Origin: Streptomyces noursei ATCC 11455
GTDB taxonomy: Bacteria; Actinomycetota; Actinomycetes; Streptomycetales; Streptomycetaceae
Direction of reading: 5' to 3'
Length of the DNA: 64,000 bases
NCBI RefSeq assembly: GCF_001704275.1
Contig: NZ_CP011533.1
Location: 2,852,001-2,916,000 of the forward strand
The translations under genes were made by a program, and so were the position numbers. Every line of letters begins with the position of its first letter. Position 1 is the first letter of the stretch. The notes below the pieces were generated by a model. The model did not search any database and was not told the DNA's origin. It was given only the letters and a program-made list of their open reading frames with translations. Of the stretch, positions 1 through 64,000 are shown in pieces.

Positions 1-114
1 GGTGTCGATATTGTCCCGGCGCAGGGCGACCGCCCGCGCGGTGTAGACCTGAAACGGCGTCGGGCCGGTTGGCGGGCGGTTCTCCGGGGACGGCTCCGGC
101 GTCCGGTCCGGCAT
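1..114 (-). CDS. leuD: 3-isopropylmalate dehydratase small subunit, N-terminal 38 residues (cut by window edge)
   Basis: The reverse strand is open from the ATG at 114 to base 1. It ends in the typical LeuD start region, where FQVYTARAVALRRDNIDT resembles the family pattern of an R-R-x-N-(V/I)-D-T motif that follows a short beta strand. LeuD and LeuC together form the isomerase that moves the hydroxyl of 2-isopropylmalate. The gene lies 75 bp downstream of leuC on the same strand, so the two are probably one operon. About 18 Pro/Glu-rich residues precede the conserved start. This is longer than the usual LeuD N-terminus and matches a similar extension on the adjacent LeuC. The remainder lies left of the window. 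Confidence 0.8.
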   Translation of the reverse strand, partial: MPDRTPEPSPENRPPTGPTPFQVYTARAVALRRDNIDT

Positions 115-189
115 CGGATGCGAAGAGGGGGGCGAGGCGGTCAACGGGACTCCGTTCCTTTCGTCCTACGGGGGCCGGGCCTTGGGGCG

Positions 190-1683
<1,494 letters not shown>

Positions 1684-1775
1684 CGGATTCCCCCGGCCCA
1701 GGTTCCGGACCGTTCGGCCGGTGGGCGAACGGCGGACGAATTTCCCGAAGGCTTTCATCGGGCCCCGGCACCGGC

Positions 1776-1798
1776 CAGGGCATTAAGCCGAGGCCGAA
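1776..1798 (-). promoter_or_regulatory. Shared TTC-N8-CTTAA-N3-CCTG element upstream of leuC
   Basis: On the minus strand this reads TTC (1798-1796), eight bases, CTTAA (1787-1783), TGC, CCTG (1779-1776), about 93 bp upstream of the leuC start. The same spaced pattern occurs at 17646-17668, 44728-44750 and 51945-51967, each time pointing towards a cluster gene. It is probably an operator or promoter element for a cluster regulator. The binding protein is unknown. Confidence 0.6.
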
Positions 1799-1845
1799 TG
1801 TTCCAGGTGGCCCCACCCGGGGTGGGGGTAGCCCCGGGGCGCCGA

Positions 1846-1860
1846 GTACAGCTGGCCCCC
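1846..1860 (+). promoter_or_regulatory. Possible weak copy of the GTACAGC..GCCCC element upstream of the hydrolase
   Basis: GTACAGC followed two bases later by GCCCC resembles the core of the elements at 48901-48927 and 51869-51895. It lies about 95 bp before the GTG of the alpha/beta hydrolase. The flanking CCACCATCGC half is missing, so this is a weak match. A short inverted repeat (CCCCACCC-G-GGGTGGGG, 1811-1827) lies beside it in the divergent leuC/hydrolase intergenic region. Confidence 0.25.
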
Positions 1861-1953
1861 CGGTGGTCGGCCTGCTGACGTCACTGTGTTCCCGGCTTCC
1901 CACGGCCAGCATGAATGGCGGCCGGGCCGTGCGCGTCCGGGCGGAGAGGGGAC

Positions 1954-3111
1954 GTGACCGACATGCTCGGGAAGAGGCGGCTGACACGTGTGATCGGGCT
2001 GGTTCTCCTCTCCGTCGTGGGTAGCGGCGGCTGGGTCGCGGGCAGTGCGCAGCAGGCCGTCACGGGCCCGCCGCCGGGCGCCGCCGCCTGGCGCGCGGAC
2101 CGTTCCCTGGGCCGGGCGCTGCCCGATCCGGCGGGCGCCGCACCGCGGGAGGTGGCGGCTTTCTTCGCGCGGCTGGACGGTGTGCGGCGGGAGGAGTTGG
2201 CGGCGCGCCACCCGCTCGTCGTGGGAAATCTCGACGGGGCTCCGCTTTCCCTGCGCTATCGGGCCAATTCCCTGGCGATAAGGGCCGAGGAGGAGAAAGC
2301 GGAAAGGCGGGGGGACGGGCGGAGTGCCGCACGGTACGCCGCGTTCCTCCGGCCCGGGCGGCGGATTCTCGCCTTCGATCCGCGCGGGCGCGGCCAACTC
2401 GCCGAGGTCTACGGTGATTTGGCGGCGGCGCGGCGGACGGCCGTCGTCGTGCCCGGTTCCGATATCGATCTCGGGTCGTTCGAGCGGGCCGAGGATCCGT
2501 ACGGCACGCCGTCCGGTATGGCGCGGGCGTTGCGCGCCAAGATGGCCGAAAACACCCCTGGCACGCCGACCGCGGTGATCGCCTGGGCGGGGTACACGAC
2601 CCCGGTCGGCCTGGGCCCGGATGCCGCCACCGGCCGCCTGGCCGAGGCCGGCGCGCCCCGGCTGAACCGCCTCCTGGCCGGTCTGCGGGCCCTCGGCCGG
2701 CCGGCGCCCAGCGTGTTCTGCCACAGCTACGGCTCAGTCGTGTGCGGGGTGGCGGCACCGGACACGGCCCCGGGCGCCGTCGCCGACCTGGTCTTCCTCG
2801 GCAGCCCCGGCACCCGCGCGGACACCGCCGCCGGTCTGCGCAGCACCGCCCGCGTCTGGGCGGCCCGGGACGCCACCGACTGGATCGGCGACGCCCCGCA
2901 CACCCGCCTGCTGGGTCTGGGCCACGGCACGGACCCCACCGATCCCGCCTACGGTGCGCGCCGCGTCTCCGCCGACCGCGCCCGGGGCCACACCGGCTAT
3001 TTCGCCCCCGGCACCGATTCCCTGGCCAACTTCGCCGACATCACCCTCGGCGCGTACCACGCCGTCCGCTGCGCCGCCGACCGGCAGGAGTGCCGCCATG
3101 ACCTCGGTTGA
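1954..3111 (+). CDS. Exported alpha/beta hydrolase (DUF1023-like)
   Basis: A 385-residue protein. It begins with a short basic stretch and a hydrophobic segment (residues about 9-30, around VIGLVLLSVVGSGGWVAGS), which looks like a signal peptide or anchor. The second half is a DUF1023-type alpha/beta-hydrolase fold with the nucleophile elbow CHSYGS and a downstream FLGSPGTRAD segment. The GTG at 1954 is preferred because GGAGAGGGG lies just upstream; an ATG three codons later is possible. The 3' end overlaps the following acyltransferase by 14 bp, so the two are probably translationally coupled. The substrate is unknown. The family is common and poorly characterised in Streptomyces. Its place between leuC and the tryptophan-supply genes does not show whether it belongs to the peptide pathway. 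Confidence 0.75.
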   Translation: MTDMLGKRRLTRVIGLVLLSVVGSGGWVAGSAQQAVTGPPPGAAAWRADRSLGRALPDPAGAAPREVAAFFARLDGVRREELAARHPLVVGNLDGAPLSLRYRANSLAIRAEEEKAERRGDGRSAARYAAFLRPGRRILAFDPRGRGQLAEVYGDLAAARRTAVVVPGSDIDLGSFERAEDPYGTPSGMARALRAKMAENTPGTPTAVIAWAGYTTPVGLGPDAATGRLAEAGAPRLNRLLAGLRALGRPAPSVFCHSYGSVVCGVAAPDTAPGAVADLVFLGSPGTRADTAAGLRSTARVWAARDATDWIGDAPHTRLLGLGHGTDPTDPAYGARRVSADRARGHTGYFAPGTDSLANFADITLGAYHAVRCAADRQECRHDLG

Positions 3112-4327
3112 TCTCCTGGCCCCGGTGCGCCGTGCGGTCGCGGCGGTGGACGCCCGCACGCCGGTCGGCCGGGACCGCGCCCTGGACGGTCTGCGGGCCC
3201 TCGCCCTGCTGTCCGTACCGACCGGCCACTGGCTGCTCGGCGGCTTCACCCGCGACGCGGACGGGGCCCTGCACAACGCCAGCCCGCTGACCGCCCTCGG
3301 TTTCCTCGCGCCGCTGAGCTGGGTGCTGCAGATGCTCGGGGTCTTCTTCCTGGTCGGCGGCCACGCGTCGGTGCTCTCGTACCGGCGGGCCGCCGCGCGC
3401 GGCACGTCCACGGCCCGGTGGCTGCGCGGGCGGCTGGCCCGCCTGGGCCGTCCGGTGGTCGGGGTGACGGCGGTTTGGGCCGCCTTGCTGCCGCTGCTGT
3501 CCGTGCTGGGGGTGCCGGCCGCCACGCTGCGCACCGGGGCGACGCTGGTCGTCCAGCCGCTGTGGTTCGTCGGCGTCTATGCGGGAGTGACGGCGCTGAC
3601 CCCGTTCTGCGCGCGGGCCGCGCGGCGGCTGGGCGGCTGGGCGGCGGCGCCGCTGCTCGGCTGCGTCGCCGTGGTCGATCTGCTGCGCTACGGGCCGTCC
3701 GCGGCGGCGATGCCCGGTTGGCTGGGTCTGCTCAACCTCCTCCCCGGGTGGCTGTTCGCCTATCAACTCGGCGTGAGCTGGGGCGAGAAGCGGCTGGGGA
3801 AGCGGGCCGGGTGGGTGCTGCTGGCCGGTGGCGCCGCGCTGTTCGCGCTGCTGCTGCTCGTCTTCCACTACCCCGCGAGCATGGTCGGCGTCCCCGGCCG
3901 GGACCGCACCAACTCCCATCCGCCGTCCCTCCTCGTCCTGGCGCTGGCCGCCGCCCAGTCCGGTGCCGCCGTGCTGCTGCGCGACCGCCTCGGCCGGCTG
4001 CTGCGCCGCCCGGCCCTGTGGGCGCCGGTCGTCCTGATCAACCTCTCGGCGATGACGGTCTTCTGCTGGCACCAGACGGCGATGCTCGCCGCGGCCGTGC
4101 CGGGCTCCTTCTTCGGCGCGGTGCCGGGGCTGACCACGGCGCCCGACGGCCTGCCGTGGATCGTGGCCCGGCTGGCGTGGTTGCCCGTCTTCGCGGCGGC
4201 GCTGCTCCTGATCGGGTGGTACGCGCGGCGCTTCGAGGCCCCCTGGACCGGGGCGACCAGGGGGCGGCGGGCCGCCGCCGCGCTGCTCGCCACCGGGTTC
4301 GCGCTCTACACGGTCGCCGGGTGGTGA
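3098..4327 (+). CDS. Integral membrane acyltransferase (acyltransferase-3 family-like)
   Basis: A 409-residue multispanning membrane protein with about ten hydrophobic segments. The N-terminal region has the R-D-x-x-x-D-G-L-R-A-L-A-L pattern (GRDRALDGLRALALLSVPTG) typical of acyltransferase-3 and OafA-like membrane acyltransferases. The ATG at 3098 has a GCAGGAG site upstream. It overlaps the stop of the upstream hydrolase, which argues for a two-gene operon. This family usually acylates sugars, lipids or small molecules at the membrane. Here it could modify the peptide, a lipid, or nothing related to the cluster. The sequence does not decide. Confidence 0.7.
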   Translation: MTSVDLLAPVRRAVAAVDARTPVGRDRALDGLRALALLSVPTGHWLLGGFTRDADGALHNASPLTALGFLAPLSWVLQMLGVFFLVGGHASVLSYRRAAARGTSTARWLRGRLARLGRPVVGVTAVWAALLPLLSVLGVPAATLRTGATLVVQPLWFVGVYAGVTALTPFCARAARRLGGWAAAPLLGCVAVVDLLRYGPSAAAMPGWLGLLNLLPGWLFAYQLGVSWGEKRLGKRAGWVLLAGGAALFALLLLVFHYPASMVGVPGRDRTNSHPPSLLVLALAAAQSGAAVLLRDRLGRLLRRPALWAPVVLINLSAMTVFCWHQTAMLAAAVPGSFFGAVPGLTTAPDGLPWIVARLAWLPVFAAALLLIGWYARRFEAPWTGATRGRRAAAALLATGFALYTVAGW

Positions 4328-4347
4328 CCGCGCGGCCCGGCGCGCGG
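4328..4347. terminator. Short GC hairpin between convergent genes
   Basis: A perfect 7-bp stem CCGCGCG/CGCGCGG with a 6-nt loop fills the 23-bp gap between the acyltransferase stop and the DAHP synthase stop. It is a plausible bidirectional terminator, but short stems are common at this GC content. Confidence 0.4.
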
Positions 4348-4350
4348 GGG

Positions 4351-5700
4351 TCAGTCGCGGAGCATCTGGGCCACCAGGAAGGCCAGTTCGAGGGACTGGC
4401 GGTGGTTGAGCCGGGGGTCGCAGGCTGTTTCGTAGCGGCGGGGGAGGTCGGCGACCAGGACCTCGTCGCCGCCGCCGATGCACTCGGTGACGTCGTCGCC
4501 GGTGAGTTCGACGTGGAGGCCGCCGGCGTGGGTGCCCAGGGCGCGGTGCACCGCGAAGAAGCCCTCGACCTCGCTGAGGATGTCGTCGAAGCGGCGGGTC
4601 TTGTGGCCGCTGGGGGCCTCGAAGGTGTTGCCGTGCATGGGGTCGCAGACCCAGGCGACGGGTGCGGCCTGCGCGGTGACCTTCTCCACGAGGGTGGGCA
4701 GCCGGTCGCGGACCGCGGCGGCGCCCATCCGGACGACGAAGGTCAACCGGCCCGGTTCGGCGGTGGGGTTGAGCTTCTCGCTGTAGGCCAGGGCCTGGTC
4801 GGCCGTGGCGTTCGGGCCGAGCTTGACGGCGATGGGGTTGCGGATGCGGGAGAAGTACGCGACGTGGGCGCCGTCCAGGTCGCGGGTGCGCTCGCCGATC
4901 CACAGGAGGTGGCCGCTGCCGGCGTACGGGAGGCCGGTGCGGGGGTCCGTGCGGGTCAGTGCGGCCTCGTAGTCGAGCAGCAGGCCCTCGTGGCCGGCGA
5001 AGAACTCGACGGCCCGTAGTTCCCGGGGTGCGACGCCGCAGGCCGCCATGAAGCGCAGCGAGCGTTCGATCGCGTCGGTCAGCTCCTCGTAGCGGCGGCC
5101 GGCGGGCGAGTCGGAGACGAAGCCGCGGTTCCAGGTGTGGGCCTGGTGGAGGTCGGCATAACCGCCGGTGGCGAAGGCGCGGACGAGGTTGAGGGTGGCG
5201 GCCGACGCCTCGTACATCCGGCGCAGCCGGCGGGGGTCGGGGCGGCGGTCGGCGGCCGTGAAGGCCAGGCCGTTGACGGCGTCGCCGCGGTAGGCGGGGA
5301 GGGTGACGTCGCCCTGGGTCTCGGTCGGCCGGGAGCGGGGTTTGGCGTACTGGCCGGCGATCCGGCCGACCTTGACGACGGGGACGGCGGCCCCGTAGGT
5401 CAGCACCACGGCCATCTGGAGGAGGGTGCGCAGTTTGCGGTTGATGGCGTCGGCGGTGACCGCCGCGAAGGTCTCGGCGCAGTCACCGCCCTGGAGCAGG
5501 AACGCCTCGCCGCGGGCGACCGCGGCCATCCGTGCGCGCAGTCGGTCGCACTCCTCCGGGAAGACCAGTGCGGGGGCGCGGGAGAGCCCGTCGGTGACCT
5601 CGCGCAGCAACTCCTGGTCGGGCCAGTGGGGTTGCTGGGCGGCCGGGCGGCCGCGCCAGGCGTCGGGGGTGCCGGGTGGGGGCGTGTGGTGCGTCGTCAT
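4351..5700 (-). CDS. aroH: Class II 3-deoxy-D-arabino-heptulosonate 7-phosphate (DAHP) synthase
   Basis: A 449-residue plant-like (class II) DAHP synthase that condenses phosphoenolpyruvate and erythrose 4-phosphate in the first shikimate step. Seen: FLLQGGDCAETF with the metal-binding cysteine, KVGRIAGQYAKPRS, the EFFAGHEGLLLDYE block, NPIAVKLGPNA, and WVCDPMHGNT with the metal-ligand histidine. Length is normal. It is divergent from trpE across a 241-bp region that carries the AATTGGTCTG element. Extra DAHP synthases are frequent in clusters that consume aromatic amino acids. Here the purpose is almost certainly to supply chorismate for tryptophan. Whether it is feedback-insensitive cannot be seen. 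Confidence 0.93.
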   Translation of the reverse strand: MTTHHTPPPGTPDAWRGRPAAQQPHWPDQELLREVTDGLSRAPALVFPEECDRLRARMAAVARGEAFLLQGGDCAETFAAVTADAINRKLRTLLQMAVVLTYGAAVPVVKVGRIAGQYAKPRSRPTETQGDVTLPAYRGDAVNGLAFTAADRRPDPRRLRRMYEASAATLNLVRAFATGGYADLHQAHTWNRGFVSDSPAGRRYEELTDAIERSLRFMAACGVAPRELRAVEFFAGHEGLLLDYEAALTRTDPRTGLPYAGSGHLLWIGERTRDLDGAHVAYFSRIRNPIAVKLGPNATADQALAYSEKLNPTAEPGRLTFVVRMGAAAVRDRLPTLVEKVTAQAAPVAWVCDPMHGNTFEAPSGHKTRRFDDILSEVEGFFAVHRALGTHAGGLHVELTGDDVTECIGGGDEVLVADLPRRYETACDPRLNHRQSLELAFLVAQMLRD

Positions 5701-5823
5701 CGCGGGCCTTCGCTAGGGGTGGGAACCGACGGAATGCGCCTGGATTCGCTGCGGTGGGCGCCACTGCCGAAGGGATTCCAACCCGTCGCGTGGAACGCGG
5801 TCAAGCGCCCTCGGAGTGGACTG

Positions 5824-5847
5824 CTGCGGCATCGCCCAATTGGTCTG
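5824..5847 (+). promoter_or_regulatory. Candidate operator shared with the trpD/MocR promoter (aroH-trpE intergenic)
   Basis: CTGCGG (5824-5829) followed by AATTGGTCTG (5838-5847) recurs at 9421-9438 upstream of the MocR regulator and trpD. A second CCAATTGG palindrome lies at 5912-5919 in the same region. The site is about 95 bp upstream of the trpE start and 124 bp upstream of the divergent DAHP synthase start. It is the best candidate for a site bound by the MocR-type regulator. Confidence 0.45.
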
Positions 5848-5941
5848 GTCGCCGTCCGCGGCGAAATGCTTGGCTTGCGGAATGGAATGCAGAAGTGGAG
5901 CCGCCGCCCCGCCAATTGGCGTGCGGGTGTCGGTGCGGGAA

Positions 5942-7378
5942 ATGGCGCCGCACGATCCGTTGCGGCTTTATGCGGCCCTGGAACGGGAATCGGGTCGCGG
6001 CGAGGTGTTTCTCTTCGAGAGCCTTTCGGGGCCGGAGCGGGGCCGCCGCTGGGCGGTGGTCGGGCACGGCCGGCTGGCCGAGGTGCGGGTGTTCGCCGGG
6101 CGGGTGGAGATCGAGGGCGCGGCGCCGCTGCGCGCGCACCTCGCCGCGGCGGCCCGGGCGGCGGGGATGGTAGAGGGGAGGTTCCGGCGTCCCGAGCAGG
6201 TGTGGGAGTTGCTGCGCCGGGCGCAGGCGCTGTTCGCGGTGTCGGGCGAGGGCCCCGGCGAACTGCCGGACGACTCCTACGCGTTCGGGTTCCTGGCCGC
6301 CCTGGGGTACGAGGCGGCCTGGCACATGGACGCGTTGCCGGAGCGCGGCGGTGCGGTCGGCGGGCCCGACATGACGTTCACGCTCTACCGGGAGACCGTC
6401 TGGTACGACCGGCGGGAGGGCCGGGTGCGGCTGCTCAGCGCCCGGTCCGCGGCGTTCCCGGACGCGGCGGTGCCGGACGTCGCGGCGCTCCTGGCGGGCC
6501 CGGCGGAGGACCTCACCGACTGCCCCGAGGCGCCCGCGCCGCGTTCCGTGCGCGACAGCGTGGACCGGGGGACGTTCCTCGGCTGGGCGCGGCGGTGCCT
6601 GGAGCACATCCAGGTCGGGGACATCTACCAGATCCAGATCGGTCACCGGGTGGACGTCGCCACGGACCTGACGCCCGTCGAGGTGTACCGGCGGCTGCGG
6701 CACCGCAATCCCTCGCCGTACATGTACCTGGCACCGCGCGCCGGGGACACCCTGATCGGGGCCAGTCCGGAGCTGTTCTTCCGTACCGAGGGCGGCACGA
6801 TCGCGATGCGGCCGATCGCCGGCACGACGCGGCTGGTGGCCTCGGAGGAGGAGAACCAGCTGCGGGTGAAGGAGATGCTGGCCAGCACCAAGGAGCAGGC
6901 CGAGCACGTGATGCTGGTCGATCTGTGCCGCAACGACATCGGGCGGGTGTGCCGGCCGGGCTCGCTGGCGGTGGACGACCTGATGGTCGTCGAGGCGTAC
7001 TCGCACGTCTTCCACATGGTCTCGACGGTCACCGGGGACCTGGAGCCGGATGCCGACGTCTGGCGGTCGCTGTGCGCGACCTTCCCCGCGGGGACGATGA
7101 CCGGCGCGCCGAAGCTGCGCGCGATGGAGATCATCGACGGGCTGGAGCGGGAGCCGCGCGGGATGTACGCGGGCGCGGTCGGGCTGATCGACGTGCGGGG
7201 CTGGAGCGAGCTGGCGCTGTGCATCCGCACCGTGGTGCACGACGGGCGCACCGGCACCTACTCCACGCAGAGTTCGGCGGGCATCGTGGCCGAGTCGACG
7301 CCCGAGGCGGAGTGGCAGGAGACCCTGGCGAAGATGGGCGCCGCCTATTGGGCGCTGACCGGGAAGGAGCTGGTGTGA
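5942..7378 (+). CDS. trpE: Anthranilate synthase component I
   Basis: A 478-residue chorismate-utilising enzyme that with TrpG converts chorismate and glutamine to anthranilate. Seen: the tryptophan-site and active-site segment RHRNPSPYM, IGASPELFFR, PIAGTTR, DLCRNDIGRV, FPAGTMTGAPK and AGAVGLID. The N-terminal motif that in housekeeping enzymes reads LLES is LFES here (FLFESLSG). It could bear on feedback inhibition, but the following Glu-Ser is kept. I start at the ATG at 5942 by homology; in-frame GTG 5927 or ATG 5816 would add an unconserved leader. The stop overlaps the trpG start by one base (TGATG). It belongs to the tryptophan-supply block of the cluster. Confidence 0.92.
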   Translation: MAPHDPLRLYAALERESGRGEVFLFESLSGPERGRRWAVVGHGRLAEVRVFAGRVEIEGAAPLRAHLAAAARAAGMVEGRFRRPEQVWELLRRAQALFAVSGEGPGELPDDSYAFGFLAALGYEAAWHMDALPERGGAVGGPDMTFTLYRETVWYDRREGRVRLLSARSAAFPDAAVPDVAALLAGPAEDLTDCPEAPAPRSVRDSVDRGTFLGWARRCLEHIQVGDIYQIQIGHRVDVATDLTPVEVYRRLRHRNPSPYMYLAPRAGDTLIGASPELFFRTEGGTIAMRPIAGTTRLVASEEENQLRVKEMLASTKEQAEHVMLVDLCRNDIGRVCRPGSLAVDDLMVVEAYSHVFHMVSTVTGDLEPDADVWRSLCATFPAGTMTGAPKLRAMEIIDGLEREPRGMYAGAVGLIDVRGWSELALCIRTVVHDGRTGTYSTQSSAGIVAESTPEAEWQETLAKMGAAYWALTGKELV

Positions 7379-8043
7379 TGCGGGTGCTGCTGGTGGATGC
7401 GTATGACAGCTTCGTGCACATCATCGACCAGTACCTGCGGGCGTTGGGGGCCGACACCGAGGTGGTGCGGTCGCGGACCCGCGGCCCGGAGGAGCTGGCC
7501 GCCGGGCGGCCGGACGCGGTGGTGCTGGGGCCCGGTCCGGGGCATCCGGCCGACTCCGGGCACGTGGAGCTGGTCCGGCGTTTCGCGGGGACGGTGCCGG
7601 TGCTGGGGGTGTGTCTGGGGCACCAGGCGATCGCGCTGGCCTTCGGCGGGCGGGTGACGGTGGCCGAGCATCTGCTGCACGGGCGCACCAGTTCCGTGCG
7701 GCACGACGGGGCCGGGGTGTTCGCGGGGTTGGGGTCGGGCACGGTGGCCACCCGCTATCACTCGCTGATCGTCTCCCGGCCGCTGCCGGACGCGCTGGTG
7801 GAGACCGCGACGTCCGAGGACGACGGCTATGTGATGGGGCTGCGCCACCGCGAACTGGCCGTGGAGGGCGTGCAGTTTCATCCCGAGAGCATCATGACGG
7901 AGGGCGGGATGCAGCTGTTCGGGAACTTCCTCGCCGGTGCCGGTGCCGGTGCCGGTGCGGGGCTCGGGCCGTCCCCCGTCCGGTATGCCGCCCCCAGTGC
8001 CCGCACCGCCTCCGCGATGCCGGTGCCGGGCACCGTCGCGTAG
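7378..8043 (+). CDS. trpG: Anthranilate synthase component II (glutamine amidotransferase)
   Basis: A 221-residue class I glutamine amidotransferase that channels ammonia to TrpE. The catalytic cysteine is C79 in GVCLGHQ, and H168/E170 lie in QFHPES. The start overlaps the trpE stop by one base, so translation is coupled. After the normal family end (FGNFLAG) comes an unusual tail of about 36 residues. It begins with an Ala-Gly run encoded by a GGTGCC-type hexanucleotide repeat near 7935-7965. This tail, and even the catalytic His/Glu codons, overlap the 3' end of the convergent MocR gene by 166 bp. The tail may be non-functional read-through created by repeat slippage. Confidence 0.9.
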   Translation: MRVLLVDAYDSFVHIIDQYLRALGADTEVVRSRTRGPEELAAGRPDAVVLGPGPGHPADSGHVELVRRFAGTVPVLGVCLGHQAIALAFGGRVTVAEHLLHGRTSSVRHDGAGVFAGLGSGTVATRYHSLIVSRPLPDALVETATSEDDGYVMGLRHRELAVEGVQFHPESIMTEGGMQLFGNFLAGAGAGAGAGLGPSPVRYAAPSARTASAMPVPGTVA

Positions 8044-9368
8044 CCCAACACCAGGGCGGGCGCGGCCCGTTCGGGGCGGGCGTGGTGGAGGCGTCCGCCG
8101 CGCACCAGCACCGAGCGGCGCAGCGCCCGCTCGACGAGGGCGGCCTCGTCGGTGCGGGGCGGCAACCGCACATAGGTGTGCAGTCCGGCCGCCGCGCCCT
8201 CGATCCGGGCGCCGGGCAGATGGCGGAGCACGGCCTGGACCAGGGTCTCCCGGCGGATGCGGTAGCCGGCGCGGCGGCGGCGCAGATGCCGGTCGAAGTG
8301 GCCCGAGCGCAGGAACTCGGCGAAGGCGAGCTGGGTGAAGACGTCGGAGCCCAGGTCGTGGTGGGAGCGCATCCGCTCCAGGGGGGCCAGCAGCCGGGCG
8401 GGGGCCGCCAGCCAGCCGAAGCGCAGGCCGGGGGCGAGGGATTTGCTGGCGGTGCCGCCGTAGACGACGCGTTCGGGGGCGAGCCGTTGGAGCGCGGGCG
8501 GGCGGGCGCCGCGCTCCAGCCACAGGTCGCCGTCGTAGTCGTCCTCGATCACCCAGGCGTCGACGTCCCGGGCCCAGCGGATCAGGGCCTCCCGGCGGGC
8601 GGTGGTGAGGGTGGCGCCGGTGGGGAACTGGTGGGCGGGGGTGACCAGGACGGCCCGTGCGCCGGTGCGGGCCAGCGCGTCGACGTCGATGCCCTCGCCG
8701 TCCACCGGGACCGGTACCGGCCGCTGCCCCACCTCCTGGAGGAACTGCCGCTGCCGGTGGTGGCAGGGGTCCTCCATGGCGATGCGGTCGACGCCCTGGT
8801 CGGACAGGACGGAGCACAGCAGGCCGAGCGCCTGGGCGAAGCCGGACGTCACCATCACCTGGCCGGGGGTGGTGAGCACCCCGCGGGCCCGCCCGAGGTA
8901 CTGGGCGAGCTCCTCGCGCAGCGCGCCGACGCCGGACAGCGGCGGATAGTCCAGGTCCTGCGGGCCGGCGCCGCCCAGGGCGCGCTGGTAGGCGGCGAGC
9001 CATTCGCGGTGCGGGAAACCGGTCGGGCCGGCGGTGCCGGTGCGCAGGTCCCAACGGGCCGGTGGGACCAGTCCGTCGTCCAGCAGCGTGGGCCGGGTCG
9101 GCGGCGCGGGCGGCGCCGTGTGCGGGGCGACGCGGGTGCCCGAGCCGCGGACGGCCTCCAGGTAGCCCTCGGCGATCAGTCGGCCGTACGCCTCGACCAC
9201 CACGCTGCGCGAGACGCCGAGGTCCTCGGCGAGTTGGCGGCTGGAGGGCAGCGGGGTGCCGGGGTGCAGCACTCCGGCGGCGATGTCGCGGCGCAGGGTG
9301 GATTCGATCTGCGCGGTGAGTGGTAATGCGGAGTTTCGGGACACGTCGATGAGGGCGTGCCAGGACAT
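7878..9368 (-). CDS. MocR/PdxR-type regulator (GntR winged helix fused to aminotransferase fold)
   Basis: A 496-residue two-domain regulator. Residues about 5-75 are a GntR winged helix ([36 protein letters not shown]). The rest is a fold-type I aminotransferase domain with the probable pyridoxal-phosphate lysine in [12 protein letters not shown]. Such proteins sense PLP, amino acids or related effectors. The start is ATG 9368, with GGGGAAGAAG upstream; longer in-frame starts read through the promoter. It is flanked by trpEG and trpD, divergent from trpD by 122 bp. Its own promoter holds an element also present before trpE, so it probably controls the tryptophan-supply genes. Its last 30 or so residues, rich in Pro-Ala, are encoded opposite trpG and look non-conserved. 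Confidence 0.85.
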
Positions 9369-9409
9369 TTCTTCTTCCCCTTCTTCTCCCCGGCGATGGG
9401 CGGAAAGTG

Positions 9410-9438
9410 GACCGGAATTGCTGCGGTGAATTGGTCTG
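9410..9438. promoter_or_regulatory. Candidate MocR operator between the regulator and trpD
   Basis: An imperfect dyad reads GACC-gg-AATT, nine bases, AATT-GGTC. It contains CTGCGG (9421-9426) and AATTGGTCTG (9429-9438), the same pair of words seen before trpE at 5824-5847. A further AATTG lies at 9464-9468. The site lies 41 bp from the regulator start and 52 bp from the trpD start, a position suited to autoregulation and co-control of trpD. Confidence 0.5.
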
Positions 9439-9490
9439 TCGGCCGGTTTACCGCGGACCCCAGAATTGCCGTGAGGAAAGGGGGCCACCG

Positions 9491-10585
9491 GTGACCGATA
9501 CGGATCGGCATGCGACGGCTCGACACGCGGCGGACCGGGAGGTGTCCTGGGCCGCGCTCCTGACGGCGCTGCTGGCAGGCGAGGACCTCACCGCCGAGGA
9601 CACCGCCCGGGCGATGGACCGGGTGATGCGGGGCGGGGCGACCCCCGCGCAGCTGGCGGGGCTCGTGGTGGCGCTGCGGGCCAAGGGCGAGACCGTCGAC
9701 GAGGTCGAGGGGTTCGTCCGGGCCATGTACGCGCACGCGGTGCCGCTGGCGGTGCCCGGGCCGACGCTGGACATCGTCGGCACCGGCGGCGACCGGTCGC
9801 ACAGTGTCAACATCTCCACGATGTCGGCGATCGTCGCGGCGGGCGCCGGCGCGCGGGTGGTCAAGCACGGCAACCGCTCGGCGTCGTCCGCCTCCGGGTC
9901 GGCCGATGTGCTGGAGCGGCTGGGGGTGGCGCTGGACCTGCCCGCGGCGGACGTCGCGGCGCTGGCCACGGAGGTCGGCATCACCTTCGCCTTCGCGCCG
10001 ATGTTCCATCCCTCGATGCGGCACGCGGCCGCTCCACGGCGGGAGTTGGGCATCCCGACGGTCTTCAACGCGCTGGGCCCGCTGACCAATCCGGCGCGCC
10101 CCACGGCGCAGGCGGTGGGCGTCGCGGACACCCGGCTGGCGCCGCTGCTGGCCGGGGTGCTGGCCCGACGCGGCGCGTCCGCGCTGGTCTTCCGCGGTGA
10201 CGACGGGCTCGACGAGCTGACGGTCACCACGACCTCCACGGTCTGGTCGGTGCGGGACGGGGCGGTGCGCGAGGAGGTGTTCGATCCGCGGGAGGTCGGC
10301 GTCGGTCACGCCCCGCCGGAGGCGCTGCGGGGCGGCGATGCCGCGCGCAACGCCGAGGTGGTGCGGGACCTCGTGGCGGGTGCCCGGGGGCCGGTGCGCG
10401 ACGCCGTGCTGCTGAACACCGCCGCGGGACTGGCGGCGCTCGCGCCGACGGACGAGCCGCTCGCGGTGCGCCTGGCGGCCGGGATGGCGCGGGCCGCGCG
10501 GGCGATCGACTCGGGGGCGGCGGCGGAGGTGCTCCAGCGCTGGGTGCGGGTGTCCGCCAAGTTGGCGGCCGGGGGCGGGCGGTAG
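9491..10585 (+). CDS. trpD: Anthranilate phosphoribosyltransferase
   Basis: A 364-residue enzyme that transfers the phosphoribosyl group from PRPP to anthranilate. The PRPP-binding glycine-rich loop [17 protein letters not shown] and the [18 protein letters not shown] segment are intact. [15 protein letters not shown] and [10 protein letters not shown] signatures are present as FHPSMRHAA and [10 protein letters not shown]. The GTG at 9491 has a strong GAGGAAAGGGGG site 8 nt upstream, which decides it over an upstream ATG at 9407. It is convergent with trpC and separated from it by a perfect 14-bp terminator hairpin. Its product feeds the isomerase step, for which no trpF or priA is visible here. 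The chromosomal enzyme presumably serves. Confidence 0.93.
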
Positions 10586-10586
10586 G

Positions 10587-10621
10587 GCGGTGGCCCCCGG
10601 CGCCGCACCGGGGGCCACCGC
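10587..10621. terminator. Strong bidirectional terminator between trpD and trpC
   Basis: A perfect 14-bp inverted repeat (10587-10600 with 10608-10621; GGTGGCCCCCGG core) and a 7-nt loop occupy the gap between the two convergent genes. Confidence 0.75.
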
Positions 10622-10632
10622 ACCGTGCCGCG

Positions 10633-11457
10633 TCAGCGCCGTCCCGCGGCGCGCAGCGCGGCCAGCGTCCGCCGCGGGCCGTCGGCACCGGTGACCAGGG
10701 CCTCCCCCACCAGTACGGCGTCCGCGCCGTGGGCCGCCACCGCGGCGACGTCCGCCGGGCCCCGGATCCCCGACTCGGCGATCCGGACCACGTCCTCGGG
10801 GAGCAGTGCCGCCAGCCGTCCGAAGACGGACCGGTCGATCTCCAGGGTCCGCAGGTCCCGGGCGTTGACCCCGACGACCCTCGCCCCGGCGGCCAGCGCC
10901 CGTTCGGTCTCCGCCTCGTCGTGCACCTCCACCAGGGCGGTCAGGCCCAGTTCGGCGGCGGTCGCCATCAGTGCGACCAGCTCCGGCTGCGGCAGCGCGG
11001 CCACGATCAGCAGTGCCAGGTCGGCGCCGTGCGCCCGCGCCTCCCACAGCTGGTAGCGCGTGACGATGAAGTCCTTGCGCAGCACGGGGAGTCCGACCCG
11101 GGCCCGGACCGCGTCGAGGTCGTCGAGCGAGCCGCGGAAGCGGCGCTCCTCGGTGAGCACGCTGACGGCCGCGGCACCCGCGTCCTCGTACGCCCTGGCC
11201 AGTGCGGCGGGGTCGGCGATCGGGGCCAGCGCTCCCTTGGAGGGGCTGGCCCGCTTCACCTCCGCGACGACCTGGACGCCGGCGGGGCGGCGCAGCGCCG
11301 CCACCGCGTCGCGGGCCGGCGGCAGTTCGGCCACCCGGTCCCGCAACGCGGCCTCGGGCACGGCGCGTCGGCGGACGGCGAGGTCCTCCCGCACGCCGGT
11401 CACGATCCGGTCGAGCACGGTCGGTGTGCTCGGTGTTCTCGGTGTTCTCGATGGCAT
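10633..11457 (-). CDS. trpC: Indole-3-glycerol phosphate synthase
   Basis: A 274-residue TIM-barrel enzyme that closes the indole ring. Visible motifs are [65 protein letters not shown] and [12 protein letters not shown], all with the expected catalytic Lys and Glu residues. The ATG at 11457 overlaps the leuA stop by one base (TGATG), so trpC is coupled to leuA as the last gene of the halogenase operon. That links tryptophan supply and homoleucine supply in one transcript. The first 15 or so residues are a Thr/Pro-rich lead specific to this copy. trpA and trpB are not in the window, so the final steps rely on primary metabolism. Confidence 0.93.
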
Positions 11458-13154
11458 CACGGCGCCACCGGGGTGCGCGGCAGGGCGGCGCGCCGGGCCG
11501 CGGAGCGTACCGCGCGGCGCACCGCCTCGCTCTCCTCGGGGTGCCGGCCGACGGCCCAGAAGGCGCGGTCGCCCACCACGACCTCCAGGTAGGCGACGAT
11601 GCCGTTGAGGCGGCCGGAGACCCGGTCGACCTGTAGGTGGCGGACCTGGCCGGTCGCGCCCAGCGCGCCGAGCAGGTCCTGTGCGGGGGCGCGCCAGCGG
11701 TCGGCGGCGGCGCCGGTCGGTTCCCCGATCGGGGGGACCGGCGGGTGCGCGGGGGCGTCCGCGGCGCGCGGCAGGGCGTAGGTCTCCTCGAAGGTCAGCC
11801 ACAGCTGCGGGGCGGATGCCTCGCCCCCGGTGCGTTCGCAGCGCTGCTGCATCACCGCGGCGAAGTCGATCTGCAGGCGCCGGGGCAGTTCGAGGCCGTA
11901 CTCGCTGCGCAGGAGGTGGGCGATGCCGCCCTTGCCGGACTGGGTGTTGATCCGGATCAGGGCCTGGTAGTCGCGTCCGATGTCGCGGGGGTCGACGGGG
12001 AGGTAGGGCACGTCCCACACGCCGCGGTCGCCGGCCTTCTGCCGGGCGAGCAGGCCCTTGCTGATGGCGTCCTGGTGGGTGCCGGCGAACGAGGTGTAGA
12101 CGAAGTCGCCCGCCCAGGGGTGTCGGGCCGGTACCGGCATCTGGTTGCAGTCCTCGACGACGCGCCGGATGCGGTCGATGGCGCCGAGGTCCAGCATCGG
12201 GTCGACGCCCTGCGAGAAGAGGTTCATGGCGAGGGTGATCAGGCAGACGTTGCCGGTGCGTTCCCCGTTGCCGAAGAGGGTGCCCTCGACGCGCTGCGCG
12301 CCGGCCAGCACGGCCATCTCGGCGGCCGCGACGCCGCTGCCGCGGTCGTTGTGCGGGTGCACGGACAGCAGGGTGCGGTCGCGGTGGGCGAGGTGCCGGC
12401 TGACGTACTCGATCCGGTCGGCGAACTCCTGGGGCGGGAAGACCTCGACGGTGGCGGGGAGGTTGATGCGCAGGGTGTGGTCGGCGCGGGGTGCCCAGAG
12501 GTCCAGTACGGCGTTGCAGATCTCCAGCGCGTAGTCGGGCTCGGTCTGGGTGTAGGACTCGGGGGCGTACTGGAGGTGGAGCTCGGTGCCGGGGAGGGAG
12601 TCCTGCAGGCGCAGGGCCTGGCGGGCGCCGTCGAGGGCGAGGGCGAGGGTGGCCCCCCGGTCGGCGCGCAGCACCAGCCGCCGCTGCGCCTCGGAGGTGG
12701 GGTTGAAGACCTGCAGGCAGGCGCGCCGGGTGCCGCGCAGGCAGCGGACCGTGCGCTCGATGAAGTCCTCGCGGATGGGGGACATCACCTGGATGACGAC
12801 GTCCTCGGGGATGGCGTCGTCCTCGATGAGGTGGCGGACGAAGGCGTGGTCGTCCCTGGAGGCCGTCGGGTAGCCGACCTCGATCTCCTTGAAGCCCATG
12901 GACACCAGGAGGTCGAACATCCGGCGTTTGCGCTCGACGTTCATCGGTTCGATCAGCGCCTGGTTGCCGTCGCGCAGATCGACGCTGCACCACAGGGGAG
13001 CTTGGTGGGCCACCCGGTCCGGCCAGGTGCGGTCGGGGAGTCCGAGGGGCCGGTAGGGGCGGTACTTGCCGGTCGGCATGCGGCTGGGGCGCTGCACGCC
13101 GGTGTGCGGCAGGAGTGGTGCGGTGTGCCGTGCGTGGACGGTGCTGTCCTCCAT
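11457..13154 (-). CDS. leuA: 2-isopropylmalate synthase-family enzyme
   Basis: A 565-residue Claisen-type condensing enzyme of the actinobacterial LeuA class. It joins acetyl-CoA to a branched 2-oxo acid. Seen: [15 protein letters not shown] at the metal and substrate site, the [10 protein letters not shown] block, [12 protein letters not shown] with the two metal-ligand histidines, [11 protein letters not shown], and a C-terminal regulatory domain from about residue 440. The ATG at 13154 has a GGGAGG site. It is cotranscribed with the halogenase and overlaps trpC. In this context the likely substrate is 4-methyl-2-oxopentanoate, giving, with LeuCD and an isopropylmalate dehydrogenase, the precursor of homoleucine. 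An anaplerotic extra copy for leucine or valine supply is the alternative. Substrate preference cannot be read from the motifs. Confidence 0.9.
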
Positions 13155-13243
13155 GAGGGCCTCCCGTAGGACATGCGGAAGGGCGGGGCGCCGCGCCGCG
13201 GAGCGGTTGCCGCGCGGCACCGTTCGCCGTGGGTGGCGAGCCG

Positions 13244-14125
13244 TCAGGCTCTTTCGTGCGGTCTTGCGGTGGTGTCCGGGCCGGCCGCCGGGCGCAGTTC
13301 GAGGGTGCAGCACTTGACGCTGCCGCCGCCCTTGAGCAGTTCGGACAGGTCGACGCCGAGGGGTTCGAAGCCGCGCGCGCGAAGCTGCGCGGCGAGCCCG
13401 GTGGCCGCTTCGGGCAGCACCACGTGGCGGCCGTCGCTGACCGCGTTGAGGCCGAAGACGGCGGCGTCGGCGGGGTCGGCGAGGACCGCGTCGGGGAACA
13501 GGCGCCGCAGCACGGCGAGGCTGCCGGGCGAGAACGCCTCGGGGTTGTACATGACCTCGTCGTGGTCGAGGACGGCCAGCGCGGTGTCGAGGTGGTAGTA
13601 GCGGGGGTCGGTCAGCTCCAGGCCGATGACCGGACGGCCGAAGAACTCCTGGGCCTCGGCGTGTCCTTCGGGGGCGCTGCGGAAGCCGCGGCCGGCCAGG
13701 ATCCAGCTGCCGGTGACCAGGAAGTCGCCCTCGCCCTCGTTGATGTGCTGCGGGTCGTGCAGCGTCGGGAGGCCGGCGGCGCGGAACCAGTCCAGGTAGG
13801 CGGGGCCCTCGGCGGTGCGCTGGGCGTTGCGGAAGCGGGCGCCGAGGACCTTGCCGTCGATGACGGTGGCGCCGTTGGCGGCGTAGACCATGTCCGGCAG
13901 GCCCGGGATCGGGTCTATCAGCTCCACCTGGTGGCCGAGGTCGCCGTACAGGGCGCGCAGTCGCTCCCACTGGGCGACGGCCAGTTCGGCGTCGACGGGC
14001 TTGGCGGGGTCCATCCAGGGGTTGATGGAGTAGCTGACCTCGAAGTGGGTGGGGCGGCACATCAGGTAGCGCCGGGGCCGGGCGGTACGGGCACGGCGGT
14101 GGGCACGGGGCGCGGACTCGCTCAT
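13244..14125 (-). CDS. Dimethylargininase/arginine deiminase-like enzyme (amidinotransferase fold)
   Basis: A 293-residue guanidino-group-modifying enzyme. Family segments are [42 protein letters not shown], a [11 protein letters not shown] segment with the probable catalytic histidine, and a near-terminal [11 protein letters not shown] with the nucleophilic cysteine. It resembles, from memory, the mycobacterial group found beside ornithine aminotransferase genes more than classical DDAH. The chemistry would be hydrolysis of an arginine-type guanidine to citrulline or ornithine. ATG 14125 is supported by a GGAG site. It lies in the halogenase operon, so it probably supplies or edits a basic residue. 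NRPS module 5 has an acidic specificity pocket that fits such a residue. The exact substrate is unknown. Confidence 0.7.
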
Positions 14126-14174
14126 GATGCTCCAGTTCACGTGGGTGTGGGGTGGACGGGCGGTGCGGCGGGGC

Positions 14175-14720
14175 TCAGGCCGGGGACGGCCAGGCGCGGT
14201 AGGACCGCAGGCCGTACAACAGGGGCTCGGTGTCGGCCAGTTCACGGATCCCGTAGACCTCGCCGAAGACCATGCGCTGGCCGCCGACCCGTACGGTCTC
14301 GGTGATCCGGCAGTCGGCGACCGCCCGGGCGGCCTCGGTCAGATGGGGGCCGGCGCCGCCGGCGGGCGTGTCCCAGGCGGTGACGGCGAAGCGGTCCGGG
14401 TCGCCGGAGGCGAACAGTTCGGCGGTCTCCCGGCCCTTGGCGTGCAGCAGGTTGACCGCGAAGGTGCCGGTGTGCAGGGCCGCCGCCAGGGTGGGGCTCT
14501 GGCTCCGCATCCCGACCAGCAGCGTCGGCGGGTCGACCGTGACGCTGCACAGCGCCGAGCAGGTCATGCCCCAGGGGCGGTGGTCTTCGTCCACGGCGGT
14601 GACGATCGCGACGCCGCTGGGGAAGCCGGACATCAGTGCCCGGAACCGGTCCGGGCCGGTCGCTTCGCGGACGGTCGCGGTCTCGTCGGCAGGTGTCGTT
14701 GCGAGGTCCAAGGTACTCAC
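14175..14720 (-). CDS. Flavin reductase partner of the halogenase
   Basis: A 181-residue flavin reductase-like (FMN-binding split barrel) protein. The family pattern is seen in FRALMSGFPSGVAIVTA, MTCSALCSVTVDPPTLLVG, SPTLAAALHTGTFAVNLL and the C-terminal GQRMVFGEVY. It should reduce FAD with NAD(P)H and deliver FADH2 to the tryptophan halogenase two genes upstream. The GTG start at 14720 overlaps the antiporter stop by four bases (GTGA), so translation is coupled. No other flavin reductase is visible in the window. Confidence 0.85.
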   Translation of the reverse strand: MSTLDLATTPADETATVREATGPDRFRALMSGFPSGVAIVTAVDEDHRPWGMTCSALCSVTVDPPTLLVGMRSQSPTLAAALHTGTFAVNLLHAKGRETAELFASGDPDRFAVTAWDTPAGGAGPHLTEAARAVADCRITETVRVGGQRMVFGEVYGIRELADTEPLLYGLRSYRAWPSPA

Positions 14721-15973
14721 CGCTCGGCTGGTAGAAGGGTGGGCTCCGCGCCCACGGGGACGGGGCGGGTGCGGCGGTCGGCGACCCACAGGAGCGGGCC
14801 GCTGAGTGCGGTGGTGATCAGCGCCATGATGATCAGCGCCAGATAGAGGCCGGAGGTGAGGATGCCCGCGCTGTAGCCGGTCTGCAGGACGACGATCTCG
14901 GTCAGGCCGCGGGTGTTCATCAGGGCGGCCAGGCGCAGCCCTTCGCGGTGCGACCGGGCGCCGGCCCGCGCGCCCAGATAGCTGCCGATCAGCTTCCCGG
15001 CGATGGCCAGCCCCGTGCCCAGCGCCACCGCCGGCCAGGAGAACACCGCGTCCGGGCCGACGGCGAGCGAGGTGCCGGTGATCGTGAAGAGGAGCGGCAG
15101 GGCCACCCGGCCGGCTCTGCCGAGGGTGTCGGCGGCCCGGGTGAACGGGCCGCGCTCGCCGTCGGCGGGCAGCGCCAGGCCCATCAGCGCCGCGCCGAAG
15201 ACCTCGGTCAGGCCGAGTTGGCCGGTGGCGGTGGCCGCGCCGAAGGCCGCCGCGGCGACCAGGACCAGTACCGCCGCGGGGTGGGCGGCGGCCGCGGTCC
15301 GCACCGGGGCGGCGGCGGCCAGCCGGCGCACCGCGTAGGCGCCGAGCGCGCCGCAGGCGAGGACGGCACCGGCCCGATCGACGCCGCCGTCGCCGGTGGC
15401 CAGCGCCACGGACAGCGCGAGCAGCACCCAGGTGACCGCGTCGATGGTGACCGCGCTGGCCATCGCCAGTCGCCCGGTCTCGGTGTGCTGCATCCGCCGG
15501 TCCTTGAGGATGCCGGCCAGTACCGGGACGGCGGTGACGGCCAGCGAGACGATCAACAGCAGCACCAGCGCCGGGGTGTCGGCCCCGCCGCGCAACCGGG
15601 GTCCGCCGTAGCGCAGGACCCATGCGGCCAGCAGTGCGCCGGCGGCCATCGGCAGCAGCGCGGAGCCGACCGTCAGCCAGGCGACCGCCCGGCCGCTGAG
15701 CCGGGACGCACCGCCGCGGATCTCGTGCGCGGCTCCCACCAGGAACAGCGCCAGCCCGAGGTGGCCCAGCTCCGCCAGCACGTCCTTGCCCGGGGAGTGC
15801 GCACCGCCCCAGCCGAACCGGGTGACCAGCAGCACCCCCAGCAGCAGGCAGACCGAGATCTCGCCGACCACCTCGGGCTGGCCGAGGCGACGGGCCGCCC
15901 AGCGGCCCAGCAGCGCGGTGGGGACGATCGCCCCCAGAACCAGCGCCGGTGGGGCGAGGGTCAGTGCGTCCAC
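14717..15973 (-). CDS. Cation/proton antiporter (CPA2 family)
   Basis: A 418-residue integral membrane protein with about twelve hydrophobic segments. It has the family pattern GQPEVVGEI near the N-terminus and ALMNTRGLTEIVVL near the C-terminus. The start is a GTG at 15973 with GAAGGAGAG upstream. It lies between the halogenase and the flavin reductase in one tightly packed operon. Similar antiporters sit in several glycopeptide-type antibiotic clusters. Possible roles are product export or self-protection linked to ion gradients, neither of which is shown by the sequence. Confidence 0.85.
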   Translation of the reverse strand: MDALTLAPPALVLGAIVPTALLGRWAARRLGQPEVVGEISVCLLLGVLLVTRFGWGGAHSPGKDVLAELGHLGLALFLVGAAHEIRGGASRLSGRAVAWLTVGSALLPMAAGALLAAWVLRYGGPRLRGGADTPALVLLLIVSLAVTAVPVLAGILKDRRMQHTETGRLAMASAVTIDAVTWVLLALSVALATGDGGVDRAGAVLACGALGAYAVRRLAAAAPVRTAAAAHPAAVLVLVAAAAFGAATATGQLGLTEVFGAALMGLALPADGERGPFTRAADTLGRAGRVALPLLFTITGTSLAVGPDAVFSWPAVALGTGLAIAGKLIGSYLGARAGARSHREGLRLAALMNTRGLTEIVVLQTGYSAGILTSGLYLALIIMALITTALSGPLLWVADRRTRPVPVGAEPTLLPAER

Positions 15974-16012
15974 GGTCTCTCCTTCGTCCTGCTGGGGGGT
16001 GGGGCCCGACGG

Positions 16013-17563
16013 TCAGTGCATCTGGGCGAGGTACTCGTACTGGCTGGGCAGCCGCTTGGCGATGTCGCGGGCCTGGTCCTTGAGCCGCTGGATCTCCTGC
16101 GCGGCGCGCGAGTCGTCCATGTGCGCGAGGACGGGCGCGGGCTTGACGTCGAGGCCGCCGAGGCCGAGCAGCATCGCGTGGTAGGAGTAGGGCTCGAACC
16201 CGTGGTAGTGCGGGAAGACCGTCTCCTCGGTGGGCAGCTTGGACTGCCACGCCTCCAGGCGGGCGGCCAGCCCGTCGGGGAGTTCGCGGGTCTTGGCGTC
16301 CCGCCAATAGGCGTTGTCGTTGCGGGCCGCGGTGCGGTAGTGCAGCACCAGGAATTCCCGTACGCCGTCCATGGTGTTGGCCACGACGCGGTTGTAGGAA
16401 TCGCGGAGCTTCGGGTCCCACTTCGCGTCCGGGAAATGCTTGACGAGTTCCTCGATGCCCTGCTGGATGAAGAAGATGCCGGTCGATTCCAGCGGCTCGA
16501 CGAATCCGCTGGAAAGGCCGATGGCCACGCAGTTGTTGACCCAGGAGTGCCGGCTGCGGCCGATCCGCATGCGGATGTGATTGGCCTCGACGTCCGCGGC
16601 CTGCGGGCCGACGAATTCGCGCAGGGTGCGCTCGGCCTCTTCGGGGGTGGTGTAGTCGCTGGCGTAGACGTAGCCGGTGCCGATGCGCTCGAAGAGCGGG
16701 ATCGTCCAGATCCAGCCGGCCTCCTGCGCGGTGGCGGTGGTGCACGGGCGCAGCCGGGTGCGCTCGGCGTCGTGCGGGACGCGCAGCGCCACCGCGCTGT
16801 CGTTGGGCAGGGTGTTCTGGTACGAGACGAACGGTTCGCCCAGCGTCTTGTTGAGCAGCAGGCCGGCGAAGCCGGTGCAGTCGACGAACAGGTCGCCGGC
16901 CAGCTCGCCGTGTTCGCGGGTCTTGAGATGGCTGATCCAGCCGCGCTCGTCGCGGACGACCTCCACCACGTCGTCCTCGATGTGCCGGGCACCGCGCGTG
17001 GTGGCGTACTCGGTGAGGAAGTCGGCGAGCAGCGACGCGTCGAACTGGTAGGCGTAGGGGAACTGGGTGGCCTGTTCGGAGAGGGTGGAGCGCTCCGGGT
17101 CCATGGAGCCGCCGTGCTCGACGAAGTCCTGCTCGAAGAGGGTGCCGTCCAGGTAGCGCGGCGAGCGCATGGTGTCGCAGATCTCGGACATCAGGAAGAC
17201 GTCCTGGTCGAAGCGGTCGCTGGGCTTCTTGTTCAGCCACCACTCGGTGAGCGGGAAGCCGTCGACGACCCGCAGCCGCTCGAAGGGGTGGTAGAAGTAG
17301 TGGCCCTTGGCGCGCCAGTTCTCGAAGCGGATGCCGAGCTTGTAGGTGGCGTTGCACTTCGGCATCCAGTCGTTCTCCGAGAGGCCGAGGTAGTCGAAGA
17401 AGTGGCGCACGGTGGAGAACGTGGCCTCGCCGACGCCGATCGTTTTGATCCGCTTGGACTCGATGACGGTGACATTGACGCTCGTACCGAGCGCGGCCCG
17501 CAAATACGCGGCGGTCATCCAGCCCGATGTGCCGCCGCCGACAATAACTACGCTGGAAAGCAC
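16013..17563 (-). CDS. FAD-dependent tryptophan halogenase (PyrH-like)
   Basis: A 516-residue flavin-dependent halogenase. Seen: the FAD-binding GGGTSGW near residues 9-15, catalytic lysine K75 in CNATYKLGIRF, the class-defining W-x-W-x-I-P motif in AGWIWTIPLF, and the chloride/flavin-linker region EPLESTGIFF with the probable catalytic glutamate. It lacks the insertion after GEAT...W seen in 6- and 7-halogenases such as KtzR or RebH. It matches the RFENW...FYHPFERLRVVDGF segment of PyrH, a tryptophan 5-halogenase, so 5-chlorination is likely. The GTG start at 17563 has a GGAGGAATTC site. It is the first gene of an operon with antiporter, flavin reductase, dimethylargininase-like enzyme, leuA and trpC. 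Confidence 0.93.
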   Translation of the reverse strand: MLSSVVIVGGGTSGWMTAAYLRAALGTSVNVTVIESKRIKTIGVGEATFSTVRHFFDYLGLSENDWMPKCNATYKLGIRFENWRAKGHYFYHPFERLRVVDGFPLTEWWLNKKPSDRFDQDVFLMSEICDTMRSPRYLDGTLFEQDFVEHGGSMDPERSTLSEQATQFPYAYQFDASLLADFLTEYATTRGARHIEDDVVEVVRDERGWISHLKTREHGELAGDLFVDCTGFAGLLLNKTLGEPFVSYQNTLPNDSAVALRVPHDAERTRLRPCTTATAQEAGWIWTIPLFERIGTGYVYASDYTTPEEAERTLREFVGPQAADVEANHIRMRIGRSRHSWVNNCVAIGLSSGFVEPLESTGIFFIQQGIEELVKHFPDAKWDPKLRDSYNRVVANTMDGVREFLVLHYRTAARNDNAYWRDAKTRELPDGLAARLEAWQSKLPTEETVFPHYHGFEPYSYHAMLLGLGGLDVKPAPVLAHMDDSRAAQEIQRLKDQARDIAKRLPSQYEYLAQMH

Positions 17564-17645
17564 GAGAATTCCTCCGGAGGTGGTGGTGACGGGCGGGAAA
17601 TACGTCGAGTCGGCGCTCAGCTTTCAGCAGGCCGGGACGGAGTAA

Positions 17646-17668
17646 CAGGCTCTTAAGCGCTGTTGAAA
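17646..17668 (-). promoter_or_regulatory. Shared CTTAA-N3-CCTG element upstream of the halogenase operon
   Basis: The minus strand reads TTT, eight bases, CTTAA (17657-17653), GAG, CCTG (17649-17646), about 83 bp before the halogenase start. Similarity to the NRPS-operon copy (44728-44750) extends beyond the core: both read CTGA, then ATGC or GATGC and TCTTT upstream, and CCTGTT at the end. It splits the long minus-strand gene run into two transcription units. Confidence 0.65.
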
Positions 17669-17732
17669 AGACGCATCTCAGGGCGCATTTCAGGCCACTT
17701 GGCGAAGTCGGCGCAGGGTGTCGCCGGCGCCG

Positions 17733-18248
17733 TCATTCGGCGATCGGGACGACCTTGGGATCGGCCAGCGCGCGGTAGTCCTCGGTGGCCAGCGCCACCG
17801 AGAGGTCCAGGCGGGCCGCGTTGAAATACAGGACGGGCTCGTCCAGCAGCGCCGGGTCGGCCAGGACGGTGAGCTCGTCGTGGAACGAGAAGGGGATGAT
17901 GCTGCCGCTGACGCAGCCGCTCAGGCGCTCGGCGAGCGCGCGGTCGGCCAGCTTGGCCCGGCGGGCGCCGCACTGGGCGGCCACCCGCGGGAGGGCCACC
18001 CGCCGGTCGCCGGGGATGACCGCGAGGACCTGCCGCGCGGCGGGCAGCGCGTCCGGCACGGTGACGATCATGCACTTCGCCGCCGCGGAGAGGGGGTGCC
18101 CGCGCAGCTCGCTGGCCCGTGCGGTGTTCCCTTCGGGCGGGTGCGGGAGCAGCCGGTATCGGGCACCGACCGCGTCCAGGAGCCCCAACAGTCGTGCGGA
18201 TGCCGGGCGTTGGCCCTGCCCGGCATCCGGGGTCGGCCGCGTGGTCAT
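17733..18248 (-). CDS. YbaK/ProX-type aminoacyl-tRNA editing protein
   Basis: A 171-residue free-standing editing domain related to YbaK, ProXp-ala and the insertion domain of prolyl-tRNA synthetase. Such proteins hydrolyse mischarged aminoacyl-tRNAs. The conserved lysine is K58 in AAAKCMIVTVP. A C-terminal GCVSGSIIPFSFH segment matches the family G-x-x-x-P-F pattern. Its ATG overlaps the aminotransferase stop by four bases (ATGA), so it is an integral member of the NRPS operon. The substrate is unknown. In a cluster that makes chlorotryptophan and probably homoleucine, a role in clearing tRNAs mischarged with those amino acids is an attractive inference. A horizontally captured housekeeping gene is the alternative. 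Confidence 0.8.
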   Translation of the reverse strand: MTTRPTPDAGQGQRPASARLLGLLDAVGARYRLLPHPPEGNTARASELRGHPLSAAAKCMIVTVPDALPAARQVLAVIPGDRRVALPRVAAQCGARRAKLADRALAERLSGCVSGSIIPFSFHDELTVLADPALLDEPVLYFNAARLDLSVALATEDYRALADPKVVPIAE

Positions 18249-19357
18249 GTGCCGGCCGGCTGCGGTGCCGGGGCGACGGGCCGCATCCAGGACCAGCGGT
18301 CGGGCAGTTCCCCGCGCTGGATGCCGAAGAGGGCGTCGGAGAGCCGGGTGGTGACCTCGCCGGTGGTGCCGTCGCCGATCGTCCAGCTGCCGTCGGCGGT
18401 GCCGACCTCGCCCACGGGGGTGATCCGGGCGGCGGTGCCGCAGGCGAACACCTCGGTCAGCTCGCCGGCGGCGCAGCCGCGGCGCCACTCCGCAAGGCTC
18501 ATCGGCTCCTCGGCGGCGGGCACTCCCAGGGCGGGGGCGAGGCGCAGCAGCGCGTCCCGGGTCACCCCGGCCAGCAGGCTGCCGGACAGCGGCGGGGTGA
18601 CCAGGCGCGCGTCGCGGCCCGAGCCGTAGACGAAGAAGAGGTTCATCCCGCCCAGTTCCTCCACCCAGCGGCGCTCCACCGGGTCGAGCCAGACGACCTG
18701 GTCGAAGCCCTGTTCCTGGGCCTCGGCCTGGGGCAGCAGGCTGCCGGCGTAGTTGCCGGCGCACTTGGCGGCGCCGGTCCCGCCGGCCGCGGCCCGGGAG
18801 TAGGTCTCGGTGACCTGGACCCGTACCGGGCGCTGGGCGGGGCCGAAGTAGCCCTCGGTGACGAAGGCCATCAGCAGGAAGCGGTACTCGCGGGCCGGGC
18901 GCAGCGCGAGGGTGCGTTCGCTGGCGAACAGCAGCGGCCGCAGGTACAGGCTCATGGCGGGGTCGTCGGGTATCCACTGCTGGTCCTGGGCGACCAGGGC
19001 GTCCACCGCGGTGAGGAACAGCTCCTCGGGCGGTTCGGGCATCATCAGCCGGCGGGCGGAGGCGCGCATCCGGCGGGCGTGCGCGTCCGGCCGGAAGACG
19101 CCGACCGAGCCGGTGTGCGAGCGGAACGCCTTGAGGCCCTCGAAGACGACCTGCCCGTAGTGCAGGCCGACCGTGGCGGGGTCCAGCACCAGCGGTTCGT
19201 AGGGGCGCAGCTCCGCCTCGTGCCAGCCCCGTTCCTCGCTCCATCGGACGGAGACCAGGTGCTCGGTGAAGGCGGAGCCGAAGGCGGTCGAGGTGGTGCG
19301 TTCCGCGCGCTGCGTCGGGGTCAGCGGGCGGGCGACGGGTTTGGACACGAGGTGCAC
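18245..19357 (-). CDS. ilvE: Branched-chain amino acid aminotransferase
   Basis: A 370-residue fold-type IV PLP aminotransferase. Seen: LHYGQVVFEGLKAFR, LFLTAVDALVAQD, YLRPLLFASE, the PLP-lysine segment GAAKCAGNYAGSL, QVVWLDPVERRWVEELGGMN and the C-terminal CGTAARITPVGEV. The start is a GTG at 19357, five nt after AGGAGG. In the NRPS operon it most likely aminates 5-methyl-2-oxohexanoate, the chain-extended leucine precursor, to homoleucine. It may also supply valine. Its 3' end is coupled to the YbaK gene by a four-base overlap. Confidence 0.92.
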   Translation of the reverse strand: MHLVSKPVARPLTPTQRAERTTSTAFGSAFTEHLVSVRWSEERGWHEAELRPYEPLVLDPATVGLHYGQVVFEGLKAFRSHTGSVGVFRPDAHARRMRASARRLMMPEPPEELFLTAVDALVAQDQQWIPDDPAMSLYLRPLLFASERTLALRPAREYRFLLMAFVTEGYFGPAQRPVRVQVTETYSRAAAGGTGAAKCAGNYAGSLLPQAEAQEQGFDQVVWLDPVERRWVEELGGMNLFFVYGSGRDARLVTPPLSGSLLAGVTRDALLRLAPALGVPAAEEPMSLAEWRRGCAAGELTEVFACGTAARITPVGEVGTADGSWTIGDGTTGEVTTRLSDALFGIQRGELPDRWSWMRPVAPAPQPAGT

Positions 19358-19401
19358 TCCGGCCTCCTGTGGCGGGTCGTGCGGATCGGGCGGTCGGGGC
19401 G

Positions 19402-19788
19402 TCAGACCAGCGGGGCGAAGAAGTAGGTGTCCCGTTGGCGGAAGCACTGGTCGTCGTCGCGGTGCACGAAGAAGTCGGCGAATTCCAGGGAGACTTCGCT
19501 GCCGTCCTTCAGGACGCCCTCGAAGACGCCGGTGACCGCGCTGCGCTCGCCCTCGACGAGGAGCGAGGTGACCGTGTGCCGGCCGCGCGCGATGACCCGC
19601 TCGCCGGTGTAGAAGGCGCGCAGGCCCTGGTGGCCGCGCATCGGCGGATAGCCGGGGCGCCGGTAGACGGCGTCCTCGGTGAACAGCGCGATCAGGCCGG
19701 GCACGTCGGCGGCGTCCACCAGGCGGTAGTACTCGCGCACCTTGGCCGCCCTGGCCTCGTGGGCCGGGTCCGTCGGGTCAGTGCGCAC
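19402..19788 (-). CDS. SnoaL/NTF2-fold protein of unknown role
   Basis: A 128-residue protein with the cone-shaped SnoaL/NTF2 fold pattern: KVREYYRLVDAADVPGLIALFTEDAVYRRPG, then a mixed sheet with a conserved ADFFVHRDD segment and a C-terminal RQRDTYFF. The GTG at 19788 is chosen because GGGAGG lies upstream at good spacing; GTG 19797 is possible. It overlaps the 3' end of the hydroxylase gene by 11 bp. Members act as cyclases, hydroxylases, isomerases or binding proteins. Nothing here shows which. Partnership with the neighbouring hydroxylase is a guess. Confidence 0.65.
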   Translation of the reverse strand: MRTDPTDPAHEARAAKVREYYRLVDAADVPGLIALFTEDAVYRRPGYPPMRGHQGLRAFYTGERVIARGRHTVTSLLVEGERSAVTGVFEGVLKDGSEVSLEFADFFVHRDDDQCFRQRDTYFFAPLV

Positions 19789-20794
19789 CGTCGCCACCTC
19801 CCGCGCCCGCCATGGCGACCAGGGTCTGCCGCTCGCCGGTGTAGGGGCGGCGGCCGTGCGAGACCAGCAGGTTGTTGACGATCAGCAGGTCGCCGCGGAC
19901 CCAGGGGAAGGCGTACAGGCAGGTCTCGAACGCGTCCCGGACGGTGTCCATCTCCTCGTCGGTGATGGGCGTGCCGTCGCCGAAGTAGGCGGCGCGCGGC
20001 ATGTCCTCCTCGTCGAACATCTCGGCCAGCGCCTCCCGGGTGGCCGGGGGCAGGTTGGAGGTGTGGAAGAGGTGGGCCTGGTTGAACCACGACTCGCGGC
20101 CGCTGACCGGGTCGGTGACCAGGGCGGGCCGGCGGTGCCGGGTCCGCAGGCCGTCCTCGGTCCAGGTGAACTCGATGCCGTGCTGCTTGCAGTAGCGCTC
20201 GACCTCGGCGCGGTCCTCGGTCTGGTACGACTCCTGCCAGGTCAGGCCCATGCCCTCGCGGTAGGCGCGGGTGTAGAGCACGCCCTGGTCCCGGAAGCGG
20301 GCCACCAGGTCGGCGGGCAGGTGGTCCAGCAGCGCACGGGTGTCGGCGAGGGGGGTCTCGCCGCCGGTGTCGGCGGCGACGATCGAGGCGAAGAACAGCC
20401 AGCGCGGGTAACTGTGCGCGTACGCGCTCTCGTTGTGCTGGACGATGGTCTGGTTCGCCGGGTACTCGGTGGAGGTGTAGACGTTGCCGTCGACCTGGCT
20501 GCGGGGCGTGGAGCGCTCGGTGTAGCTGAGCAGTTCGCCGCCGATCCGGGCCGCGACGTCGTTGAGCAGCGCGGCGTTGTCGACCACGCCGCGCACCAGC
20601 ACCGCGCCGTGGGTGTCGAGGGCCTCCATGAGGTGCGGGCGCTGTTCGGTGGCCCAGCGGGCGATGTCCGCGGTCGCGCCGGGGGCGTCGGCCCGGAAGC
20701 CCTCGTAGACGACGACTTTGGTGTGGGCCGTGCCCTCCAGGCGGCCGGGCCGGCCGCCGAGGAGGGTCAGGTGCTCGGGCAGTTCCTCAACCAT
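19778..20794 (-). CDS. SyrP/TauD-like Fe(II)/2-oxoglutarate-dependent amino acid hydroxylase
   Basis: A 338-residue non-heme iron dioxygenase. The iron triad is H120 and E122 in VQHNESAY and H313 in VSHGRRPY, with a following arginine (GERQ) for 2-oxoglutarate. The H-N-E form and the PRWLFFASIVAADTGGETPLAD segment place it with SyrP (aspartate beta-hydroxylase) rather than AsnO or VioC, which have H-T-E-D. It lies directly after MbtH in the NRPS operon. The likely reaction is beta-hydroxylation of a carrier-bound residue. Asn on module 6 is the first candidate, the basic residue on module 5 the second. ATG 20794 is preferred over GTG 20824 by ribosome-site spacing. Confidence 0.85.
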   Translation of the reverse strand: MVEELPEHLTLLGGRPGRLEGTAHTKVVVYEGFRADAPGATADIARWATEQRPHLMEALDTHGAVLVRGVVDNAALLNDVAARIGGELLSYTERSTPRSQVDGNVYTSTEYPANQTIVQHNESAYAHSYPRWLFFASIVAADTGGETPLADTRALLDHLPADLVARFRDQGVLYTRAYREGMGLTWQESYQTEDRAEVERYCKQHGIEFTWTEDGLRTRHRRPALVTDPVSGRESWFNQAHLFHTSNLPPATREALAEMFDEEDMPRAAYFGDGTPITDEEMDTVRDAFETCLYAFPWVRGDLLIVNNLLVSHGRRPYTGERQTLVAMAGAGGGDGAH

Positions 20795-20816
20795 GGTGCT
20801 GTTCCGCCTCTCTTGC

Positions 20817-21029
20817 TCAGGCACCCATGGCCTCGATCAGGGACTTGGGGCGCATGTCGGTCCAGTTCTCGTTGACGAATTCCAGGCATTCCTGGCGCAG
20901 TTGCGGGCCGAAGGCGACCTCCCAGCCCTGGGGGACTTCGGCGAAGCTGGGCCACAGGGAGTGCTGTCCCTCGGTGTTGCGGAGCACCAGGTAGAAGGCT
21001 TCGTCATTCTCGAATGGGTTGGCAGACAT
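20817..21029 (-). CDS. mbtH: MbtH-like protein
   Basis: A 70-residue MbtH-family chaperone that binds and activates NRPS adenylation domains. The family signature is complete: N-P-F-E-N...Y-x-V-L-x-N-x-E-x-Q-x-S-L-W-P, then PQGWEVAFGP, then W-T-D-M-R-P-x-S-L. It is 36 bp downstream of the second NRPS gene and has a GAAAGGAAAA ribosome site. Confidence 0.97.
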   Translation of the reverse strand: MSANPFENDEAFYLVLRNTEGQHSLWPSFAEVPQGWEVAFGPQLRQECLEFVNENWTDMRPKSLIEAMGA

Positions 21030-21065
21030 GGGATTTTCCTTTCGTTGCGTCCGGAATTTCGGAGA

Positions 21066-24000
21066 TTAGCCGAGGAGGGTGCGCAGTTCGCGCAGGAAAC
21101 CTTCACCGAGCGCGGCGATGGTCTTTTCGTGGTGCACGGCGCGGGAATAGCGCAGGGTGAGGCGGAACCGCCCGCCGTGCACCGCTCCCGCGAGGTCGAG
21201 CAGATGGGGCCGCTCGCCCCGGTCGCTCTGCTGCGCGGCGGCCGGCAGGACGGCGGCGAAGGGCCCCGCCGCCCGGTCGCCGCCGGGGGTCTGGTCGAAG
21301 CGGCCAAGGTAGTTGAAGACCACCTGCGGCGTGTTCGCCGAGGTCAGCGCGGGTGCCTTGGCGAGGTACCGCAGCGCGCCGTAGCCCCGGCCGCGGCCGG
21401 GGACGGCCCGCAGCAGGCGTGCCACCGCCTTGGCCCTGGCGCGCGGGGCGTCGCCGGTGGACCGGGGCAGATGCACCGGGTAGAGGGTGGTGAACCAGCC
21501 GACGGTGCGGGAGAGGTCCAGGTCGTCGAATATCTCGTCGCGGCCGTGGCCTTCGAGGTCGACCGTGATGCCGTCGCCGCCGGTCCATTCGGAAAGCGTT
21601 GCACCGAGGGCGGTCAGCAGAAGATCTTCGGTACGGACCCGATGGGCGCCCGGCGCGGTCCGCAGCAGCGCTTCGGTTTCTATTTCGGTCAGTTCGACCG
21701 TGAATTCCGCCTCGGACGATACCGTATGCGCGCCGTCGGCATCCACCGGAAGGGCCGCGGAATTCCGCGCGGTCTTCTCCAGTATTCCCTCCCAGTAGGG
21801 GAGTTCGCCGTCGAGGGTGCCGGCGTGGTCGCGCAGCCGCGTCGCCCACTGGGCGAAGGACGTCGGTACGGGCGCCACCCGGATCGGCTCGCCCGTGCGC
21901 GCCTGGGCGTAGGCGGCCTCGACGTCGGACAGCAGGATGCGCAGCGAGACCGCGTCGGTGACCAGGTGGTGGGCGACCAGCAGGAGCCGGGAGGGGTGCG
22001 CCGTACCGCCGTCGAAGAGCACCGCCCTGGCCACCGGCCCCCGGGCGAGGTCCAGGGAGGACTGGGCCGCCGTCACGGCGCGGTCGAGCGTCGCGGCCAG
22101 CGCGTCCGCGGCGACGCCGGAGACGTCCTCCCGGTCGAACGGCACCGGCACGGTGTCCGGTTCGGGCCGCTGGGTCCGCTCCCGGCCCTCGGGGAACCTC
22201 GTCCGCAGCGCCTCGTGCCGCGCCGTCACGGCCCGGACCGCCGAGGTCAGCGCGGTGTGGTCGGCGTCCGGGGCGAGTTCCAGCAGCACGGACATGTTGT
22301 AGTGCCCCGGCGCGGTGCGGTAGGTGTCGAAGAACCAGTGCTGTATCGGGGTGAGCGGCGCGGGCCTGGTGGCCGCCGGCGCCCCGGGCCGGACCTCGTC
22401 CGCCGTCCGGGCCGCGTCCCGCCCGGCGTCGATCAGCTCCGCCAGTGCCCGCACCGTGTTGCTGCGGAAGACGTCCTTCGAGGTGAGCGGCAGGCCGGCG
22501 CGGCGGATCCGGGCGACCAGCTGGATGCTGAGGATGGAGTCGCCGCCCAGGTCGAAGAAGCCGTCGTCCAGGCCGACGTGGTCCAGGCCGAGCAGCTCGG
22601 CGAAGACTCCGGCGAGCAGCCGCTGGGTGTCGGTGGTGGGCTCCTCGGCGGGGGCCGGTGCCGCGGCGGCGGCCTCCGGTGCGGGCAGCGCCGCGCGGTC
22701 GACCTTCCCGTTGATGGTCAGCGGCAGTTCGGGCAGCACCACCAGGGCCGAGGGGACCATGTACTCGGGCAGGACGCGGGCGGCGAACTCCTTGAGCGCC
22801 GCGGCGTCGGGCGCCGGACCGTCGGGCCGCGGCGCCGCATAGCCGACCAGCCGCAGCCCGCCGGGCCCCTCGGCCGCGACGACACAGACCTGGCCGACGC
22901 CGGGGGCCGCGGCCAACGCCGCCTCCACCTCGCCCAGTTCGATCCGGTGCGCCCGGATCTTGACCTGGTCGTCGGTGCGGCCCTGGTACTCCAGGCCGCC
23001 GTCGGCGGTCCACCGCACCAGGTCCCCGGTGCGGTACATCCGCTCCCCCGGTTCCCCGAACGGATCGGCCACGAACCGCTCGGCGGTCAGTCCCGGGCGT
23101 CCCAGGTAGCCGCGGGCGAGCTGGGCGCCGGCGACGTACAGCTCACCGGGCACGCCGACCGGGACCGGCCGCAGCAGGGCGTCCAAGACGTGGGCGCGCA
23201 TGTTCCACGACGGGCCGCCGATGAGCACCGGGCCGGACGGCACGGGGTCCTCGGGGGTCAGACGGTGCACCACGCAGCCCACGGTCGCCTCGGTCGGCCC
23301 GTATTCGTTGACGACGGTCGCCCCCCGGTGGCCGCCGCGCCAGGCGTCGAGCGCCTCGCCCAGGAGCTGTTCGCCGCCGACGACGAGGTCGCCGTGGGCG
23401 AGCACCTCGGCGGGCAGCGACTCCAGCAGCCCGACATGGCTCGGGGTGGCCTTGAGGAACGTCGGCACCGGCCGGCCCGCGGCGCCCCACAACGTCGGGT
23501 CCAGGTCCTCCAGGTCGCTGACGTAGACCGTGCCGCCGGCGATCAGCGGACCGAAGAGGGTGGTGACGGTGAGGTCGAAGGAGACCGAGGAGTGCAGCAC
23601 GGCGCCGCCGCGGATGCCGGGGTAGGAACCCTCGCACCAGCGCAGGTAGTTGACGAACCCCCGGTGCGGCACGACCACGCCCTTGGGGCGGCCGGTGGAG
23701 CCGGAGGTGTAGATGACGTAGGCGGCGTTGCCGGGGCGCAGCGGCGCGCGCCGGTCGTCGTCGCAGAGGTCGCTGCCCGGCGCTCCGGCCAGCGCCGCCC
23801 GGGTGGCGGGGTCGTCCAGGACCAGGCACGGGGCGCCCGCTGCCGCCAGCGGGGAAGCGGGGTCAGCGGGTCCGGCGGCGAGTACACAGGCCGGGCGGGC
23901 GTCGGCGAGCAGTGCGGCGATGCGTTCGGCCGGGTAGTCGGGGTCGACCGGGAGATAGGCGGCGCCGGCCTTGAGGACCGCGTACAGCGCGACCAGGAGG

Positions 24001-27000
24001 TCGGCCGACCGGGGCATGCCGACCGCGACGACGTCCTCGGGCCCGATGCCCAGGCTCACCAGGTGGCGGGCCAGGCGGTTGGCGCGCTCGTTGAGTACGG
24101 CGTAGGTGAGGGCCGCGTCGGCGGAGACCACCGCGGGGGCGTCGGGGGTGCGGGCCGCCTGGTTCTCGAAGAGGTCCATGACGGTGGCGTCCGGCAGCGG
24201 GTGGCGGTCGCCGGTCCGGTCCGCGGCGACGCGTTCCCGCTCCGCGGCGGTGAGCATCGGCAGTGCGGCCATGGGCCGTTCGGCCGCGGCGGGTGCGGTC
24301 AGCGCCTCAGCGAGGGTGGCGAGGTGGCCGGTGAGGCGGGCGATGGTGGGCTCGTCGAAGAGGTCGGTGCTGTATTCGACGGAGCCGCGCAGCGCGCCGT
24401 CCTCCTCCCAGTAGTTCAGGGTCAGGTCGAAGAGCGAGAAGTCGCGGGCGAGCGGCTGCTCGGACAACTCCAGGCCGTGCAGCCGCATCGGCTCGGCGGG
24501 CGTGTTCTGGAACGCGATCAGCGCCTGGACCAGCGGCGGGCGGCTCAGATCGCGCTCGGCGACCACCGCGTCCACCACCCGCTCGAAGGGCACCTCGCCG
24601 TGCGCGAAGGCCGCGAGCACGGTCTCGCGCACGGAGTCCAGGAACTCCCCGAACGGCAGCCGCTCGTCGACGTCCTCGCGCAGCACCAGGGTGTTGACGA
24701 AGAAGCCGATCAGGTCCTCCACCTCGCCGCGGTCGCGGCCGGAGTTGAGGGTGCCCACCGCGATGTCGCGCTGTCCGCTCCAGCGGGCGAGGACCAGTTG
24801 GCTGAGCGCGGTGACGGCCATGAAGAGCGAGGCGCCGTGCTCCTGGGCGGCGCGGGCGAGCCCGGCCGTCGCGGCGGGCGACAGCGCGAAGCCGCGCAGG
24901 GCGCCCGCGTAGCCGCGCACCGGCGGGCGGGGCCGGTCGGTGGGCAGCTCCAGCGGCGCCACCCCGTCCAGCTTCCCCTTCCAGAAGTCGAGTTGGCGGG
25001 TCAGCTCGGCTCCGGTCAGGTGGTCGCGCTGCCAGACGGCGTAGTCCGCGTACTGGACGGCCAGCGGGGCCAGGCCGGCGTGGTGCAGCACCTCGGCGGC
25101 GTCTCGGGAGCCGCACTCCAGCGCCGCGTCGTAGAGCGCGCCCAGCTCGCGGGCGACCACGCCCATCGACCAGCCGTCGGTGACGATGTGGTGCAGGGTG
25201 ACGGCGAGGGCGTGCGCGTCGTCGGCGGCCCGGACGAGCAGCGCCCGCAGCAGGGGGCCGGTGCGCAGGTCGAACGGGACGGCGATCTCGGCGCGCAGGG
25301 TGTCCTGGAGTTCCGCCTCGCGGGCGGCGGGGTCGGAGGCGGTCAGCTCGGCGAGCGGGACGGCGACGTCGTAGGGCTCGCCGATGCGCTGTACGGCCTC
25401 GCCGTCGACGGTGTCGAAGGTGGTCCGCAGCACCTCGTGGCGGCGCACCAGGGCGGAGAGGGCGGCGGCCAGGGCCCCGGTGTCCAGGGGGCCGGTGAGC
25501 CGCAGGACGCCGCCGGCGTTGTAGGCGGCGTTGCCGGGCTCGAACTCGTCCAGGAACCACATCCGGGCCTGCGCGAAGGACAGCGGCAGCGCGCGGTCCC
25601 GGTCGGCCGGGGTGATCCGGCCGGTGCGGGCGGCGGCCCGACCCGCGGCGACCTGTTCGGCGAAGCCGGCGATCGTCGGCCGGTCGAAGAGGGCGCGGGC
25701 CGACAGCTCGATGCCGAAGGTCTTCCGCACCCGGGAGATCACCTGGATGCTGAGGATGGAGTTGCCGCCCAGCTCGAAGAAGTTGTCCGTCACGCCGACG
25801 CCGTCGAGCCTGAGCACCTGCATCCAGATGCCGGCCAGCGTCTCCTCCAGGGTGTTGCGGGGGGCGACGCGGGCGGCGGCGGAGGCGAAGAGGGCGGGGT
25901 CGGGGGCCGGCAGGGCCTTGCGGTCGACCTTGCGGCTGCTGGTCATCGGCAGCGCGTCGAGGGCGACGACGACGGTGGGCACCATGTAGTCGGGCAGGGT
26001 GCGGGAGAGCAGTTCGCGCAACTCGGCGGTGTCCGGGGCGGTGGCGCCCGGGTCCGGCACGACATAGCCGATCAGCTGCTTGCCGCCCGCGCGGCCCTCG
26101 CGCGCCACCACCACGGACTGGGCGACGTCCGGGTGTGCGGCCAGCGCCGCCTCGATCTCGCCCAGTTCGATGCGGAAGCCGCGCACCTTGACCTGGTCGT
26201 CGGTGCGGCCGAGGTACTCGATGACGCCGTCGGCGGTCCAGCGCACCAGGTCGCCGGTGCGGTACATGCGCGTGCCGGGCTCGCCGAAGGGGTCGGCGAC
26301 GAACCGCTCGGCGGTCAGCGCCGCGCGCCCCAGGTAGCCGCGGGCCAACTGCGGGCCGGTCAGGTGCAGTTCGCCGGCGACGCCGACCGGGACCGGGCGC
26401 AGCCGGCGGTCCAGCACGCGGATGCCGGTGTTGTGGACGGGGCGGCCCACGACCGGGCGGGGGCTGTCGGCGAGTGTGCACCACAGGGTGTCGACGGTCG
26501 CCTCGGTCGGCCCGTAGAAGTTGTAGCCGACGGTGTCGGGGGCGTCCCGCAGCTGCTGCCACAGCGCCTCGCCGACCGCCTCGCCGCCGAGCATCAGCAC
26601 CGCGGGCCGGTGGTCGTCGCCGGTCAGCAGCCCGGCGGCGAGGACCTGTTCGGCGTAGGTCGGGGTGAGGTCGAGGAGGTCGATGCGTTCCTTGCGGACG
26701 TATCCGACGATCGCCTCGGGGTCGCGCCGCACCTCGTCGTCGATGACGTGCAGCTGGTGGCCCGCGACCATCCACAGCAGGCCCTCCCACGAGGTGTCGA
26801 AGGAGAACACCGCGGTCAGTGCGGCCTTGAAGCGCCGTCCGCCGGCGGCCCGGGCCGCGGGGCGGATGAACTCCGCCTCGTGGTTGCGGTAGAGGTTGAG
26901 CAGCCCGGCGTGGTCGGTCAGCACGCCCTTGGGACGGCCGGTGGAGCCGGAGGTGTAGATGAGGTGCGCGGGGTGGGCCGGGCGCAGCGGGGTGCGGCGG

Positions 27001-28967
27001 TCGGCGTCCGTGGGGGCGGTCCCCGGGCAGGCGGCCAGGAGCGCGCGGGCGGACGCGCCCGTCAGGTCCAGGACCGGGACGGACGGCGGCACCCCGAGCC
27101 GGGCCGCGGTGTCCTCACCGGCGACCACGACCAGCGCCGGCGCGGCGTCCGCCAGCATGAACTCCACCCGGTCGCGGGGCAGATCGGGGTCGACGGGCAC
27201 ATAGGCCGCGCCCGCCTTGAGGACCGCCAGGATGCCGATGACCATGTCCTCGGTGCGGGGCAGCGCCAGGGCGACGAGGTCCTCGGGGCCGACGGAGCGG
27301 GAGAGAAGGTGGTGCGCCAGCCGGTTGGCGCGCTCCTCCAGTTCGCGGAAGGTCAGCGCGACGGCGTTGCAGACCAGGGCGGTGGCGTCGGGCGTGCGGG
27401 CGGCCTGCTCCTCGTACACCGCGGGCAGGGTGGTGGCGGGCAGCTCGCGCCGGGCGCCGCTCCAGTCCACCAGCAGCCGGTGCTCCTCCTCTTCGGTGAG
27501 CATCGGGACGCGGTCCATGGGGCGGCCGGGCTCGGCGGTCAGCCGCTCGGCGAGGGTCCGCAGGTGCACGCAGAGCCGCTCGACGGTGGCCGCGTCGAAG
27601 AGGTCGGGGTTGTACTGGACGGCGCCCAGGAGGCCGCCGTCGCGCTCCCAGAAGTCGAAGTCGATGTCGAAGAGGGACTGTTCGCGGGCGAAGATGTACT
27701 CCTCCAGCGTCAGCCCGGACAGCCGCAGCGGTTCGGCGGGGGTGTTCTGCAGGGAGACCATGGCCTGGACGAGCGGTGGACGGCTCAGGTCGCGGTCGGT
27801 GACCACCGCGTCCACCACCCGCTCGAACGGCACCTCGGCGTGCGCGAACGCCTCCAGCACGGTCTCCCGCACGGAGTCCAGGAAATCGCCGAAGGACCGG
27901 GCCTCGTCGACCTCCGCGCGCAGCACCAGGGTGTTGACGAAGAAGCCCACCAGCCCCTCCACCTCGCCGCGGTCCCGCCCGGAGACGGAGGTGCCCACGG
28001 CGATGTCGTGCTGTCCCGAGTAGCGGGCGAGGACCAGTTGGCTCAGTGCGGTGACGGCCATGAACAGGGTCGCGCCCCGGTCCCTGGCCACCTTGGCGAG
28101 CCGCTCGGTGGTCCCGGGCGACAGCGAGAAGAGGTGCTGGGCGCCGGCGGAGGTGCGCACCGCCGGGCGCGGCCGGTCGGTGGGCAGCTCCAGCGGGGCG
28201 ACCCCGTCCAGCTTGCCGGTCCAGTAGGCGAGCTGGCGGTCCAGCTCCGCGCCGGAGAGCCGCTCGCGCTGCCAGACGGCGAAGTCGGCGTACTGGAGGG
28301 CCAGCGGAGCCAGGCCGGCCCGTTCCAGGACCGCCGGGACGGTGGCCGCGCCGGGCCGCAGCGCGGCGTCGTACAGGGCGCTCAGCTCCCTGCCGATGAT
28401 CCCCATCGACCAGCCGTCGGTGACGATGTGGTGGAGGGTCAGGGCGAGGATGTGCTCCCGCTCGTCGAGCCGGAGCAGCAGGCCGCGCAGCAGCGGGCCG
28501 GTGCGCAGGTCGAAGGGGCGGGCCACCTCCGCGCGCAGCAGGCTCCGGACGATCGCGTCCCGGTCCTCCCGAGGTGCCCGCGGGACCTGTGCGACCGGCA
28601 CCACCACCGGGAAGGGCTCGCCGACGATCTGCCTGCCCTGCCCGTCCACCGCGTCGAAGGTGGTGCGCAGCGACTCGTGGCGCGCCACCAGCGCGGTCAG
28701 GGCCAGCTCCAGCGCCGGGACGTACAGCTCGCCGGTGAGCCGCAGCGAGGTGCAGGAGTTGTACTCGGCGCTGCCGGGCTCGAACTCGTCCAGGAACCAC
28801 AGGCGTTGCTGGGCGAAGGAGAGCGGGAGGTCCCGGTCCCGGCCCACCGGCACGATCCGGCCCACTCGCCCGTCCCCGGCGTCGCCGGCGAGGCGGGAGC
28901 GCATCCGGTCCCGGAGGTGCTCGGGAAGGGACTGTATCCAGCTCTCGCGGGATGCCGCGGCGTCCAT
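21066..28967 (-). CDS. NRPS, modules 5-6: C-A-T / C-A-T-E (terminal)
   Basis: A 2633-residue synthetase. Approximate residues: C5 35-470 (LCL type, HHIVTDG), A5 490-1000, T5 with phosphopantetheine serine 1070 (core LGGNS rather than LGGDS), C6 1100-1535 (LCL), A6 1555-2050, T6 serine about 2144, E6 2195-2633 ([10 protein letters not shown]). Hand-read specificity codes: A5 D-T-E-D-M-G-F-V-D-K, whose acidic residues at positions 239, 278 and 331 suit a basic amino acid; A6 D-L-T-K-V-G-E-V-G-K, which matches the known Asn code. The terminal epimerase predicts D-Asn at the C-terminus. There is no thioesterase domain, which fits release by the PBP-type thioesterase upstream. The N-terminal basic helix ([20 protein letters not shown]) looks like a docking partner of the first NRPS. 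The ATG at 28967 follows AAGGAGA. Confidence 0.95.
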
Positions 28968-29026
28968 GCGTGTCTCCTTACGTGCGTACTACGGGTGAGT
29001 GGGTTCTCGGAGGGCTGCCGGCCGGG

Positions 29027-43225
<14,199 letters not shown>

Positions 43226-43282
43226 GCCGAGACCCCATAGAGCGCCGTTGGTGTGGGTGAGGTGTGCCGACCGCCGTCGGGG

Positions 43283-44602
43283 TTAGTGCGGCCGTGCGCC
43301 GTGGGCGCGGCCCGTGTCCCGCAGGAGGGTGCGGCCGCTGTACTGGAGGGCGTGGACCGCGCCGGTGCGCGCGTCGACGGCGAAGCGCCCGAGGAAGGCC
43401 CCGGCCCCCCGGGCGGCGAAGGTCCGCCGGGCCAGCGGCTCGGCCAGTTCCCTTGCCCCGCCCGGGAGTTCCAGTACGAGGTGCGGGCCGTCGAGGCCGA
43501 CCGTCACGGCCAGGTCGCCGTTGCGGTAGGTGCCCGTGCAGTCCGCGAAGGCCGCCGCGCCGGCGGGGGCGCCTCCCTGCGCGAGGGACGGCGGGGGTGC
43601 GGGGCGGTACACGCCGACGTCGATGCCCGCGTCCCGCAGTGCGCCGACCACGGCGTCCCACAGGGCCTGCCCGGTCGGGGAGTTGGTGGTCAGCGCGATG
43701 ACGGTGCCGCGCCGGGGGTGGATCCGCAGGTGACAGGTGGCGCCGTCCAGCGTGCCGTCGTGGCCGAGCCAGCGGTCCTCCGCGGGGCCGAAGTGGCCCA
43801 GGCCCGGGCCCCAGCCGTCGGCCAGCCCGAACGGGTCGGCGCCGGCCGTGGGCCGGGTCGCCTCCCCCAGGGCCGCCGGGTCGGCCAGGTCCGGGCGGCC
43901 CGGCTCCGCGATGTGGAGCAGACCCAGCCGCACCAGGTCGGCGGCGCTGCCCGCGAGCCCGCCGGCGGGCAGCGAGCCGGGTTCGGCGGGCAGCGCGGTG
44001 ATGGCGGTGCCCAGCGGGCGCAGGAGGTAGTCCCGTACCGCCTCGTACCAGGGCAGTCCGGTGACGGACTCCACGACGCGTCCGGCGATGCCGTAGCCGA
44101 CGTTGGAGTAGGAGAAGGTGCCCGGGGCGGGCCGGGCGTCGGCCGGTGCGGCCAGGAAGCCGGTCAGCCAGCGGCGCAGCGAGGAGGCGTCCGCGTCGTC
44201 GTGGTCGGAGGGCAGTCCGGCGGTGTGGCTGAGGAGTTGGCGGAGGGTGGCGGCGAGGGCCGGGTGGTCGCGCCGCGCTTCGGGAACCGTCCCGGCCTCG
44301 GGGAGCCATTCCCGTACGGGCCGGTCGAGGTCCAGGTCGCCGTCGCCGACCAGTTGCAGGACGGAGGTGGCGGTGCACACCTTGGTCGTCGACCCGTAGG
44401 GGAAGGCCGTCGCGGAGTGCACCGGCCGTCCGGCGCCGGGTTCCTCCTCGCCGAACTCCCAGGTCTCCAGCACACCGTGGTGGTGGACGGCCAGCTGTCC
44501 GCCGGCCACGTCGCAGTCACGGGCGAGACGGTCCAGGTCGAGGTCGAGGGGGGAGCCGTCACCGGCGCCGTACCCCGCTGGATCCGCTGAGTCCCCGTGC
44601 AC
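43283..44602 (-). CDS. PBP-type thioesterase (stand-alone peptide macrocyclase, SurE-like)
   Basis: A 439-residue serine hydrolase of the class C beta-lactamase/PBP4 fold. The active site reads S71-x-x-K74 in YGSTTK, Y165-S-N in SYSNVGYG, and H281-D-G in [10 protein letters not shown]-terminal beta-rich (lipocalin-like) domain follows after about residue 350. No signal peptide is present, as expected for a cytoplasmic biosynthetic enzyme. It is the first gene of the NRPS operon, 57 bp before the NRPS start. Proteins of this kind (SurE, the desotamide, mannopeptimycin and ulleungmycin enzymes) offload and cyclise peptides ending in a D-residue or Gly. The NRPS ends in an epimerase and lacks a cis-TE, which fits. 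The GTG start has GGGGGAGGG upstream. A beta-lactam resistance role is less likely. Confidence 0.88.
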
Positions 44603-44689
44603 CGCGAACGCCCTCCCCCGCTTCCGGTCGTGCCCCGGCCGCGGGACGCGACCGGGGCGGCCGGCCGCGGCACAAGGTCGCGGACGGCC

Positions 44690-44728
44690 GTTCGAACGGA
44701 AGTCTTCAGGAGGGCGAAAGGTTCGAAC
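44690..44728. promoter_or_regulatory. Pair of GTTCGAAC palindromes in the NRPS-operon promoter
   Basis: Two perfect 8-bp palindromes, 44690-44697 and 44721-44728, lie 31 bp apart centre to centre, near three helical turns. The second abuts the CTTAA element. This geometry suits binding of a dimeric regulator to both sites. Confidence 0.4.
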
Positions 44729-44750
44729 AGGGCTTTAAGTGCAGTGGGAA
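44728..44750 (-). promoter_or_regulatory. Shared TTC-N8-CTTAA-N3-CCTG element upstream of the PBP-TE/NRPS operon
   Basis: The minus strand reads TTC (44750-44748), eight bases, CTTAA (44739-44735), AGC, CCTG (44731-44728), about 126 bp upstream of the thioesterase start. It is the same pattern as at the leuC, halogenase and MFS promoters. The 190-bp intergenic region 44603-44792 is the likely main promoter of the peptide operon. Confidence 0.65.
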
Positions 44751-44792
44751 AGATGCATGTCAGAGGGGCAAAAACGGGATCGGCGGGGTGGC

Positions 44793-45209
44793 TCAGCGCT
44801 CCCTGGTGGGGAGGACCGCGACGGCGATCAACAGCAGCAGTACGCCCCCGGCGGCGTTGCGCAGACCCGGCTCGATGGCGGTCCAGTCGAAGGCGATCGG
44901 CGCGAGTGCGCGGATCTGCTGGACCACCCACAGCACGCAGGTGGCCAGCCCCACCAGTGCGGCCAGCGCCATCGCCGCCTTGGAGCGGACCGCGAGCGCG
45001 AGGAGCGCGAGCGCTCCGGCCGCCGCGAGCGGCAGCAGCATCGAGGTGGCGGTCGCGGCGCCGCTCTTGTCGGTCAGTCCCGTGAACAGCTCCGCGACGG
45101 GCACGGACCGGGGATCGCGCCCCTGATACCAGGGCTGGAAGGCGCTCAGTACGAGTGCGGCCGCCCCGATGAGGGCCAGTAACGCCGTCACCGTCAGTCG
45201 TCGGGCCAT
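44793..45209 (-). CDS. Small four-helix membrane protein, unknown function
   Basis: A 138-residue protein with four hydrophobic segments (about residues 8-23, 56-75, 80-103, 117-134) and a polar extracellular-looking loop around QPWYQGRDPRSVPVAELFTG. The ATG at 45209 follows GAGGAGAG. It is 32 bp downstream of the ABC permease gene on the same strand. It is probably the third gene of that operon, perhaps an accessory to the exporter. I do not recognise a family. Confidence 0.6.
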   Translation of the reverse strand: MARRLTVTALLALIGAAALVLSAFQPWYQGRDPRSVPVAELFTGLTDKSGAATATSMLLPLAAAGALALLALAVRSKAAMALAALVGLATCVLWVVQQIRALAPIAFDWTAIEPGLRNAAGGVLLLLIAVAVLPTRER

Positions 45210-45241
45210 GGTGTGGGCTCTCCTCGTCTCGTCTCTTGTGG

Positions 45242-47989
45242 TCAGCGGCGGGTCAGGTCGGCCGGATGTCGGGTGCGCAGCGCCGAGCGGGCGGGCAGCA
45301 GGTATCCGGCCGCCGAGGTGACCACCACCGTCAGGACGATCAATCCTGCCTGCGCGGGCGGGATGTAGGGCGCCGAACCGGTCAACGCGAGGCTGAACGC
45401 GGTCAGCGGGATCGCCGCGGCCAGCGCGCCGACCACCACCCCGACCGTGACGACGATGGCCGCCTCGACGCCCAGCATCCGCCGCAGCTGTCCGCGGCTC
45501 GCGCCGACCAGGCGCAGCAGGACCAGTTCGCCGCGGCGACCCACCATGATCAGGGTCAGCGTGCTGAGCACCGCGATGGCGGTGAAGCCGCCGATCACGC
45601 CGACCGCGACCACGGTGATCACCTGGCCGATGCCGCGGTCCTCGGCCTGGAGGTGTTCGGTCGTGGGCCGCTCGGTCACCGTGGTGTGCAGGGCGGCGGT
45701 CGTCAGGGCGGCGGCCAGTTCCTTGCGCACGGCGGCGGGGTCGGCCCCCGGCTTCAGGCCCAGCAGGATGCGGGAGTTGAGCGGGGCGGCCAGGTGCGGG
45801 GCCAGCTCCTGGGCGGCGAAGAGGAAGTCGCCGAGCGCCAGGGAGTTCTGGTAGACCGCGGCGACCTTCAGCGGGACGGCGGCGCCGTCGCCGTAGCGGA
45901 GGGTGACCGTCGAGCCGGGCTTCAGGTCCAGCGAGCGGGCCCGGTCCTTGCCCACCGCGACCGTGCCGCGGCCCAGGTGCGCGAGCGTCCCGGAGAGGAC
46001 GGCGGGGTCGAGGGTGGCGGACAGCGCCGCGGGGTCGACGCCCATGACCGGCAGCCGGTCGAGCTTGGGCTCGCCGGTCTCGCGGCGGGCCAGCACGACG
46101 GTGCTGTGCAGGACGCCGGTGGCCGCGGCCACGCCGGGCACCTCCCCGGCGCGGCGGACCGCCTCGTCGGGGATGCCGGGCCCGTCCGTGGTGACCGCGA
46201 GCTGCGCGCGCAGGGCCTGGGCGGCCTGGGCGCCGCCCTGCCGGTCGAGGGTGGCGCCGGCCGAGAGCTGCACCCCGACGAACGCCACCACCAGCACGAT
46301 GGGGGTGATCGCGGCGCCCAGGCGGCGGGAGTTGGCGTGCGAGGAGGCGGCCGCGAGGTAGCCGCCCGCCCCGCCCAGTCGCCGCGCGGGGACGGCCAGC
46401 AGCCGCATCGCCCCGCGGGCGATCCAGGGCCCGAGCAGCGCACAGGCGATGACCAGAGCCAGCGCCGCCGTACTGGCGGCCGCCGCGGCCAACTCCCCGT
46501 ACTGCAGCGCCGCGGTACCGGCCGAGCTCATGCCGAGGAAGAGCACCACCAGCCCGGTGATGGTCCGCCCGCGGCCCGGCTGTGCCGGCTCGCGCTGCGC
46601 CTCGCCCATCGCCTGCGCGGGGCGGAGCTTGGCGATCCGGCCGCAGGCGAGCGCGGCGGACAGCCGGGCCACCAGCAGGGTGAGCCCGGCGGTCAGCACG
46701 GGCACCGCGAACATCCAGACCGGTGTGGGCAGTTCGAGCCCCATCGGCACCGCGCCGCGTTCCTGGAGCATCGCGATCAGCTGGAGGAAGACCGGCACCG
46801 CGCCGATCGCGCCGAGCAGCGCGGCGGCCACCGCGACCACGTTGATCTCGCGGGCGACGGTCGCCCGCAGCTGCCGGGGCGTGGCGCCGACCGCGCGCAG
46901 CAGCGCCATCTCGCGGGAGCGCTGGTGGACCGCCTGGGCCACGGTGCTGGAGACCACCAGGACGGCGATCATCAACACGGTGACGCAGACCGTCGCGAGC
47001 AGCATCAACAGGCTCATCCGGCTGGGCGCCGACTCCAGGAACTCCGGTTCGCCGCGGCCGTTGCCGGTGAGCACCCGCAGTGCCGTGGCGTCCTCCTTGT
47101 AGCGGGTGCCGGCCGAGGCGTCACGGGCCGGGTGCGCGCCGTCCAGCGCCTGGCGCAGCCGGGGGTAGAGCTGGCGGACGTCCACCCCGGGGTCGGCGAG
47201 GATCCCGATGGCGTCGGTGGTGGCGGGGTGCCCGGCGAGCCGGCGGGCCGTCTCGTCGTCGAAGAAGACGGCACCCTGGTGACCGAGCCCGGTGGCGTCG
47301 CCCCGTGCCGCGGGCGCGGCGATGCCCACGACCTCGTAGGGGGTGGGGGCGCCCAGTGTCTGGAGCGTGATGCGCTCGCCCGTGCGGACGCCGGCGCGGG
47401 CCGCCAGATCGCCGTCCAGGACGACCTGCCGGGGCCCGGTCGGGGCGTGCCCGGCCCGCAGGGTGAAGGGGGCCAGCGCGGCGGCCGACCAAGGGTGGCC
47501 GAAGATCGGGGAGTTGCCGGAGTCGCTGCGCGGACCGGCCACCGGGCCGCCGTCCCTGGCGGCGAGCGCGACGGGAACGGCGTCGTCCGCGACGGCCGCC
47601 CTGACCCCCGGGACGGCCGCGAGCCGCGCGCCCACCGCGCGCGGCACCCGGACCCGTTCGGTGAGCGACTGGGTCTCCGTCATGGGCGGATCGCCCCAGG
47701 GCTTGGCGGTGTAGCGGGTGGTCTGGTTGCCGGTGACCACCGCGGTGGTGGCGGCGTAGCGCTCCACCCGGGCGTGGCCGACGAACGCCGACAGGGTCGC
47801 CAGCGCGAAGCTGCCCAGCAGCAGCGAGGTCAGCACCAGGGCGGCGAACACCGCGGCCCATGCCTTGCGGTGCCGCCGCAGTGAACGGGTGGCCAGGAAG
47901 CGGGCGGTGCGCAGGGTGCGGGCCGGGGAGTCGGCGCGCACCGGCCGCAGCTCCGCGGGGCCGGTCCGGGGTCCGGTGGCAACGGACAT
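45242..47989 (-). CDS. FtsX-type ABC transporter permease
   Basis: A 915-residue membrane protein with the MacB/FtsX architecture duplicated. One N-terminal anchor helix lies at about residues 45-70. Extracellular domains alternate with two FtsX blocks of three helices: [20 protein letters not shown] with [18 protein letters not shown], and later [19 protein letters not shown] with [19 protein letters not shown]. It follows the ATPase gene by 5 bp (TGAGCGCGATG). Such pairs export or sense antimicrobial peptides and lipoproteins. The neighbouring two-component system suggests an envelope-stress or self-resistance module. Export of the cyclic peptide is plausible but unproven. In-frame upstream sequence to 48958 is shadow of the ATPase gene. 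Confidence 0.88.
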
Positions 47990-47994
47990 CGCGC

Positions 47995-48795
47995 TCACCG
48001 CTCCCCGAGTGCGGCCAACGTCCGGGCGACCGCGTCCGGTTCGGGGCGGTCCATCCGGTTGGCGATCCGGCCGGCCTCGATGAACACCGCCTCGTCCGTC
48101 CAGGACGCGGCCACCGGGTCGTGGGTGACCATCACCACGGTGTGCCCCTCGCGGTCCACCGCGTCGCGCAGCAGGGTGAGCACGTCGCGGGCGGTGACCG
48201 GGTCGAGGGCGCCGGTCGGCTCGTCCGCGAAGATCACGGCGGGGTCGGTGACCAGCGCGCGGGCGATCGCCACCCGCTGCTGCTGACCGCCGGAGAGCGT
48301 CAGCGGCGAGTCGTCGGCCCGGTCGGCGAGCCCCACGGCCGCCAGGACGGCCAGCGCCCGCTCCCGGACGGCCGGGTCCTCGGGCCGGTCGCCGCCCAGC
48401 AGCAGCGGCAGCGCGGTGTTCTCCGCCACGGTCAGCGACGGCACCAGGTTCAGCGCCTGGAAGACGAAGCCGATCCGGTCCCGGCGCAGCCGGGTCAGCC
48501 CCGCCTCGCCGAGCCGCGACAGATCCGTCTCGCCGATCCGCACGGTGCCCGAGGTGGGGCGGTCGAGCCCGGCGGCGCACTGCAGGAAGGTGGTCTTGCC
48601 GGATCCGGAGCGGCCCATGACGGCCAGGAACCGGCCGCGCCGCAGGGTGAGGCTGACCTCGTCCAGCGCGTTCACGTCGCGGCCGCCGCGGCGGTAGCGC
48701 CGGGTGACCGACTCCAGCGCCAGCGCGGCCGTCGGTCCGGCCTCCTGTGAAGCGGCCGCCGCCGCGGCGCGTTTCGCCGTGCGAAGCCTGACCAT
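47995..48795 (-). CDS. ABC transporter ATPase (MacB/LolD-like)
   Basis: A 266-residue ATPase with every catalytic motif intact: Walker [11 protein letters not shown]-loop [13 protein letters not shown], signature [15 protein letters not shown], Walker [13 protein letters not shown] and H-loop VMVTHDP. It is specific for FtsX-type permeases, one of which is encoded 5 bp downstream. It is divergent from the sensor kinase gene across a 241-bp promoter region that holds the 48901-48927 element. It serves as an intact paralogue for the degenerate ATPase at 54161-54721. Confidence 0.93.
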
Positions 48796-48900
48796 GTGCG
48801 TCCTCCGGGCTCGTCCGAGGACGGCTGATCCGCCAGTCGTCCTGTCTGCTGTGAACGGTATGGATCACGGCCGCGGGGCACGAGAGAGCGCACACCCGTC

Positions 48901-48927
48901 CCGGGGTACAGCCAGCCCCACCATCGC
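48901..48927 (+). promoter_or_regulatory. 27-bp element shared with the MFS promoter (ABC-kinase divergent region)
   Basis: CCGGGGT, two bases, AGCC, one base, GC, one base, then CCACCATCGC. The copy at 51869-51895 differs at only four positions and has the same orientation and distance to the plus-strand gene (136 and 132 bp from element start to ATG). CCCGGGGT recurs at 48927-48934. It is probably a site for the response regulator encoded here. Confidence 0.5.
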
Positions 48928-49036
48928 CCGGGGTGACCGGAGCACCGCGCATCCGCACCCGTTCGACATACGGTGATCCGTATCCTCACCATGCGCCGGG
49001 ACCTCAAGTGGTGTCCCGCACCGGAGGGAGCCCACG

Positions 49037-50248
49037 ATGGACGACTTCGCCAGACAGTTACGCGCCAGTTGGCATGCCGGCTACTACCTCTACTTCGGCA
49101 TTCCGCTCGCCTGGTTGTGCTTCCTCACCGCGTTCCTGGTGCCGATCGGCCTGCTGTTCACGGTGTTCGTGATCGGCGCCCCGGCGATGCCGGAGATCGT
49201 CCGGCTGCTGCGCCGACTGGCCGGCTACGAGCGGGTGCGCGCCGGAGGCTGGCTGGGCGCTCCGGTCCCCGAGGAGTACCTCCCCCTCGACGGTGCCCCC
49301 GCCGACCGGGTGCGGCTGGCGCTCACCGACCCCGGTACCTGGCGCGACACCCTGTGGCTGCCGATGGCCACCGTGACGTTCGTCGTCTTCAGCGTGCTGA
49401 CGGTGCCACTGTGGCTGGTGGGCCTGTTGGTGGACGGCCTGGGGATGGGGCTGGGCGGCCGGCTCGCCCGGCGCCGCGAGTCGGAGTACGGCGTGCCGGC
49501 GACCCCGCGCCGCTCGCTGGTGCTGCGCCACATCGTGGCCCTGGCCGACCTCCAGGCCCGGTGGACCGCGGCGCTGCTGCGCCCGTCCGCCTCGGCCCGG
49601 CTGGCCGAGCGGGTCGCCGAGCTGTCCGAGAGCCGGGCCGGCGCGGTGGAGGCGCACAGCGCCGAACTGCGCCGCATCGAACGGGATCTGCACGACGGTG
49701 TGCAGGCGCAGCTCGTCGCGCTGTCGCTGCGCATCGGGCTGGCCAAGCAGCAGCTCCGCAGCAATCCGGACGCCGCCCTCGCCCGCCTGGACGAGGCGCA
49801 GGCGGGCGTCGAGGGCGCGCTGGCCGATCTGCGGCAGGTGGTCCGCACGGTCCATCCGCCGGTGCTGACCGACCGGGGACTGGCCGGTGCGGTACGGGCG
49901 TTGGCCGCCTCCTCCGACATCCCGGTGGAAATGAGCCTGAATTCGGTGGAGAACGGCCACCGGCTGCCCGCGTCGGTCGAGGCCGCGGCGTATTTCGTGG
50001 TGGCCGAGGGGCTGACCAACATCCGCAAGCACTCCGGGGCCACCCAGGCATCGGTACGATTCACCCGGGGCAACGGCGTGTTGAAGGTGACCGTGACCGA
50101 CGACGGACACGGCGGTGCCGACGAAGTCGGCGGCAGCGGCCTGGTCGGCATCCGCCGGCGGGTCGCCGCGCTCGACGGCACGACCAGCCTCACCAGCCCC
50201 GAGGGCGGGCCGACCAAGCTGAAAGTGGAGCTGCCGTGCGGATCGTGA
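49037..50248 (+). CDS. Sensor histidine kinase (NarL/DesK-type HisKA_3)
   Basis: A 403-residue membrane kinase. Residues about 20-48 and 110-135 form hydrophobic segments enclosing a short region, an Actinobacteria sensor-type N-terminus with little extracellular loop. The phosphoacceptor is H219 in IERDLHDGVQAQLVAL. The ATPase has the N-box FVVAEGLTNIRKHSGA and the G-box DDGHGGA...GSGLVGIRRRV. The ATG follows GGAGGGAG. It overlaps the response-regulator gene by 13 bp, so the pair is coupled. The stimulus is unknown. A kinase with minimal external loop next to a MacB-like transporter often senses envelope stress. Confidence 0.92.
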   Translation: MDDFARQLRASWHAGYYLYFGIPLAWLCFLTAFLVPIGLLFTVFVIGAPAMPEIVRLLRRLAGYERVRAGGWLGAPVPEEYLPLDGAPADRVRLALTDPGTWRDTLWLPMATVTFVVFSVLTVPLWLVGLLVDGLGMGLGGRLARRRESEYGVPATPRRSLVLRHIVALADLQARWTAALLRPSASARLAERVAELSESRAGAVEAHSAELRRIERDLHDGVQAQLVALSLRIGLAKQQLRSNPDAALARLDEAQAGVEGALADLRQVVRTVHPPVLTDRGLAGAVRALAASSDIPVEMSLNSVENGHRLPASVEAAAYFVVAEGLTNIRKHSGATQASVRFTRGNGVLKVTVTDDGHGGADEVGGSGLVGIRRRVAALDGTTSLTSPEGGPTKLKVELPCGS

Positions 50249-50907
50249 TCGCCGAGGACAACGCGCTGCTGCGGGAGGGCATGGTCCTGCTGCTGACCAG
50301 CAACGGCCATGAGGTGGTGGCCACCTGCGCGGCCGGCCCCGAGGTGATGCCGGCGCTGCGCGAACACCGCCCCGACGCCGCGGTCCTGGACGTCCGGCTG
50401 CCGCCCAGCTTCCGCGACGAGGGCCTGCGCGCCGCCGTGCAGGCCCGCAAGGAACTCCCCGACCTGCCGATCCTCGTGCTCTCGCAGTACGTGGAACAGG
50501 CGTATGCGGCGGAGCTGTTGGCGCAGGGCGCCCGTGGGATCGGCTATCTGCTCAAGGACCGGGTCGGCCGGGTCGAGCAGTTCCTGGAGGCGCTGGAGCG
50601 CATCGTCAGCGGCGGCACCGCGCTCGACCCCGAGGTCATCACGGAGATCGTCAGCCAGAAGGCCGCCGCCCGCCCGCTGCAGGCGCTGACCCCGCGCGAG
50701 CACGAGGTGCTGGAGATGATGGCGCAGGGCCTGGCCAATGCCGCCATCGCGGAGAAACTCGTCATCACCGAGCGCGCGGTGAGCAAGCACATCCGCGGCG
50801 TCTTCGACAAGCTGGGCCTGCCGCCGGAGGGCGGCAGCGTGCACCGCCGGGTGCTGGCCGTGCTGGCGTTCCTGGGGAACAGCGCGCCGGAGAGCCCCGC
50901 GGTCTGA
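50236..50907 (+). CDS. NarL-family response regulator
   Basis: A 223-residue regulator with receiver domain (acidic pair in VIAEDNALLREG, phosphoacceptor D52 in AVLDVRLPP, conserved lysine in YLLKDRVG). It also has a C-terminal LuxR-type helix-turn-helix (LTPREHEVLEMMAQGLANAAIAEKLVITERAVSKH). The GTG at 50236 lies inside the kinase gene with GTGGAG upstream. A strong terminator follows its stop. It is the only classical transcription activator seen inside the cluster, so it is the first candidate for binding one of the repeated promoter elements. Confidence 0.93.
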   Translation: MRIVIAEDNALLREGMVLLLTSNGHEVVATCAAGPEVMPALREHRPDAAVLDVRLPPSFRDEGLRAAVQARKELPDLPILVLSQYVEQAYAAELLAQGARGIGYLLKDRVGRVEQFLEALERIVSGGTALDPEVITEIVSQKAAARPLQALTPREHEVLEMMAQGLANAAIAEKLVITERAVSKHIRGVFDKLGLPPEGGSVHRRVLAVLAFLGNSAPESPAV

Positions 50908-50949
50908 GCGGTGCGCACGGCACCCGGCGGCGGCCCCCGGGCAGCGAAG

Positions 50950-50991
50950 CACCCGGGTGTCCGGAGACGGGGGACTCCGAACACCCGGGTG
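50950..50991. terminator. Strong terminator after the two-component system
   Basis: A 17-bp stem with one mismatch (50950-50966 with 50975-50991; CACCCGGGTGT core) and an 8-nt loop follows the response regulator stop by 42 bp. It can also serve the convergent lipoprotein gene. Confidence 0.8.
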
Positions 50992-51081
50992 GGGGGAATT
51001 CCGCGCGGCCTCGACGGAGGACGGGCCGACCGCTGGGGAACTCCCGGTCTGTGGGGCGGCTTTGCCGCGGCCGGACTTCCG

Positions 51082-51513
51082 CTACAGGTAGTCGCCCACG
51101 GAGGTGCACGTACCGCGCAGCTTCTTGAGCCGCTTGTTCTGGCCGGAGAGGTACGCGGTGACCGAGCCGGGGGTCCGCTCCTTGAGCGTCGTGGCGCGCA
51201 GCTCCTTCGCGGTGTCCTGCGCGGCCTTGCGGAGCTTGGCGTCGTCCGTCTGCTTCGCCAGTTCGTCCAGCCTGTCGGCCCGGTCCTCGACGTCCTTCTC
51301 GGCGACCGCCGCGTCCTTGGGGTGGGGGTCGAACAGCGCCACGTCCAGGATCTTCAGACAGGTGTCCCCGCGGTCGAGGGCCTTTTGCGGTGAGTTCTCG
51401 CAGGCCGCCATGGAGAATGCCGCCGGGACCACCAGGGCGATCGCGACCGCCGCCCTGGTGACGGACCGCCACTTTCCGCGCAGGGGACCCTCACGGGTCG
51501 CGGACGCATGCAT
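51082..51513 (-). CDS. Small exported, probably lipid-anchored protein
   Basis: A 143-residue protein. A basic start and hydrophobic core (residues about 18-35) end in the lipobox-like FSMAAC, then a hydrophilic, largely helical domain rich in Asp, Lys and Leu. The helical part (EKDVEDRADRLDELAKQTDD, then AAQDTAKELRA) looks like a short coiled coil. The ATG at 51513 with GAGGAGAG upstream is preferred over ATG 51561. I do not recognise a family. Its place beside a two-component system and exporters suggests an envelope role. Confidence 0.6.
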   Translation of the reverse strand: MHASATREGPLRGKWRSVTRAAVAIALVVPAAFSMAACENSPQKALDRGDTCLKILDVALFDPHPKDAAVAEKDVEDRADRLDELAKQTDDAKLRKAAQDTAKELRATTLKERTPGSVTAYLSGQNKRLKKLRGTCTSVGDYL

Positions 51514-51553
51514 GGTGCTGCTCTCCTCGGAGGGTTCGGAAGGTCCGTACGGC

Positions 51554-51763
51554 TCAGTCATCGGCGGTTCCGGCCCGCTGCCAGCGCACCACTCCCCAGA
51601 GCAGTGCGATGGCGTCCAGGGTGAAGCCCGCGATCATCACGGTGGTGTGCGTGTCCCCGGTGACCACATGGGAGATCACCGACGTCAGCATGGCGCCCGC
51701 GAAGAAGACGAACAGCGGGGGAACGATCCAATGGGCGCCGCGCTCGCGGTGCGTACGTGCCAT
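51554..51763 (-). CDS. Small two-helix membrane protein
   Basis: A 69-residue protein with two hydrophobic helices (about residues 13-33 and 41-60) joined by a short HVVTGDTHTT loop. The ATG at 51763 follows GGAGACC. It is divergent from the MFS gene and upstream of the lipoprotein gene by 40 bp, probably one transcript. The function is unknown. Confidence 0.6.
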   Translation of the reverse strand: MARTHRERGAHWIVPPLFVFFAGAMLTSVISHVVTGDTHTTVMIAGFTLDAIALLWGVVRWQRAGTADD

Positions 51764-51868
51764 GAGAGGTCTCCAGTCGTACCCGTCGTCTCGCACGGCC
51801 CGAGCCGCGCTGTCTGCCTCCATGCTGTCCGAGCGACCGTCGACCGGTCAGTACACCGCGCCCCCGAA

Positions 51869-51895
51869 CCGGGGTGGAGCCTGCACCACCATCGC
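51869..51895 (+). promoter_or_regulatory. 27-bp element shared with the kinase promoter (MFS side)
   Basis: CCGGGGT, two bases, AGCC, one base, GC, one base, CCACCATCGC. It differs from 48901-48927 at four positions and lies 132 bp before the MFS start, in the divergent region with the small membrane protein. Confidence 0.5.
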
Positions 51896-51944
51896 GGGTT
51901 CAGCACCTGGACACGGCGCCCGATCCCCCTTCCCACCAGGGGAG

Positions 51945-51967
51945 TTCCGCCCACCCTTAAACACCTG
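51945..51967 (+). promoter_or_regulatory. Shared TTC-N8-CTTAA-N3-CCTG element upstream of the MFS-thioesterase operon
   Basis: TTC (51945-51947), eight bases, CTTAA (51956-51960), ACA, CCTG (51964-51967). This is the only plus-strand copy, and it points to the only plus-strand biosynthesis-linked operon of the NRPS half. It ends 33 bp before the MFS ATG, closer than the other copies. Confidence 0.6.
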
Positions 51968-52000
51968 CCGCGCCCGGCGGGGCGATGACAGCATGCGCCC

Positions 52001-53344
52001 ATGACGCTCCCCCTGCGCCGCAACACGAACTACCACCTGCTGTGGGGCAGCCAGGCGCTCTCCGAACTCGGCGCGCAGATCTCGGTGTTCGCGCTGCCGC
52101 TGCTGGTCCTGATGCTGACCGACTCCGCCGTCGACGCGGGCGCGGCCGGCGCCGTCAGCGCCCTGACCCGGCTGGTGGTGCTCGTCCCGGCCGGTGCGCT
52201 GATCGACCGCTGGCACCGCAAGCGGATCATGCTGCTGTGCGAGCTGTCGCGGGTGCCGATGATGGTCGGCCTGGGGCTGATGCTGCTCGGCGACGGCGTC
52301 GCGTTCGGCTACATCCTGGCCGTCGCGGTCGTCGACGGCGCGGCCGCCGCGATGTTCGCGCCCGCCGAGGAGGCCGCCCTCCCCCAGGTCGTCACCAAGG
52401 AGCAGTTGCCGACGGCCGTCTCGGTGAGCGCGGCCCGCAGCTACCTCGCCACCCTGGCGGGCCCCGGCATCGGCGGATTCCTGTTCACCGCCCACAAGGC
52501 CCTGCCGTTCCTGGTGAACGGGGTGACCTACGCGGGCTCGTTCGTGATGCTCCTCTTCCTGCGGCTGAAGCGACCGGGCGGGGCGGGTGGAACGGGCACC
52601 GCCGGCGCGCGGCGCTCCCTGGTCGGCGAGATCGGCGAGGGCATCGGATGGATCTGGCGGCGTCCCGTCATCCGGGCGAGCATGGCGGTCGCGGTCGGGG
52701 TGAGCGTCTGCTTCAACGCGCTCTACCTCATCGTGCTGACGCTCGCCCAGCGCGCGAAGATCCCCGCCGCCGAGATCGGCGCCATCGGTGTGCTGGTCGG
52801 CGCGGGCGGTCTGGCCGGCGCGCTGCTGGCGCCCCGCATGCACCGGCTCCTCACGCCCCGCGCCGCGATCATCCTCCTGGGGTGGCTGGGCGCCGGGGTG
52901 ACCCCGCTGCTGCTGGTGAGGACCAGCGGCTACCTCTTCGGTGCCGTGCTGGCCGCCATCGCCTTCCTGGCGCCCACCGTGCAGACCGCCGTGGTGACCT
53001 ACCAGATGGCGCTCACCCCCGACCGGCTGCGCGGGCGGGTCAGCGCGGCCCTGGGACTGGCCGGCGGCGTCGCGGGCGCCGCGGGCCCGCTTCTCGGCGG
53101 CCTGCTGGTCGACGCGGGCGGCCCCGCTCAGGCGGTTCTGACCTGCGCCGGCGTCCTCCTGCTGGCCGCGCTCGCGGCGGGTCTCAGCCCCGCCCTGCGC
53201 GCCTTCACCTCCGTGCACGGCACACCGGAAGAGGACGAGGCACCGCCCCTCTCCCCGTCCCCGGTTCCTTCCGCCGCCTCCGACCCGGCCGACGCCGCCG
53301 GTCCCGAGCCGACCTCCGCAACCTCCGAACCCCTGGAAAGGTGA
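52001..53344 (+). CDS. MFS exporter
   Basis: A 447-residue major facilitator with twelve predicted helices. Motif A-like segment GALIDRWHRKRIMLLCE lies between helices 2 and 3. The family is the MFS_3/macrolide-efflux-like group (NYHLLWGSQALSELGAQIS start). A disordered Pro/Ser/Glu-rich tail of about 45 residues follows the last helix. It is separated from the type II thioesterase by only 3 bp. It carries the cluster promoter element, so it is probably an exporter of the peptide or an intermediate. Export is inferred from context only. Confidence 0.88.
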   Translation: MTLPLRRNTNYHLLWGSQALSELGAQISVFALPLLVLMLTDSAVDAGAAGAVSALTRLVVLVPAGALIDRWHRKRIMLLCELSRVPMMVGLGLMLLGDGVAFGYILAVAVVDGAAAAMFAPAEEAALPQVVTKEQLPTAVSVSAARSYLATLAGPGIGGFLFTAHKALPFLVNGVTYAGSFVMLLFLRLKRPGGAGGTGTAGARRSLVGEIGEGIGWIWRRPVIRASMAVAVGVSVCFNALYLIVLTLAQRAKIPAAEIGAIGVLVGAGGLAGALLAPRMHRLLTPRAAIILLGWLGAGVTPLLLVRTSGYLFGAVLAAIAFLAPTVQTAVVTYQMALTPDRLRGRVSAALGLAGGVAGAAGPLLGGLLVDAGGPAQAVLTCAGVLLLAALAAGLSPALRAFTSVHGTPEEDEAPPLSPSPVPSAASDPADAAGPEPTSATSEPLER

Positions 53345-53347
53345 CCC

Positions 53348-54085
53348 ATGCCCGTCCCACCCCGCCCGCCCCGCTGGGCGGTCGCCCGCCCGGCGCGCCC
53401 CACGGCGGCCGTCCGGCTGTTCTGCTTCCCCTACGCCGGCGGCGGCTCCAGCATCTTCACCTCGTGGAGCCGCTTCCTGCCCGAGTCCGTCGAGGTCTGC
53501 CCCGTACTGCTGCCGGGCCGTGAGGAGCGCTTCGGCGAAACGCCGCAGACCCGCGTCGAGGAGCTCGTCCCGCAGCTGGCCGAGAACCTGGCGAGCTGGT
53601 TCGACCGGCCCTTCGCGTTCTTCGGCCACAGCATGGGCGGCGAGATCGCCTTCTCCCTGGCCCATCACCTGTGCCGGGCGGGCCGGCACCGTCCCGCGCA
53701 CGTCTTCGTCTCCGGCTGTGTCCCGCACCCCAGCCCGCTCCTGCGGCACACCCTGCCGAAGGGGGAACTGCTCGCGGAGATACGGAAGATGAACGGCGCC
53801 CCGCCGGAGTTCCTGGAGAACCCCGAGCTGATCGAGCTGCTGCTGCCCATGCTGCGCGCCGACTTCGCGCTGTCGGAGAGCTGTGTGCCGGCGCCGGACG
53901 CCGTGATACCCGTCGACGTCACGGCCTTCGCCGGATCCGCCGATCCGGAGGCCACCCACCGCCAGGTCCAGGACTGGGCCCACCACGTCGACGGTCGCTT
54001 CACCTCGCACGAGCTGACGGGCGATCACTTCTTCCTGCGGGAGGCCGCACCGCTGCTGGAGATCGTCGGTCGGACGCTGGTCTAG
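53348..54085 (+). CDS. Type II thioesterase
   Basis: A 245-residue alpha/beta hydrolase. S95 lies in FGHSMGGEIA and H227 in TGDHFFL, typical of external thioesterases that free mis-primed or stalled T domains. LFCFPYAGGGSSIF at the start and LLPGREERF are family signatures. GGAAAGG precedes the ATG. It is coupled to the MFS gene upstream. It is an editing enzyme and is not expected to release the final peptide. Confidence 0.93.
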   Translation: MPVPPRPPRWAVARPARPTAAVRLFCFPYAGGGSSIFTSWSRFLPESVEVCPVLLPGREERFGETPQTRVEELVPQLAENLASWFDRPFAFFGHSMGGEIAFSLAHHLCRAGRHRPAHVFVSGCVPHPSPLLRHTLPKGELLAEIRKMNGAPPEFLENPELIELLLPMLRADFALSESCVPAPDAVIPVDVTAFAGSADPEATHRQVQDWAHHVDGRFTSHELTGDHFFLREAAPLLEIVGRTLV

Positions 54086-54160
54086 AGGCCGTCCGACGGA
54101 TCGGGGCCGGACGGGCCCCGGGACCGGTCGTCGCCCTCCCGCCGTCCGCCCGGCGGCGGC

Positions 54161-54721
54161 TCAGCGACCGGCGCCGAGGCCGCCGGCCCGTTCCAGGCAC
54201 TCCCGGATCGCCTGCGGGCCGGCGTCGGCGATCATGTCGACCACCGCACCGTCGTCCAGGAACACGACGGCATCGGCCTGCGCCGCCGCGGCCGGTGCCG
54301 TCGTGGCCATGACCACCGCGACGCCCCGCTCGTCCACGGCCCGCCGCAGCGCCGACCCGCACTCCTCCGACGCGTCGTCGGCGAGCAGCAGCTCGGGGCG
54401 GCGGGCCAGCGCGGCCTCCAGCGACGAGGCGCCCTCCTCGGCCGTGGGCCAGGTGACCGTGACGCCGCCCTGGGCCCCGGCCCGGCGGCGCAGCGAACCG
54501 GACGACGGCCGGGTCTCCCCGGACAGGCACTTCAGCAGCGTGGTCTTTCCCGACTTTCCCTTGCCCATTACGGCGAGGAAGCTCCCGGCCGATACCCCGA
54601 GGTACACATTGCGCAGCGCGTGCACCGCATCCGGGGCCGCTTCATAGACTTTCGAAACATTGTCGAGCGTGACGACGTCGGGGGCGCGGTCGACAAATTC
54701 GCCCGACTTCACGTAGCTCAT
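54161..54721 (-). CDS. Degenerate ABC ATPase-like protein missing the Q-loop to signature region
   Basis: A 186-residue protein. The first 80 residues follow a MacB-type ATPase (VTLDNVSKVYEAAPDAVHAL, LAVMGKGKSGKTTLLKCLSG), including a P-loop. After that about 70 residues that would hold the Q-loop and the LSGGQ signature are absent. The Walker B region reads LLLADDASEE, so the catalytic Glu is Asp. The H-loop histidine is replaced (VVMATTAPAA). It cannot be a normal transport ATPase. Start and ribosome site (GGAGAAGG) are well formed and the frame is clean, so it may be a retained small protein rather than a pseudogene. No permease gene is adjacent. A decoy or regulatory role is a guess. Confidence 0.65.
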   Translation of the reverse strand: MSYVKSGEFVDRAPDVVTLDNVSKVYEAAPDAVHALRNVYLGVSAGSFLAVMGKGKSGKTTLLKCLSGETRPSSGSLRRRAGAQGGVTVTWPTAEEGASSLEAALARRPELLLADDASEECGSALRRAVDERGVAVVMATTAPAAAAQADAVVFLDDGAVVDMIADAGPQAIRECLERAGGLGAGR

Positions 54722-55553
54722 CGATGCCTTCTCCTATACCGCGGCGAAATGATCCGCCGCCGCGCCTGACTGGCGTATCAGCTGCGCCCAACATACCGAT
54801 GGTGAGCGACCCGGAACAGGGGGTTCTCAAGTGGGTCACAGGTACAGTTAGCTCACCCAAGGCCGTAGTGCGAGCACCCTCTCCCGCTCCGGCGTGTCGG
54901 AGCTCACCAGCGCAAATACCGCATGATCCGGAACCGTGTCAAAACGGTCGACAGAGCCTTCGGGATCTCGCTGTTGCTCCCGTTTGCCCAGTACAGGAGC
55001 CTCTTGTCTCGGCTGCACCCGTTGGTCGGGAGCGCCTGTTTAATGGCACATCACCCGCTTACGGAATGCGCTCCGGGGTCACCGAGAACCGTCGAGACAC
55101 CGCCATGACGCAATTTCGGCCACGCCTTGGCGAGAAATGAACCGGAATATTCGTAGTGATCCATGAATCACTTCACGAATCCCTCACACCTCGCCGAGCA
55201 ACCACCGCTATCAGCCGCATATCGCGGCCCACTAAAGACGTGCGCGCCGACCGGGCCGCCGAAGAATGTTTCGGCGCCGTAACACCGACGCGTCGCCTCC
55301 GTATCGGCCCGGCTCGCCCGGAGGTCGCCCGAGGTATCCCGCACCGATGACATTCGGCCGCACCTTAACCTCTCGGGACTTACCCCGTCCACATCGCGAG
55401 ACGCGGCATTGCCCAGACATTACGACCGAGGAATTTTCGCGACGGGGCGCGAAATTCGGCCGACGGGGCCGGATCGGGCCGGTGGGCCCGTCGCCGGACC
55501 GCGAGCCGGGGCCGGGCGACCGACGCGACGGCCGCCCCACCGCACCGGCCGGC
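54722..55553. other. 832-bp intergenic region at the cluster boundary
   Basis: No convincing gene is present. The short open frames (for example 54724-55140 and 55156-55350) lack family features, codon bias and good ribosome sites. Base composition falls below that of the flanks, especially at 54880-55250. On the minus strand near 54820-54835 a CACTT-purine-A...CCCTGTT sequence loosely resembles the CTTAA element, but with different spacing. It separates the peptide cluster from conserved chromosomal genes. Confidence 0.5.
55150..55179. other. Bulged hairpin in the boundary region
   Basis: TTCGT plus AGTGAT pairs with ATCACT plus ACGAA across a CCATGA loop, with a two-base bulge. The stem is AT-rich for this genome. 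It could be a terminator or protein site; nothing else supports either. Confidence 0.3.
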
Positions 55554-57713
<2,160 letters not shown>

Positions 57714-58273
57714 GCCCCCATGCAACCCGATGGTCGGGGCTGTCAGCCAGCTCACCCCCTGTGACGGGCACCTCGCGAACGGTCCACGGGCCGCCCGCGC
57801 AGCACGCCGGCGCGCGGTCGCCGTGGGGGCGGACCGCTTCGGACGTCGCCTGCCGCGCCCGCGGTCCCGCCCGGCGTTGCGGCGCGCCCCCGACGGAGCC
57901 GGCCCCGGGCGCCTGCCGCCCGTGGGCCTCGCCGCCGAGCGCCGTTCACCCCCCAGGCGTGAACCGGACGCTACCGGCCGGGTGTTGGGCCGAGGCCGGC
58001 GGGCGGTGTGGCCGTCGCCGACGCCGGTGCCCTGAGAGAAGGGAGGGGAACCCGGGCATCGGCGGCGAGTGCGGCGGGCAGGGATAGCGAGGGCACACCG
58101 GGTGTTTCCGGCCGTGCGCGGGGAATTGCTCGTTGCCGCAAGCCTGTACGAGCCGCGAGAATGGGAAGCGCTTCCCGATATCCGGCCGTTCGCGGTCCGA
58201 CCGGGTCATGCCGTGGTGCACCGGCGCACCCGGCCATGGCCCGCGGCACGGACGCGTAGACGAAGGGAGGACG
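57714..58273. other. 560-bp divergent intergenic region
   Basis: No gene is supported; open frames on both strands lack homology features. It holds promoters for the helicase (minus) and the 58274 gene (plus). The one distinctive item is the palindrome at 58163-58176. Confidence 0.5.
58163..58176. promoter_or_regulatory. LacI-type palindromic operator candidate
   Basis: GGGAAGCGCTTCCC is a perfect 14-bp palindrome centred on CG. This is the form typical of LacI/GalR-family operators, for example the GGGAGCGCTCCC type in Streptomyces sugar regulation. It lies 98 bp before the start of the 58274 gene. No LacI-type regulator is in the window. Confidence 0.4.
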
Positions 58274-59011
58274 ATGACCTTCGGATTCGCCCGGCCCCCG
58301 CAGGACCCACCGCCCGACGCGGACGGCCCCGCCGCCCGGTTGGGGCGGCTGCTGGAGCCCGCGGAGTGGGCTTCGGCGGGGATCCCGCTGCTGCGCAGTC
58401 CCCGCGAGGTCGTCGCCGAGTTGCACGGCCGTCATCGCCCCGGCCCGTCCACGGTGATCGTGGCGGTGCTGGACGCCCAGGAACGGATCGTCGCCAGCGC
58501 GTCGTTCACCGGCCCGGCGGCTCCGCCCGACGGCTGGGAGTACCGCAACGCGCTGCTGACCCAACTGCGTCGGATCATCCCGCACGACCTGCGGCTGCGG
58601 GTGCCGGTCCGGACGGCGGTGCTGCTGCTCTGCCGGGAGGGCGAGCCCCGTTGGACGGCGGTGGACGGGGCGTGGATGTGGGGCCTGCGCGATGCCTGTA
58701 CGTTGCACGGCCTCCGCTGCGGGGCGTTCATCGCGCTGACCCGGGACCGCTGGCAAGTACTGGGCGAAGAGCGGGGCGGGCGACGCCCCAGGACGGCCGT
58801 CCCCACGAAGTCCGGACGCGGGCCGGATACGGCACGGGCCGGCCGCGACACGGGGAACGGGACGGCCGACCAGGCACCGGTGGCCCCGCAGCGCGTCCCC
58901 CCGGGACGGACCGCGACGCCGGGCGAGCAGCCACGCGGCGGCGGCCGGGGAACGCCCCGGCCCGCCGCCGGCGGCACACCCGAAATCCGCCGTCACCCGG
59001 CGGCACGCTAG
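58274..59011 (+). CDS. Conserved hypothetical actinobacterial protein
   Basis: A 245-residue protein. Residues about 25-165 look globular (WASAGIPLLRSPREVVAELH, VIVAVLDAQERIVASASFTG, RVPVRTAVLLLCREGEPRWT, FIALTRDRWQVLGE). The last 80 residues are a low-complexity Arg/Gly/Pro-rich tail, probably disordered. ATG 58274 follows [10 protein letters not shown] recall no function. The conserved domain has alternating strand and helix, faintly like JAB/RadC-type proteins, but no metal motif is clear. It is located in the chromosomal flank. Confidence 0.6.
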   Translation: MTFGFARPPQDPPPDADGPAARLGRLLEPAEWASAGIPLLRSPREVVAELHGRHRPGPSTVIVAVLDAQERIVASASFTGPAAPPDGWEYRNALLTQLRRIIPHDLRLRVPVRTAVLLLCREGEPRWTAVDGAWMWGLRDACTLHGLRCGAFIALTRDRWQVLGEERGGRRPRTAVPTKSGRGPDTARAGRDTGNGTADQAPVAPQRVPPGRTATPGEQPRGGGRGTPRPAAGGTPEIRRHPAAR

Positions 59012-59037
59012 GGCCTGACCCATCGGACAGGCCCTAG
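59008..59037. terminator. Terminator hairpin overlapping the stop of the 58274 gene
   Basis: A perfect 10-bp stem CTAGGGCCTG/CAGGCCCTAG with a 10-nt loop. Its first arm contains the TAG stop codon (59009-59011). It separates convergent genes. Confidence 0.7.
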
Positions 59038-59134
59038 GTCCTCTTCACGACGACCCGCCGTTCGCCCCGTGCGCGGGTGCGCGAGCGAGCCCGACCGGCC
59101 ACAGGGCCGGCGGGCCGCGCCCGACCAGCAGGGG

Positions 59135-59785
59135 TCAGGCGTTCGCGCCGAGCACGGCGTTGATCCGCTCCGGGTCGCCGCAGACGATCAGCAGCGCTCC
59201 GGCACGGGCCATGGCGGCCGGCAGTGCCCGCGCGGTGACCGCGTCGTCGCCACCGTTGACGGCGACGACCACGACCGGCCGTCCGCCGAGGCGTTCGGCG
59301 CCGGCGTCCGCGTAGAACACGTCGTCACCGGCGTCGTGCTGGGCCCAGTAGGACCCCTCGCCGAAGGACAGTTCGTGGGCCGCCCACGGGTGGTTCTCGC
59401 CGGTGGTCAGCACCAGGACCTCGCCCGGCGCGCGGCCGGAGTCCAGGAGCAGGTCGACGGCCTCGTCGGCGGCATCGACGGCGCCGTCGGCGGGAGCCGG
59501 GATCAGCTGGAGCTGGGTGCCCACGACGGCTTCGGCCGGGGCGGCCGGAGGCTGCGGGGAACCGGTGCGCTGCGCCGGCGGGGCCGGGACGGACCCTCGG
59601 GGCGGAGCGGCAGGTCCGGGCTTGCCCGGACGGGCACTGGACGCGGGGGCGCCTCGCGGCGGGGCGGGGCGGGGACCGGGACCAGGGACGGGACGGGGGG
59701 TCGGCGCGGTGCGGCCGGCGGCCGGAGTTGCGCGGGGACCCGGGACACTCTCGTGAATCTGAGGCTCCTCGGGGATGAGAGGCAT
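59135..59785 (-). CDS. Conserved hypothetical protein with Pro-rich N-terminus
   Basis: A 216-residue protein. The first 90 residues are Pro/Ala/Gly-rich and probably disordered. The remainder is a globular alpha/beta domain (AVDAADEAVDLLLDSGRAPG, EVLVLTTGENHPWAAHEL, RPVVVVAVNGGDDAVTARAL, GALLIVCGDPERINAVLG). The domain resembles a fragment seen in Streptomyces proteins near rnhB. ATG 59785 has a weak ribosome site, so the start is uncertain; upstream in-frame sequence overlaps no other gene. The function is unknown. Confidence 0.55.
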   Translation of the reverse strand: MPLIPEEPQIHESVPGPRATPAAGRTAPTPRPVPGPGPRPAPPRGAPASSARPGKPGPAAPPRGSVPAPPAQRTGSPQPPAAPAEAVVGTQLQLIPAPADGAVDAADEAVDLLLDSGRAPGEVLVLTTGENHPWAAHELSFGEGSYWAQHDAGDDVFYADAGAERLGGRPVVVVAVNGGDDAVTARALPAAMARAGALLIVCGDPERINAVLGANA

Positions 59786-59852
59786 AAAGGGATATCTATC
59801 AAACGTAGGTGCGGGACATGTCAGTGGGTACCGAATTCCCGCCCCGCTCCGC

Positions 59853-60554
59853 TCAGAAGTCGAAGCCGAGTTGGCCACCGGCCTCCAGAGCGGCTGCTTC
59901 GGGGGTGACGCGCACCTTCTTCAGGTGCCGCCACCGGGGCAGGGCGTCCATGTAGGACCAGGACACCCGGTGGTACGGCGTGGGACCGTGCTCCTCCAGG
60001 GCGGTGCGGTGGGTCGGCGAGGGATAGCCGGCGTTGGTCGCGAAGTCGAAGTCGGCGTATTCCAGACCGAGTTCGGCCATCATGGCGTCCCGTCGCACCT
60101 TGGCGATCACGGACGCCGCGGCGACCGCGATGCAGGACTGGTCGCCCTTGATGACCGTACGGACCCGCCACGGCGCGCCCAGGTAGTCGTGCTTGCCGTC
60201 GAGGATGACCGCGTCCGGCCGGACCGGAAGCGCCTCCAGGGCGCGCACCGCGGCGAGCCGCAGTGCCGCGGTCATGCCCAGGGCGTCGATCTCCTCCGGG
60301 GAGGAGTGCCCCAGACCGTAGGAGGTGACCCAGTCCGCGAGCACATCGCAGAGTTCCGTGCGGCGCTTGGGGGTCAGCAACTTGGAATCGGTGAGTCCGT
60401 CCGGTGGCCTACGGAGGCCGGTGATGGCTGCGCAGACGCTCACCGGGCCGGCCCAGGCACCGCGTCCGACCTCGTCGATCCCCGCGACGATCTTGGCGCC
60501 GGTGGTGGCGCGCAGTGATCGCTCGACGGTATGGGTGGGAGGCTCGTACGGCAT
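59853..60554 (-). CDS. rnhB: Ribonuclease HII
   Basis: A 233-residue RNase HII that removes RNA from RNA-DNA hybrids and single ribonucleotides from DNA. The catalytic D-E-D-D set is visible in [15 protein letters not shown] and ILDGKHDYL, with [11 protein letters not shown] and [13 protein letters not shown] as further signatures. Its ATG at 60554 is supported by the conserved [16 protein letters not shown] start of streptomycete homologues. It is a chromosomal housekeeping gene outside the cluster. Confidence 0.95.
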
Positions 60555-60774
60555 GGCGCCAGCCAGGTTACGCCTATTCGGCGCCGTCGTCCGCATCGGA
60601 TCCCGAGCAGCGGCGCAGGGGCGCCGACGAAGGGCCGCGAGTGGCGCTCCGCGGCGACTGCCTGCGGCGCCGCGCAAGCCCGCGGACGGGCGCGCGGAGA
60701 TCACCCGACGGGCGCGAAGTCGCCTGCCGGCAGGGCCCGTTGCGCTCCGGGGCGGAGCGGTCCCGGGGCGCCGG

Positions 60775-61680
60775 TCAGAGCGTGGGGGCCCAGGCGGGCA
60801 GCGGCTCGGTGCGGTCGAGCCATTCCTGGGGCGGGGTGCCGCCGGGGGCCGCGGCGACGATGCCGCCGACGATCCCACAGGTGGTGTCGACGTCGCCGCC
60901 GGCCCGGACGGTGGTCCAGAACGCCCGCTCGAAGTCGCCGAGGTTGCGGGCGGCGGCCCAGAGGGTGAAGGGCACGGTGTCGTGGGCGGTGGTGCGGCGT
61001 CCGCAGCCGAGGACGGCGGCGACGGTGCCGGGGTCGCCGTAGTCGAGCATGTCGCGGGCCCGGCGCAGACCGGCCTGTACGGCGCTGCGCGGGATCAGGG
61101 ACAGTACGCCGTCGATCAGTTCCGCGGGGCCGAGAGTGCGGGACGGGTCGGCGACCAGGGCGGCCGCGGCGGCCACCGCCATGGCGCCGACGACGGCCTC
61201 GCGGTGCTGGTGGGTGGGGTACGCGGAGATCTCCGCCTGGTGGGTGGCCTGCTCGGGGTCGTCGGCGTACCAGGCACCGAGCGGGGCGATGCGCATGGCG
61301 GCGCCGTTGCCCCAGGAGCCGTGGCCGTTGAAGAGCGCGGCGGACAGCTCGCGCCAGTCGCCGCCCTCGCGGATCAGGCGGAGGAGGCGGTCGACGGCCG
61401 GCCCGTAGTCGCGGCCGTCGTCGTGGCGGTCGGCGAAGGAGCGGGCCAGGGCGTCCTGGTCGACGCGGTGGTGGGTGGTGAGGACGGCCAGCACGGAGCA
61501 GGCCATCTCGGTGTCGTCGGTCCACCGCCAGGGCGCGGGCGGCAGCTCGCGGCGCTTGAGGGCGGGGTAGTGGGCGGGGACGAAGAACTGCGATCCGAGG
61601 GCGTCGCCCACGGAGAGGCCGCGCAGGCTCGCCAGGGCCCGCGCACAACGCTCGGCGTCACGAGGATCAGGGGTCGTCAT
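60775..61680 (-). CDS. ADP-ribosylglycohydrolase (DraG family)
   Basis: A 301-residue all-helical DraG-family hydrolase that removes ADP-ribose from proteins or small molecules. Metal-site motifs are [18 protein letters not shown] and [14 protein letters not shown] near the C-terminus. All acidic ligands are present. It lies 11 bp downstream of the histidine phosphatase gene's stop-to-start interval and may share its transcript. Target and pathway are unknown. Confidence 0.9.
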
Positions 61681-61691
61681 CGCTGTGCACT

Positions 61692-62351
61692 TTAACCGGT
61701 GACGCCATAAGGCTCGGGTTCACACCAGCGGTCGAAAGGGCGGTCGAGGGTGTAGCGGCCGTCCGGACCGAGGAGCAGGGCGCGCCAGTCGGCGTTGCCG
61801 GGGTTGGACAGCGACTCGAACTCGGCGACCGACCAGTGGAACCACCGCATGCAGAACAACCGCATGGTGAGGCCGTGCGTGACGATCAGGACGTTGGGCG
61901 GGTGCTGGGGGTCCTCGAAGCTGCGCCAGAGGCTCTCCAGGAAGGCCCCGACCCGGTCGTAGACGTCGGCGCCGGACTCGCCCTGGGCGAAGCGGTAGAA
62001 GAAGTGGCCGTAGGCGTCGCGGTACACCTTCTGGCGCTGCACGTCGTCGCGGTCCTGCCAGTTGCCCCAGTCCTGCTCCCGCAACCGGGGCTCCTCGCGG
62101 ACCCGCACCCGGCCGGGATCGAGGTCCAGGCAACGGAAGGTCTGGTGGGTGCGGCGATAGGGCGACACATAGGCGGAGATCCGCTCGTGGCCGAACATCT
62201 CGCGCAGCGCGCGGCCGGCCTCCTCCGCCTGGTGCAGCCCGGTCGCCGTCAGGGCGAGCGCGTGGTCCGGCTCGCGCTCGTAGACGGTGTCGTCGACGTT
62301 CCCCACGGACTCGCCGTGGCGGAGCAGGACGATGCGTCGGGGCCGGGCCAT
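61692..62351 (-). CDS. Histidine phosphatase superfamily protein
   Basis: A 219-residue phosphoglycerate-mutase-like phosphatase. The phosphohistidine motif is LLRHGESVGN near residue 12. A YVSPYRRTHQT segment contributes the second basic residue, and VTHGLTMRLF carries the late catalytic histidine. Its length fits broad-specificity or sugar-phosphate phosphatases. The substrate cannot be predicted. Confidence 0.9.
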   Translation of the reverse strand: MARPRRIVLLRHGESVGNVDDTVYEREPDHALALTATGLHQAEEAGRALREMFGHERISAYVSPYRRTHQTFRCLDLDPGRVRVREEPRLREQDWGNWQDRDDVQRQKVYRDAYGHFFYRFAQGESGADVYDRVGAFLESLWRSFEDPQHPPNVLIVTHGLTMRLFCMRWFHWSVAEFESLSNPGNADWRALLLGPDGRYTLDRPFDRWCEPEPYGVTG

Positions 62352-62433
62352 GCCGCCAGCCTAAAACGCCTGCCCTGTACATGCCGGGTGCGGCGGACGG
62401 GCACCGGGCGGGACGCCGGCCCGCGCCGGGGCC

Positions 62434-64000
<1,567 letters not shown>

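Follow-up and report, generated by a model that had tools for sequence, protein, structure and literature searches.

The cluster and its four upstream elements

The stretch of DNA analysed here (the window) is 64,000 nt of the forward strand of Streptomyces noursei ATCC 11455 (GCF_001704275.1, NZ_CP011533.1:2,852,001-2,916,000). It holds what is characteristic of noursamycin/desotamide-type clusters: NRPS genes, a stand-alone PBP-type thioesterase, a Trp-halogenase, leucine genes, and a DsaMN-like kinase/regulator pair. The PBP-type thioesterase matches that of S. noursei A-2-1 at 97%, and we infer that the product is a noursamycin-type cyclic hexapeptide. The genes that matter here are these:

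190..1683, minus: leuC-like gene, aconitase family (start shifted from 1758 to 1683)
11457-12993, minus: isopropylmalate-synthase-like gene
14717-15973, minus: Na/H-exchanger-family gene
16013..17563, minus: Trp-halogenase, first gene, followed on the same strand by the exchanger and synthase genes
18245..44602, minus: run of PBP-type thioesterase, two NRPS, MbtH, TauD-type, SnoaL-type and class IV aminotransferase genes, an operon to judge from the spacing
29027-43225, minus: one of the two NRPS genes of that run
49037-50248, plus: sensor kinase (pair 49037..50907)
50236-50907, plus: NarL-type response regulator (DsaN-like), same pair
52001-53344, plus: MFS transporter (pair 52001..54085)
53348-54085, plus: type II thioesterase, same pair

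The start of leuC was placed at 1683 because 1758 sits upstream of the predicted transcript start. To its left, outside the window, come a 236-codon open frame, which we take to be LeuD-like, and then dsaA, 0.76 kb from the window's edge and encoding 310 residues.

The preliminary description had placed CTTAA-N3-CCTG, with a TTC or TTT triplet eight bases upstream, before four of these transcription units. Both parts are there, at the four positions and on the strands given; the triplet is TTC at leuC, the PBP-type thioesterase and the MFS gene, and TTT at the halogenase. The window holds no fifth copy. With the flanking bases considered below, the four are:

1776..1810, minus: element before leuC, CCACCTGGAACATTCGGCCTCGGCTTAATGCCCTG; weak -10 AAGCCT at 1754-1749, predicted start ~1742
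17646..17680, minus: element before the Trp-halogenase operon; weak -10 AAAGCT at 17624-17619, predicted start ~17612
44728..44762, minus: element before the PBP-type thioesterase and NRPS operon; weak -10 AAGACT at 44706-44701, predicted start ~44694
51933..51967, plus: element before the MFS-thioesterase operon, the weakest of the four; weak -10 CAGCAT at 51989-51994, predicted start ~52001

Dinucleotide shuffling of the window gave no match to CTTAA-N3-CCTG in any of 100 trials. The whole genome (9,815,884 bases) contains six copies, four of them inside the window, against 25 + 15 occurrences of the reversed control pattern; on a later 62-bp matrix, the two copies outside the window reach -15.2 and -11.5. 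When the triplet is included (TTY-N8-CTTAAN3CCTG), exact matches in the 9.8-Mb genome number four, and every one is in the window. In this genome, a 63-position profile likewise returned the same four sites, and no other, at E<=1 among the 150 candidates scored of 8044 found at first look. Finally, a matrix built from 29 sites of foreign clusters (the window, L-9-10 and G317 excluded) ranks these four highest in the window, with scores of 41.3, 37.8, 32.5 and 23.9; the next is 8.1. The reading of the copies as non-random, placed in promoter regions, directed at downstream operons and marking a pathway regulon is supported.

A longer element, shared with other halogenase clusters

The idea of a regulon confined to this cluster finds no support, since the element also turns up in other halogenase clusters. 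Across 392 genomes of the genus, TTY-N8-CTTAAN3CCTG was found 17 times, four times in the window and 13 times elsewhere. Halogenase clusters account for six of the 13, five of which stand directly before the halogenase gene; the remaining seven, with scores of 13.5 or less, look like chance.

Other clusters were traced by the Trp-halogenase, which has matches in 43 of the 392 genomes, because the PBP-type thioesterase, dropped as a tracer, gave matches at E<=1e-60 in just four. This gave 46 places, or 42 other loci after removal of the cluster's own copy, G343, G258 and G239:C208. Related sites stand immediately upstream of the halogenase at 15 of the 42, and before other pathway genes as well. 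Run on 29 genomes, the profile gave 38 matches under E 0.01, distributed over 17 of 20 cluster genomes, and none in 9 control genomes. The element is absent from the halogenase promoter of G317.

Alignment of 38 related sites gives the extended element ACCTGCGA-N-TTTC-N8-CTTAA-N-GACCTG. These sites were gathered with a matrix seeded by the window's four, so that the consensus is partly circular over the 23-bp part first described and free of this circularity in its upstream part and -10. Within the 23 bp, TT, CTTAA and the T of CCTG proved invariant or nearly so, while the C of TTC and the G of CCTG vary. The length itself must be revised: the element is longer, and a -10 follows at constant spacing. 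A -10 of the form nAnnnT, which played no part in the collection, stands at offset 45 in 31 of the 38 sites (27 of 31 after near copies are removed). Because the -10 keeps this constant distance, the element occupies what looks like an activator position, from about -57 to -34.

DsaA and the other candidate binders

The preliminary description had named the response regulator at 50236-50907 as the likely binder. The element tracks DsaA instead, whose gene lay outside that description's view. DsaA-like genes are present in nine of the 15 motif halogenase loci and one of the 27 others (p 9.4e-5), the site-carrying genomes being related and the counts across them therefore non-independent. By profile, the figures are 10 of 15 and 3 of 27, where the three loci without the motif carry the site at another place in the cluster or in a weak form. 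In the five motif loci that lack DsaA within 20 kb, DsaA is present in the same genome. The match is looser in some genomes. G292 has DsaA and merely a weak site; G175, G311, G137, G318, G291 and G017 have DsaA-like genes, but their CTTAA site is unclear, being a variant or nothing. G318 and G291 (thioesterase 42%, DsaA 39%, kinase/regulator 52-58%) have just the variant TTTC-N8-GTCAA/GGCAA before the MFS gene.

Because the element recurs in halogenase clusters and accompanies DsaA, it is probably DsaA's landing site. We consider it likely, on this comparative evidence, that a DsaA-type regulator uses the element as its operator and that DsaA activates the four operons. A DsaA dimer would most likely touch TTTC and CTTAA, which are separated by about one turn of the helix, aided by the flanking ACCTGCGA and CCTG bases. 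Positioned at about -57 to -34, it may recruit RNA polymerase to promoters with a poor -35 whose -10 lies at a fixed distance. The four operons would be switched on jointly, to make, supply, chlorinate and export the peptide, and the same protein-operator pair would work in other Streptomyces chlorotryptophan-peptide clusters.

It is unlikely, by comparison, that the NarL-type response regulator binds the element as a dimer centred near -42. It is, of course, encoded within the cluster, and DsaMN are described as essential for desotamide and as encoded also in ulm and nsm/cur, in the part of a review that treats these genes (PMC7459860). The kinase/response regulator pair also occurs in nine element-bearing genomes, and the element has relatives of the pair at 54-93% in its neighbourhood in L-9-10, G317, G036, G048, G156, G037, G329 and G213. 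However, loci with response-regulator relatives at 72-78% carry the element in none of 16 cases. In G116, where a response regulator at 81% is accompanied by kinase and ABC genes, a DsaA orthologue is missing and the 40.8-kb contig carries no site; conversely, the elements of G177, G199 and G251 have no close response-regulator relative within 60 kb. A more distant paralogue might act even so, since 388 of the 392 genomes have a response-regulator match at E<=1e-50. The halogenase copy does contain a dyad, AACAG-N11-CTGTT, around CTTAA, as would suit a NarL/LuxR dimer, and L-9-10 nearly does; most of the 38 sites lack it, and the dyad was set aside.

It is quite improbable that some other regulator, encoded elsewhere or specific to each cluster, binds while DsaA merely co-travels. 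In some clusters this could be a SARP: SARP relatives at 64% or more are found in seven of the 15 motif halogenase loci, and by clustering in 6 of 15 against 0 of 27 others. AfsR-type SARPs contact antibiotic-cluster promoters upstream, at points about one turn of the helix apart, and the present element resembles their operators in this. SARP repeats, however, overlap the -35, close to the -10, whereas the downstream end of the element is near -34. Neither the window nor 50 kb of flanking DNA yielded a SARP relative, and a SARP was discarded for this cluster. Nor do L167, L171, L153 and L154, motif halogenase loci with DsaA there or elsewhere in the genome, have one. Generic DsaA paralogues, moreover, show the same geometry in their own promoters.

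That the recurrence is chance, or the element a piece of an alternative sigma-factor promoter, is scarcely credible: the core is short, the copies are four and the window's -10s are weak, but the shuffles gave nothing, and promoters of other clusters carry, at the same fixed place, the ordinary TAGNNT -10 typical of the vegetative sigma factor, the element lying well upstream of a normal spacer.

DsaA as a regulator type

DsaA is a little-studied type of regulator. According to its structure model (pLDDT 87.1), it is an ArsR-fold winged-helix protein; in Foldseek searches, the C-terminal domain best matches NolR (4omz, E 4.9e-4), HlyU and SmtB, and also BigR. Proteins of this kind have about 100 residues and are mostly repressors. 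Unlike them, DsaA has some 220 extra N-terminal residues, and its site geometry suggests activation; an ArsR-fold activator acting upstream of -34 would widen the known roles of the fold. DsaA works like an ArsR/SmtB fold, yet falls outside curated family membership: it scores 30.7 bits against the NCBIfam HTH_metalloreg cut-off of 55, and its relative in G329 scores 24.3 against the Pfam HTH_20 cut-off of 27.

The cluster belongs to the same family as the desotamide cluster of S. scopuliridis, whose DsaA is 71% identical to the present one over 304 aligned columns; L-9-10 carries DsaA at 72%. In a tree of 33 proteins (seven loci stand outside it), the protein falls within a desotamide group of six with support 100/99. 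Deletion of regulatory genes including dsaA abolishes desotamide, as noted in the review's treatment of these genes, which speaks of little insight so far into the regulation of desotamide-family clusters (PMC7459860, citing doi 10.1007/s00253-020-10414-4). Unlike the present case, that account of DsaA/DsaMN gives no binding site or regulon. Searches of the open-access literature turned up no title or abstract start that describes the operator. BtmL of the bottromycin cluster is likewise a modulator encoded within its cluster, and an ArsR/SmtB-like winged helix is predicted for it; as the relevant part of PMC7113386 describes it, it differs in its N-terminal ArsR-like part, its DUF2087 and its lack of any tie to this operator.

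Now that an operator is defined and a candidate regulator named, the regulation of desotamide-family clusters can be tested directly, and the code offers a handle for waking silent chlorotryptophan-peptide clusters. A broader reading is tentative. DsaA-type proteins may be pathway activators of the ArsR fold that form one class and share a single promoter code (TTTC-N8-CTTAA, about -57 to -41, with a fixed -10). They would derive from an autoregulating paralogue present in most Streptomyces genomes and would have been recruited repeatedly to chlorotryptophan-peptide pathways; the N-terminal region would perhaps sense a pathway compound. If so, the code could help to locate clusters of this kind, to decide which genes belong to them and to wake silent ones. 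Of nine cluster-type dsaA genes examined, among them the one beside this window, none has a site in its own promoter. The promoters of distant DsaA paralogues have TTTC-N8-CYNAA in 12 of 12 examined, as TTTC-N8-CTAAA, CTGAA, CCAAA or CCGAA, with the -10 at offset 45-46.

The code marks halogenase clusters in many species, which aids the assignment of pathway genes even when these lie apart. In G037 and G156, the halogenase locus and a distant dsaA locus each bear the element.

An element marking four operons of the cluster

The preliminary description had placed CTTAA-N3-CCTG at four positions in the window, and the element is found at each:

1787-1776, minus strand, before the leuC operon
17657-17646, minus strand, before the Trp-halogenase operon
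44739-44728, minus strand, before the PBP-type thioesterase/NRPS operon
51956-51967, plus strand, before the MFS-thioesterase operon (the weakest of the four sites)

A fifth copy is absent from the window, and 100 shuffles gave no match. Eight bases upstream of the core stands TTC at three copies and TTT at one, as had been described. The 9.8-Mb, single-contig genome of S. noursei ATCC 11455 contains six matches to the core, four of them within the window, which covers positions 2,852,001-2,916,000. The 23-bp form with TTY matches four times in this genome, always within the window, and 17 times across 392 genomes of the genus, 13 of these elsewhere.

Family searches find precursor genes in the cluster (leuC-like, DAHP synthase, chorismate-binding, TrpD-like, isopropylmalate-synthase-like), genes for assembly and tailoring (Trp-halogenase, aminotransferase, TauD-type, MbtH, NRPS, and a beta-lactamase-family, PBP-type thioesterase), and FtsX genes, a kinase, a response regulator, an MFS transporter and a thioesterase. 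From this content and a review (PMC7459860), the cluster is noursamycin-type, of the desotamide family; its product is predicted. All four sites recur in S. noursei A-2-1, whose PBP-type thioesterase matches at 97%.

An alignment of 38 sites adds two features to the 23-bp search pattern: ACCTGCGA on its upstream side, and a -10. Counted from the first T of TTTC, this -10 (nAnnnT) has offset 45 in 31 of the 38 sites (27 of 31 once near copies are removed) and 46 in six; no other offset from 30 to 57 has more than four. At all 38 sites a likely gene start, as picked by script, falls -10 to 106 nt from the predicted transcript start. The fixed spacing and these distances would put the element at about -57 to -34, a position typical of activators; the -35 is poor. 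A script flagged possibly coding open frames over nine sites; one is on the opposite strand, and the eight on the same strand may simply prolong the frame of the downstream gene in the upstream direction.

Two gene starts deserve comment. For leuC, the element predicts a transcript that begins downstream of the gene start at 1758, so that 1683 (497 aa) is the better choice of start. The MFS gene start, 52001, is itself the predicted transcript start, so this mRNA may be leaderless.

A matrix built from 29 sites of other clusters ranks the window's sites as its top four (41.3, 37.8, 32.5 and 23.9; the next scores 8.1), and reaches 13.1 at best on 0.78 Mb of control loci. A sequence-only profile from 28 sites was run on 20 cluster and nine control genomes, with 150 first-look candidates scored in each. 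In S. noursei ATCC 11455 it gives four matches at E<=1, all in the cluster. Below E 0.01 it gives 38 matches in 17 of the 20 cluster genomes, many of them training sites and one (contig C178 of G213) without placement. None falls below E 0.01 in cluster genomes G292, G075 and G318, or in the nine controls, where the best is 0.026. The collection of sites began from the window's own copies, and the comparison is nearly all within one genus, among related genomes that are not independent.

The element in other clusters

The element is real and well defined, and belongs to the promoters of a pathway regulon, as the preliminary description held; its scope is wider than was reported there, extending to other halogenase clusters. 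Among homologous promoters, both of those in Streptomyces sp. L-9-10 (thioesterase 61%) keep CTTAA, CTTAAATCCTTG and CTTAAAGGGCTG, and G036 and G048 keep the element before leuC, halogenase and thioesterase. The closest other halogenase (83%; G317, locus L152) has lost it from its promoter, where none is found upstream of the start at 10814. Degenerate forms are kept in G317 at the thioesterase, MFS, leuC and antiporter promoters.

Of the 13 matches outside S. noursei ATCC 11455, five lie 88-108 bp ahead of a Trp-halogenase start (G329, G177, G213, G156, G037), one precedes an NRPS-type gene in a halogenase cluster (G199), and seven score at most 13.5 on a 62-bp matrix. Within 250 bp upstream, 15 of 42 other halogenase loci have a site scoring at least 14; the remaining 27 have none, with a best score of 12.1. 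More sites precede genes that resemble antiporter (L236, L237), TauD-type (L209) and ABC (L235) genes, and others precede what we take to be trpC (L203, L210), flavin reductase (L236, L237) and the start of an NRPS (L181, L206). In other clusters the element precedes such trpC-like genes, whereas the window's DAHP synthase, chorismate-binding, GntR/aminotransferase and TrpD-like genes (4351-10585), which are inside the cluster, lack it.

The related genomes G156 and G037 (L106, L107, L236, L237) have the halogenase locus and the dsaA locus on different contigs, both with the element, which points to a divided pathway whose parts are linked by a common operator. At the second locus, dsaA is accompanied by a flavin-reductase-like gene and an antiporter.

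DsaA and the response regulator

The element is most likely the operator of DsaA-type activators of the ArsR fold, a prediction that draws on co-occurrence. Protein comparison across the 42 halogenase loci finds an ArsR-like winged-helix protein in nine of the 15 with the element upstream versus one of the other 27 (p 9.4e-5); a profile search finds it in 10 versus three. Those three have a weak site (G292), a site before another gene (G150) and sites at other genes (G317). The five element-bearing loci without the protein in 20 kb encode it elsewhere in the same genome. The window's dsaA lies 0.76 kb beyond its left end, past leuC and a LeuD-like frame, and has no site in its own promoter. 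The best gene-named relative of its product is DsaA of S. scopuliridis (71%); L-9-10 encodes DsaA at 72%. A tree of 33 proteins resolves both the desotamide group and the generic paralogues as single groups with good support; halogenase-cluster members cluster with one another, except that G017 sits among them. DsaA-bearing loci of G175, G311, G137, G318, G291 and G017 show no clear site.

The DsaA model (P0003; 71-row alignment, pLDDT 87.1) has a C-terminal winged helix, and is matched best in the PDB by NolR, HlyU and SmtB (E 4.9e-4 to 2e-3). The 50 matches listed span at most about 110 columns of its 305 residues, leaving the N-terminal region without a counterpart among them.

The binder first proposed was the response regulator (50236-50907), and this is unlikely: relatives at 72-78% occur in 16 loci without a site (best score 7.0). 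G116, where an 81% copy stands beside kinase and ABC genes, lacks a DsaA orthologue (best 46%, partial), and its 40.8-kb contig shows no site. No close relative was found within 60 kb of the element in G177, G199 and G251. The response regulator may still act on the cluster, because eight other genomes have relatives close to the element and the review reports the kinase/response-regulator pair to be essential for desotamide (PMC7459860). The FtsX/ABC/kinase/response-regulator block also recurs in L091, L092 and L094-L104 (response regulator 76-78% to that of the window), with no halogenase or PBP-type thioesterase match nearby.

Promoters of DsaA paralogues

DsaA-like proteins (E<=1e-15) occur in 354 of 392 genus genomes. 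Upstream regions were read for 21 genes. No site was found before the nine of cluster type (L147, L148, L192, L232-L235, L242, L243). All 12 distant paralogues (L238-L241, L244-L251), several of them near copies and so not 12 independent cases, have TTTC-N8 followed by CTAAA, CTGAA, CCAAA or CCGAA; at offset 45-46 stands CATACT or CAGGCT. An 18-bp near-palindrome of the type TTTC-N10-(G/A)AAA stands about 100 bp before the start of such genes, as in L248 upstream of 9209 (the second DsaA-like gene of S. noursei ATCC 11455) and in L240, L244, L245, L249 and L250. Its spacing to the -10 is that of the element, which suggests that the distant paralogues are autoregulated. In G175, G311 and G137, ASKH replaces ASQH in the recognition helix and a TTTA-N8-GTAAA-like sequence lies at comparable places, a pairing that is suggestive only.
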